This document shows positions 1 through 64,000 of a stretch of DNA of 64,000 nt, piece by piece. Position 1 is the first letter of the stretch. Each line of letters begins with the position of its first letter. The stretch is from Beroe forskalii. Its lineage: Eukaryota; Ctenophora; Nuda; Beroida; Beroidae. The notes beneath the pieces were generated by a model. The model was given only the letters and a program-made list of their open reading frames with translations. It was not told where the DNA came from and did no database searches. The stretch covers positions 310,001 to 374,000 of the forward strand of contig WFMF01000137.1 in the NCBI GenBank assembly GCA_011033025.1. The letters are read 5' to 3'. The translations under genes were made by a program, and so were the position numbers.

Positions 1-540
1 TATAGATGAAGTACACTGTACACACTGCCTAATATCGCTGATCACCGGAGAAGCAGAGGCACATACAGGTCAATAGCTTGTTATTATAAGACATTGTTTG
101 AACATGGAATGCGTTACACCTTCCAGTTTGCGCCTCACTGCCTCTTCAGTTCTTAGTTTTTACGCAAACTTCAATGTGCAGGATCCATAGGCGGTAGGCC
201 ATGGCCATAGTCCATACTTAACTGAAACAAAGATCAATCATGTTTGTTCCAAGGCAAAATACTACCCTTTCCATAATAGGTACAATTACCTCTACGTACA
301 TTCTTGCCTTGCCGATGAATACCTTCTGAAATACTGAGCAATTGACATCTGCTAAACGAGCAATTGGAATACTAAATGCTGGAAATTTGTCTTTTCGAGA
401 TGCAATCATTAATTTTAGGTAAGATCTGACTTCAGCCAAATACCATCCTTTCCCCCAATGCTATGGAAGGGGAAATGATCTCATGATTTGATTATATCAT
501 TGATTATCTATGAGATGATTGCTTGATTTAGCACTTAAAC
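1..540. other. No gene recognised
   Basis: AT-rich sequence with only short reading frames and no recognisable domain or repeat. Confidence 0.6.
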
Positions 541-684
541 CAAATTCTGCTGGATTTACGAACTATAAAACCTTCGTAAGTACAGCTTGAGGTGCACTTA
601 CGAACTTTTTACCCGAGTTACGAACTAACTTAAGAAGATCGTAGGAGTTACGAAGACTTTAAGAGTCACGTGACTTATTATCTG

Positions 685-3523
685 GGGGGGGGGGTAAGGC
701 AAACTTTGGCAAACTTAGGCAAATGCTTCCACTTTTTTTTCAGTTTGCCAAAAAAAGTGTTTGCCAAAGTTTGCCATAGTTTGCCAAAGTTTGCCAAAAT
801 TTGCCAAAGTTTGCCAAAAATACCCCAAAAATTTTGTTATTTCTGATTTATTGTCCACAGTGCATGCAGGACGTGTGCATAATGATTTGAGTGAGCTGAA
901 TCGATTTCCAATGCTTAATTTTCATTCAGACCTTCCCCTTCAAGGCTTTACTGGTTTCACGTCTGGACATTCCCTCTGCAAGCCTCGCTTTGTTTACAAA
1001 AAGGTATTCTAAAGGACCCTGGTTAGAATTTTTGAGAACCTTTTAGTTCAAGAAAAGACATGTTTATAATTATCAAGAATGGATCCATGTGTCTACTATC
1101 TACTACAGTACATCCGATAATGTGTCTTTGGCAAAATTGTACCACAGGAATATGACCAAAATTAGCATCCATGGAGGCTGAATGGAGGCTAATTTCAAAA
1201 ATAAGCCTCTGCAACCATTAGCCTCCATGGACATGGAGGCTAATGATTGCAAAAGGCAGGCTAATTTTCGAAAAATAGCCTCCTGTGGAGGCTAATTAGC
1301 CTCCATAAGCCTCCACTCAGCCTCCATGGAGGTGAAATTTTGGTTTATCCTCCACTGAAGCTTTTTTTAGCCTTGGACACAGAAACTGAATCATAACATT
1401 TTCGTATAAACTAAAGCTTTAATATGGAGGCTAAAATTTCGTGCTGAAGCTGGTAAAATGCGCACTAATTTCTTAATTTTAAAAGCAGTTTATAGATTCA
1501 AACTTTCAGACAGCTCCAACTATCCTCCACTCAGCTTCCACTAGGTTCCACTCAGCCTCCACTAGCATCTGCTCAGCCTCCACTAGGCTCCACTCAGCCT
1601 CCACTAGTCCACTAGGCTCCACACAGCCTCCACTAGGCTCCACTCAGCTTCCCCTAGACTCCACTCAGCCTCCACTAGCCTCCACTAGGCTCCACTCAGC
1701 CTCCACTAGTCCACTAGGCTCCACTCAGCCTCCACTAGGCTCCACTCAGCCTCCACTAGGCTCCACACAGCCTCCACTAGGCTCCACACAGCCTCCACTA
1801 GGCTCCATTCAGCCTCCACTCAGCCTCCACTGGACCACTAGGCTCCACACAGCCTCCACTCGGCACCACGCAGCCTCGAATAGTCTCCACTAGGCTCCAT
1901 TCTCCCTCCACTAGGCTCCACTCAGCTTCCCCTAGACTCCACTCAGCCTCCACTAGGCTCCACTCAGCCTCCACTAGTCCACTAGGCTCCACTCAGCCTC
2001 CACTAGGCTCCACTCAGCCTCCACTAGGCTCCACACAGCCACCATTAGGCTCCATATAGCCTCCACTTCTAGGTGACACCCAGCCTCCACTAGACTCCAC
2101 GCAGCCTCCACTAGCCTCCACTCAGCCTCCACTAGGCTCCACTCAGCCTCCACTAGTCCACTAGGCTCCACTCAGCCTCCACTAGGCTCCACACAGCCTC
2201 CACTAGGCTCCATTCAGCCTCCACTAGGCTCCACTCAGCCTCCAATGGACCACAAGGCTCCACACAGCCTCCACTGACCACTAGCCTCCACTCAGCCTCC
2301 ATTAGGCTCCACACAGCCACCATTAGGCTCCATATAGCCTCTTCTAGGCGACACCCAGCCTCCACTAGGCTCCACTCAGCCTCCACCACGCTCCAAACAG
2401 TGTCCACTCGGCTCCACTCAGTCTCCAGTAGGCTCCACTCAGCGTTCTCTCAGTCTAGTCCCCACTCAGTCTCTACTTGGCTAATTGGCTCCATTCAGCC
2501 TCCACTAGGCTCCACCCAGCCTCCACTAGGCTCCACTCAGCTTCCACTAGGCTCCACTCAGCTTCCACTAGACTCCACTCAGCCTCCACTGACCACTAGC
2601 TTCCACTCAGCCTCCATTAGGCTCCAAAAAGCCACCATTAGGCACCATATAGCCTCTTCTAGGCGACACCCAGCCTCCACCAGGCTCCACTCAGCCTCCA
2701 CCACGCTCCAAACAGCCTCCACTTGGCTCCACTCAGTCTCCAGTAGGCTCCAATCAGCCTCCACTAGGCTCCACCCAGCCTCCATTAGGTTCTATTCAGC
2801 ATTCAGCCTCAACTAGGCTCCAATCGGCCTCAGCTCCACTCAGCGTTCTTTTAGCTTCCACTAGTCCCCACTCAGTCTCTACTTGGCTCCATTCAGCCTC
2901 CACTATACAACAATAGCCTCCACTCGGCTCCAGTCTCCACACAGCCTCCACTAGGCGTCACACAGCCTCCACTAGGCTCCACCCAACCTCCACTAGGCTC
3001 CACTCAGCCTCCACTAGGCTCCATTCAGTCTCCACTAGGCAAATAATATTCTCAACAACGTTATGTCGGGTTATGTTGCAGGAATCCATGGAAACTGGTC
3101 AGTGGTCCTGGTGGGGCCTTACTATTGATTTTAGGCTGCTGGAACAGCGTGGATGCTTCGGTTTTAAAGGCTTCAACTGTTTGATCGGACTACTTAGTAC
3201 TTAAATGCATAAGACTTAAATTAAGAGGTAATGAAATACCGTATTTTTTACTGCAGTCTCCTACTCTATTCAATGTGGATGTGATCTCTGCTACAGCTTC
3301 TGGATAACGTCAAAATGTGAAACTGACCTTGGGAATCGATTCAGCATCGTTGAAAAGCATATTATGGGTACCTAAAGTGTTGCCAAAGTGCTCAAAAATG
3401 TGTTTTATTTTTGGCAAACTTTGGCAAACTTTGGCAAATGCTTCCACTTTTTTTGGAGTTTGCCAAATAAAGTGTTAGCCAAAGTTTGTCATAGTTTGCC
3501 AAAGTTTGCCTTACCCCCGCCCC
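685..3523 (+). mobile_element. Non-autonomous TIR element with GCCTCC minisatellite, copy 1
   Basis: This is the same family as 32180-34977, in opposite orientation, 2.84 kb. The flanking duplication is TATCTG (679-684 and 3524-3529). Ends are G-rich, followed by repeated GCAAACTTTG units; the right end is the reversed form. Unique-looking internal segments (for example 840-1160 and 3050-3370) match the second copy closely. It carries no protein-coding capacity. Confidence 0.82.
1500..3045 (+). repeat. 21-bp minisatellite, unit CTCCACTCAGCCTCCACTAG plus G
   Basis: Dozens of diverged 21-bp units lie in copy 1 of the TIR element. Because 21 is a multiple of three, the minus strand gives apparent proteins of the heptad VEAEWSL; these are by-products of the repeat, not genes. 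Higher-order duplicated blocks are visible (1560-1760 against 1980-2180). Confidence 0.95.
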
Positions 3524-3725
3524 TATCTGCCGATTAAAGTAGTCACGCGGGAGATTTACGAAGACAAAAAATAGAAGTTCGTAACTCAGTTGAGAAGATC
3601 GTAACTTTTGAGATAAGAAGATTGTAAACTAAGTTCGTGTGAGCCACCATGCATTTCATTCGTAACTTCATGCATTTCCTTCGTAACAAAGTTCGTAAGT
3701 GCACTCCAAATGTTTCGTGACAGAG

Positions 3726-4256
3726 CTCCTGACCGGATTGAACATTAATTTTATTGTGTCATATAGTGCATTATGCTATGAGATAATTCGATAGGTCAGG
3801 AATGACAGCTCCCGCGACGTAAGTGATACAGAATTTAAACTTTAAAGGGTCCAAAGGTGATAAGGTAAGAACTTCTTAGGTTTCCTAGTTCAAGCCAAAA
3901 AATGCTGCTGCTCTAAGGTAACTGATTGATCATTCGTCGACTGACCTTCTCATTATCTTTTTATTCATAGTAGCTTATAGGACCTATTTATTTTTTATCA
4001 TTTCATAAATATATCAGAAGACATGACCTAGGGCTGTATTCTGCCTCAGTATTTAGATAGATAAATTTTAAATTCTTTTTAGTTAGATAGATCTTTGAAA
4101 TTTAAACAATTTTCGACCAAACTTTTAACCGAATTTTAACCGAATCCTGACTCAGGGTTTACTTCATTTGTTATTTAATAATTGAGTTTTAGTATTTGTT
4201 TACTGATAGCTTTTTATGGGCACCTAAATATCTATTTATTTATCTTACGGCCCCTA
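3726..4256. other. No gene recognised
   Basis: AT-rich spacer between the palindromic element and the small MITE. Nothing recognisable was seen. Confidence 0.55.
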
Positions 4257-4258
4257 TA

Positions 4259-4416
4259 TCAGGGCGCTGACAAGCGCCCGCAGCCACGGAAAAAACCCGA
4301 GGGCATCCGAAAGTCAGCTGGCCAGACACTCCTAACATGCCAGTAGTACCAGCATGAAGTGCTAAAAGTGGTAGCGGAACCGTTTTTCAAGTATTGAAAA
4401 ATATGTTTGCCAGCGC
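4259..4416 (+). mobile_element. Short TIR element (MITE), copy 1
   Basis: It begins TCAGGGCGCTGACAAGCGCC and ends TTTGCCAGCGC, so GCGCTGRCAA is inverted at the ends. The interior (AGTACCAGCATGAAGTGC, then TATTGAAAAATA) matches the longer copy at 12081-12316. It is non-coding. Confidence 0.7.
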
Positions 4417-4612
4417 CTATTATATAAAAATACAGTAAATCGCGAAAATCGCGATTTTCGAGTCGCGCTTTCAACCTGTTAATTTGATCCGTTAGTCACG
4501 AAAATTTGCACAGACATATTCCATGACATGAATAACAAACCCTGTAAATTTCATGAAAATCGACCGCGTCGTTTTCTTACAATAAATTATCAAAAAACGC
4601 TATTTTATCAAA

Positions 4613-5887
4613 AATTAGAACATGGACTACGATGACCCGACCCAACTCGATGATAAAAATTGAGTTTGAGTGTTCTCGAGAACCATAAAAGATAGAATCA
4701 TAATCTAAACGGCATAATATGAAACTTCAGAATGGTGTGCGTGGACTAGGCCATATCAAATTTTAAAATGACAATTCCTTAATTGGTTAATTGGCCAATT
4801 AAAGTAATTATCGCCTATAACTGAAAAAGTAAGAACGATAGCGACTTAATTTCTAAGGCATCAGTAACTTACGTCGAAATTACGATTTATTCGTTTAATC
4901 TTAGTACCGGTGGCCCGCCGCTTAATTAGTTAATTGGCTAATTAAAGTAATTATCGCCTATAACTCAAAAAGTAAGAATCATAGCGACTTAATTTCTACG
5001 GCTCGAGTAACTAACGTCGAAATTACGAATTGTTCGTTTAATCTAAGTACCGGTTGCCCGCCACTTAATTAGTTTATTGGCCAATTTAAGTAATTATCGC
5101 CTATAACTCAAAAAAGTAAGAATGATAGCGACTTAATTTCTACGGCACGAGTAACTTTACGTCGAAATAACGATTTATTCGTTTAATCTAAGTACCGGTT
5201 GCCTGCTGCTTAATTAGTTAATTGACCAATTAAAGTAATTATCGCATATAACTCAAAAAGTAAAAATGTTAGCGTCTCAATTTCAATGGCATCATCAATT
5301 TAAGCCAAATCAAAAATTAGAACATGGACTACGATGACCCGACCCAACTCGATGATAAAAATTGAGTTTGAGTGTTCTCGAGAACTATAAAAGATAGAAT
5401 TATAATCTTAACGGCATTGAAACTTCAGAATAGTGTGCGTGCACTAAGCCATATTAGATTTTAAAATGACAATTCCTTAATTGGTTAATTGGCCAATTAA
5501 AGTAATTATCGTGTATAACTCAAAAAGTAGAAATGATAGCGTCTGAATTCCAACTACATCATTAACTAACGTCGAAATTACGATTTATTCGTTTAATTTA
5601 AGTACCGGTTGCTAACCGCTTAATTAATTAATTGGCCAATTAAGGTAATTATCGCCTATAACTGAAAAAGTAAGAATGATAGCGACTTAATTCCAACGAC
5701 ATCACTAACTAAAGCCAAAATTACGATTTGTACGTCTTATTCAAGTACCAGTTGCCCGCCGCTTAATTAGTTAATTGGCCAATTAAGGTAATTATCGCCT
5801 ATAACTCAAAAAGTAAGAATGATAGCGACTTAATTCCAACGACATCACTGAATAAAGCCAAAATTACGATTTGTACGTCTTATTTAA
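4613..5887 (+). repeat. AT-rich satellite, ~143-bp unit with higher-order structure
   Basis: Units contain TTAATTGGCCAATTAA, then TAATTATCGCCTATAACT, GATAGCGACTTAATT and AAGTACCGGTTGCC, repeating about every 143 bp (near 4779, 4922, 5064 and 5209, then 5484, 5621 and 5765). A separate ~155-bp block (4613-4770) recurs at 5311-5465, giving a higher-order period near 700 bp. The array resumes at 9564, after the TTAA element. Confidence 0.9.
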
Positions 5888-6067
5888 GGGGGCAGGGGGG
5901 TCTTAAGGGTGTCCATGGCCAAAATCGAGTTTTTGGCTAGAAATGATAGAGCATCATAGCTACCAGAAAAACTTTACAGAATGAAAAAATCTTGTTCCTA
6001 GCCTGAGTTATGCGATTTTCAAAATCGGAATTTGCCTGTACTTACAGTACGCGCGTTGATACTAAAA

Positions 6068-6166
6068 GGTGGAACCACCCGAAACCACCCGAAACCACCC
6101 AACCCACCCGAAACCACCCCCGAAACCACCCAATATAGCCCGAAACCACCCGAAACCAAAAGAGAA
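6068..6166 (+). repeat. GAAACCACCC minisatellite (left block)
   Basis: A short array of 10-11-bp units, complementary in orientation to the larger GGGTGGTTTCG block at 8230-8980. Both blocks end in the same GGTGGAACCACC-type sequence next to ACTAAAAGG, forming the inner inverted repeat of the TTAA element. Confidence 0.9.
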
Positions 6167-7278
6167 ACCGAAAGAGAAAAGGAGCAAAGGTGCTTTGAAC
6201 TTTTGAAAACCATGCGCGGACCGTGGTAACACTTTTTTGACCCAAAATGTTCTTAAAACAACACTATCTCTTATGATGATTGCATCACTTTACTTGAGCC
6301 CGGATGTGCAAATTCTGATTCATTAAAACATTCAAAATATCTTTCACAACGAAACATCTGATATTTGTTTGAAATGATGGAAGATTTTGCCGAGGGTAAC
6401 ATCGCGCACAAATAGTAAGTCCCACACGAACAATATGCCCCTGACACTGTCAGTAACAGTAACAATTCTTGCGCCTATTTTTCGCGCGCGACGCATAACA
6501 AGCCCGGGCAAGTTCAGCGGCAGTTAGGGAAATATCGTGAATGTGTCATTGGTTGCGTAAGAATCCTTCATTTCGTTGCATTACAGTACTTTCATTGCTC
6601 AGACGGCCCGTGCACTTATATTCACCTTTTTGCATGTTATTCGACCGTACGTTCATCTTATTCATCTTATTCACCTTTATGAAAATGTTCAAATACTACA
6701 TTCCAACATCATATTTTGTTGTTTATGTTACTTTATATATAATCACGTGGGCGGTGGGACTATAGAAATCCCCACAATGTACACTTACAGACGTGTATCA
6801 AATGTTACTTGTGTATTGTGCAATGATAAGTTATTACAGGCAGCCCTTGAATTGTATGTCGGGTAATACGGACATGGTATCGAGGTTTTGGCAATTAACT
6901 AATTAAGAAACAGCGCATGTAATTGTATCAAAATAAAAAACTATACCTAACGAGTGGACGAGTTTTTGTGTGATATTTCATCTCTTTTGCAAGCCGCTCT
7001 TTGATTTTCAGCATGATCCAATAACTTATATTTCAACACGGCCGTTGATATAAATTTCGGATTTCAGACGTCTCACAATCTCTGGTCTATGACTACGTAA
7101 TATTTGAGAATTTGCAGAGCTTTATGCCACTACTTCCATGCAATTGTGCTCGTAAACGTAATCCATGCACATTGCACGTGGCACATGATCAGTTCATGAT
7201 TCATCATTGCATGTGATCATTAAATTTCGGAAAGTTACCAAATTTCCTCATTTTATTTGGTAACAGAGCTATACATCA

Positions 7279-8079
7279 TCTTATATATAAAGTAAAGTCA
7301 CACGTGAATAATGTTTGTCTGTAATTCCGTATACAATTAAATTTGAGCTTGCCAAGAAGATATCAAGAGAAACGAAGGCAAAAGCGAGAAAAGAGGCGCC
7401 GTTGCTATGGAAACCAATTTTTGTGCACGTGCAGATTATAATCAGTTCTTTGCGAGTGCTTCCTATTACGCTACTACTGTTAAATGTTGTGCTTCAGTTT
7501 TTCAAAATTTGACGGTTTTTTACTTCGAAGTCAAGATCTCAAGATGGAGAAAGGACATAACTTGAATAACGGAGGATATTTCAGATGAATTGTTTTCTGT
7601 GGCAGAGTTTGGCAGATAATCAATGCTAAGTCGGTGATAACAATAGTAACTATAGTTTCGAAATTAGCCGTTTAGTTTACAAAAGTGTACAATTAGTACA
7701 ATTCAATCGAGTCGAATATAGGTGTAACAGATAACGAAGACAGTTCCTGGCCTGGATTAATGTAAACAAAACGGTCCAATGTCAGTATCAGTATGAGAAT
7801 TGACATAGACTTCTGGAAATCAAAACGGAACGCTGGAACAAAACTCACATAGTTTAGCATAACTAACACTAACCGACGCCGTTCAATTTTCCACTCTGCT
7901 CCTTCATAAAATTGAATAATGATTTAATTGATTTCGTTACGAATAACCAATGATCTAAATAGAACTTTTAATGCGGTAAGAAGTATCCAATCAATTTGAA
8001 TGGTAGTTTTTGAAATATGCGAACGAGGTGCTGCGTAGCTGTGTGATCTGTGTATATGCAGACCCAACGGGCCTGCTAG
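7279..8079 (+). mobile_element. Non-autonomous Helitron (intact ends)
   Basis: The 5' end reads TCTTATATATAAAG and the 3' end CTAG. The host A lies before and T after, as expected for Helitron insertion between A and T without target duplication. Immediately before CTAG, GCAGACCCAACGGGCCTGC forms a hairpin (GCAG/CTGC and CCC/GGG), the usual Helitron 3' signal. About 0.8 kb, no Rep/helicase. Nested inside the TTAA element. Related 3' ends occur at 11366 and 12080. Confidence 0.85.
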
Positions 8080-8229
8080 TATTACTATATAATGGAGATT
8101 GGAGTAATGGTACCTACACACTAAGTTAACGTAAAATCGAGTATCAAAATGTACATATCGGAGGAGAATGATTGATATGATCACAATTGCCAGTTTAGAA
8201 ACCGTCAGTCCACCATAACCCAAAATTCA

Positions 8230-8985
8230 TCGTTTGGGTGGTTTCGGATTGTTGTGGGTTGTTTTGGGTTGTTTCGGGCTGTTTCGAAACCATACGAAAC
8301 AGCACAAAGTGCATAATTCATATTTTCTGTGGAATTGGCTGGTTTCAGGTGGTTTCAATACCCCAATTTACGCAAAAAATTTCGAAACTAGCGCAAAATG
8401 AACCAAAATTTTACTTAAATTTGAACTTACCGAAACCACCCGAACCCACCCAGAATATGGTTTTTGGATAGTTTCAAGTGGGTTGGGTCGTTTTGGGTCA
8501 TTTTGGTGGTTAGAATTCCCCAATTTATGCAAAAATTTTGAAACGAGCCAAAATGTTACCTTTGTTTGGAACTACCCGAAACGACCCAACCCACCGAACC
8601 AACCCAAAATATGAATTTTGGGTGGTTTCGGGTGGTTTCGGGTGGTTTTGGGTGGTTTCGGGTGGTTTCGGGTGGTTTCGGTGCTTTAAGTTCCCCAATT
8701 TATGCTAAAATTTCGAAACCATCCCGAAACCAGCCCGAAACCAGCCCGAAACGACCCAAAAATTTTACTTAAATGTGGTGACCGAAACCACGAAACCACC
8801 CAAACCGCCCAACCCACCGTTGGCTGGGTTGGGTGGGTTGGGTGGTTTCGGGTGGTTGGGTGGTTTCGGGTGGTTTCGGGTGGTTTCAGGTGGTTTCGGG
8901 TGGTTTCGGAGTTATGTTGGGTGGTTTCGGGGGTGGTTTCGGGTGGGTTGGGTGGTTTCGGGTGGTTTCGGGTGGTTCCACCTTT
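8230..8985 (+). repeat. GGGTGGTTTCG minisatellite (right block)
   Basis: A long, partly rearranged array of GGGTGGTTTCG units with local inversions to CGAAACCACCC (8430-8450, 8570-8610, 8715-8760, 8785-8812). The local inversions make short hairpins. Long apparent reading frames here are repeat artefacts. Confidence 0.9.
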
Positions 8986-8996
8986 TAGTATCAACG

Positions 8997-9407
8997 ACAG
9001 TACGCGTGCGAAATTCAATCGCGATTTGCCGAAAATGATCTTAAAAATCTATCTCCTCCTACATTTTTTGGAGAATCATCCTGAAACTTTCCAGATATGT
9101 TCTAGGGATTAAAATAAAGAAATTTGTTTAGTAGATTTTTGATTTAGGCCTTAGAACCGAAAATATTCGATTTTGAAATTTCGAGGTGCCAAATTTTGAT
9201 GATTTTTGGCAGGTTCGAAATTTCAAAATCGAATATTTTCGGTTCTAAGGCCTAAATCAAAAATCTACTAAACAAATTTCTTTATTTTAATCCCTAGAAC
9301 ATATCTGGAAAGTTTCAGGATGATTCTCCCTAAAATGTAGTATAGGAGGAGATAGATTTTTAAGATCATTTTCGGCAAATCGCGATTGAATTTCGCACGC
9401 GTACTGT
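8997..9407. repeat. 0.4-kb near-perfect hairpin
   Basis: Arms of about 200 bp (8997-9196 and 9212-9407) are inverted with few mismatches around a short loop near 9204. The arm begins ACAGTACGCGTGCG and its mate ends CGCACGCGTACTGT. It lies next to the right end of the TTAA element. A transcript would form one long duplex RNA. Confidence 0.93.
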
Positions 9408-9563
9408 AATTACAGGCAAATTCCGATTTTGAAAATCGCATAACTCAGGCTAGGAACAAAATTTTTTCATTCTGTAAAGTTTTTCTGGAAGCTATGATGC
9501 TCTATCATTTCTAGCCAAAAACTCGATTTTGGCCATCGACACCCTGAAGACCCCCCTGCCCCC

Positions 9564-9650
9564 TTAAGTACCAGTTGCCTGCCGCTTAATTATTTAATTG
9601 GCCAATTAAAGTAATTATCGCCTATAACTGAAGAAGTAAGAAAAAGTAAG
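9564..9650 (+). repeat. Satellite remnant right of the TTAA element
   Basis: Continuation of the ~143-bp satellite (AAGTACCAGTTGCC, TTAATTGGCCAATTAA, TAATTATCGCCTATAACT), split from 5887 by the insertion. Confidence 0.88.
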
Positions 9651-11284
9651 GATCTGTTGAACTTTGAAGTCTTAACGTTACTTTAGTCTAAATTATTTTG
9701 ATATTTAATACTTTCATGATTGTTATCTGCTTTCATGTTGAAAATGGCTTTTCATTGATATGGGAAACTGGTATCGGGTTTTACGGGAAATTAGGCCGGT
9801 CACTACTCTGGTTTTAACGTTACCCTGATAAGCGGTGAGAGCCGCCTCATCTAATTATTCAGGACTCAGGTGCGTCAAACTGGTTAAATAAATTTTAAAC
9901 GGAGTATGAATACTTAAGTTTGCGATTTTACCTGTTTTATTCAGTTTTTATATACACCTTCAATTAGCTTATTCCAGACTACTAATCTCTTCCTTTCAAT
10001 GTCTCAAAGCACCCTTAACTACTCGAGTCCAAAATAAATAGCCGCTTAGATACGCGGGCAGAGCTGAAGAAAACTGTTCCAGTAGGTACTTGCAAGATGA
10101 AGTTCCTCACAGAGTTACAGTACTTACATAGTTAGAGTATGTACTTCACTATAGTACTCTAAACCTCCAGCAGACGCTCCATGTGACATTTTAATTGTTT
10201 TACCATCTGGGAAAATACTGAAATTTGTTCCGAAGATTTCCTAAGAAGTGGTAACTAAATCATTTTAATTTCTTGATTCCTCAACCAAACTTTGGAACAA
10301 ATTGCAATGATAGAATGATGTTTGTTGAAATGCAACACGTTTTTATCAATTTGTGTTCCGATCACATACTATTAAACATACTATTAAACAGTGAAACTCA
10401 GGTGATAGAAGCTTCTGACAGCTCTCTTTTATACCCGCAATCTCTCGTTTTTCCTAGCTGTTTGGCGTATCACCAAATATTGTACATATAACTCAAATAT
10501 TAGCCTATTTTAATCCCAAATTTTGTTAGTGAAATTTTTAACCCAATCCCCATCAAATCCTAATTTCAACATTTCAGTGTGCTTGTTAAGAGAATTAATA
10601 TCTTTGATTACATTGCCAATGTACAATATGAACAAAATTACAATTGTTTAAAAATTGTTTACTATTAAACAGTGAAACAGTTACGGTAAGTGGTCCATTG
10701 CAAGCCCTTATAAAATTTGACGATTAATCAATATTCATATTTCACGGGTTTCCACTGTCAGAGTGTCAGAGCAAATGTTGTCCTATCCATGAAATCCATT
10801 TAAGAGTATATAGAGTATACATAATTCTTTGAAATGCCGAGGGTGTGGGTGTGGAAAGGACGAAACAGAAAACTGTTCCTTGTTCTTTTGTTGTAGATTA
10901 TGAAGCTGTAAGATAATCCAAAGCAACTCAAGGGCAGCATTGAGATGCATATTTGTACAGATTGGACCAGGCAAAGCCGACTTTGATATAATGCACAATA
11001 CGCTTAGAAAGGATGATAGATCATGCAGAATATTAGCCTGCATTAACATCTTATCTCTAATATAATTTCGCAACCTCTGTATTATTATCATCATTATGTA
11101 CGTCGTAACGTCTTTTATCCTTTTGTAGACACATTTTGGGGTGCCCACGTGCAGTATGGATATAGGCGCGCGCGTTGCTATGGTTACATATTGCGCACGC
11201 ACGTTCATTTCTGTTTAATACTGTTAGAGTATGTAATGTTGCTGCGTAACTTTTGATGTGATTGGAATTTTTTGACGCGGTAAA
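9651..11284. other. No gene recognised
   Basis: AT-rich sequence with scattered frames of up to 141 codons (10783-11208, minus) that show no recognisable domain. A short ACTATTAAACAGTGAAAC repeat occurs at 10378 and 10662. Confidence 0.5.
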
Positions 11285-11366
11285 AAGTATTTGGTGGATT
11301 TGAATTTTGCGAACGAGGTGCTGCGTAGCAGCGCCGAGTGAGCTGTGTATTTGCAGGCCCTACTAG
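11285..11366 (+). mobile_element. Helitron 3' end, decayed copy
   Basis: Shares GCGAACGAGGTGCTGCGTAG with the 7279-8079 Helitron and ends TACTAG then T. The terminal hairpin is damaged. The 5' boundary was not identified; sequence back to about 10.8 kb may belong to it. Confidence 0.6.
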
Positions 11367-11949
11367 TATTATGTAATTTGGTAAGAGTGTATGGATTTTG
11401 TGTCGGCGTGTGTGTGGCTCATTGTGACATTGTGTCGTCATCATAGATTAGAATGGGAAAACCGTGTGTATGGGCACTGTATCGATGTGTGTGTGTGAAT
11501 TTTGTGTCGGCATGCACGTGCAGAGTGCGGAAAGTGCTTGCGTTGCTATGGTAACATGAGAAGTGTGTGAATTTCATTTCTTGCTTTGTTGATTTTGTTT
11601 CGCTACTCCACTGAATAACTTCCTTATTATAAAGCCAAGATTTAGATTGATTCCGTAGTCCGGTGAGCTGTGCTTGTTGGTCGGTTCTTCCGCCTCGTCT
11701 CTCACATAAAGACTAGCTTATATAACATTAAATTGGAAATTAAATAGTACTGTGTGAGCATCAATTGTCAAACGCAAGGAAACATTTCCAATAGACAGAG
11801 GGTATAAAGCCAACTTTCGTCGTAGTACTTGTGGGTGTCTAAGTGCCTTACCATGGTGAACTCAGTGTAGATCCTTGCTGTACGGCATGATACACAAGGA
11901 ATTGAAACTTAGGGGCTCCGTACAGGACATTGCTTTTGCGACGAATGTG

Positions 11950-12080
11950 ATTATACAGCCAAGATTTAGATTTGGTTCTTATTCGGATTTTTCAATGCGG
12001 TAAAAAAATTTTTTCATTAATTTAAACTGCTTAGGTCTGCGGACGAGACGCTGCGTAGCAGTGCCGAACGGGCATGCTAG
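11950..12080 (+). mobile_element. Helitron 3' end, third copy
   Basis: It contains AATGCGGTAAAAA and GACGCTGCGTAGCAG, then hairpin TGCC/GGCA, then CTAG at 12077-12080 followed by T. An AGCCAAGATTTAGATT block at 11950 also occurs at 11632, suggesting nested or tandem copies. The 5' end is unresolved. Confidence 0.6.
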
Positions 12081-12316
12081 TATCAGGGCGCTGGCAAGCG
12101 CCCGCAGCCACGGAAAATTCCCTCCCTCCGAGGGCATCCGAGAGTCTGCATCCCCGGCCCGAAGGGCCGAGGGCAGCCGAACAGGCCAGCAGTCCCGGCC
12201 CGGAGGGCCGGGACTGCTGGCCAGACACTCCAAACAAGCTGGTAGTACCAGCATGAAGTGCTAAAAGTGGTAGCAGAACCGTTTTCAAGTATTGAAAAAT
12301 ACGTTTGCCAGCGCAA
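12081..12316 (+). mobile_element. Short TIR element (MITE), copy 2, with perfect GC palindrome
   Basis: Same ends and interior as 4259-4416 but about 75 bp longer, because of a GC-rich insert. Positions 12184-12201 and 12205-12222 are perfect 18-bp inverted arms around GGA. The element lies directly after a Helitron-like CTAG terminus at 12080. Confidence 0.72.
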
Positions 12317-12434
12317 ACAATGTATTAGTAAGGATTTACCGGGGAAATGTCAGTTAATTTATTTAAACAGTTATTCTTAGTTATGTCATAAGTTCAGTTT
12401 TAAAGACAGACAGCCAAAACACCTCAAACATGAT

Positions 12435-12659
12435 TTGGTATACAGGATCACTTGTAGTTGTGGGCGACGGTATATTGGTGATACCTGTCGTGCTCTTCGA
12501 ACACGGTTTGAAGAACACATGAAGACAAGTGGAACTGGTATGACCGAAGTTGGAAAACACTTGACGGCAAATCCAAGTTGCCAAATTACGTTTGAGAACT
12601 GTGATATACTAACGTTTGAAAGCAAAATGTTTAAAAGCAAAATTAAAGAAAGCTTATAA
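12435..12659 (+). pseudogene. Penelope-like element C-terminal GIY-YIG endonuclease fragment
   Basis: The frame reads VYRITCSCGRRYIGDTCRAL, RTRFEEHMK, then VGKHL and FENCDILTFESKM. This is the pattern of the GIY-YIG endonuclease that ends Penelope-like retroelement proteins (IPCSCGxxYIGET, R..EH, then a late Glu). The upstream reverse transcriptase is absent, so this is a 5'-truncated copy. It lies just after the MITE at 12081-12316. A (TC)n tract follows at 12866-12882. Confidence 0.8.
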
Positions 12660-12719
12660 TATATACAGGAATACGATGATGGCACATTAATTAATGATAA
12701 ACTGAAATCAGTACCGTAA

Positions 12720-13254
12720 TTCTTATTTAATTTACCAACATATCAAGACCAACTGAAAGGCAGAATTTTCCCCAGCTATTGACAAGGTCAAGACACAGAG
12801 TCACTGAGCAACAGAGTGTCGGTATGCAGTGACGTATTGACAAGCATAGGGTTTGAGTGGGAACTCTCTCTCTCTCTCTCTACTAGCTCACATACGTCAT
12901 TACGTCACTGTGTACTGTGTACAGTGCTCGTGCCTTGACATTGCCAATTGCTGTGTATCTTGTATAATGTATATTGTATTTCACATAATAGCAGACAGTA
13001 GATTGTCGTATTATATATTCAGTGCATTTTCTAATAAATTAATTAATTTAATTCAATTATTTATAGATTTAGTTAAGATAAGAGCGTAGTGATATGAATA
13101 TGTTGCGTGTCAGTTGTATGTTCTAACCAATTAACTTCTCAGAATGTATGACTATGATGAATGATATTATATTCATTGAAATATCACAAGAACACGACGT
13201 TTTAATTGTTACAATTGAAGATGTTCGTAACCACTCTACTCGTCCTATTTCTGA
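12720..13254. other. No gene recognised
   Basis: Sequence after the Penelope-like fragment, possibly part of its 3' end, with a CTCTCTCT tract. No domain seen. Confidence 0.4.
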
Positions 13255-13522
13255 TTAAATAGCGTCTCGATTCTAACGGCATCACTGACTTAAGCCGAAA
13301 CTACGATTTATAAGTTTAATTTAAGTATCGGTTGCCAGCCGCTTAATTAGTTAATTGACCAATTAAAGTATTTATCGCCTATAACTTAAAAAGTAAAACT
13401 GATAGCGTCTTAATTCTAACGGCATCATTAACATACGCCGAAAATACGATTTATTCGTTCGATTTAAGAACCGGTTGCCAACCGCCTAATTAGTTAATTG
13501 GCCAATTAAAGTAATTATCAAT
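13255..13522 (+). repeat. Satellite remnant, distal fragment
   Basis: Two further diverged units of the same satellite (GCCGCTTAATTAGTTAATTG twice, TTATCGCCTATAACTTAAAA). It was probably part of one array later separated by insertions between 9650 and 13255. Confidence 0.85.
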
Positions 13523-14382
13523 AAAACTAAATTTTTCAATAAAACTAAATTTTTATTTTCTTGGCAACTCTACAATCAACATATTATATAGTATAAAATA
13601 TCTATATATCGTCTACTGCACCGGAATGATGAAATTGATAACATACCCTTGGCATGTTTCATTAAATGCTGGGCCAATATGTTCGATTCGTGTCGAGAGT
13701 ATTCATTTAGTACAGACAGCTGGCCAACCATCACACAATCAAAGCCTGTATTTGGGCCAAAGGACATTCCCTGTCGTTAACTTGGACAATGACCATACCA
13801 AATCCAAACTATGGTCATCTAACCAAGTGACCAACCACAGTACGTTATGGTGGAAAATTTTATATTTAAGATTCACTCACTAAGATTTATTTATTGATTT
13901 TCAATTCTTCCCCATTGGCCCAGTTTCCTGTTATATTACTTTATTATGAAAGGTTTATTAAATGGTAGGTACTGTGTTCTAAATCCAGTGCTTTCCCTAA
14001 AGTATGGATAATATCTAAAAAAGAAATAAATTAAATACCTAACATGAATAAATAAATAAATACCCTTTACCTTATGCCTATTTACTTGGAGACCTGGTAT
14101 CACCTTTCGTTTGCAATTTCTCTTGGTTTCTTTACAATGAAGTATTAGCCATAAAATTGATCAAGAGAGAGAGCCGATGTGGATGTGTCATTTACAAACG
14201 ACACACCCACACAAAGACATACCGAGATTCAGATTCTGATTTCGAATACATACTTACATAGGTAAGGCGTAAGGGAACTCGAGAATATGACAATTCCAGT
14301 GTTAGTTAGTGCAAACTGCACATGTGATCAGATTAAAAGAGATTGAATTAATGTCCATGGTGGACACGCAGCATCCTATTTA
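13523..14382. other. No gene recognised
   Basis: AT-rich spacer. A + frame at 13626-13883 (85 codons) has no recognisable similarity and no splice support. Confidence 0.5.
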
Positions 14383-15311
14383 TTACCACATTAATGCATT
14401 GCCATTACTTTGAGATTTCAACAGAATTGCTTTGATTCTGGCCTTAATTACTGTGGTTGATGCGGATAAATCCGAATTTTTTGCTGATCCTGGAATCACA
14501 ATCCCACTTGTATGAGTAATTGGCTTTTCAAAAACTTGAGACACTAATTCATTCCATAGTTTACTAGCACTGAACACAAAGCTTTGTTTGGATATTTTAA
14601 GCGAAGCTTTTGGTAGGAGTAGTAACATGTTACTTGAATGCTTACTTAAAGCAAAAAGTTCGTTCACTGCTATTGGAGAGTTGAATTTAAGTATCTTGAA
14701 AATTTCTAAAAAGCAGAAGTATTTATAAAGATTTTTCAAACTTAAAAATTGGTTTAGTATGTTCTAGAATATAGTTTTTAGGGGCATTGTGTTTAGTGAA
14801 GGTTCGGGCCCTTGCACAAGTTAGATAGTATTCTGCATGATCGAATGTCAATTCTTTCCCAAAAAGTAATCTGACACATCTTTTTTGAAGTGCAAAGTTT
14901 TTAGAGAGTCTGTAGTCAGGCACCCCACCCCATACTGAAATGCAATATGTTAGGTGTGGTAGAAAAAGTGAATTATAAAGCTTCATGTAATGATCTACAG
15001 GAATAAACTTCTTGATTCTTTTAATCATAACAATACTAAGGGTTAACTTTTCGATAAATATTGGATATGGGATTCCCATTTCAGTTTTTCATCAATTATA
15101 ATTTCTAAGAACTTGACTTCTGAAACTCTTTTAAGTTTTTTACCACACAAGTACAAACTGAGTAGCATATCAAGGGTAATATTTGTTCGAGCACAAGCAA
15201 GTCTTTGAGCTGTCGACCAAGCATAAATTTGATCCTTCCAAAGCCTTCTGGTGAGGACCAGGGGCAAAAATATAATCGAAAAAAGGCCAAAATTGCTTGT
15301 GCAATTTCGTA
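14383..15311 (-). pseudogene. LINE reverse-transcriptase fragment, frameshifted
   Basis: Read on the minus strand across frame breaks near 15060 and 14725, the product contains RLACARTNITLDMLLSL, VSEVKFLEIIIDEKLKWESH, then LYNSLFLPHLTYCISVWG and NELVSQVF. The series FLGIxIDxxLxWxxH, then YxSLxxPHLxYCIxxWG, is the thumb and C-terminal part of non-LTR retrotransposon reverse transcriptases. It is 5' truncated, with several breaks. Confidence 0.82.
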
Positions 15312-15750
15312 CAACTACTTCAGATTAACCACAAAGTGGCAAATATTGAGAAAAGTATAAATCTCTGAGATCTGAAACCAAGTCCAGCAGAGAGATGAGA
15401 TGTAGTATGACTTAATCAATGGGGCTTGAAATTTACCTCATGTTGGCTCAGTGGTGGTGAAGGTTGTTAGCGGGTTTCCACAGCCTTGGTAGCGCGTGGT
15501 TATTTCACCTGCGGAAAAGGAGGAGTTCTGAGAGTTGGTGGTTAGGTGGAGCCCCATTGCGAAATAGTTTTGGTGAAGGTCCTACATTTCTACCTCAAAA
15601 ATGTCTGTGGTGGTTAACGATAAGTGGCTTTCCAGCTATCATACTTGTATGTCAGTTTTTAACCACATAACTCAACAACGCAAAGACCAATTCCTAGAGC
15701 CAACATATTGTTAGTTAGAACTCCATTGCGAAAATCATATGTAATGGGTT
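15312..15750. other. Sequence between two LINE fragments
   Basis: No coding sequence recognised. It separates two LINE pieces that share a 127-bp block, so it may be foreign sequence captured during a duplication. Confidence 0.45.
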
Positions 15751-15851
15751 TCAAATGGTTAAAATCAAATTTAACCACCAATTGGGCCCCAAACATTTTT
15801 TTCGACTTGTCGTCCACTGAAATCGTTTAACCGCAATAACAACTACATGTT

Positions 15852-16105
15852 TCAGTTTTTCATCAATTATAATTTCTAAGAACTTGACTTCTGAAACTCT
15901 TTTAAGTTTTTTACCACACAAGTACAAACTGAGTAGCATATCAAGGGTAATATTTGTTCGAGCACAAGCAAGTCTTTGTTCATTAGAATGCTCGGGTCTG
16001 AAATACATAAAGCAGCTCTTATCTACATTAATATGAAGTTGATTTACAAACATATAATCGTATACTCTGTCAAGAATTGCTTGTGCTTTTTCGTAAACTT
16101 TATGG
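15852..16105 (-). pseudogene. Second LINE reverse-transcriptase fragment
   Basis: Minus-strand translation gives AQAILDRVYDYMFVNQLHIN, VDKSCFMYFRPEHSN, then the same RLACARTNITLDMLLSL block. Positions 15852-15978 repeat 15081-15207 (127 bp, seemingly identical). It covers the palm region N-terminal to the first fragment. The minisatellite begins directly to the right. Confidence 0.8.
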
Positions 16106-17015
16106 GTACCTTTCTGAACCACCAGTTACACAAACCAATTATGGGTACCTTTCTGAACCACCAGTTACACCAACCACAATTATGGGTACTTTTCAATAAC
16201 CAGTTACACCAGTTACCAATTATGGGTACCTTTTCTGAACCACCAGTTACACCAACCAATTATGGGTACCTTTTCTAACCACCAGTTACACTAACCAATT
16301 ATGGGTACCTTTCTGAACCACCAGTTACACCAACCAATTATGGCTTTGTTGGTACCTTTTTGAACAACCAGTTACGCCAACCAATTATTGGCACCTTTGT
16401 GAACCACCAGTTACGCCAACCAATTATGAGTATCTCTCTGAACCACCAGTTACACCAACCATTTATGGGTATCTTTCTGAACCACCAGTTACGCGAACCA
16501 ATTATGGGTACCTTTGTGAAGCACCAGTTACACCAACAAATTATGGCTTTATGGGTACCTTTTTGAACAACCAGTTACGCGAACCAATTATTGGTACCTT
16601 TGTGAACCACCAGTTAAACCAACCAATTATACTGTAGTACCTTTTAGAACCAATTATGGGTATATTTCTAAACAACCAGTTACACCAACCAATTATGGGT
16701 ATCTTTCTGAACCAGCAGTTACACCAACCAATAATGAGTACTTTTCGGAACCACCCGTTACACTAACCAGATATAGGTACCCTTCCAAACCACCAGTTAC
16801 AACAACCATTTATGGCTTTATGGGTACCTTTCTGAACAACCAGTTACGCCAACCAATTATGAGTACCTTTCTGAACCACCAGTTACACCGTCCAATTATT
16901 GGTACCTTTCTGAACCACCAGTTACACCATCCACTTATGAGTTCACCTTTCTGAACCAACAGTTACACTTATCAATTATGGGTACCTTTCTGAACCACCA
17001 GTTACACCAACCACT
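16105..17015 (+). repeat. 39-bp minisatellite with GGTACC core
   Basis: About twenty diverged units of ATGGGTACCTTTCTGAACCA followed by CCAGTTACACCAACCAATT. Several units carry an extra GGCTTT insert, giving a longer higher-order unit. Apparent reading frames here are repeat artefacts. Confidence 0.95.
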
Positions 17016-17364
17016 TTGAGCATTAGGTATGTTTTTGAAAAGACACTTATGCTCATCCTGCTAAGAATACTTTTTTAACTCTACTAACTTCCATACCAAT
17101 ATAAGTACTTTTTAAAAATTGAAATAATGCCGATACCAACCTCTTCAAGAATCTTCAGCATTTCCTTGTTTAAAAAATACACAACTTTGCATAAATTCAA
17201 TGAAGCAATCAATGAAGATGCTTGTAATCCTAATGAAGCAATGATTGATTAATGAATCACTGAATCAGCTTACAGGTATAATAATCAAGTGTGCATTTAT
17301 CTTTCCAACTCATGGATTTGATTATCTTATTCCAATGAAAATATGGGTACCTTTCGGACTGATT

Positions 17365-17450
17365 TGCCCTGCTAAAGCAGGGCTCGGTTTGCAAAGCAGG
17401 GCAAAAAGCAGGGCAAAGCAGGGCACCCTGCGAAAGAAGGGCAAATTGGC
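17365..17450 (+). repeat. Short GCAGGGCAAA repeat
   Basis: Five or so copies of AGCAGGGCAAA with a complementary TTTGCCCTGCT at the left edge. A local simple repeat. Confidence 0.75.
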
Positions 17451-17651
17451 AACTATGGTTCTAGAGTTCTAGGTAGCTTGATTAGACGTCTAAAGTTACT
17501 CACCATAATTTACCTATTCGTTGATTTAATACTAATAGACTTAGCATGGTTTTGAACTTAAAACTATAATGAATTTAATCGTCATAAACCACACAAATTT
17601 AGCCAAATATCAAGTGCTGCATTTATTGGTTTGTCTGCGATCACTGCACAC

Positions 17652-17789
17652 ATGGATCATGTTGAACCATCCTCTTCTTCAGAGCCTCCGAAGAAAAAGC
17701 AAAAGTCCGGTGGTTCGTTTTGTTCTGATGCATCATGCTCAAACAGAAGCCATCGAAATAAGACAAGCAACTTACCAAATAAAGTTTGA
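17652..17789 (+). pseudogene. Short Cys/basic ORF, possibly start of a THAP-type finger
   Basis: 45 codons beginning MDHVEPSSSSEPPKKKQ, then SFCSDASCSNRSHRNKTS. The C-x4-C-S-N-R arrangement resembles the first half of THAP-like zinc fingers, but the rest of the finger is not visible and the possible donor GTTTGAGTT does not lead into a matching frame. Speculative. Confidence 0.25.
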
Positions 17790-17850
17790 GTTGACACTTG
17801 ATAGGAACTTCTTTATCTAACATACTCACCAAAAATAATTTCTTGTCAGT

Positions 17851-18100
17851 ATGTCAGATCAAGGGAGTGATGATGAAAGCTTTCCTGTGAGAGACTTTGA
17901 GGATGACCCATACACATCCCCAGATGACGCTAGTGAAAATGATGACGACTAAATTCGTGATCATGGCCAACAAAGGACATCCATTAGGCAAAAATAATCG
18001 AACTGTAATCCCAAGGTGTGTTGTTGGCAAGATCAGAGAAAAATACCCGCAAGAAGATGGTTCCTATGAGGGTTATCATGATGTACGGGTGATAGAATAA
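17851..18100 (+). pseudogene. P2X7-intracellular-domain-like fragment, frameshifted
   Basis: An acidic N-terminus (MSDQGSDDESFPVRDFEDDP) ends at a stop at 17952. An overlapping frame then gives GKNNRTVIPRCVVGKIREKY and DGSYEGYHDVRVIE before TAA. The second part matches the NRxxIPxCVVxxIRxxFP-YxGF signature of the domain at the C-terminus of P2X7 receptors and of many invertebrate transposon-associated or stand-alone proteins. The zinc-binding middle is missing, so this is likely a decayed or internally deleted copy. Confidence 0.5.
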
Positions 18101-18299
18101 CTACATGAGGGATATGTCATATATTAATATGTGTCCTAAATACTATAATGGATGTTTCAGGCATGTTATATTCATAGAAACATATTGGTAATTTGAACTA
18201 ATTAGTTCCATCACCTGCCCAAACATTCTATATTGTACTAATTACATAATAAGTTCACATAAAAATAAACGATTATCCATTGTACTATTGTATAACACG

Positions 18300-19215
18300 T
18301 ACTTGACTTCAGCCCACGTTCCAACATGACGCCATTGTACGTTTCACAATTGACACTGCTCAATTTTACGTTTCACACTTGACACCGGTCTATGTTCCAA
18401 ACTTTACTCGACAGTGGAACGTATAATTGGAGTGAAGTGTGGATCGTAGATTGGTTTCAAGCGTCGAGCGTAGGTGTCAAGAATGAGACCGTAGAATGGT
18501 CTCAAGATGGAACGTAGACTGAAGTTCAGTGTGGAACGTAAACTGGAGTTAAGTTTTTAACGGAGAGTTAAGACTGGTGCCAGCTATGGATCGTAAACCG
18601 TGTAAAAAGTACAACTATACCGAAGGTTCGTGTCAAGTTAGAACGTCCAATTGTGTGTAGTGTGGATCGTAGACTGGAGAAGTGTTGAAACTGCCACCGA
18701 GACTGATGTGAAGTGTGGATTAATGGATTATACTCTGGTGGCAAGTGCGGATTTCACACCTCAAGGCTCAATCTATGTTGCAACTAGACTCCAGTCTAAA
18801 CTCTACAGTCCACACTTCACACCAATCTACGATCCACACTTCACTCTAGTAAACGTTCCACACTTTATTCGAGTCTACGTTCCACACTTCTATACTAGAG
18901 AGTAGGTTCCACACTTAACTCCAGGAGCTGCGTTCACACTTGAATTCATCTTCTTCACAACTTGACACCATTCTACGTGCAGTACAAATTGACAACAGTG
19001 TACGTTCCACACTTAACTCAATTTCACGTTTCACACCGATCTACTATGTTTCACACTTAATTCCAGTCTATTAAGTTGGAACTTAGACAGAAACGCAGAC
19101 GGGAGTTGATTTTTTAAAACTTTGTGAAGTGGGTAACTTTGAGTAATAAGACTGCTTTGAAGCGTAAAACGTGGACTGGAGTAAAATGTAAAACGCCATC
19201 ATAGTGTCAAGCTCA
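18300..19215. repeat. Diverged ~25-bp repeats in alternating orientation
   Basis: Units of ACGTTCCACACTTGACACCA type read forward at 18300-18410, reversed (AGTGTGGATCGTAGACTGGA) at 18415-18740, forward at 18775-19080 and reversed to about 19210. Each switch creates a long imperfect hairpin. It is non-coding. Confidence 0.8.
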
Positions 19216-21426
19216 AGTGAGGGTGAGTAAAATTGATCCCGTGGCTGCTTGGGATTAGGAATATCTTGAGCTCATTAAGAATGGTCGGGATTTGAACTCA
19301 GATTTTTCGACCATTTCACTAATTCAAACTGTTAGAGCAGACAGTGTCAAAGGAAAATTGTGGCACGCCCACGTCATGTGAAATGAAACTGATGCCATTC
19401 ATAAGAGACTCAGACAGTAATGTGCCAGTGTAACATATTAGTTGATGTAGACTGCTGTCAGTGAACAAGAACTGGGGCCAGAGTTAAGAGTTTCGTACGG
19501 ACTAGTTTCAAAACAACCCTCTACATATACATCTCGCCCTCATATGATGAGGTAATGAGGGTGAACTGGAGTCAGCGCTAGGCTGGATTGAATTCTGTGT
19601 TAATAACTAAATGTTGTTAGAGAAAATAGGGGTCGTCGAACAAAGTTACCGTAAGACAAGTTTCAACATTAACTGCTATAAAAATTACCTACAGTACTCA
19701 AGTCGGCGTATCATGAATTGGCGGATAAAGGTGGAAATTTCGTGCGTGGCGAAAAGCAAAATGTGATGAGTCTTTTATGCTTGAATTGTGGTGACCGCGG
19801 GCCGGGAGCGGAGCTCCAGCGGGCGACAGAGGCAGAGCCACTCAGAGAGCTAGTATTTGTTTTGGACTAAGAGACTAAAAGAAAATGAGGGTCAGAGTGA
19901 GCTTCTAGCAGGAGTCAGAGGAATGAAGAGGCCGTTGGCGAGACAATATGAACTCAAAAATACGAATGTACGACTTATCGTCACGGTAACACATATAATG
20001 AGGTAAATAAATCAATTGGACAATGGACATCCTGACCGGTTCTTATCAAATTTATTCAATTATGATTATTCCTTGTTATCTTTAAATTTTGTCGTTTCAA
20101 AGAAAAGTTGTTCAATTGAAATAGTGAAATTAGGGAGAGCCTTTATCAGTTATTACAGTAGGGAGCTTTTTTATAAAGCTAATTTCATTGATAATTGAAT
20201 GCTGGATAAATCGCAACTCGGCCACCGTAAGAGATTTACCAATATATACGCAATATATAACACTCGGGAATCTAAGAGCTATGAAATTTTTTGCTGCGTC
20301 GACTTGAAGCAGAACGAAACGTTGCTATGCGCGCGCTGAGAATGCGCACAATCCGCAGATCCGCGGATGGTAACAAGTTCGAAATATGATGGTGCAGCTG
20401 TACTGTTTACTGTCTTGTGGAGTCTAAATACATTTCAAACTTTGATAATCAGTAAATATTATCAAGCATCAAACACAAGTACGGGATATCAGAATTTGGC
20501 AGGAAGAAATGAATACTAAAACCAAAAAGTGGGTGCATGAATCGTCGAATGTTAATAAACAGGATAAAGAGGAAAAATGTTAAATCTAGAACTCATTGGA
20601 CTGGTCAATGGACAATGGTCTACCTCAATGGAGATTTACGAAGAAGCTCAACAGAGACACAATGCTCATAGCAATTAGCAATAGCAATGCTTACTAAAAT
20701 CAAAAAACAGGAAAGAAATCACACCTACAGAGAAACAGTATGTCAGAGTTCCGTAGGAAAGCGATTGCAATTGGATCAAGGTAAAATAGGAGGATTTCGG
20801 GCAAAGAGCTACAAAAAAGAATAGATGCAATCATTTCCATGAATAAAGTAAAAATTACTGAATCATCAAAGCATCAATCAGAGAATCATTAGTTGGTACA
20901 TACGTTGTACACAGCTACACACTACGCAGATTCAATTTCTTGTCCCCAAGTTAACCTAATCAGTGCATGTTACCCAATGTAGATGGAATATCCAGATGAA
21001 GGTAATGTTATCCAAACAAATTAACGAAGCCACACAATGTTTCCGGTACAAGGACAGAAGGAAAGAAAGGATCAAGAAAATTCAATTATTGAATATGAGT
21101 ATGTGGTTTAATTTTACTCATTATTCATCAAAAATATTTTTGAATATGAGTAATTCGCAATATTTTTGGGGGACTCAAAATTACTTATGTTGGTACTGTC
21201 CTCGGATAGTGTCCCCGCCGATCTGAAAAGAACGGGATTTAGACAGAAATAGCCCAGAAATAGGACGGGAGGACAGAATTTTGACACACGCTGAACAAGA
21301 GGACGGAATTTAGAAAGAAATAAGACATGATTTAGCGAACACAAGATTAAAGGAAAATTCAGCGAACACAAAATTCAAGAAAATCAAAAGATAATCACAA
21401 GAAAAATTCAAGGAAATTCATTAAAA
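19216..21426. other. No gene recognised (expected place for Dishevelled DEP exons)
   Basis: I looked on the minus strand for the DEP domain (MWLKI-, DWL- and GFI-type motifs) and saw none. A weak acceptor (ttcttttcag at 21243-21224) opens only a short frame. No repeats of note. Confidence 0.5.
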
Positions 21427-21427
21427 C

Positions 21428-21575
21428 CTGTGAGTTGGCAGGACTCTCACTACCGGTGGTGGAGTACAGACTGTAACTAGTGGGGTAGTAGCTGGCCTCG
21501 TTAAAGTTAATCCCGTACCCGGTACCCGACCCTCGCTGCTGCTGCTGAATCCACTGAGCTGTTGGGTCCGCGAAA
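21428..21575 (-). CDS. dvl: Dishevelled exon 8 (linker towards DEP)
   Basis: Acceptor tccctag opens a frame reading [16 protein letters not shown] and [14 protein letters not shown]. It resembles the DPxAW-containing stretch between PDZ and DEP in Dishevelled. The 3' end is uncertain: either before GTTTTAATG (exon to 21428) or before the stronger donor GTGAGAGTC (exon to 21451). No DEP exon was recognised to the left. Confidence 0.72.
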
Positions 21576-24500
21576 CTAGGGAGGCAGGAAGATAAGAGGG
21601 GAGATAAGAAGAGAGACAGAGTAGAGAGGGAAAGAAGGAAAATGAGGGATGGGAATTTTCCCTATTTTCAAAAGGAGACAAGAAGATGAGTAGTCAAATA
21701 GGAAATTGAAGAGGGTAAATTTAGGATGATATTTAAGAAATAATGTCAGGTAAATGTGCAGAGTACATAATTTAGTTGTCTCTATTAGAGTATTAACTGC
21801 ACTCACCTAGCAAGGGAAACAGTGTCGGCATCACTGAAATCTGTCTCGTGGAGGTCTACTGTGCTTTCACGGTTGGTTTTAGCTGAAGAAACGAATATTT
21901 TCACATAATCAAATTTTATTTCAATTACATTTCAAAATCATAGTTATGACCGTAGATGAATGTAAAGCGTCGAACCCCAAGAATTTCAACTTTGTCAACA
22001 TTATGACCAGAAATCATAATTTTCTTTTGTTATGGCCTTGAATTCAAATTCGAACAATGACTGCCCTGTGGTTTCACGATTGTGGCCGATGGACAATTCC
22101 AAGGACAGTGTTTTAAAACCATTAGAAATTGCTCCAACATGTGATTAGGCTTCCCTGGTGCCTAGTCGTAACAGGTTACAAGCTGGACACTAACAAATCA
22201 GCCAAAACATCGTGAATATAACAATTAGAAAGTGCCCTTTATCATAATATTCAATATGATCAATACAGCCATTGTGGTTTCCTAAGCTCATGCATGGACA
22301 TTGGACATGAGATTTACATTAGAAAGAATACGTGAGATTTACTAACATGTTATGAGGTGACAAAACGTGCAATTCGAGCTCCCGCCAGTCGCTATTCTTT
22401 CACACATGATCATATTCATGTAAATTTTATCGACAAGCAATGCAAGGTAGAAGAAATATCTTGACATTATGCCTTTTGACACTTCGATGAAAACTATTTA
22501 GGGAGGGGTTCAACTATAGTCGCAAAAAACACTTATCTCAGTCGAGCTTATAAAATCAGAATGATAGAGATCATCACATGGCCGCTTGGCTATAAATATA
22601 GTCTCGATTATTTTGTTTTTGTGGTTGGCGCTGCTTATCAGAATGTCCAAGTTCAAAATAATGTGCACACGCGAGAGTTTTCAATGAGACGATCGTCTCG
22701 GAAAACATCTCCAAAATATGAAAATATGAGCGATAAATAAAATGGTTGTGGATTTAATTAGAATTTCTTCTATTTGGAGTCAATGGTGAATTTCAAACAA
22801 TAAGCAGTCTGTTTAACGGTTTGCTCGAGATAATTGAATTCACGGTTAGACATCATGGATCACTTTATTTTTAGAAGGCATAAGAACTATTTTTGAAAAT
22901 GCTCGATATTTCTCCACGATTCCACAATAATCTTGCATATCATATCTAAAGATAGTTAAGTTCCGACTTTGTGAGGTGCAATTGGCTGAAACTCAAAGAT
23001 ATGGAAACTTTCACAAAACTGACCGACATGATTTTATTTTTATTTCAATTTCTCTTCAAGAAAGTTTCCTCACGACGTGAAGTCTCTTTGAAACGCGCAA
23101 ATTATGAAGTATGTTATAAAATCTCACAAAGCGGTAGAAGGTTTTCAAATGCAAGAATGTAAGAATGTATTGCATGTAACTTATTTCCCTCGGCACCCAC
23201 CTACTACCCGCGGCACCCAACTTCTCAATTTGCAGTTGGCTGAATCTCTATACAGATGAAAATCAGCACCCACCTACTACGAGTTTTATAGGTCCCGGTT
23301 CCTGGGCCACTTCCTGCAGTATCCTCGCCGCTTCAGCATTCCCGATCTTCTCAAACGAGATATCGTTAACGTTGAGGATCAGGTCGTTTGTAGATATCCG
23401 GCCGTCTGCCTCCACCGCTCCGCCTTTGTAGATCTGTCCGACGTAGATACCCGGGACAGCTGCGGGGTTTCAGCTTAGATTTAGTTGAGGGAAAATAAGG
23501 AAATTTGCGGGTTTCAATCTTACATTGAGGTGCAGTCAATCTAAGCCAAAGACCACGGTTCAGAAATGCGGTGTTTGGCTTAGATTGAGCATTAAAACTT
23601 GAAGTTCTGGCAAAGTTTGATTGATCGATACAACACTGAGAAATGTTTAAACCCTAATTTTGAATTTTGAGTTTCCCGTATCCTAAACTTACTGCTATCA
23701 TCGGAAGAGCTGTAGATACTGAAACCCAGGTAGGAACTCGCACAGTCAATAGTAACAGTAATAATATTCAGGGATGAACTAGACTCAGTCATGCTGCTGA
23801 AGGAGGAACACCGTTGAGGAGGCTTGATGATCTGTTTCTTGCGTTTCCGGCGTCTCTGCCGCTGTCGGGACTCCCTGCGGGAGGGAATATTAGGATTCGA
23901 TAGATTAAATTGATTGATAAGATTGATCCTTAGAAGAATTTATCAAATTTATGGTGAGCTTTGGACTTCGGAGCTTTTAGCTTCCTAAAAGACTCAAAAT
24001 TTCAGTCTAGGAGACAGGCAAATGGTGCATGAATTCTACAAATTAACGCACAAGTTAACATTAACCGTCAGTCCCTTACTAATTTGGGGACTGAGGGTTA
24101 ACCTTTACCCTCACAAATTAACGTACAAGTTAACATTATCTGGCGGAGTCCGAGGAGGCAGAATAACGATAGTTTCACCCGTCATGCCACGCCCGCAGTG
24201 GGGTCCTCAGCTTACAATACCACAGCTATATAAGAGAAAAGTTGATTGTGGTTACTGAAGTACTGACAGGAACCGAATACTTCAGAGCTATATACGAAGG
24301 TTCAGAGTTGAGAATTATACTTGATTGTGGGCACTGAAGTACTGACAGAAACACCGCATACTTCAGAGCTATATATGATAGTTCAGGGTTGAGAAAACAG
24401 AGTGGGGGTCCTCAGCTTACAATACCACAGCTATATAGTACGAGAGTTCAGGATTGGGGAAATGGTGACTTCAAGAGCTACACAAGAGTTAAAATTTGTA

Positions 24501-27500
24501 GTAAGTCCGTAAATCTTGATCTTGGCTATCATAATTAGTAATTATAAGTAATTAAATATTTTATGTCAATTTAGCTATGCCCGGTACGGAGCCCATCAGT
24601 TTCGATTCCTTGTTCAACATGCCGCAAACAAGAAACTTTAAATGCTCAGCCAATTAGGAAATTGAGAGTAAGTCAATAAATAAGTTATCAGCAAATCTTT
24701 TGCCAAATTCACTACGCAAACAGTTGTAAGGAAAGATTAAGATCCGAGAAAAATAAGAACAGAGTTGTGCAGGCAGCACAAATCAATCCTTAATGAAATA
24801 AGATTAAATTAAATTAAAAACAATTGTTACAAAACCAAACTAGACTCCAGACTTGACGGTCAATGGTTTTTGTACCAAAACTCTTCAACCCGTGATGAAA
24901 AATATACGGCATCCATGTAATAAAACCAACTGCGGTTGCGATGTCGAAGTACAGTTTCGCTCAAGAAAAACATACAGTTTTGCGTAAGAATAACACTATT
25001 GTAAACAATGATAATGACGTCATTCGAACCTCTCAATATTATTGGAGCGCGACCTCTTGATTATGTAGAAATTACAAATATTCGAAGCCACGCATAATAA
25101 TAAATTAATTAAAAACATAATACGTGAGATTGTGATTCTTATACTCTTACAGCATTAATTGTTTTTACTAAATATTGGTAGACTCTGTAGGCGATAAAAC
25201 CGACTGAGTTAATAACGCATGATTTCGGAAAATTAGTGAAATAACAGAAAAATATTTTGAATGAGAATAGATAAACCATTTTAAATATAGATTTTGGAAA
25301 AGAAATAATAATAAACAGGTGCAAGTCTAGACACCAGTTATAATTGAAAATTAATTTTAAAATAATAAATTTTCAAGATAAATTATCGGATTGTCGGCAT
25401 GAAATGTAATTTTCTGTAACGGCGTTCCGAAACGTAAGAAAGATGTTCGAAACAAGTCGGCAAAAAAGTTTAACAAAAAAATTATTGCGGTGCTCGAAAA
25501 TGAGCAGAAATTCGAAAGTTCGAATCAGCATTAGCCATTATGTACTATTTTTGTCGCGCGATTAGTAGGAAAAAGGTTACAAGTATATATATTTGTACCA
25601 CTCTGAACCATGGGACACAAAAGAAACGAAACATATTATTATGGCTCCCTCACACGGGAATTTTAATTGTGTAAGACTACACGGACCGATTCTATAAATT
25701 CTCTCTGCTATAGCAGCAGATCAGTAGCATATATTGGATCGTCAGCCGTCATTTCAACGGGGGAGAAAGAGAGCGGAAAATGGAGAAAGAGAGTTAGAAA
25801 GAGAGCGGAAAATAGAGAAAGAGTGAGAAAGAGAGCTAGAAAGAGAGTGAGAAAGAGAGCAGAAAATGGAGAAAGAGAGCAAGAAAGAGAGCAAGAAAGA
25901 GAGATTGAGCCAAGGATAATCAGGTTAAAGGAACTTTGGAATACACATCATAGCTCTCAGCAGGTGTTATGTAGGATTTGGTCTATTTAAACCCTAGTCC
26001 CGTTACACAAGGGGTAATGACTGGGAGTGCAAAGAACGAAACCAAGACAGAAAATGTACACGAAAGGAATGCGATTGGCAATTGAGATCGAAGACACATA
26101 CCGGAAAAACGTGTGGACTCTCCGCGAGAAATTCTATACGCACAAAACTCTCTGAAATGAAAAGTCGAAGGGGACAAAGGGTGCACGAGAAAAGGCGAGA
26201 GAGCGGGAATGGGAATCGGACTGGACGAATATTTCATAGACATAGGTACATGCTTATGACCTCATTCTGATCCTTAGGGCACGGTCCGAATAGAATATTA
26301 TATGGCAAGAAATGATCCGGAAAATCGTGATGTGTAGTGTGTGACGGGTGTGCTGTAGTGTGCAGTTTGTGTAGGATTGAGCAAGGCTCAGTTACACGCA
26401 CTACATGCCAAATATTGGCATGCGTAACGTACACATATAACTAGGGTGTACCAATAGCCTTAGGATCACCGATCATAAAGATTGGTGATGGGACACACCC
26501 CTGGCAAATAGAGGAAAATATTCATGGCCGAAAGGAGCTGACGAAATACCTCGGGTTCGTTTGTTTTTGCAAATTGCAGCGAATATCACAGGGGCAGAGG
26601 GCAATTAGTCAACGTTATATGCATACGAATATCCCTCCAATCATTATCAAACGATATATCCTAGACATTAGGTGAGCTTCATCGGACTAAAATATGCGAT
26701 TATGATAATTTGCCCCCATTTTCCAAAGTTTTTAAAGAGCTATCAACAAAGGTCTTTTCATCAGAAAATAAGTAAACTATGTTCGATATGCGCAATCCGG
26801 TCACGGAATGAATATGTTGTTTGCTTTTTAAACACCGTGCGATTATGTAAAAGTTCAGTACTTGTTTTAAAAACTGGAGGAAAACCTGGCGAGGCAGTAA
26901 AGAATATATGCATCGGATAAGAATTTGTAAACAAAATAACGTGATCATTTGACGACTTTCACCACGCAACATTTTGTCTACGAGAAGAAATATGAGATAC
27001 TTCGATCATAAATAGGCACGTACGATAATCTAATGAAACGAAATTGCTACAATATATAATATGGAGTACCTCTTGAAACTTTGAAATTATTGAGTCCACT
27101 TGGCACTTGGCAGAGTCCACCAACCCAGAAACCAGAGAGTCCAAGTAAATAAAAAAGTCAACACACACGAAACACAAACGTAGTAGTAGTGTAATACACT
27201 ACATAAAGTAAAATAATATTAATAGCGATACCATAACACACACATCTTCACGAATATATGAGTACAAACAGCTGGTGCAGCTGTAAGTGTAGTGCGTGTC
27301 TGTAAGTGTGTACTGTGTAAGTGAGTGTTAGTGTGTGTAAGTTTGTCTGTCTGAGTACGTGTGTGTCTGTATGTTTGTGCCTGTCTGTAAGTTTGTGTGT
27401 CTGTGTAAGCTTGCTTGTCTGTAAGTTCACCTTCACGCTTTCACGAATATATGAGTACAACCAGCTGGTGTTGCTGTGTGTACAGCTGTGGTACGTGTCT

Positions 27501-30500
27501 GTAAGTGTGTACGTGTACACGTGTACGTGTTTGAAAAGCGTAAGTGTAAATGTCTGTAAGTTTGTGTCTGTAAGTTTGTGTCTGTAAGTTTGTGTCTGTA
27601 AGTTTGTCTGTCAGTCTGTGTATAATGTATATGTCTGCACGTTAGTCTGTCTGTGGGTATATGTTTATATGTTCCTTCGTCAATTGTCTGTCTGTGGGTA
27701 TAGGTGGGTTTGTCTGTACAACTTTTCGTGTCTGTTAGTAAACTAAATGTATGAATTTTCGTGAGTGGTTGTGGAGATGAGGAGTGCCCCACTGTAGCTC
27801 TGTTCGGATGTCTGCCGATTCAATGAATGCTTGTTTGTCTGTTTGTCTGTAAAATGTACACTGTACTTGCGTTTGTACATGGCATTATTAACGCATTATG
27901 TCTGCGTCCATGTACTGTACATTACGTATGGCATTGTGTTTGTGAGTCTGTCACTGTATGATTATCATGTACGCGAGAAAAGGAAACTTCAGAGAGCTAA
28001 GGAGCTAAGGAGATGGAAGGGGGAGGGTAACAAATGGCACTTAAATCTAATGGTATGTTAATGACATTCAGAGCGACTGCTCACAATGCCATCCCGGGCG
28101 GTATTATTATAATGGAAAATATACCGGAAAAAAAACTTCAGTCGGCATTTATATAGTCCATATTCGAGCTGCTGCAAAGGTCAAATCGATTTAAGGTGCC
28201 AGGTCAGACGAAATAGAATACCGGCTACAAGGGACAAATCAATTCATGAAGATGTTTCGCAAAGAGAGATTTAATTCGAATATAGCAGCCCGAGCCCGCC
28301 TGAGAATGCTGAATGTAAATGAATTGTTCTTTCATTTTCTAATGTCAGGAAGATCCAGCTCTAAAGTGAATTGTGGCCAGTTCCAAATCAATATTAACGA
28401 AAACTTGAATGTCAATAATTTTTTGGCACAGTCACAGAGAAATTAATAATAAAGCAAATCACGATGTTCAGTGTTCAGCAAAAACCTTCGTGCCAGTTTT
28501 TATGTACAAATGCTGGCGTCAACCAGCTGATTTGTGATTCGTTCCGAGGTTTGACAAATATATTAGAGTCGACAATAAAGCCGAGTAAAACAGGGCAAAA
28601 AGACATGTCAATTATCGAGAAATAAGTGATGTTAAACGACAGGAAAGTTCAGCCCAATTACCAGAAATTCTGGTGTTTCTGGAAGTCAGGATCCAGCAGC
28701 AAACGGACCAAAAACGGAGTTTCAAGCGACAGCATTTAAATATTACGATACTTTGAAAATAATATGATAAAATATGTTTTAAAACGGCAAAAGAAATCCA
28801 AGCACAACAAAATGTTGTTATATGCGAAATGGATACAACTGCTCACGTTATATAACGTTATGATATTTGTTGTAATAAGTAGCAAACACTCAAAAGTTCC
28901 GACACCGTCAAACACAAACAGAGCTACTTAAACAATAAAATACTCTCTCCTTCGTGCGACGACGACACATCATGAATATATAAATATTTAATAAAATGAA
29001 TAAAATGTATATATTTCACAGCATTCAAATATAGATTACTAGAGATATAATAGAATGAATTACCTACACTCACGCGTACAAACCAGTGGCATCATATGAA
29101 AAATATATATCAATAAGCAAGTCATTCGAAAATGGTGGTACACAACTTTCGAGAGTTATAAATTGCCATTCACGCCAAATTGGCGGGAATTTTGACGTCA
29201 TCATCATTGTTGAAAATGGTGGGTTATTGACGTAACGAGCTATTTCTCGTGAGCAACTCACACTATATATAATTTTAGTTCCGAACACCTTTAGTTATAA
29301 TAAAATTTTAAACATTTAGTACTAAAATGGCGCATGCATGGCGATCTGGTGTGAAAAGAGAAAAGCCGAAGAGGTTTTAAAACGGCGCGCACACGAGAGA
29401 GATAGAGAATGTGTTTTGTCTAATTTAAGATTATATATTAAACAAAAGACCGGTGACTCCGAACATTCTTCAGTCAAGATATAGAAGTTGGCGCGTTAAA
29501 GAATGTCAGATACGATGACGTCATTATCAAAGCTAAAACTGCTAAGTTGATGACGTTGAACCGCATATTTTATGAGAACGGCGTTTAGAGATAAAGCAGC
29601 GTACTTGAGATACATCTGGTTCAGTACAAACGCACAAACGCACTGCGCGTCGCACGCAAATAACACGCCGTCAAAAATTACGTAATTTTCATACCTCAAA
29701 GTGGTCTATTGATGACGAAACATCCCGCCTAGTTTTTGACGGAATATCTTCCAAGTCAGAGCGGCGACGTAAGATTATCACGGAATGTGTGCGGTCACAA
29801 GAAACACGTGAATTATGACCCCACCAAAGCACCAAAGGCGCGGATCTAAAATTAGATGAGAGCTTTGATATATGATATGCAAGGTACACGCACATACATA
29901 CACACAGGTATTATTGAGTGAGTATCGGAATAATAACAAAATTTAATTTCATACAAGGGCGGTGGTCCGTGGAAGTCCCACAGCCCCTTTCAAGAGGAAA
30001 CGTGAGGCTGGAACATTCCATAGCAAGCGATGATCATTCTGGAACATAAATACAAGCGTGGCAATACAACGTGTTGTAATCGTACGATTCCGAAACATCA
30101 CTTCGATACTCATAAATCATGCGACTTATAATGAATAGAAGACGCTCAAAATTCAAATATGATGTCAATAAAACATGGAAAATTAGCTGTCGAAACCAAT
30201 AAACCGAAAAATGCAAGAAAGGAAGTGGTTTTCGGTAAATTCCATAAAATCACAGCTCTTTCAGAAATGTGCAGCATAGAATAAAATAACTCTCACAACA
30301 CAATAATGTGTAAATTACAATATACGGAATGGGAAATCACACTTCCCCACGCAAATCACGCAACCAACAGACTCTTTAGAGATGACGTCATTATCATAGC
30401 TCAAAGTGGAGTGTTGATGACGTCATTATACCGACTTATATTATTTCTCATGGGGTTTAACATACGTAACATTCCTGACAAGCCTACGACACACACAATA

Positions 30501-33500
30501 CACACGGACACACAAACATACAAACACACGGACAAACAAACACACGGACATACAAACAAACAAACGAGCATATAATATAACATATTCAGTATTCACATAA
30601 TAAAATGAGGGAGGGTAAATTCCGCATTTTACAGATTTTCATGGGAAGTATAAATTTATTTCAATTTATATGAAAAATTCATATAAATGAAATCAACTCA
30701 TATACTGAGACTATAAAAAGGAAATTAAACAGAAAATTAAAAATCAAAGCGTATATTTTAAACTCAGCCAAGCACACTCAACAAACAAACAAATAAAGCA
30801 TAATATACTACAAAATTCAAGCAAAATATATAATCACATATTCAAGTAGGTCCGAATGAACATAATTATCACAAATATAATACGTGTTAGATCACACATA
30901 ATAAATATTAAATATTTACGAAGGTATTATATACTTCGACAAGCGTCATGGGTCAAGGGGGGCTTTCAAGCGACGCACACGCAATCCCACACAAGAGACT
31001 TTGGAAAATAATACCAACCGCAATATATAGGCGGCTCAACATCATCAAATTACAGCTTTGTGCTATGATAATTTCATCATCGTATTGCAACCGCCTTCAA
31101 GTCCTACACACATCTTGTTACTAACCGACCGCAAGGGTATGTAACAAGCTCTGAAAAGTACAGAAGGAAACTAACAACTTGAGAGACGATATTACGTCAC
31201 GTGATAACAGGGTCACGTGATAAAATAAATCACGTGATATGATCACGTCATCTTAAAATTCTTTGGAATTTAACCAGTGTAGGCAGTGTACATTGTATAG
31301 TGAGAGCTGTATAATCCGATCCATGACACTACGTCCGGTTATGTCAGCTGTGCGCTAGATTCAATGTCTGATTTTAGCTTTGACTCACGCTTTAATTCAC
31401 ACATCATCTGAATCGTTCAATCAATTGCAATTTGCAGATGTAACATTGTACAGCAAATCTGTACTGTATTATGCAAATAAAAAGACAATATTTGACTGAT
31501 ACAGCTGTATGTGATAAATTGATGAAGTACAGAAAAATTGTTGCTGATACATGACAATGTTCTATTGAGGACGGTACATACCGAGCAAGACGACAACAAA
31601 TACTAACATACAGTTTAAAATGATACGCAGTCTAAATATATAATACCTAATACCCTGGCAATTTTCTGCAAAAGAGGTGATCTGGAATAAACAGGAATGA
31701 GAAATATGCTATCATTCCCAAGGTCAAACACTCATGCCAAAAGATCTAGAATTCTATAAATATAAACGAAGATCTTTTGTCGTTTTGTAACAAACTAACA
31801 AATTGACCGAGAAGTCAATTCTGGAAAAGTGGGCAAGAATTCGTAGAAATATCTAACCAATACTCTAGACAATCGGATACCGATCAAATTTATTATGACT
31901 ATGAATAATTACTGTAGTGTCTGGAAGAATGCATTCTGCTCGATCGGTAGTCTGAAGAAAGGAAAAGATAGAGGAAAACAGCAATTACATAATACACAAC
32001 GTAGAATAATTTTATTACTCATTATCAAATGATGTAATTTTCTGAGCTACTATAGTACAGTACTTGAATCGGGGCACACTTGGAAGAATTTAGTACATGT
32101 TGGTCCACTATGTAACTGCAGTGCAGTTGCAGTGATTTCAAAAAGTTAAAATTCTTCGCCTTATCACAGTTAACTATTGGGGCGGGGGTAAGGCAAACTT
32201 TGGCAAACTATGGCAAACTTTGGCTAACACTTTATTTGGCAAACTCCAAAAAAAGTGGAAGCATTTGCCAAAGTTTGCCAAAGTTTGCCAAAAATAAAAC
32301 ACATTTTTGAGCACTTTGGCAACACTTTAGGTACCCATAATATGCTTTTCAACGATGCTGAATCGATTCCCAAGGTCAGTTTCACATTTTGACGTTATCC
32401 AGAAGCTGTAGCAGAGATCACATCCACATTGAATAGAGTAGGAGACTACAGTAAAAAAATACGGTATTTCATTACCTCTTAATTTAAGTCTTATGCATTT
32501 AAGTACTAAGTAGTCCGATCAAACAGTTGAAGCCTTTAAAACCGAAGCATCCACGCTGTTCCAGCAGCCTAAAATCAATAGTAAGGCCCCACCAGGGCCC
32601 CTGACCAGTTTCCATGGATTCCTGCAACATAACCCGACATAACGTTGTTGAGAATATTATTTGCCTAGTGGAGACTGAATGGAGCCTAGTGGAGGCTGGG
32701 TGGAGCCTAGTGGAGGTTGGGTGGAGCCTAGTGGAGGCTGTGTGACGCCTAGTGGAGGCTGTGTGGAGACTGGAGCCTAGTGGAGGCTATTGTTGCATAG
32801 TGGAGGCTGAATGGAGCCAAGTAGAGACTGAGTGGGGACTAGTGGAAGCTAAAAGAACGCTGAGTGGAGCTGAGTGAAGGCCGATTGGAGCCTAGTTGAG
32901 GCTGAATGCTGAATAGAACCTAATGGAGGCTGGGTGGAGCCTAGTGGAGGCTGATTGGAGCATACTGGAGACTGAGTGGAGCCGAGTGGAGGCTGTTTGG
33001 AGCGTGGTGGAGGCTGAGTGGAGCCTGGTGGAGGCTGGGTGTCGCCTAGAAGAGGCTATATGGAGCCTAATGGTGGCTTTTTGGAGCCTAATGGAGGCTG
33101 AGTGGAAGCTAGTGGTCAGTGGAGGCTGAGTGGAGTCTAGTGGAAGCTGAGTGCAGCCTAGTGGAAGCTGAGTGGAGCCTAGTGGAGGCTGGGTGGAGCC
33201 TAGTGGAGGCTATTGTTGCCTAGTGGAGGCTGAATGGAGCCAATTAGCCAAGTAGAGACTGAGTGGAGCCGAGTGGAGGCTGTTTGGAGCGTGGTGGAGG
33301 CTGAGTGGAGCCTAGTGGAGGCTGGGTGTCGCCTAGAAGAGGCTATATGGAGCCTAATGGTGGCTGTGTGGAGCCTAATGGAGGCTGAGTGGAGGCTAGT
33401 GGTCAGTGGAGGCTGTGTGTAGCCTTGTGGTCCATTGGAGGCTGAGTGGAGCCTAGTGGAGGCTGAATGGAGCCTAGTGGAGGCTGTGTGGAGCCTAGTG

Positions 33501-36500
33501 GAGGCTGAGTGGAGCCTAGTGGACTAGTGGAGGCTGAGTGGAGCCTAGTGGAGGCTGAGTGGAGGCTAGTGGAGGCTGCGTGGAGTCTAGTGGAGGCTGG
33601 GTGTCACCTAGAAGAGGCTATATGGAGCCTAATGGTGGCTGTGTGGAGCCTAGTGGAGGCTGAGTGGAGCCTAGTGGAGGCTGAGTGGAGCCTAGTGGAC
33701 TAGTGGAGGCTGAGTGGAGCCTAGTGGAGGCTAGTGGAGGCTGAGTGGAGTCTAGGGGAAGCTGAGTGGAGCCTAGTGGAGGGAGAATGGAGCCTAGTGG
33801 AGACTATTCGAGGCTGAGGTGCCGAGTGGAGGCTGTGTGGAGCCTAGTGGTCCAGTGGAGGCTGAGTGGAGGCTGAATGGAGCCTAGTGGAGGCTGTGGA
33901 GCCTAGTGGAGGCTGAGTGGGGCCTAGTGGAGGCTGAGTGGAGCCTAGTGTAAGTGGAGGCTGCGTGGAGCCTATTGGAGGCTAGTGGAGGCTGAGTGGA
34001 GTCTAGGGAAGCTGAGTGGAGCCTAGTGGAGGCTGTGTGGAGCCTAGTGGACTAGTGGAGGCTGAGTGGAGCCTAGTGGAGGCTGAGCAGATGCTAGTGG
34101 AGGCTGAGTGGAAGCTGAGTGGAGGATAGTTGGAGCTGTCTGAAAGTTTGAATCTATAAACTGCTTTTAAAATTAAGAAATTATTGCGCATTTACCAGCT
34201 TCCTTTTAATTTTGTTTTATGGACGCTAAGCCTCCAAATAGCCTCCATTAGCCTCCATATTAAAGCAATTTATACGAAAATGTTATGATTCAGTTTCTGT
34301 GTCCAAGGCTAAAAAAAAAGCTTCAGTGGAGGATAAACCAAAAATTTCACCTCATGGAGGCTGAGTGGAGGCTTATGGAGGCTAGTGGAGGCTAATTAGC
34401 CTCCACAGGAGGCTATTTTCAGTAAGCCTGCCTATTGCAATCATTGAGTATATCCATGGAGGCTAATGCAGAGGCTTATTTTTAAATTAGCCTCCATTCA
34501 GCCTCCATGGATGCTAATTTTGGTCATATTCCTGTGGTACAATTTTGCCAAAGACACATTATCGGATGCTGGAGTAGACACATGGATCATTCTTGATGAT
34601 TATAAACATGTCTTTTCTTGAACCAAAAGGTTCTCAAAATTCTAACCAGGGTCCTTTAGAATACCTTTTTGTAAACAAAGCTTGAGGCTTGCAGAGGAAT
34701 GTCAGACGTGAAACCAGTAAAAAGCCTTGAAGGAAGGTCTGAATGAAAATTAAGCATTGAAATCGATTCAGCTCACTCAAATCATTATACACGTCCTGCA
34801 TGCACTGTGGACAATAAATCAGAAATAACAAAATTTTTGGGGTATTTTTGGCAAACTTTGGCAAATTTTGACAAAACTTTGGCAAACTATATGGCAAACT
34901 TTGGCAAACACTTTTTTGGCAAACTGAAAAAAAGTGGAAGCGTTTGCCTAAGTTTGCAAAGTTTGCCCATACCCCCCACTATTGTAATGCGAGAAAAATT
35001 CACCAAAAGATTGTATAGATTCGACGATTACTAAACATTTCTCTGGAACTTTCTGTCTATTCTTCTCCAAACATATTTTGAATTTCCAAGGGCCAACGAC
35101 TTTTAAAGCTTACCAAAGACAAACAACATCTGCGACGCAAGAGAACGCGTTTCTCTCGACATGCAAGGAAGTGAAACTGATTCATATATAAGGGCGGGGA
35201 GAGTTCGCAAATATTTCAAAATATATAACACACGACCAGAGAAGTCACGGACAATTATCAGATCATTACTTAATCAGTTGATAATGGACGTGCTTAACAC
35301 GTATGTTAATTAGTTCGAGTACAGATGATGCTGGAAAACGCGTGCACGCGAAAAGTAGACGAGCAAACGTCATCAAATTACTACCAAAAATAATGATAAT
35401 GACGTCACTCTAAACTTCTAACATATAAATCCTTCAAACGGCGAATAGATTGAAATAAAGTGGAGAGCAAACACAACTGATAAATATTATAGTTTGCTGA
35501 GGAGCCGGAATTTTGGGGAAAATATCCAAGGAATTTTAATCGAACTATCGTATATTTCATTGCGTTTATATTAAAGGTATGTCTGGTCCGACAAGGAAAA
35601 TAATAAAAAGATAATTTACGCAAGCCTTCAATATTAATAATGATCTAAACGGTACAAGTTTACAGATAGGGCTATATTGGGAATTATTGATCAATTTTAT
35701 CTTACAATAGGAACGAATTGTATAGTCTACATTTGCTAATAATCGTCAATGGAAAATGTAGACAACGCAATTATGGATTAAATATACAAAATTAATAAGA
35801 CCACTAATCAATATATGATTGTGTGATTAGAAATAAAATAATAAGACATTGTCTAGGAAAAATACTGAAGAATTCACACCAAGGTTTCATCATGAGAAAA
35901 ACGGCGGAGAGAAATGTGAAATATTTCCTTTTTCGATGGAATTTTAATTTCTAGTAGATAGGTATTTCGGAATTTAAAATTAACTTCGATTCAAATCCAG
36001 CGAACTTGAACTGAAGAATGTCAGAACAATTATAACGTATTCAATAGAACAAGTCCCATGCAAACTTTTTGTTAGAGCGAACGGTTAAAAATCCAAAAAA
36101 CAGAATACGAAAACAAGAAATACATTGCAATGATATGTCATCGATACATCAAATATTTTCACATAATTTAGGGCTCCAAAACGTGTTTAAAACAATATTT
36201 AATAATAAGTATCGAAATAACTGTAAATTATCAGTAATGAAACTAGGAATTATGCACAAATAACTGTAAAATGTCAGTAATAAAACTCAGAATTATGCAC
36301 ATTCTTTGGCTCTATCATCAAAAGGGCCGAGGGCGTAGGATGAAGAATCGGTTGCCTTATGAAAATATACAGTACAAACACAAAGCACCACGAAGAGTCG
36401 GGTTGACGCCTTCAATTCCACATTTAAACTTATGATAATGACGTCATTAGCAATCAGCTATAATTCGTGGTTTGTAAAGGAGAAGAATGTTTAATGTTAA

Positions 36501-39500
36501 CGTTAATAATTGTCAGTAATAATCATTCGGGCGTATAAAATGACACAAAGTCAGTTGTCAAGCATTTAATTTCAGAAACACTTTTCACCGCAAAATCCAT
36601 TTAATTAATAACCCAACCGGAAACCTTTCGCCGAAAAATCCACTTAATTTAATCTCTAACGTTAAAACATCAAACAAACGTACAACTTCGCAATAAATAC
36701 ACAAATTCGCAATAAATGTGCAATATAAATTTCTCAAAGCGGACAACAAACTCAGACTCTGAGCAAAGTCACACGGCACTCACACGGCACGCATCGTACA
36801 ATACACTGAAAAACAGACTATCCGATGTCTGTCGTCAGTAAATCACCATTCTAAACCATGAAAATGACGTCATACAAATCGCCAAACCTCTACTGTGCGA
36901 CACGGCATTAAAAGAAATGGAAATAAAATATATTCCAGATTGAATGTCACACTCGCAGAGCGGAGACTGCCATGATTATTTAGTGAACCATGACCAGAGC
37001 CCCACACCTAGTGGAGGACACCGAGAAATAGGCGGGTAGGATGACATCATTATCAAAGCTCAATGTGGTGAGTTGATGACGTTGATAACCGCCTATTTCT
37101 CGCTCGCGGTTTATAGTGTGGCTGGAGCCGCGGGAAATTCAGCCAGAAGACGGTGGATTGAATTTAACGCGCCAACTGTATAGGGGGGAGTGCCGTCATT
37201 ATCATGGGTTAAAATGGAGAACTAATTCATGGCTTAATTTCCGGTCAAAACCATTTGTAAAATGTATGATCATTAACAATCAATCTATAATACAATTAAT
37301 ATTTAATATCATGGAACCAGGTGAGATTGTACAAAATTTCCTGGTTACTAGTATACTCTACTCAGCAAGTATTGAGATCATTACACAAGTATCAGAGACT
37401 CAATTCGCAGTGGCAAGGGAAAATTTAAAAAGTACAATATGCAGAGACACAATCATGATCAGCAAAGACCTGAGACAACAGGAGACAAAAAATATCAAAA
37501 AACGCAATATGCACAATATGCGGAGATTCACAATATGCACAATACGTGGAGCAGTGGCAAGGGACATAGAAAATGTAAGAAATGTACAATATGTGAGAAA
37601 GGTACGGATCCAGGTGACGCCATTATATTTGTGACGTGCGTGTAATTCGGGAGATGATCCAACCAACGTTGCAGCGGAATATTTTCTGAGTGTTACGTCA
37701 CTTACACTCTTACAGTAGCACAGGAGGGAAATTGGTAATGGACAAATGATTGTGTAATTTTTGTGATTTTCCTAATTTTGATTAAAATTATTTCTACGGC
37801 GGAAAAATTAATTGTTCGCCATTTCCATGATTAGAATGTGGCGAATTGATGAATTACCGATGACAATTTTGATTTTTGTCGACAAACTCAAATGGCGATT
37901 TTCCAGAACTTTCGCTGGAAACAGGTGCAGAAACAGATTTAAGGTTCCATTGAAACAACCACAAAACACAATCGAAGTCAAAATGAGCAACTAGCACATA
38001 AATTAGAATTTAGAGCAACGAAAATCAGAGCAGATAAAACTTATCACTGGAAAAAGTTGACATTTGATGAAAGAAAATTTACTATCTGCTCGAATAAAAT
38101 GATAGCTTGATAGATAAGATAAAAGCCTTGCAAAAATTGACTGAAGAAAAGAAAATAATTTCATAATTTGCAATTGAGTGGGAGATTTTGAATTATTAAT
38201 TTCTTATCGTGCTGAGCTCGGATCCCATTTGCATAAACATAATTGAGCTCACATATAATGCGATAAGCATGCTAATTATTTCATTACGCTAATATCCGGT
38301 CTGATAATGACGATGAATAATCGATTATTTACCGATTTCAAACTTCAAAGACATATCAAATGGTTGAATGAGCTCCTTGCAAATAGACAATCCAACATTT
38401 CGCTCACACAACCGACACAGAAACGATGATATTTCTATAACATATTTGGGACATGATGCCAAAGATCAATCAAAATTTGAAGAGCTCTAAGAAAATTTAT
38501 TATAAAGAAAATTATACAATCCTAAATAAATATATAGGAGAGAAAATTTATATATTCAATTACACATCGCAACATACCACAAATTGAAAATAAATACCTT
38601 AAATACCCAGAGGGGCTCTAATGCATCTGAAATGCGTATTCAACATCTGGAATGCTACTTAAAACAGTAAACGGAGGAAGAGGCCTTTTGGTTCCATCGC
38701 GGAAATAACATGTTAGGTAATACAGTATGCGATTTTGAGGTGTTGTCATGGTGATATGATGTTAAATTTAGTTTTACCATGGCAACCAGACACAAGATAA
38801 TATTTTCAACAACTAGCTGAATTAATTTTTCTCATATAATGTGACACTAGTGCAAGTTGTACAATCGAACAAAGTCAAACAACCGTACTCCGATTTAGGA
38901 ACTGAAAATCAATATCGTGGATTTTCATAGCTTCAGGCGCCGGCTTCTCACATCTGAACATGATTGCATCAATTGATCGTCGGTTTTACAAAAGTTCAGT
39001 TCAAAGAGCTCCATCAGATCCCTTCTCTTACATCTTTGTAGAGTTGGGAATGATTACACGGATACTGTGAGCCCAGTATGTAATTTAAACCAGTATTACA
39101 AAGTTCATAAAGTTCAAAGAAAAAAATAGGAGAGTTTGCAACGACCGAGTTCAGGTTCTAGCTTCGAAGCCGAGGCCGAGTTTGCATCGTAAAGGCCGGA
39201 GCCGAGGCGTCGAGACCGTGAATCCGAGTTCAACGGAGTTCATATAACTTTGAAGCCCAGTATGCCGTAAAACTTTTTAAAGAATGAACCAATCGGTAGA
39301 TAAAAGTTCTTATGTTTAATTTTAATCCAGAGAAAATTTTAGCTTGTTTGATCCTAAATTCAAAAGTTGTTCTGGCAATTAGTATCAAACTCGAAAATGA
39401 AGCAAAATTTGGCCGACCGAGGCCGAGGCCGAGTTTGAAAAGGGTCATGGCCGAGGCCGAGGCCGAGATTTTTACTGGTTTGGTGGTTCTAGAGCTTGAG

Positions 39501-42500
39501 ATTCGGCACTGAAAATTATGACTGAAAATTATCATTTCACTAACAATCAATCAAAAAAACCTTCAAAAATCTGGAACAAACAATCTAGCAAAATAAATGT
39601 TATAGAGCAATAGAACGTTGTGTCCTAATAATTCCAGACCGATGACGTAAAGACAAAAAAGCCATCTGATTGAACCTTTTTTTAAATCTTGATTGAAGAA
39701 TTTTCCTTTGACTATAACGTCACAGATTTTAAAACTCAATAATTTGAATTTAAATGCCCCTCACAAATAATTAGTGATTTTGAGCACGTTTATGTGAATT
39801 ATGTATGTTGTATGTAGTATTGTACTATTTTATTGTTTGAAAACAGCACACCGAGCACACAAGAGCAGCTATTATTTATTCGGTAATCATTTCAAGTTGA
39901 CGGTCATGATTATTCACGACGGGCACGATACAAAGTCTAAACGTCGCGTTCGAGAAATAGGCGGTTCAACGCCATCAACTCACTACATTGAGCTATGATA
40001 ATGACGTCATCCTACCGGCCTATTTCTCGTGCAATTGAGTCTAATGCAAATCAAGCTACTAGGTCACGCCTTGGTCGTTTGATTCTTCATTAAGTTTATA
40101 GTCTGCGGTCGTACAAATTGTTCTCTTATATAATTTTGAGACAAGATTTGTTGCACTTTTTTTGATGAATCGTGGATTTTTAAAAAGTGCGTCTTCTGTG
40201 ATTCCATGAAATTCATTCCTAACCCAAAATGAGGCAAAATTTCACGAATCTTGTTCAAACGATAATAGAGTTAGCCAAAAAGGTTGACTAAATCCACAAA
40301 AAAACATTCTGGAAGAAAATCGAAAGACTCGTTGCAACTTTGCAAGACAAGAAAAATGACGGTTATAAGAGTTCTGAGTAAGATACTTCGTCACAGGAGT
40401 ACACAACTGCAGTACACAGTACACAGAAGACAACAGCAAAATGGAGTCCAACACAGAGAGAGAAGAAAATCAGCATCGAAACACACGCTACATGGACTAA
40501 ACTTGAAACTTAAGTCTCATTAAAATAGCACCTCATGCGTTCCTCACGTACTGAAATAGGCGTTGTGAAGTCATCAATTCACCATTATAAACCTTGATAA
40601 TGACGTCACTCTCAACCACTTCAATAGATTGGCTCAACATATATCAGTTAGAAGACCGATTGTCATTAGCAGATTCGAGGGCCGGGGCTTGATCATTAGT
40701 GTTCTAAGTCATGTAATAAGATGGAAAGATTTAAAACGAATTGAAAACGAATTTTGCGATCAAAATGATAAAAAACTTGGATTTTGACATCAAATACTAT
40801 TCTAATACTACTGTAATAGAACGTTTATATTTGGACAATTTTCAATTTTCATTCAACCAGGAATATTTTTTCAGCAGAAGTCTATTTAGCAGAGTGATAT
40901 ATTTAACTTAATCAAATTGCAATTCATTAAATTAATTTGAATCAGCCCTTATTTAACGTTATATAAACTCGTTTAACTGAGTTTCAGTGCTCCAAATCTA
41001 GTCCTTAGCCAGACCGAACCTCTCTTGGACCAGACAAACATAAGATATCAGAGTGTGTTAACGTTGGTGTCAGAAGCCTGGATCTACACTCATGCCGTTA
41101 CAGACGCGTTTTATGTTGGGCGCCCTTAAAACGACGTTTAATTCCGCCAAAGCCGGTCGTGACTCACAACACCAGAGTGGGGGTAAGCCCAGGACCACAT
41201 TGCAAATACAATTTTGAAGAAGACTGCTTATCACAAAGTCTCTTCGAGTTCTCACGCCTACAAGTGACTACTAGCCAGCCGTTCCAAGTTATGGTCTATT
41301 GTATTGCTAAGACTGAGTTGACAATGGGTTCACCATATGATTATTACTATAATAGCTTTGATATGAAGATATGTGGCACTTATATACACATACCACCAGG
41401 ACAAACAATACAAGGAATAATATTTACACTCAAACTACAGTATAATAATGAGGGTATAGCATTGAACATTTCTTGTGGCTCGCTATACTTGGTCAATTGT
41501 TTCGTCAAATGCCCCCATCAAAACATCGAGCCCTTTCCTCGAAGTTAAGCTCTTTTCGAACACACTAACACACAACGTACAGACGCATAAACATGCATAT
41601 TTAAAAGCTGATCAAGTGACCATGCTTAACAACTTAACACAATAAGGTAATGGTTCGAATAATAACAATTTAACGGCGTGAAGTATGTAGTATTTATTGA
41701 CAAAAAGTAGGAAACTCCTGATTCATATGCATGTGTATAGAAATATGTTTACATTACAGGCTTGATATATTATGATAAGCAAGGCAACCAATAGTTAAGA
41801 TTTTATTAATATTGGTAAAATATTAGTGAGAAGTGGCTACTGCAATTGAGCTTCGCAAAGCTGAAAAGTTAGATCGCTGAGTGCTGAGGGGGAAAAAATC
41901 AAAGATCACAACCGAAAACTCAAAAGAACATTAATTATAAAGCCAACAGATCTAACCAGAAAATCGTGATGTTTCACACGGATCCACTCGAACATACCAA
42001 CGTTCCTTTAAACAGAGGTGCAATTAAATTAGATATACCACCTGCCCAGGTTCAGCCTTATATACAGATCTCAGTCTGCATCAATAACCACCGGAGAGAG
42101 AGCGAAATTACATTTGGCCCACGATCAAATGTCCGCCGACAGAAAACAGTAAATATATGTCTGGCGTTGAACGAATGAGCGAGTGATTATGAATAAACAT
42201 TGAAATATGACCAATTGTCAAATTTTCTATTCACTACCCAATTTTAAATACTTAAACAATTTTAGGTTTAACAAAGCTATGTGACTTGGGGAAGATTTTA
42301 TAAAATGCGGAAATATAGCGATGATAGGGGTGATAAAAACAGTCGGCAAGTGGCACTAAAATTCATGATATACAATATCTTTAGTTCCCTCCATTTCGTG
42401 ACGAGCAAACAACACACTACGCATGATAGTTGAGCAGCTCACAACACACTCCAAATTATAATATATATATATAAAAGAACTGCGCTCAAATGAGATTATT

Positions 42501-45500
42501 TCCAACTATAACTATATCATATTCCACATGGCTAATGCAATAAATACAATGGTTTCAGCCGGCCACATAGCAAATAACCAGATGATGAAGCTCAAATCTC
42601 TTCTCTTCTCACCGGACAATATATAACACGTGATTATATATCAATTTACAGAGGAGTGAGAAATGTTCCCAATCTCTGATGTGGATGCATGCTCATTATA
42701 TAATATATTCCTTAATGATTATATTAATATATTAATGATCAAAATATACCATATATTATTATCATTCATGGGGCTGGGTTGGTTTTAATAACATATCACG
42801 CTTTATACGCAATATATGATGAAGTAATGAAATGTCCCATTTGAATTAACCGTCCCCATGGTAATATAAATATCCCTAATCATAAGGGGAGCGTGGAAAC
42901 TAATGAAGTATCGCAGGATGGGAGAGGGTGTGTGCCAAGACACAACCAGTCCGAGGAACACAGTCCCACTGTAACACCCTGCTGCAGCAGCATGAGCCGA
43001 GTTATACGCTCAGAATGAATAGGCGGTGAAAATGACGTCATTTACATTGTGCGCGCAGCCAAATTGTCGAAAATATAACCGCCTATTTTTTGTGCAAGGG
43101 GTATAAGTTAATTTACATCCTAGGACGATTGCTCTCCTGTGAAATATTATATTTTATTTATGTTACATAATATATTTTGAATATTTGATGATGATTCATT
43201 GTGTTAAATTCACTTTTTGGAGAGGTTTGTAAGAGCATGTGAAATTGTTGGAGCGAGAGGACTCGGATTTTATATTAATCCGTTCATATAATAGTAGGGT
43301 TCTTCAATTGTTCAGAGCTCAAAATTCTTTGTTAAGTAGGTACACTGAAAACTCGACCGAATGAAATCCTTTGAAGTATTCAAAGCAGGATCGCTTGTAT
43401 AATTTGTCTACTTTTCCAAATATAATACGTCTACCAAAATGGCAGATGGCTACATGATTTTAACACAAAATGTCACATTTTCACACTTATTCTAGAATCT
43501 GGGGGGATAAGATAACATCAAAATAATATGTAGCTTATTCAGAGAAATTTCCCGGATCATACCTAGCTATGACCTCAATAAATAACTCAGTGAAATAAGA
43601 GGCTATCTAGATAAAAAGAAACCAACCAACAAAGCGAAGTATCGATACTGGCTTTGCGACACGAACTGGCAATAACAGGACTCCCAAAACGTGATGAATC
43701 CTAAATATAACCGAGCAGTTGAAATTATTTAATAAAACTTATGCGGGGGAGGGCGAGGTTTGGACTTAAACATTCTGTTAAAAACTGCTTTGAGTTGATC
43801 AAAAGGTAAGCAGATGCCAAAATATTGCGTGAGAAAGCCGACGACACGGTTTATTCAAAACCTGCTGAATTTGTTCGATGATTCGAGTAATCTAACGATT
43901 ATCAAGTACGGCCGAACACTGAAAAAAAGCCAAAGACTCAAAATTGCTGCCGTATAATTACATACTAAAACTAAACTGCACCATCAAAATATGCCATAAC
44001 ATCAATAAAAACCGGATAAAACGCATTCGTATAAATTTTATATTTGATAGTATTAAGGTGATAATTAAATTAACCGAAACTCAGGGCAACCCGTATTTTA
44101 TATTAGCGTAACTTGGCGTTATATGCCCCGTTTTTGTGCCGATCTGCTTAGCGATTGGTTACGAAAAATATGCGTTTGCTGGTTACGTCATCGTTACAGG
44201 TTCACACATTCAGTTAGTGACGTAACACATGATATTCCTAGGGAGAGTTATTTAGTGCCACGCGACGTAGCATCTAGACTGAAATATAATTATTAATGGC
44301 ATATTTGGAATTCTCCCACATCACGCCGTGTTCTTGGCTGGCAATATATTTTACATATTATATTCATTGTTCATTTTATTTAATACGGAGGTGGGCAGTT
44401 TTCGCGCTGATTTTTACCCAGAAGTAATTATAATAATCTGCCAAAAAATAGGTTCGACCCCTGATGGGAAATATACATTTCAGTTAGAGTTTTCGTAAAC
44501 AGGTAAACTGATAAGAATCGTGTTTACCGTAAAATCGTAGGAATGTAGGGCAAATTGTACGGTACAAAATACACCGAACCGATAAAATATTTGATAATTA
44601 AAAAGTAGACTTAGACATCACAGTACCGTTAGTAAGGAATTTAGTAAGTATATCGCAGACTGCTGTAATATTATCACGTTTGAGTTCTTCATGAAAACAT
44701 GAAAATGTAAAATTTTAGACATCACATACGAAATATTAGACAACAAATTAAAACATCGGCGATTATCATTAAATTACTCTACCATCTGCAACAAAAGAGG
44801 GTGGCAGTTGTTTTTATTGGGGAGCCAAAATGGATTTTGTTGTACGTGTAAACTCAAAGGTACCGGAATAAATCTAAAACACCAATGTCAAAAACAGAAA
44901 TTCACACAAAAACAATATTCTGCGAAATGAATACTTTTCTTCTGTCATCGAACTAAGCAATACACACAATGGGACAATGACTGCAGATTTCAGAATGTAA
45001 CACGACCAACATCAGTACAAGTGTGGACGGAAAGTCAGCTCAGCATGGGTGTAACGTATAAATTGTCGTATTACGTAACTGTCACGGAATTAAAATAGCA
45101 ACGACACAGTAATTGTCTGCTAAGTGTCTGTAAGAATGCAAGTGTATGACTATACCTAGCTTGTGGTGATTTAAACTCATTAAAACGTTTGATTCAATCT
45201 TGTTTCTATTAGAAGAATTTTCATGATCCAAAGTATAGAACATAGATCAGGATCAACTACGGAATATGACGCGATTTCTGAGGTGTCACAGGTGTGCGTA
45301 GACTTGCCAAGTTATTAAGAATACACAATTCGTTAAATATTCATCAGTATGATGTCATTTTATACTGGATTTAGAGCTAGACTAAATACAACTGTTGCGT
45401 AATGCGCGATTTGACCAAGTTAAAGGAGTGATATTCCCGAGCAATTATTTCTAACCTAATTACTATCATGATCACTACCGTTAGAAATCTTGCATTATGC

Positions 45501-47599
45501 ATGAGGAAATAAGCAGTAGGAAAACTGCAAGCAGTACCCATTTTCCTCAAAATTTTGTATTATATAATCGGAAAGTTTTTGTTGTGATACAAAGTTTTCA
45601 GTTTATCTCTCGGACCTCCCAAATCTCACCAAAAACAAGCTTTATTCGCTAGCTACACCACTTATCCCAGTATGATACAAAAACAAAACAAACACAAAAG
45701 TAAATAGAACAGTAAAAGGAGAAAACATTTAACTTCAGAACAGCAATCATTGATTTCTTTAGAAGACCATACAGATCAGCGAAACTCCTGTTATTGCATA
45801 TTCCAGAGAATCAAGTATATTTTCTAGTCTTTGTAATGGACATCAGGAATATCATGCATATTTGGACAAATGACTTTGAGCAGCTGTGACTGTCCAGTGT
45901 CCATGGTCAAGGATCAAGAGCATGACATCAGCAGCTACTGATCACTTGATGATTACACCATTACATTCATTTGAGAAAAATGCCATCACTCATATAAACA
46001 AATCGTGGGTTCATGGTGACTGATGCTGGTCTTTTCACAAAGGATTGTAAAATAGATATAGATTTTAAGTACAGGCTATCTGACCAAAGTAATTACAACT
46101 AAAGATTTTCCTGATACACAAATTGTAATGGTTACTGTATTCATATTACCATAACCACAAGAAATAATTGGGCAAACAATAATGGCTAAAATATACATAC
46201 CTAGATCTTTCCTCATCACTGTCCAATGACTGCACAGACTCCGATGTAGACTCTATCTCACTGGACATGACAGAGCTTGCATCACTTAACACTGAGCTGG
46301 CATCTGAGTCATCATTACAGCCACCAGATCTGAAGCATATTGAGAGTTAAGTAATTAATTAATTACTTATAAGTCAATGTGTCAAGTTATATGTGAATAA
46401 TTAAAAAAATAACTGTCAACTGTTTGTATTTATACAAAGTGTGTTTCTCAACACAACCCAGATTATATACAAATAGAATTAAAACCTTAAACTTGTGACA
46501 CACATCCTATATTTGCAGGGAAAACGAAAAGTTTCATTCCAGAGGAATGTAAAAGAGGGAATCAAAATTATATGATAAATTGAAAAGGATTGAAAACAGT
46601 TGAATTAGTCTGAATTTGAACAACACAACCAACATTGAGTCTGTGAGTTATATGTTAAATGAGTGCTCAATGACTTAGAGGTTCTTTATTTGAGGAAAGG
46701 TGATATTGAAATACTAATATTTCCGAAAATATTAAAAGGAAAAAAATCCAGGATATTACCAATAAGTTTCAAAACAGCATGGCATATAACAGTGTGGTTA
46801 ATAATTCATCACCAAATGAGCACAATATCATAAAAACCAAGATCAAAAGTAATTGTGGCATTTAAAAAACTCACTGAGGTGAAGGCCGAGTGGTCTGCTC
46901 TCCAGAACCATTTACTAGTGCACCTGAGAGAATAAATATGGATCATAATGAAACTGTTATAAAAATAACCCTGATCTTAGTAACATTTTTAATCAGTGAG
47001 CTTGATTCATCTCCCATAATTTCTATAATAAGCATGCAATGTAACAGTTTCACAATTCACATTCTTTGGATAAAGCTTTCTGTGAACTTGCCATTCTCAC
47101 AAACCTTTTCCATTTGAATTCAAATCTGGACTTATCCAAGCAACTACTCGACCATGGTAACAAGGGAGTATTCCAGAAGGATCTTTGATTTCCTTTTTGA
47201 CAATGAGGTCCTCATCTAAGGTTTTGAAATAATACCGATACCCAGTGCATTTGTTTATCTCTCTTGTAAAATCACCAAGTGTTATTTCTGAAAATAAGAA
47301 AGTTTTATGAGGAATCAAATAAACAAGTCTTTATATCTATTTTAATCACCGAGTTTTTGAGGTTCATCAGTTCAATTTTTGCTTATTTTTTCACCTATAA
47401 TTTTCAGTTGAAATACTGTAATACACATTATTAGCTCCAGCTTGATAGATGATAATCAAGTATTACACTGTAGTTGAGTGAAACAAAAAGAGTCTTGATA
47501 GAAAGCGAAAAACAATAGACCTTCAGGTGAGATAGGAAGACAAACAAGGTATGGAGTATCTTCAGCACCAATGTGATAAACTATTTTAGTCTCCCCCAT
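21428..47599 (-). CDS. dvl: Dishevelled (DVL/dsh), split gene, exons 1-8, 3' end not found
   Basis: Dishevelled is the cytoplasmic scaffold that relays Frizzled signals into the Wnt/beta-catenin and planar-polarity pathways. Eight coding exons on the minus strand join in frame: 47599-47521, 47287-47105, 46923-46875, 46329-46201, 23874-23693, 23459-23274, 21882-21807 and 21575-21428, about 344 residues. Residues 1-80 form a DIX domain ([19 protein letters not shown] at the start, then [12 protein letters not shown]). An acidic Ser-rich linker follows, then a basic block ([11 protein letters not shown]), then a PDZ domain from about 180 to 270 with the carboxylate-loop motif LGFS and the family-typical [10 protein letters not shown] and VNDISFE. 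Family members are usually 600-750 residues, so the DEP domain and C-terminus are missing; they may lie left of the window. Intron 4 is 22.3 kb and contains the left arm of the inverted duplication. Domain order and splice phases make the identification secure. Confidence 0.95.
21807..21882 (-). CDS. dvl: Dishevelled exon 7 (end of PDZ, linker)
   Basis: The exon is 76 bp between acceptor tttcttcag and donor GTGAGTGCA. Joined to exon 6 it reads [17 protein letters not shown], so the family's PDZ-terminal VAK is restored exactly at the splice. It then continues as an acidic linker ([13 protein letters not shown]). Confidence 0.9.
21883..23273 (-). other. Dishevelled intron 6
   Basis: About 1.4 kb of AT-rich intron with no other gene. 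Near its 5' end (23193-23207) is a copy of the donor context of exon 6 (23266-23280). Confidence 0.8.
23274..23459 (-). CDS. dvl: Dishevelled exon 6 (main part of PDZ)
   Basis: The exon is 186 bp between acceptor accccgcag and donor GTGGGTGCT. It encodes [32 protein letters not shown] and GPIKLVV. These align with the Dishevelled PDZ core [20 protein letters not shown] and VNDINFENM. A 15-bp copy of the donor context occurs 73 bp inside the following intron. Confidence 0.96.
23693..23874 (-). CDS. dvl: Dishevelled exon 5 (basic block and start of PDZ)
   Basis: Acceptor ccccgcag and donor GTAAGTTTA bound 182 bp. The exon encodes the basic run [11 protein letters not shown], then [20 protein letters not shown] and YLGFSIY. 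The order of basic run, SSFSS and SLNIITVT is diagnostic of Dishevelled, and LGFS is the PDZ carboxylate-binding loop. Confidence 0.95.
24035..24470. repeat. Local tandem duplications in Dishevelled intron 4
   Basis: AATTAACGCACAAGTTAACA recurs at 24114. GGTCCTCAGCTTACAATACC recurs at about 24409, and an ~80-bp block (GTACTGACAGRAAC to TTCAGRGTTGAGAA) is tandemly repeated between 24244 and 24400. It is non-coding. Confidence 0.8.
25758..25905 (+). repeat. GAGAAAGAGAGN simple repeat
   Basis: A purine-strand array of AAAGAGAG-type units with interspersed GGAAAATGGA. It could adopt triplex structure. Non-coding. Confidence 0.9.
27290..27725 (+). repeat. GT-rich minisatellite (TGTGTCTGTAAGTT)
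   Basis: An imperfect array of TGTGTCTGTAAGTT and related units, with a duplicated CACGAATATATGAGTACAA block at 27250 and 27443. Related but shorter CA/GT arrays occur in both arms (30490-30570 and 58190-58255). Confidence 0.88.
29187..29260. repeat. TGACGTCA palindromic module just outside the left arm
   Basis: TGACGTCA at 29193-29200 is followed by a partner TTATTGACGTAACG and a terminal CTATTTCTCG. It belongs to the dispersed module family seen in and around the arms. Confidence 0.65.
29510..29585. repeat. TGACGTCA palindromic module (left arm)
   Basis: GATGACGTCATTATCA, then AGTTGATGACGTTGAACCGC. The same spacing recurs in other modules. The counterpart is at 59160-59230. Confidence 0.75.
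30378..30460. repeat. TGACGTCA palindromic module, two perfect cores (left arm)
   Basis: Two TGACGTCA octamers about 40 bp apart (GATGACGTCATTATCATAGC and TGTTGATGACGTCATTATA) are followed by ATTATTTCTCATG. The right-arm counterpart at 58300-58360 also keeps both octamers. Confidence 0.8.
32180..34977 (-). mobile_element. Non-autonomous TIR element with GCCTCC minisatellite, copy 2
   Basis: The element is 2.8 kb, flanked by the 7-bp duplication ACTATTG (32173-32179 and 34978-34984). Ends begin GGGCGGGGGTAAGGCAAAC and its inverted counterpart, followed by subterminal tandem GCAAACTTTG units. The core is a 21-bp minisatellite. The same sequence lies inverted at 685-3523. The other arm of the big duplication has an uninterrupted site here. 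No transposase is seen, and the superfamily is undetermined. Confidence 0.85.
32665..34130 (-). repeat. 21-bp minisatellite in copy 2 of the element
   Basis: This is the reverse-complement version of the 1500-3045 array, with unit GAGCCTAGTGGAGGCTGAGT plus G. Block order differs slightly from copy 1, showing independent rearrangement of the array after the copies separated. Confidence 0.93.
37020..37108. repeat. TGACGTCA-type module with full terminal inverted repeats (left arm)
   Basis: Bounded by CGAGAAATAGGCGGG and ACCGCCTATTTCTCG, with GATGACATCATTATCA and GTTGATGACGTTGA inside. This is the clearest complete module. The counterpart is at 53275-53355. Confidence 0.8.
39950..40035. repeat. 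TGACGTCA palindromic module between the arms
   Basis: CGAGAAATAGGCGGTTCAAC, CATCAACTCAC, GATAATGACGTCATCC and CCTATTTCTCG. It has the same layout as the arm modules but lies in unique Dishevelled intron sequence. Confidence 0.8.
40550..40632. repeat. TGACGTCA palindromic module between the arms (2)
   Basis: GAAATAGGCGTTGTGAAGTC, TCATCAATTCACCA and TTGATAATGACGTCACTC. The right terminal repeat has decayed. Confidence 0.7.
41159..41548 (+). CDS. Unrecognised ORF (129 codons) inside Dishevelled intron 4
   Basis: An open frame opposite in strand to Dishevelled, with an even residue mix and eight cysteines (for example [20 protein letters not shown] and [19 protein letters not shown]). It is longer than expected by chance at this AT content. 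A shorter frame at 41966-42178 shares an IPPxQ motif. I recognise no family, see no splice support, and find no poly(A) signal. It may be a chance frame or a relic of a mobile element. Confidence 0.2.
   Translation: MTHNTRVGVSPGPHCKYNFEEDCLSQSLFEFSRLQVTTSQPFQVMVYCIAKTELTMGSPYDYYYNSFDMKICGTYIHIPPGQTIQGIIFTLKLQYNNEGIALNISCGSLYLVNCFVKCPHQNIEPFPRS
43012..43095. repeat. TGACGTCA palindromic module between the arms (3)
   Basis: GAATAGGCGGTGAAAATGAC, GTCATTTACA, then ATAACCGCCTATTTTTTG. Terminal inverted repeats AATAGGCGG/CCGCCTATT are intact; the centre is diverged. Confidence 0.72.
46201..46329 (-). CDS. dvl: Dishevelled exon 4 (acidic Ser-rich linker)
   Basis: Acceptor tatgcttcag and donor GTATGTATA bound 129 bp. 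The product is strongly Ser/Asp/Glu-rich (for example [20 protein letters not shown]), like the low-complexity region between DIX and PDZ in other Dishevelled proteins, a known target of casein kinases. It ends in phase 2 and joins exon 5 in frame across the 22-kb intron. Confidence 0.88.
46875..46923 (-). CDS. dvl: Dishevelled exon 3 (49-bp linker exon)
   Basis: This is a small exon between acceptor tctctcag and donor GTGAGTTTT. It supplies [16 protein letters not shown] and is the only piece found that corrects the phase between exon 2 (phase 1) and exon 4 (one leading base). It has no domain of its own. Confidence 0.8.
47105..47287 (-). CDS. dvl: Dishevelled exon 2 (bulk of DIX domain)
   Basis: The exon lies between acceptor ttattttcag and donor GTTTGTGAG, is 183 bp, and both joins are phase 1. 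It encodes [23 protein letters not shown] and [12 protein letters not shown]. These match the DIX pattern of Dishevelled (a TLGDF-like entry, a KYFFK-like strand, and LPCFNGRVVSWL). DIX domains polymerise head to tail to build Wnt signalosomes. Confidence 0.95.
47521..47599 (-). CDS. dvl: Dishevelled exon 1 (start codon, first DIX strand)
   Basis: ATG at 47599-47597 opens a frame reading [19 protein letters not shown], the classic N-terminus of Dishevelled DIX domains. The exon ends CCTGAAG before the donor GTCTATTG, in phase 1. The two upstream ATGs (47621 and 47607) open only minimal reading frames, so this start is preferred on homology. Confidence 0.93.
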
Positions 47600-47621
47600 A
47601 TCAACATCAGCCAACTGTCAT
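47581..47621 (-). promoter_or_regulatory. Two overlapping short upstream ORFs in the Dishevelled leader
   Basis: Directly upstream of the Dishevelled ATG the minus strand has ATG at 47621 (five codons, stop TGA) whose stop overlaps a second ATG at 47607. That second ATG opens eight sense codons plus a TAG and runs across the true start at 47599. If the leader is contiguous here, initiation at the main ATG would need leaky scanning. A splice acceptor inside the leader would remove the issue. Confidence 0.35.
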
Positions 47622-48440
47622 CCTTGTGCAATATTCTCCCTAATAATAAATGAACTTGTTAGATTTCTTTTTAATTCAAATATGTTTTAACCCTGATTTT
47701 CAGGAGAAGCATCTCTCAAGATAAAGTATTGGATCAGGATGCATGCCACTCACATTAATTTTATTAATGTGCAACATAAAAGGACACAAATGACCCGGAT
47801 CCATCCACCGGTCCTCTACTTCTCTTCACTTAGTGTGTTGCTTAATTTTTTGATGCTTGGAGTGAAGACAAAGACCAAAGAGCAAGTTTCAGATTTATTC
47901 AGGCAGATGGTCACTGCACTTGACGGTGCTATACCCTGGCACCAGGGGGTGACTGCTAGGGGGCCTACCTCATAAAAAGCTCTCGCAATTTAAACACCCT
48001 GAAAGCTGAGGTAGGTATTGGACTGAAAATGCCTCCACACCACTCATCTTGGTGTGACTCACTAAGATCCTACTGCTCTCCACATTGCATTACCTAAAGG
48101 AATCATGTTGGTGTTCAAGTACGGAGTTGGAGAAAAGTCTTGCAGATTGATGTCTTGAAGAAAGATTTCTTTTTAATTCAAATATGTAATCGTTAGAACA
48201 AAGTTTAACATGATGTGACAAATACAACCATCATGTTAGCATATTGAAATCAAAAAGCAAAACATTTCTTCAAGGCTGCTATCTGCAAGACTTTCATCAA
48301 CTTTTTATTTGAACTCTTGCATGGCTCCATTGGGTAGGAGCATGTAGTGATGGAAAGATCCAAATGAACCACAACTGAGGTGGATGGTGTGTAGGCATCA
48401 TCAGTCCAATGCCCACCTTAGCTATTGGGTTGTTAAAATA
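47600..48440. other. Dishevelled upstream region
   Basis: Putative promoter and leader of Dishevelled. No TATA box or other element can be assigned with confidence, and no other gene is seen. Confidence 0.4.
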
Positions 48441-48673
48441 TAAGCATGATGAAAGAGGCCAGAGGGGGTTTATTATTAGCTAAGAAATTGGGGAAGATCA
48501 ATAAGGACGAAAAATTGTGCCAGGTGCCAGGCCACACAACTGTACCAAACCTAGATGAGTACAAAACCAGACAATTAATTCCCAGTGGACTTTTCTGCAG
48601 AAAGCTAGTTAGCAGCAGACTCATTCAGCCAGCCTTCATTCAACAGTATAATAAGCGGTTACATGTCGAAGTG

Positions 48674-48777
48674 GTGACCGTATACCGCAACTTACATGGT
48701 CGAGGCGACAGCCGAGACTGTGTGAGTTGGATAATGGACGAGGCGTGCCGAGTCCATTATCGAAGGTATACGGTCAC
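48674..48777. repeat. Nested hairpin element
   Basis: Outer arms GTGACCGTATACC (48674-48686) and its complement (48765-48777) enclose inner arms GATAATGGAC (48730-48739) and GTCCATTATC (48752-48761). A partial related sequence, GACCGTATAACC followed by AAACTTACACGGTCG, lies at 49540. Probably a small palindromic mobile element. The 142-codon frame across it is not credible as a gene. Confidence 0.75.
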
Positions 48778-48944
48778 AGCTGAGATCATGGAACCGGATT
48801 ATACCCCGACCAGAAATAGCTGGGACCGACTATTCTCCAACCAAACAACAGTATTTCTTCCCACTCGGGTCTGACGACCCTCGTCCGGATTCAACGCTTA
48901 AGTAGATATTTGAGTGCTCCTTTATAAAATCAAATTTCAGTTTA

Positions 48945-49530
48945 ATAATAATAATAATAATTCAAACTTATAGATTGTGGTGGCACATCAACTTAATTAA
49001 TTGCACAGCTGTGCCACGAAAACAGAGAATCAAAAATGCATTGACAGTGCACTAACACAACAACATAAAGCTTTATAATAATGTCAAATAATTTAAAATA
49101 CTGTAAGATAAGTTTTAATTTGAGCACTGTCAGAGTAACGATAACCTTTATATACAGAAATAATTAAACAAATGTTAAATAATATTAAAAGCTTGATTAA
49201 ATAAATACGTTTTAAGTGCAGATTTAAAATTGTCAATTGATGAGCAAGATTTCAGTTCTAAAGGGAGGCTATTCCATAATTTAGGTCCACACTTTTCAAA
49301 GGAACGTTCACCAAAATGGGAAAGAACTCTAGGTTCATGCAAGTAAATGGAATGATTAAAATCTGCATATTTAAACATTGAATTGAGATAAACAGGTCCT
49401 GAACCAGTTAAACATTTATAAACAATGAGGAGAATCTTAAACTCAATACGATACTTTATGGGCAGCCAATGTAATTCTTTCAAGGTTTCACCAAGATGGT
49501 CATGTTTGTAAGCTTTTTTGCACTGTAATT
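48945..49530 (-). pseudogene. 5'-truncated LINE copy (CR1/L2/Jockey-like C-terminus, 3' UTR, ATT tail)
   Basis: The minus-strand frame reads LKELHWLPIKYRIEFKILL, VYKCLTGSGPVYL, SHFGERSFEKCGPKLWNSLP and FKSALKTYLF. LHWLPVxxRIxFKxxxLVYK, then WNSLPxxL, then FKxxLKTxLF is the standard C-terminus of these retrotransposon polymerases. A stop near 49172 is followed by about 200 bp of 3' sequence and an (ATT)n tail, whose complement is the AATAATAATAATAAT at 48945-48962. Confidence 0.88.
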
Positions 49531-49734
49531 CAGTGAAGACCGTATAACCAAACTTACACGGTCGCTAAAACAAGCTTGGGAGGGGTATAATTAATGCTTT
49601 TCCAGGGTCTAGCCTTCTTTCTATTTTTGCAATGAACTGCTTGGGTAACTGATTGGTCATGGACCAGTTTATTTTTCTTAACTGTGCTCAATGACAAGAG
49701 CAAGCTCTCTGCCAGTCACCAGGACACCAGACTC

Positions 49735-51005
49735 TCGTTAGACGTTGCCTGACCCCTCACCTTTAAAATTTGAAATAATAGGTCTGATAACATCAGACAA
49801 CCAGACTCTGCTAGCATTTGACACATGTCCACAAAAAATAAGATACTGGCAAGCACTAACAGATTCCATCATGTTCAGAGACAGTCAGCCAGTGTTTACC
49901 ACTGGCCAAAGTTCACAGCAATGATTGTTTGCTAAAGTAGGTACCTAAATTTTATCTGAACTTATAGCAATCATGATTCAAATTACTGGAGTGTGATCAT
50001 AGGTTGAAAGCAGCAGGTTGAAAATGTAGGTAAAAAGGGTCCAACATATTTAATTTAATTCCTTCTCAATATACATACACAGTGTCACTAAATAACAACA
50101 ATTTAAAAACATTTTAAAATTACTGTTAATTGCAAAGCACTTCATGGCTTTGCAATTGCATATCATGGTTTCAAAGTTCATGATATATGACGAAAAGTAT
50201 CATTCCATAGAGAGAACCATCCAACACTGGCTACAGGAAATGCACTTTCAACATCTATTTAGCCTTTTTCATTCAACCTATGAAACTGTTTTCAGAATGC
50301 ATAGGAATTGCTGATTAGAATTGCATTGAAAACTGACCATAATATTGGCTCCAGCAAAACCCACGACCTTCGGTTGCTACGTCAAGATGATGCTTGATTC
50401 AAAAATCACAACCCGTTGAAAATTATTAAAAAATATGTGTTGCATTAGTATTGATTTTGCTTTTTTGCAAACATAAAAACTGGATTCAAAAACCCAGATT
50501 TCTTCCATCCGTAGCGCGCGGCGTCAAATTACAAACGGAAATATTGAGGGATAGGACTGCAGGGTAGTGTTACAAATTGCTTGTTAAAATATCCCGGCCT
50601 TAATCACTGCCTTGCTAAACACGTATATCCCTGTGTGGCTCGCACGGTGCGGCGCGGCGCGTACACTCACCAATGCGGGCTTGAAAAATCCTGCCCATAT
50701 TGCTCGGCGCGTTGCACAAAACTTTTTCCATTGTTCATTCTAGTCAGAAAATGTCGGTCAATATTTCAGCGTTCGCGTTGTATACGGCATACGCAGCGCG
50801 AGCGCCGCGCGTTACTTTCCCCTAACCAGGGGTGTCGCGAAACGGAGCAAGGCGCGGCGCGCGCGTAAAACTAGGGATCTGGTTAGAGCAACGCGTTACT
50901 TAACTTAAAAAACTCTACACTCGTTATGTCTGACGTCGTCAGACCCATTATTTCAAGTCGTGGCGCGCGCGCTTCGCGCGCGCGAGGGGTCAGGCAACGC
51001 CTGAC
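49735..51005. repeat. Pair of inverted GTTGCCTGACCCCTC blocks
   Basis: 49740-49800 (GTTGCCTGACCCCTC, TTGAAATAATAGGTCTGA, ATCAGAC) is repeated inverted at 50920-51005 (complement of GTTGCCTGACCCCTC, then TTGAAATAATGGGTCTGACG). The right block carries an extra perfect GCGCGCGC/TTC palindrome. The pair may be the ends of a 1.2-kb non-autonomous element or two solo short elements. Confidence 0.65.
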
Positions 51006-51223
51006 AAAGCCCGCAACAGTCTGTTAATCATGCTAAACATGTATATTTCTGTTCGCATTGCGCGGCGCGCTTCCTGTATAGGAAGCTCTGCACGCGTACG
51101 CACACCTATGCAGGCTTATAAATTAATGAATTATACTTAAGTCATTGTCTTTTTAATAGTATAAGTATAGCTTAGGGCATTGATGGAAAAAATCCGTCTA
51201 CGTCCGTTCAATCATTTGCCCTA

Positions 51224-51281
51224 ACCAGGACCCTGGTTACGCGCACGGAGTGCGCGGCAAGCCCCTGGTTAGGGGAATTCA
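51224..51281. repeat. Short GC-rich palindromic element
   Basis: CCCTAACCAGG to CCTGGTTAGGG inverted ends, with a GCGCAC/GTGCGC inner hairpin, about 57 bp. A diverged relative with CCCTAACCAGGGG lies at 50818. Typical of very short palindromic mobile repeats. GGCGCGC-rich islands surround it (50640-50870, 51060-51110 and 51830-51880). Confidence 0.7.
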
Positions 51282-51299
51282 ATCATCAGTTGAACGATG

Positions 51300-52329
51300 C
51301 TATTCATGAACATCAGACTGCTGGAATTCTTGTGGGACGCTTGATAATTTTAAGGCAGATGTCGCCACCTCGAGAAATAAGAATTCTTCTGAAATTTCCG
51401 ATCGCGCGGCGCTATGTACGTAGGTGAATATACTGTTAAATCAGTATCACACGCGTACAAATTGTGGTTTTGTGGAAATTGCAGACACCGATCTCAGAGG
51501 TGGCGACACCTCAGTAACGCTAATGTTAAATTGTTAATTTTCTATGCTAAGTGTAGTCTGAAAGATCCAGTTTAATGCCTAGTGAACCATGGAAAAAGTT
51601 TTGTGATATTTGTTGATGCAATATCATGATTATTTAACTTATTATTCTATTTTAATTTTTATTTTATATTTTCTTACACACAGACAAGTGATGATTTTGC
51701 TCGTTTATTTTATTGGTGCTATTTCTCTTTAGACACAATAAACAAAATTTGTTGAAGAATCGTTGGTCTCCCATATACAGAAATTGGATCATACTAGATG
51801 GATTTCACCCATCCCTAGCGCGCAACACTCGGAAATTTGGAGGGTCGTGTCGCGGAAAAAAATGGCGCGCGGCGGAGGGTAGGGTAAAATCCTACTAGGA
51901 TCATACATTCCGAAAGACCATTAACCTTTCGTTTCCCTTGTACGTCGCAATTAGAGGAAAATTAGAATTTACTTCAATCATCAACATTCCGAAAGTATAA
52001 TGGACCTTAAGTGACTAAACGTCCTATAGTGAATGGGCATATTCTGTCTCAAAAAGAATTTTTGTGTAAGGAAAAGGTTGTGATTATTGCTGTTATAGAA
52101 TGATCGAATTACCTAAATAAAGAAATTAAGTCAGGAAACTGATTCTTTGAAATAGTGAATAATTACTGATTGAACATGAAAAACTTAATGAGTAAATTAA
52201 TATAATGCTGGTCTGTAATGTTGTAAAATGTTGAATTTTTTTGTTTAATTCTTCGTTTTAGAACAAATACAGCCATCTTTGTAGTCAATTACTTAATAAT
52301 CAAATTAAGTTGCTTTTGAATTTAATATG
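51300..52329. other. No gene recognised
   Basis: Intergenic. GGTGGCGACA occurs inverted at 51360-51370 and 51498-51508, suggesting another short palindromic element. Otherwise AT-rich. Confidence 0.5.
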
Positions 52330-53269
52330 TGTGCTGAAGTTTGTTTGTTTTGATCTCGGTTATATTTTGTGGCCGAACTGTTTCAATAGAATTTAAAATA
52401 TGTATTAAAACTGATTTTAGTGAATGTTCTGAAAAATCGCAAATTTTGAATTTGTCGTCTAACTCAAAAGTGACATCGTTAATTCATCAATTTGGCGCTT
52501 ACACCAATTCAATAATAGAGAAAAATCCATTTTTCTACCGTAGAAATAATTTTAATCAAAATTAGGAAAATCAGCAAAATTACACCATCACGTGTCCATT
52601 ACCAATTTCCCTCCTGTGCTACTGTAAGTGACGTAACTCACAGAAAATTCCGCTCCAACGTTGGTTGGATCATGTCCCGAATTATACGCACGTCACAGAT
52701 ATAATATAATGGCGTCACCTGGACCTGTACTACCTTTCTCGCATATTGTACATTTCTTACATTTTCTATGTCCCTTGCCACTGCTTATAGAATCTCCACA
52801 TATATTGTGCATATATTGAGTTTTGATATTATATATTGTGCATATTTTGAGTTTTTTGATATTTTTGATCCCCTTGTCTCCCGATGTCTCAGGCTAATCA
52901 TGATTGTGTCTCTGAATATTTGTAACATATATCATTTTTAAAACTTTCCCTTGCCACTGTGAATTGAGTCTCAGATACTTGTGTATGATAATTTAGTCTC
53001 TCAATACCTTCTGAGTAGTATACTAGTAACCACGAAATTTTGTACAATCTCACCTGGTTCCATGATATTAAATATTAATTGTATTATCGATTGATTGTTA
53101 ATGATCATACATTTTACAAATGGTTTTGACCGGAAATTAAGCCTACAATGGACGACATAAGTTCTCCATTTTAACCCATGATAATTAAGTCACTATACAG
53201 TTGGCGCGTTAAATTCAATCCGCCGTCTTCCGGCTGAATTTCTCGCGGCTCCAGCCACAGTACGCCGTG

Positions 53270-53358
53270 CGTGAAAAATAGGCGGTTATCAACATCATCA
53301 ACTCACTACATCACGCTTTGATGATGACTTCATCCTACCCGCCTATTTCTCGGTGTCC
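53270..53358. repeat. TGACGTCA-type module (right arm)
   Basis: GAAAAATAGGCGGTTATCAA, TCATCAACTCAC and CCCGCCTATTTCTCGG. This is the right-arm counterpart of 37020-37108. Confidence 0.78.
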
Positions 53359-54173
53359 GACTAGGTGTGGAGCTCTGGTCATGGTTCACTAAATAATCAT
53401 GGCAGTCTCCGCTCTGCGAGTGTGACATTTAATCTGGAATATATTTTATTTCCATTTCTTTTAATGCCGTGTCGCACAGTGCAGGTTTGGCGGTTTTGTA
53501 TGACGTCATTTTCATGGTTTAGAGTGGTGAATTTGTGACGACAGACACCGGATAGTCTGTTTTTCAGTGTATTGTACGATGCGTGCCGTGTGAGTGCCGT
53601 GTGACTTTGCTCAGAGTCTGAGTTTGTTGTCCGCTTTGAGAAATTTGTACATTCATTGCGAATTTGTGTATTTATTGCGAAGTTGTGTACGTTTGTTTGA
53701 TTTTTAACGTTAGAGATTAAATTAAGTGGATTTTTCGGCGAAAGGTTTCCGGTTGGGTTATTAATTAAATGGATTTTGCGGTGAAAAGTGTTTCTGAAAT
53801 TAAATGCTTGACAACTGACTTTGTGCCATTTTATACGCCCGAATGATTATTAATGACAATCATTATCGTTAACAGTAAAACATTATTCCCCTTTACAAAC
53901 CAAAAGTAATAGCTGATCGCTGGTGACGTCATTATCATGTGTTAAAATACGGAATTGATGGCGTCAACTCGACTCTTTTCAGAGCTTTGTGTTTGTACAG
54001 TATATTTCATAAGGCAACCGATTCTTCATCCTACGCCCTCGGCCCTTTTGATGATAGAGCCAAAGAATGTGCATAATTCTGAGTTTTATTACTGACATTT
54101 TACAGTTATTTGTGCATAATTCCTAGTTTCATTACTGATAATTTACAGTTATTTCGATACTTATTATTAAATA

Positions 54174-54664
54174 CCTTACAAGACAAAATAACATGGGACA
54201 ATAATTCCGGGGATCGAAATTTTGGGGGTTCGAAAATATGGGGATTTTTTTCAAAAATCCCCAAATTTCGTACCCCAAATTAAATCAGGTGATTTTCGCC
54301 TTTTTTCAAATTCGAAAAAATAAGGTAACTTTTGGGAATAAATCAGAACTTCAGAAAGGCCAATATTACTGAGGTGATCGAAGTAGTAGAATTTCCAGTA
54401 CAAGATCCCTTTTATCGAGTCGAGTGTAGGAGGTTTTATTAGGAATTACTGCATTTAAGATATTTTTAACTCTTCTGCACTAATATACTTATTGAAATTT
54501 GTCTGGGAATTCTATATTTTATGCACTGTTAGTCAAATCACAAACCCGCAATTAACTAATTTGGGGGAAATAATTTTGGGGATCGAAATTTTGGGGGAAC
54601 GAAAATATGGGGATTTTTTCGTAAAATCCCCAAATTTCGTACCTTTTAAATATGTCTCGTAAGG
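54174..54664. mobile_element. 491-bp MITE with TA duplication, right arm only
   Basis: Ends CCTTACAAGACA and TGTCTCGTAAGG are inverted. TA flanks both sides (54172-54173, 54665-54666), and the left arm shows the empty site (TAAATATTGTTTT, complement near 36190-36203). The TA target suggests Tc1/mariner-type mobilisation. Inside, a block GGGGATCGAAATTTTGGGGG followed by an AAAATCCCC hairpin is present twice. Confidence 0.88.
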
Positions 54665-56672
54665 TATTGTTTTAAACACGTTTTGGAGCCCTAAATTATG
54701 TGAAAATATTTGATGTATCGATGACAGGTATCATTGCAATGTATTTTAATGTTTTCGTATTCTGTTTTTTGGATTTTGAACCGTTCGCTCGAACAAAAAG
54801 TTCGCATGGGACTTGTTCTATTGAATACTTGATAATTATTCTGACATTCTTCAGTTCAAATTCGCCGGATTTGAATCGAAGTTAATTTTAAATTCCGAAA
54901 TACCTATCTACTAGAAATTAAAATTCCATCGAAAAAGGAAATATTTCACATTTCTCTCCGCCGTTTTTCTCATGATGAAACCTTGGTGTGAATTCTTCAG
55001 TATTTTTCCTAGACAATGTCTTATTATTTTATTTCTAATCACACAATCATATTGATTAGTGGACTTATTAATTTTGTATATTTAATCCATAATTTCGTTG
55101 TCTACATTTTCCATTGACGATTATTAGCAATTGTAGACTATACAATTCGTTCCTATTGTAAGATAGAAATGATCAATAATTCCCAATATAGCCCTATCTG
55201 TAAACTTGTACCGTTTAGATCATTATTAATATTGAAGGCTTGCGTAAATTATCTTTTTATTATTTTCCTTGTCGGACCAGACATACCTATATAAACGCAA
55301 TGAAATATACGATAGTTCGATTAAAATTCCTTGGATATTTTCCCCAAAATTCCGGCTCCTCAGCAAACTATAATATTTATCAGTTGTGTTTGCTCTCCAC
55401 TTTATTTCAATCTATTCGCCGTTCGAAGGATTTATATATAAGAAGTTTAGAGTGACGTAATTATCATTGTTTTCTGCATTGAATTGATGACGTTTGCTCG
55501 TCTATTTTTCGCGTGCACGCGTTTTCCAGCATCACCTGTACTCGAACTAATTAACATACGTGTTAAGCACGTCCATTATCAACTGATTAAGTAATGATCT
55601 GATAATTGTCCGTGACTTCTCGGGTCGTGTGTTATATATTTTGAAATATTTGCGAACTCTCCCCGCCCTTATATATAAATCAATTTCACTTCCTTGCATG
55701 TCGAGAGAAACGCGTTCGCTCGCTTCGCAGATGTTGTTTGTCTTTGGTAAGCTTTAAAAGTCGTTGGCTGTTGCAAATTCAAAATATATTTGGAGATAGG
55801 AGAATTCTTGATGGAAAATTCCAGAAAGATGTTCAAAAGTCGTCGAATCTATGCAATCGTTTGGTAACTTTATCTGTAAACACAATTACAGTAGTTTTGT
55901 GTGACGCGATGAAGAAAATTGTTTTCAATCACTGCATAGCTGCCACATATTGGATCGACGTGTACTAAATTCTTCAAGTACTGTACTATCGTTGCTCAGG
56001 AAAATTACATCATTGGATACGAGTAATAAGATTGTATATTATGTAATTGCCGTTTTCCCCCTCTTTTCCTTTCTTCAGACTACCGATCGAATAAAATGCA
56101 TTCAATCAGACACTGCAACGGTAATTTTTCATAGTCATAATAAATTTGATCGGTATCCGATTGTCTAGGGTATTGGTTAGATATTTCTACGAATTCTTGC
56201 CCACTTTTCCAGAATTGACTTCGTGGTCAATTTGTTAGTTTGTTACAAAACGACAAAAGATCTTCGTTTATATTTATAGAATTCTAGATCTTTTGGCATG
56301 AGTGTTTGTCCTTGGGAATGATAGCATATTTCTCATTCCCGTTTATTCCAGATCACCTCTTTTACAGAAAATTGCCAGGGTATTAGGTATAATATTTAGA
56401 CTGCGTATCATTTTAAACTGTATGTTGGTATTATGTTGGCGTCTAACTCGTTTAAATGTACCCTATTCAATAGGTCATTGTTACTAACTTGATAGGTCTG
56501 ATAGGTCGTATATTAGCAACGATTTTTTCTCTATTTTATCAATTTATCACATACAGTTGATTGTAGTATGTACTGTTCATTGGTGTGCTTTACACGTGAG
56601 TCAATGCTAAAATCAGACATTGAATCTAGCGCACAGCCGACATAACCGGACATAGTGTCATGGATCGGATTA

Positions 56673-57449
56673 CCTTAGTGGTAGAAATTAAGAAGTGTAC
56701 TATTTAAGGTAGTAAGCAATTTTACTGCCTTAAATAGTACACTCCTTAAATTCTACAAATCTTAATTTCTACCTACCGTAATTTGTACAATACCAAACTT
56801 TTAGAAAATTTTGTTAAGTAAAGATTTGTACATCTATAACTATCTTTTCTTTCACTACAAAATTAAGGCATTCCAATTTCCATTTTCTCTCAATACAGGT
56901 TCAGAATTTTTCAGCGAAATCATCAGTGCAGACAAAATCAAACTTGATATGATAAACAATTATCACTCGATAAAAATTATAGGCATTTATTCAGCTTCTT
57001 CGTCTTCCTGCACATCTTCCATATCTTCCACCTCAAGCCAAATAGAACCTTCTTCGATATCTTCTTCGATGTTTTCATCAGGAAACAAGGCCTTCAAAAT
57101 TTCAGCGGAATCATCGGCCAATCTTTCATCAAACGGAGGCAGTGAAACATTGCAAAGAACATGGTGTTGACTCAAGGATGCTCATTGACCCGTTTGCTAA
57201 TCTGTTTCTCTAGAACGCCTAGCTTTACTTTTTTCAATGTTTCATAGATCCCAAATAAATGGAATTCAATGGAAAAAATCTGCCCTCTTCTTGTTTTCAC
57301 ATCGGTATTTTTGGTTGAAAATTGGTGAAACAACGTGAAATTTAGTCCTAGAATTGCCTGATTTTTGTAGAAATTTTACTGCCTTAATTAGTACACTTCT
57401 TAATTAGTACGTCCTTAATAAATACACATCTTAATTTCTACCACTAAGG
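56673..57449. mobile_element. 777-bp Tc1/mariner- or pogo-like non-autonomous element, right arm only
   Basis: Perfect ends CCTTAGTGGTAGAAATTAAG and its complement, flanked by TA (56671-56672, 57450-57451). The left arm has the uninterrupted GATTATAC site (about 31310-31318). Several subterminal ACTATTTAAGG/TTAATTTCTACC repeats look like transposase sites. A minus frame (56987-57175) ends in a strongly acidic run (EEDIEEG, VEDMEDVQEDEEAE), like the acidic tail of pogo-type transposases, so it may be an internal-deletion derivative. Confidence 0.87.
56987..57175 (-). pseudogene. Acidic C-terminal ORF inside the 777-bp element
   Basis: 62 codons: RLADDSAEILKALFPDE, then alternating Glu/Asp to the stop. 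No catalytic motif is present. The acidic tail is compatible with the end of a pogo/Tigger transposase gene, but the family is inferred only from composition and from the TA-flanked element around it. Confidence 0.35.
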
Positions 57450-59399
57450 TATACAGAGCTCTCACTATACAATGTACACTGGTTAAATTCCAAAGATCTG
57501 AAGATGGCGTGATCGTATCACGTGATTTAGCAATATCACGTGACTTTGTTATCACGTGACGTAATATCGTCTCTTAAGTTGTTAGTTTCCTTCTGTATTT
57601 TCAGAGCTTGTTAAATACCCTTGCGGTCGGTTAGTAACAAGGTGTACGTAGGATTTGTAGGCGGTTGAAATACGATGATGAAATTATCATAGCACAAAGC
57701 TGTAATTTGATGATGTTGAACCGCCTATAACTTGCGGTTGGTATTATTTTTCATAGTCCCTTGTGTGAGATTGCGTGTGCGTCGCTTGAAAGCCTCCCTT
57801 GACCTATGACGCTTGTCGAAGTATATAATACCTTCGTAAATATTTAATATTTATTATGTGTGATCTAACACGTATTATATTTGTGATAATTATGTTCATT
57901 CGGACCTACTTGAATATGTGATTATATATTTTGCTTGAATTTTGTAGTATATTATGCTTTGTTTGTTTGTTTGTTGAGTGTGCTTGGCTGAGTTTAAAAT
58001 ATACGCTTTGATTTTTAATTTTCTGTTAAATTTCCTTTTTATAGTCTCAGTCTGAGTTGGTTGCATTTATATGAATTTTTCATAAATTGAAATAAATTTA
58101 TACTTGAACACATGAGAATCTGTAAAATACGGAATTTACCCTCCCTCATTTTATTATGTGAATACTGAATATGTTATATTATATGTTCGTTTGTTTGTGT
58201 GTCTGTTAGTTTGTGTGTCTGTTTGTGAGTGTGCATTGTTAGTGTGTGTGTGTCGTAGGCTTGTCAGGAATGTTACGTATGTTAAACCCCATGAGAAATA
58301 ATAAGTCGGTATAATGACGTCATCAACACATCACTTTGAGCCATGATAATGACGTCATCTTTTAAGAGTCTGTTGGTTGCGTGATATGCGTGGGGAAGTG
58401 CGATTTCCCATTCCGTATATTGTAATTTACACGTTATTGTGTTGTGAGTGTTATTTTATTCTACGTTGCACATTTCTGAAAGAGCTGTGATTTTATGGAA
58501 TTTACCGAAAACCACTTCCTTCCTTGCATTTTTTCGGTTTATTGGTTTCGACGCTTTATCCATGTTATATTGACATCTACTTAAAATCATATTTTGAATT
58601 TTGAAGTCGCATGATTTATGAGTATCGAAGTAAGTGATGTCCCGGAATCGTATGATTGCAACACGTCGGATTGCCACGCTTGTATTTCTATTCCAGAATG
58701 ATCATCGCTTGCTATGGAATGTTCCAGCCTCACGTTTCCCTTGAAAGGGGCTGTGGGCCTTCCACGGACCACCGCCCTTGTATGAAATTAAATTTTGTTA
58801 TTATTCCGATACTCACTCAATAATACCTGTGTGTATGTATGAGTGTACCTTGCATATCATGTATCAAAGCTCTCATCTAATTTTAGATATCCGCGCCTTT
58901 GGTGCTTTGGTGGGGTCATAATTCACGTGTTTGGAGTGACCGCACACATTCCGTGATAATCTTACGTCGCCGCTCTGACTTGGAAGATATTCCGTCAAAA
59001 ACTAGGCGGGATGTTTCGTCATCAATTGCCCACTTTGAGGTATGAAAATGACGTAATTTTTGACTGCGTTTAATTTGCGTGCGACGCGCTGTGCGTATGT
59101 GCGTTTGTACTGAACCAGATGTATCTCTAGTACGCTGCTATATCTCTAAACTCCGTTCACAAAAAATATGCGGTTTAACGTCATCAACTTAGCAGTTTTA
59201 GCTCTGATAATGGGGTCATCGTATCTGTAATTCTTTAACGCGCCAACTTCTATATCTTGACTGAAGAATGTTCGGAGTCACCGGTCTTTGTTTAATATAA
59301 TCTTAAATTAGACAAACACATTCTCTATCTCTCTCGTGCGCCGTTTTAAAAACCTCTTCGTATTTTTCTCTTTTCACTCAGATTGCCATGCAGGCCATT

Positions 59400-59850
59400 T
59401 ACCACTTGATAAAACTCCTTGACACCACTTGATAAACTCTTTGACACCACACACTGATGTAGATAAACTCACAGATAAACACAGATCCAGATCAGCACCA
59501 CTTGATAAACTCCTTGACAGACTGACATCAGTTTAACGTGTGACAGATATCACTTGACTACTCGACACTTGACACCACTGATAAACTCCCTGACACAGGA
59601 GATAAACTTCACTAATTCCCTGATACCACTTTACAATCTCCTTGACACCACTTTATAAACTCCTTGACACCACTTGATAAACTCCTTGACGCCACTAAAT
59701 GAACTCCTTGACACCACTTAATCAACTCCTTGACACCACTTGATAAACTCCTTGACACCACTTGATAAACTCCTTGACACCACTTGATAAACTCCTTGAC
59801 ACCACTTGATAAACTCCTTGACACCACTTGATAAACTCCTTGACACCACT
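59400..59850 (-). repeat. 22-bp minisatellite next to the last NOMO exon
   Basis: Tandem CTCCTTGACACCACTTGATA plus AA units, most regular from 59630 to 59850 and degenerating towards the arm boundary. It starts two or three bases after the exon j donor, so it occupies what should be the next intron. Minus-strand frames through it are artefacts. Confidence 0.95.
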
Positions 59851-59853
59851 AAC

Positions 59854-59977
59854 CTGATGTAGTAGTCCCCAGGAACAAGTCCAGTAAGCACCAGAGGCAG
59901 ACTGTCCAGTTTAACGTTATTCCGGTATCCCTTACTACTCGACACTGACACCAGTGTACCGGGAAGCACTTCCTCGC
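59854..59977 (-). CDS. nomo: NOMO exon j (last one found)
   Basis: The exon is 124 bp between acceptor actttcccag and donor GTTAGTGGT. It encodes EEVLPGTLVSVSSSKGYRNN and LVLTGLVPGDYYIR, closing another prealbumin-like repeat. It ends in phase 2, so more coding sequence is expected downstream, but only a minisatellite and the inverted arm follow. Confidence 0.9.
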
Positions 59978-62900
59978 CTGGGAAAGTAAGGGGACATCAT
60001 CATTAAAATGGTCAATTCATGACATTAAATGGGAATGTGAGAAGTGTATATTTACAAGTAAAAACGCGTGCAGAGCCTGAACAATTATTCTATTATCACG
60101 GATTGAAATGATAATGATTTCAATTAAAACTAATGTCAATGAGGGATGATTTCTTGGCAGAAACGTTCACATACCTTGTTTTACAACAACAGTTAGTTTA
60201 CTGAGTTTTACAGCCACAAAATCATGCTCGTTTTCTGTACTCCTCACAATGTCGTAATCAACCTGCGAAGAGTTTTAATAACGAAGTTAACTTGCAATAT
60301 AGTCAAAATTGCCCAAAACAGATCGAATTTGAAAGAGAACCTAGAGTAAGAATGAGTTGAAAACGCAGCTTCTTAACTACAAACAAACCAACCTAAGAAT
60401 AGTTCAAAACAAAGTTTTGACGTCAAAGATACCAACCTTGCTAGCCGTAACATGGTATTTGAGATTATTGTGAAGCGGTCCTATGCTGTACTCCCCGCTA
60501 TCATCAGTTATCTGAGTTAGAGTCAGGTCAATGAAAATAATAAACTATATAACGCAGGCTGGATTTCTGTAATTGCTGCAGAAATACAACAAATTCGGCA
60601 ATTCATCGTGAATCCTGGTATGGTGCAACACTGAACACAATCGTTAGGTATGTGCTATTAATTAGTAGTACTTATGTGCTATTAATTATCATAACTTATA
60701 ACAATGATAACGAATTATCTTATCTGAGTTAGAGTCAGGTCAGGAGAGTCGGGGGAGGTGAGGGTGATCAGAACCCCACGGACTGGCGGCGAAACGGAAC
60801 CTGGATGACGCCATTATCAGAGATTAAAATGGTGAATTAATGATGTAATTAACCTTGAGAGGATGACGTCATTATCAGAGATTAAAATGGTGAGTTAATG
60901 ATGTCATTATCAGGGCTTAGAGGGAGGTTATTATTGGTTCTTCCTTCCTTACCAGAAACAAAAGTCCCGGGGTGGCCACTAAATCTGGGAACTACAGTCG
61001 GACACTGCTCATCAGAAACAGTGGTGGTTTGGGAAGCAGGTGTGAAGAGAAGGCTCTCTGATACCGGCTTTATCAGGTACTCCTGCTGAGGATAAAGTTA
61101 ACAGGAACAGTCACTAGACATACAGACATACAGTACTGAACAGGTAGTAGACAGACACTAAACAGACAGTAGGCAGACAGGTTAAACAGTGGTGGTTTGG
61201 GAAGCAGGTGTGAAGAGAAGGCTCTCTGATACCGGCTTTATCAGGTACTCCTGCAGGGAACAGTTACAGATTATACAGTTTATTCATTATTCATTCTTGC
61301 AAGTGCAGACAGATTGTGGAGTGTGGAGGAATTGGCAGATTAATGCAGATGTAGACAACTAGACACTAGATTGTAGACATGTAGATACTAGATACTAGAC
61401 AAACAGCAGAAAGTAAAAACAGTATACAGATAGCAGACAGACACTTGACGCACTTGCTGGGGTGGACTCCACATTTGGTAGGTATAAGTCACCACACCAT
61501 CTTCAGCCTCTCCAGTAGCCACAGTGTTCAGTGTAACCTTCTCATGGGATTCCATGTTAGTCACACTGACTTGGACGTTAGTGTCAGACTCAGCCAGACG
61601 GATAACTCCTGAAATTAAGGTGAAAATATGTGACAAATAGAGGGATAGAGCAAGGTCATATTCGTCAAGATCCAAAAAGGGAGCTGATCAGTGATCATTC
61701 ATTTATCATGATTCTAATATAACATCTCTTATAGATTGCAAAGTTTTAATAAAATATTTGGCTAGTTTTCTGCATCCTTAATCTCATTCCCACTTTCACA
61801 TCTTACCCTTCAAAAGATGGTGAGTAGCAGAAAGTGTCAGAGTTTCTCCTCGAGTGGTATCAAACTCGTATTTATCCTGTTCGAACTTGTGACAAGCGTA
61901 AGGTACCAGACTGTATACTCCCGGTTTCTTCAGACAAAACCTGAAATGAGCGGTTTTAAAACGCTGTTTTGAAAAGCGGCTTTGAAAAACAATTTCTCCA
62001 TTTTGTCTGTGCCTTTTTACTCTTTTTGATTTCCGTACAAAACAGACAGTGACATCCCCAATAAGGAATGTAATCTATGGAGAAGCAGGGGATGGGATGT
62101 ATGGATATGATGCGATTGCCAATTAATAATTCAGCTACTTTCATAATAGCGTAAGAATTATAATGAATTATTGTTGATGGCGAGTGGCCAATATTTTCCA
62201 GTGCGGGACATAACAGAACATTGCACAAAGACACATCTGAGAGCTTATAGCAACCTCATTGAATGTTGGCGCAAAAGAAGGCACCACCGAGATTCGAACT
62301 CGGGATCTCCTGTTTACTAGACAGGCGCTTTAACCAACTAAGCCATGGCGCCCATGGGTGCGATCCATTATAACCAATCCTTGATCATTATTTGCCGAGA
62401 CACTTATACGCCGAGCCCATTCCGCACGATAAGAAATTCAATTTTCGACCTGGTAATAAGGCAAAATGCAACTCAATTTCTCTCATCAAACTCTCAATTC
62501 TTCATTAGCGTAACTGCGTGCTTGAAGCTTGATATTCAACTGCTATTTATTCATTATAACTTATCAACTTCGGCATATTGCCCGCTTACCGTGTGTTTAC
62601 AAACAGAAGCGGACAAAATTTATGACGATTTTCGAATCTTCTGATGATAACATTCTCGTATCAGGGATAACGTTTAACTTCAACCTTAAACGTAACCTGT
62701 TCGTGCCCTGTTCGAGACTGAAGGTTCCCTTGCTGGTTTTCTCTCCCTCTCCTCCCAGGGCCACGGAAAAGTTGAGTTGTGCGGGGTGAGAGACCTCCAA
62801 CTTCATTATGTAACCTGGTAAAGGGGGGTTTGAGATAAAGATCATTGGGGATTACAAGATAATACAGCATAGCATATTTATTTTACTATTGTACATGTGA

Positions 62901-63407
62901 CGCTACGCGTACTTTGAATAAGTTACGTAAACTGTAGTTAATGATTTAAGAAGAAAAGAATGGAAATAACTATGGGACAAAACAATAAAATAATAAATTT
63001 AAAAAAGAAAATAATCAGATTAAACTTCATTATGTAACCACTCTGTTCAAAGAGGGGTACCTCTGTCTCCTCCTCCACGACCACGCTCATTTCCGTTTCC
63101 TTCCAGCACCACTCAGCGTACTCAACTACCACCTAACGATAAAGGGTAATTCAAAAGTTATAGGTTCGTTATTCGTAGCCCCTTTTCTTCATTCAAAAGT
63201 GTAAAAATCTTTGCTGGATTTTCATTATTGATACTTTCATAGTTAGGAAGGAGAACCTAGACGCTTTATTGTCAACATATATTCAAACAATTTTGTTTAT
63301 GGAGTTCCATGGTAAAATTCGCTTACCTTGTATTCCCCAGGAAGTAGGCTGTCAATTTCCCAGGCCCCATCCACCACACTCGCAGTTGCTACAGAGGGTC
63401 CAGTAAC
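59854..63407 (-). CDS. nomo: NOMO (Nodal modulator / pM5), internal exons, both ends missing
   Basis: NOMO is a large ER membrane protein with a lumenal chain of prealbumin-like (carboxypeptidase-regulatory-like) beta-sandwich repeats. It partners nicalin and TMEM147 at the multipass translocon. Ten minus-strand exons are legible: 63407-63327, 63132-63039, 62814-62697, 61940-61807, 61608-61454, 61085-60953, 60800 to about 60724, 60511-60437, 60262-60175 and 59977-59854. Characteristic stretches include SLLPGEYK, EYAEWCWKETE, FCLKKPGVYSLVPYACHKFE, EYSIGPLHNNLKYHVTASK and LTGLVPGDYYIR, which match the mid and C-terminal half of animal NOMO in order. The N-terminal repeats lie beyond the right edge. 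The last third (further repeats, transmembrane helix, tail) is not found between 59854 and Dishevelled, so the copy may be truncated by the rearrangement ending near 59.4 kb. Confidence 0.93.
60175..60262 (-). CDS. nomo: NOMO exon i
   Basis: The exon is 88 bp between acceptor cttcgcag and donor GTATGTGAA. It encodes VDYDIVRSTENEHDF and VAVKLSKLTVVVKQ. Confidence 0.9.
60437..60511 (-). CDS. nomo: NOMO exon h
   Basis: The exon is 75 bp, phase 0, with donor GTTGGTATC. It encodes ITDDSGEYSIGPL and HNNLKYHVTASK, matching the NOMO TDDKGAYSVGPLH motif. The 5' boundary follows CTCAG in the second copy of the 23-bp repeat. Confidence 0.9.
60724..60800 (-). CDS. nomo: NOMO exon g (non-canonical 3' junction)
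   Basis: After acceptor catccag the frame reads GSVSPPVRGVLITLTS then PDLTLTQ, continuing to ITDDSGEYSIGPL of exon h. There is no GT where the frame requires a donor. The junction falls within a 23-bp sequence repeated at the exon h boundary (60720-60742 and 60508-60530). The end is set by assuming CAG|ATAAGA. Stops follow immediately in the unspliced frame. Confidence 0.75.
60798..60920. repeat. Tandem TGACGTCA modules in a NOMO intron
   Basis: GGATGACGCCATTATCAGAG, then GGATGACGTCATTATCAGAG 56 bp later, each followed by ATTAAAATGGTGARTTAATG. A third TGATGTCATTATCAGGG follows. This is the module core duplicated in the intron between NOMO exons f and g. Confidence 0.75.
60953..61085 (-). CDS. 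nomo: NOMO exon f
   Basis: The exon is 133 bp between acceptor atcctcag and donor GTAAGGAAG. It encodes QEYLIKPVSESLLFTP, VSDEQCP and HPGTFVSG, matching the NOMO region KELLFYPPS, GESCPG and HGKAGLFLEG. Its first ~70 bases are duplicated in the preceding intron at 61184-61254. Confidence 0.9.
61184..61254 (-). pseudogene. Partial duplicate of NOMO exon f
   Basis: 71 bp, seemingly identical to 61016-61086, 168 bp upstream in gene order. It copies the first half of exon f including its start, with its own acceptor-like ccctgCAG and a donor-like GTTTAA. Inclusion would not keep the frame plus the full repeat, so it is probably an inert exon fragment. Confidence 0.85.
61454..61608 (-). CDS. nomo: NOMO exon e
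   Basis: The exon is 155 bp between acceptor aatttcag and donor GTGCGTCAA. It encodes VIRLAESDTNVQVSVTN through YTYQMWSPPQQ, in frame with exon d. Confidence 0.85.
61807..61940 (-). CDS. nomo: NOMO exon d
   Basis: The exon is 134 bp between acceptor catttcag and donor GTAAGATGT. It encodes FCLKKPGVYSLVPYACHKFE, then TTRGETLTLSATHHLLKG. Family alignment is strong (FCLSKPGVYKVTP and RSCHRFEQ in vertebrate NOMO). Confidence 0.94.
62279..62352 (-). tRNA. tRNA-Thr (anticodon AGT)
   Basis: A 74-base cloverleaf on the minus strand, inside the NOMO intron between exons c and d. The acceptor GGCGCCA pairs with TGGTGCC, and the discriminator is T. The anticodon stem CCTGT/ACAGG frames loop CTAGTAA with anticodon AGT (complement of 62316-62318). 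The A box TGGCTTAGTTGG and B box GTTCGAATC are intact, and a TTTT Pol III terminator follows at 62276-62273. Confidence 0.97.
62697..62814 (-). CDS. nomo: NOMO exon c
   Basis: The exon is 118 bp between acceptor tttaccag and donor GTTACGTTT. It encodes YIMKLEVSHPAQLNFSVAL then SLEQGTNR, matching the NOMO GYMLRCSLSH and LSKGVNRFC segments. Confidence 0.92.
63039..63132 (-). CDS. nomo: NOMO exon b
   Basis: The exon is 94 bp between acceptor tatcgttag and donor GTTACATAA. It encodes EYAEWCWKETEMSVVVEEET and FEQSG, matching the NOMO DWCWKN/VEV region. Its 3' junction lies inside a 17-bp direct repeat shared with the start of the next exon. Confidence 0.92.
63327..63407 (-). CDS. nomo: NOMO exon a
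   Basis: The exon is 81 bp between acceptor cttatacag and donor GTAAGCGAA, encoding VTGPSVATASVVDGAWEIDS then LLPGEYK. LxPGxY closes each prealbumin-like repeat in NOMO. Confidence 0.9.
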
Positions 63408-64000
63408 CTGTATAAGTGAGGACTGAAGGTGCTTTCTAAATATTTGAATAGCCATATCCATTTGAAATGTTCTAAAAACCACATAATTGATCTAAAAATT
63501 TGAACCATATTTGACATAGAAAGATTTTCAGCATTCATGAATATTTCACTGTTGGAAATTAAGACTTTTTGAGTTATACTCTAGGAAATAACAGGGATGG
63601 GTCACTTTCTGACCTGCGATTTATTTCATATTATGGGATGTGAAATTAGAGATAAACTTATACATTCAGACATGAAAAACCCATAAAGATCACAGTGTAA
63701 AATAATCGACATCATCTACAATTCATCTGAAGATAAGAGATAATAAGTGTCATTTCCATGATTCAATAAAAACGGATACAATATGTACATGGGTCATTTC
63801 GATATCATGTAGTACAAAATATATGAGGTAACAATTTTTACCACATTACATGCACACGAAGAGATATTCGACCACATCCTGAAAACATGCAAGGAATGCG
63901 ATGGTTGAATGAACAATTTGATGATATTGGGGACATAGCTGCCGAACTTTGAAAAAAATCCGTTCGGAGGTCATATGGCGCCCTCCCAAAAGGAAGGCAT
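63408..64000. other. NOMO intron / right edge, no exon seen
   Basis: AT-rich sequence upstream of exon a. The preceding NOMO exons are expected beyond the window. Confidence 0.6.

Follow-up and report, generated by a model that had tools for sequence, protein, structure and literature searches.

A Probable Old Inverted Segmental Duplication Brackets the DIX Exons of Dishevelled in Beroe forskalii

We analyzed 64,000 nucleotides of the Beroe forskalii genome, bases 310001-374000 of contig C178 (419,141 bases); this whole stretch is called the window here. The assembly to which it belongs comprises 216 Mb in 1,134 contigs, and published ctenophore genomes have sizes of about 110 and 248 Mb (PMC8527503, PMC11797021). 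The mitochondrial COX1 gene lies on contig C1134. It has 20% GC and is very divergent; TGA stands at its tryptophan positions, while ATA and AGR are best read as Ile and Arg.

The gene of interest in the window is Dishevelled. With pieces of human DVL2 as queries, we located two DIX exons and two exons that include the PDZ domain, and their edges, judged by eye, have plausible splice sites (Table 1). The PDZ exon at 23266-23451 matches a single place in the whole assembly, and directly before the PDZ domain there is a weak Pfam match, below the cut-off, to the Dishevelled-specific domain. Pfam was also run on 38100-47100, between the two groups of exons, in all three frames of the minus strand, and gave no match at E values up to 1. 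Since the DIX and PDZ exons lie on one strand, their present order reads as one gene, in agreement with the first-pass annotation, which had taken the present orientation to be the working one. Among ten window open reading frames (ORFs) submitted to Pfam, one gave a weak match, to THAP9_C (14.1 bits, below the cut-off), in 10783-11214.

The annotation had also claimed that an inverted duplication brackets the promoter and exons 1 to 4, with exons 5 to 8 outside. What stands of this is that the DIX exons are inside the bracket and the PDZ exons outside it, both on the minus strand. No further exons and no promoter were located. Immediately ahead of the start codon stands an acceptor-like sequence that may represent a spliced-leader site, since trans-splicing is frequent among ctenophore mRNAs (PMC8527503). 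If the acceptor-like sequence is such a site, the promoter cannot be placed from the sequence.

Table 1. Coordinates of the arms, their aligned blocks, the insertions private to one arm and the Dishevelled exons (window positions; for blocks, left arm/right arm).
Feature	Position	Strand	Details
Left arm	29325-38019	+	8,695 bases; between DIX and PDZ exons of Dishevelled; holds private 2.8-kb insertion
Right arm	52309-59400	-	7,092 bases; upstream of DIX exons; holds private 781-bp and 493-bp insertions
Enclosed interval	38020-52308	no strand	14.3 kb between arms
Inverted block 1	29325-31313/57450-59400		91.0% in self-comparison; 92.7% over 1,936 columns; 2734 bits; K2P 0.077
Inverted block 2	31502-32068/55973-56559		85.0% in self-comparison; 90.4% over 666 columns; 677 bits; K2P 0.103
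Inverted block 3	34992-36197/54665-55875		94.4% in self-comparison; 95.3% over 1,200 columns; 1874 bits; K2P 0.049
Inverted block 4	36196-38019/52309-54173		85.6% in self-comparison; 89.8% over 1,792 columns; 2149 bits; K2P 0.110
2.8-kb repeat-cored insertion	32180-34978	+	2,799 bases; left arm only
781-bp MITE-like insertion	56671-57452	-	Right arm only; high-copy; TA at each end
493-bp MITE-like insertion	54174-54666	-	Right arm only; TA at both ends; inverted ends CCTTACAAGACA / CCTTACGAGACA
Dishevelled first DIX exon	47522-47590	-	Start codon just upstream, M-G-E-T-K; inside bracket
Dishevelled second DIX exon	47133-47285	-	Pfam DIX, E 9e-14; inside bracket
Dishevelled exon, basic region and PDZ start	23715-23771	-	Outside bracket
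Dishevelled PDZ exon	23266-23451	-	Pfam PDZ, E 8e-8; outside bracket

Self-comparison of the window and an arm-arm alignment recovered the arms at the coordinates first assigned to them, 14.3 kb apart. The two are reverse complements of each other in four colinear blocks, with 92.1% identity over 5,594 aligned columns. Among 20 base-shuffled arm pairs the top score was 29.2 bits, compared with 2,734 for the best real block. An inverted segmental duplication is recognized as an opposed pair longer than 1 kb with about 90% identity or more, and the arms have these properties. However, their reverse complementarity does not extend over almost the entire arms, as had been proposed: the aligned columns amount to 64% of left-arm length and 79% of right-arm length. 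The proposed inverted duplication of 7 to 8 kb is thus real as a duplication but smaller than was thought. Without their insertions the arms measure 5,896 (left) and 5,818 (right) bases, which gives a common unit of about 5.9 kb, and the remainder is mostly sequence inserted in one arm. At the inner end the similarity fades, to 77% over the last 400 bases and 60% in the last window of the alignment. Past the arms on the inner side, the best extra match had an E value of 0.013; on the outer side there was one match of 71 columns (27328-27394 and 61094-61161; 73%, E = 0.001).

Three insertions are private to one arm. The largest, in the left arm, has a tandem repeat as its core and is flanked on both sides by ACTATTG, and a single ACTACTG stands at the matching place in the right arm. 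Relatives of it occur in many contigs (219 matches, from the best 40 of 659 candidates scored), one of them within the window in the opposite orientation (689-3526, 92%). The right arm carries the other two. The 781-bp insertion corresponds to an empty TA site in the left arm near 31311 and has at least 37 other long copies at 91-95% identity among the best 40 of 2,906 candidates scored; TACCTTAGTGGTAGAA stands at the start in all 26 copies printed, and its complement at the end in 25 of the 26. The 493-bp insertion has inverted ends similar to those of the 781-bp element, and its empty TA site lies in the left arm near 36196. Since all three insertions are found in one arm only, each with a recognizable empty site in the other, we conclude that the two copies have evolved separately since the duplication.

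Could assembly nevertheless have produced the second arm or its junctions artificially, for example by attaching haplotypes or a chimeric read the wrong way round? A reason for concern lies in the missing 3' part of the gene. Mnemiopsis has one Dishevelled gene, which carries the DIX, PDZ and DEP domains together (PMC2959043), and here DIX and PDZ are on one contig and DEP on others. Pfam detected no DEP domain on contig C178, a DEP query found none in the window plus the next 10 kb, and three minus-strand frames of 8001-23000 yielded none. The Dishevelled-type DEP exons that we did find are all on C396 and C482: one in mid-contig on C396 (60% identity to the human query) and others at the start of C482 (359-451, 61%, and 1010-1123, 55%, again identity to human sequence). 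We also looked for the linker between PDZ and DEP and found nothing convincing, either in the window plus the next 10 kb (best E value 0.6) or in the 10 kb upstream of the C396 exon. With the DEP exons only on other contigs, the continuity of the gene or of the assembly is doubtful here. The start of C482 would cut off any upstream exons. A false join or a break may therefore affect one or more of these contigs. The split is explained either by a join or break in the assembly 3' of PDZ, or by a rearranged gene, or by a second, DEP-bearing relative.

This puzzle has no direct bearing on the arms, yet it lowers trust in the local assembly. A further point in favor of an artefact is that ctenophore genomes can be highly heterozygous; in Hormiphora the level is about 3.2% with indels (PMC8527503). 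The arms, however, differ by about 8% on average and by three large insertions, each private to one arm and each with a clean target site, which goes beyond heterozygosity at the Hormiphora level. Moreover, the puzzle sits on the 3' side of the gene and not at the arms, the window contains no N, and the enclosed sequence at 38100-46900 has no second long copy among the best 40 of 3,158 candidates in the assembly. We therefore regard misassembly of the second arm as unlikely, though not negligible.

Inversions can also leave duplicated sequence behind. Under the staggered-break model, drawn from fly and mosquito inversions, inverted duplications arise at the breakpoints. Perhaps, then, the arms are breakpoint duplications of an ancient inversion in which the enclosed 14.3 kb was once flipped? 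Such an event leaves exactly this layout, with an inverted duplication on each side of a segment. Against it, the enclosed DIX exons share a strand with the PDZ exons outside. Had the interval flipped once, the gene would have been disrupted, and another flip would have been needed to restore it. Hence, we consider this history improbable.

The choice between a segmental duplication and two copies of a large unknown element had been left open, and a genome search for more arm copies had been recommended. Left-arm pieces of 1,001, 1,199 and 1,710 bases, about 4.0 kb of sequence in all, each matched two long places in the assembly, namely the two arms. These searches skip very common words, and they scored 40 of 547, 4 of 4 and 40 of 1,415 candidates, respectively. 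The other matches numbered 89, 2 and 40, each of about 107 bases or less. Block 31502-32068 was covered solely by a search that scored 40 of 2,906 candidates. Within these limits the three pieces behave as low-copy sequence and not as a repeat family. A mobile-element family would have many copies with defined common ends; here there are two places and an inner end that fades. That the arms are two opposed copies of such an element is thus very improbable: their inverted orientation and sharp outer ends and the abundance of such elements in the region would fit, but the pieces have two places where the 781-bp insertion has dozens, no terminal repeats or target duplications were noticed when the arm ends were inspected by eye, and six frames of the right arm gave no Pfam domain. 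Because the arm pieces tested have two full-length places only, we take the arms to be a segmental duplication, local and inverted, rather than a family of transposons, and the choice falls in that direction.

The arm DNA is apparently non-coding. The arms have no ORF of 80 or more amino acids in common at an alignment score above 250. Pfam gave no match for the right arm in six frames at E values up to 0.1, and no domain for the left arm in a search covering two ORFs and one minus-strand frame of 24500-32000. We also considered the arms as coding sequence by codon position: in the two longest ORFs examined, the mismatches did not favor third positions (21/22/19 and 8/1/3).

What lies at this locus, then, is two inverted, colinear copies at 92% identity that have few other relatives in the assembly and have each since acquired DNA-transposon-like insertions of their own. 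The account that we favor, and think probable from the sequence comparisons, is that about 5.9 kb of apparently non-coding DNA underwent segmental duplication long ago, locally and in inverted orientation, so that one copy lies in a Dishevelled intron and the other 5' of the DIX exons. The second arm would have arisen when replication or repair pasted the segment nearby in reverse.

The divergence between the copies is uneven. Over 5,284 columns left of 37700, the mismatches are clumped, with an index of dispersion of 5.6 against a shuffled mean of 0.94, and the longest identical run is 254 against a shuffled mean of 88; none of 1,000 shuffles reached either observed value. A 253-base identical run at 36118-36370 spans the site of the 493-bp insertion, which suggests that the arms were last homogenized at this point before the element arrived. 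Fitting a two-state model yielded many short mismatch clusters, which take up 20% of columns at about 29% mismatch, rather than a few long tracts. AT-rich sequence makes up the longest near-identical segments (their GC is about 0.30, compared with 0.35-0.36 for the arms), so GC-biased conversion is not favored. Either gene conversion or local constraint could account for the clumping: parts of the arms may have been made alike later by occasional conversion, or kept alike by constraint.

What might such a pair of repeats do? The annotation had predicted that recombination between the arms would split the gene, and the strand arrangement bears this out: the flipped interval would place DIX on the strand opposite PDZ. 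By analogy with the inversions at F8 and FLNA/EMD, crossing over between the arms would be expected to invert the 14.3 kb, part DIX from PDZ and produce a null allele. Selection would be expected to remove such products, which would be mutations and not a working device, and most likely the inverted repeat pair has no role of that kind. The cruciforms and double-stranded transcripts that had been proposed are predictions; for such a transcript to form, both arms would have to be transcribed, from a start upstream of 59.4 kb. We see only a slim chance that the arms still recombine to give recurrent inverted Dishevelled-null haplotypes, in the population or somatically, as an invertebrate counterpart of the F8 hotspot. 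Large heterozygous inversions are reported for Hormiphora (PMC8527503). If the arms do recombine, breakage is built into a key gene of the Wnt pathway in an early-branching animal, and inversion and gene-conversion rates could be measured at this locus for such a genome. As the evidence stands, this is one more inverted low-copy repeat pair, and it serves mainly as a caution for the assembly and annotation of Dishevelled here.

Among the papers listed in literature searches on inverted duplications, at Dishevelled and in general, there was no case at this gene. Comparable layouts are known elsewhere. The Anopheles inversion 2Rj reportedly has an inverted segmental duplication at its breakpoints and so, like this locus, on both sides of a segment; in contrast, no inversion is known at the present locus, and the Dishevelled exons keep one strand across the boundary. 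A close parallel in layout is intron 22 of F8, with the int22h repeat of 9.5 kb: the repeat is of similar size, one copy is intronic with others outside the gene, and recombination between opposed copies splits the gene (PMC3211038). The same arrangement of an intronic repeat with an opposed partner outside is present here, with the left arm lying in the DIX-PDZ gap and the right arm on the 5' side of DIX, although the transcript may begin upstream of the right arm. The F8 inversion has been observed in patients, whereas no inverted form of the Dishevelled interval was seen in this one assembly. The int22h copies are very similar and far apart, whereas the Dishevelled arms are about 92% identical, 14.3 kb apart and in a ctenophore. 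In human HsInv0389 (FLNA/EMD), an inverted repeat pair likewise encloses gene sequence and can mediate inversion (PMC3961182). There, whole genes flip and both orientations occur in people; the Dishevelled interval, in contrast, holds part of a gene, and a flip would break it.

The DIX and PDZ exons of Dishevelled lie on the contig under study (C178), whereas Dishevelled-like DEP exons were found on two separate contigs, C482 and C396. No Dishevelled-like DEP exon was detected on C178, either by a Pfam search over the contig or with a DEP query over the window and the next 10 kb.

Other DIX sequences were also recovered. The tandem genes on C606 resemble DIXDC1. The two contigs with an additional DIX-like exon have 1.3 kb in common at 96%. 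Mitochondrial COX1 was located as well, and is both divergent and AT-rich to an extreme degree, which points to a ctenophore host.

Features in the window (plain coordinates) and loci on other contigs (C-numbers) of the assembly
Feature	Position	Remarks
Dishevelled-like DEP exons, L071	C482:1-1951	very start of contig
Dishevelled-like DEP exon, L019	C396:106450-109611	mid-contig
Two tandem DIX genes, L010 and L011	C606	84.5% alike
Additional DIX-like exon, L012 and L014	C803, C142	
Mitochondrial COX1, L069	C1134	
Abundant-family repeat unit, ~500 bp	47661-48187	directly upstream of Dishevelled start codon
Second copy of left-arm 2.8-kb element (tandem-repeat core)	689-3526	opposite orientation; 92%
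Palindrome, 411 bp	8997-9407	93%
Inverted pair, 173 bp	5881-6053 with 9398-9570	96.5%
Minisatellite, 22-bp unit	59401-59850	adjoins right arm's outer end exactly

The repeat unit beside the start codon is one of a highly abundant family whose copies frequently stand in tandem (91-97% identity), with further members at, for example, C275:191711-194727 and C1024:151463-154982. The palindrome and the inverted pair both fall in an area of 10-bp repeats. Two ORFs (49175-49564 and 14383-15088), for which a Pfam search returned no match, resemble the ends of LINE-type retrotransposons.
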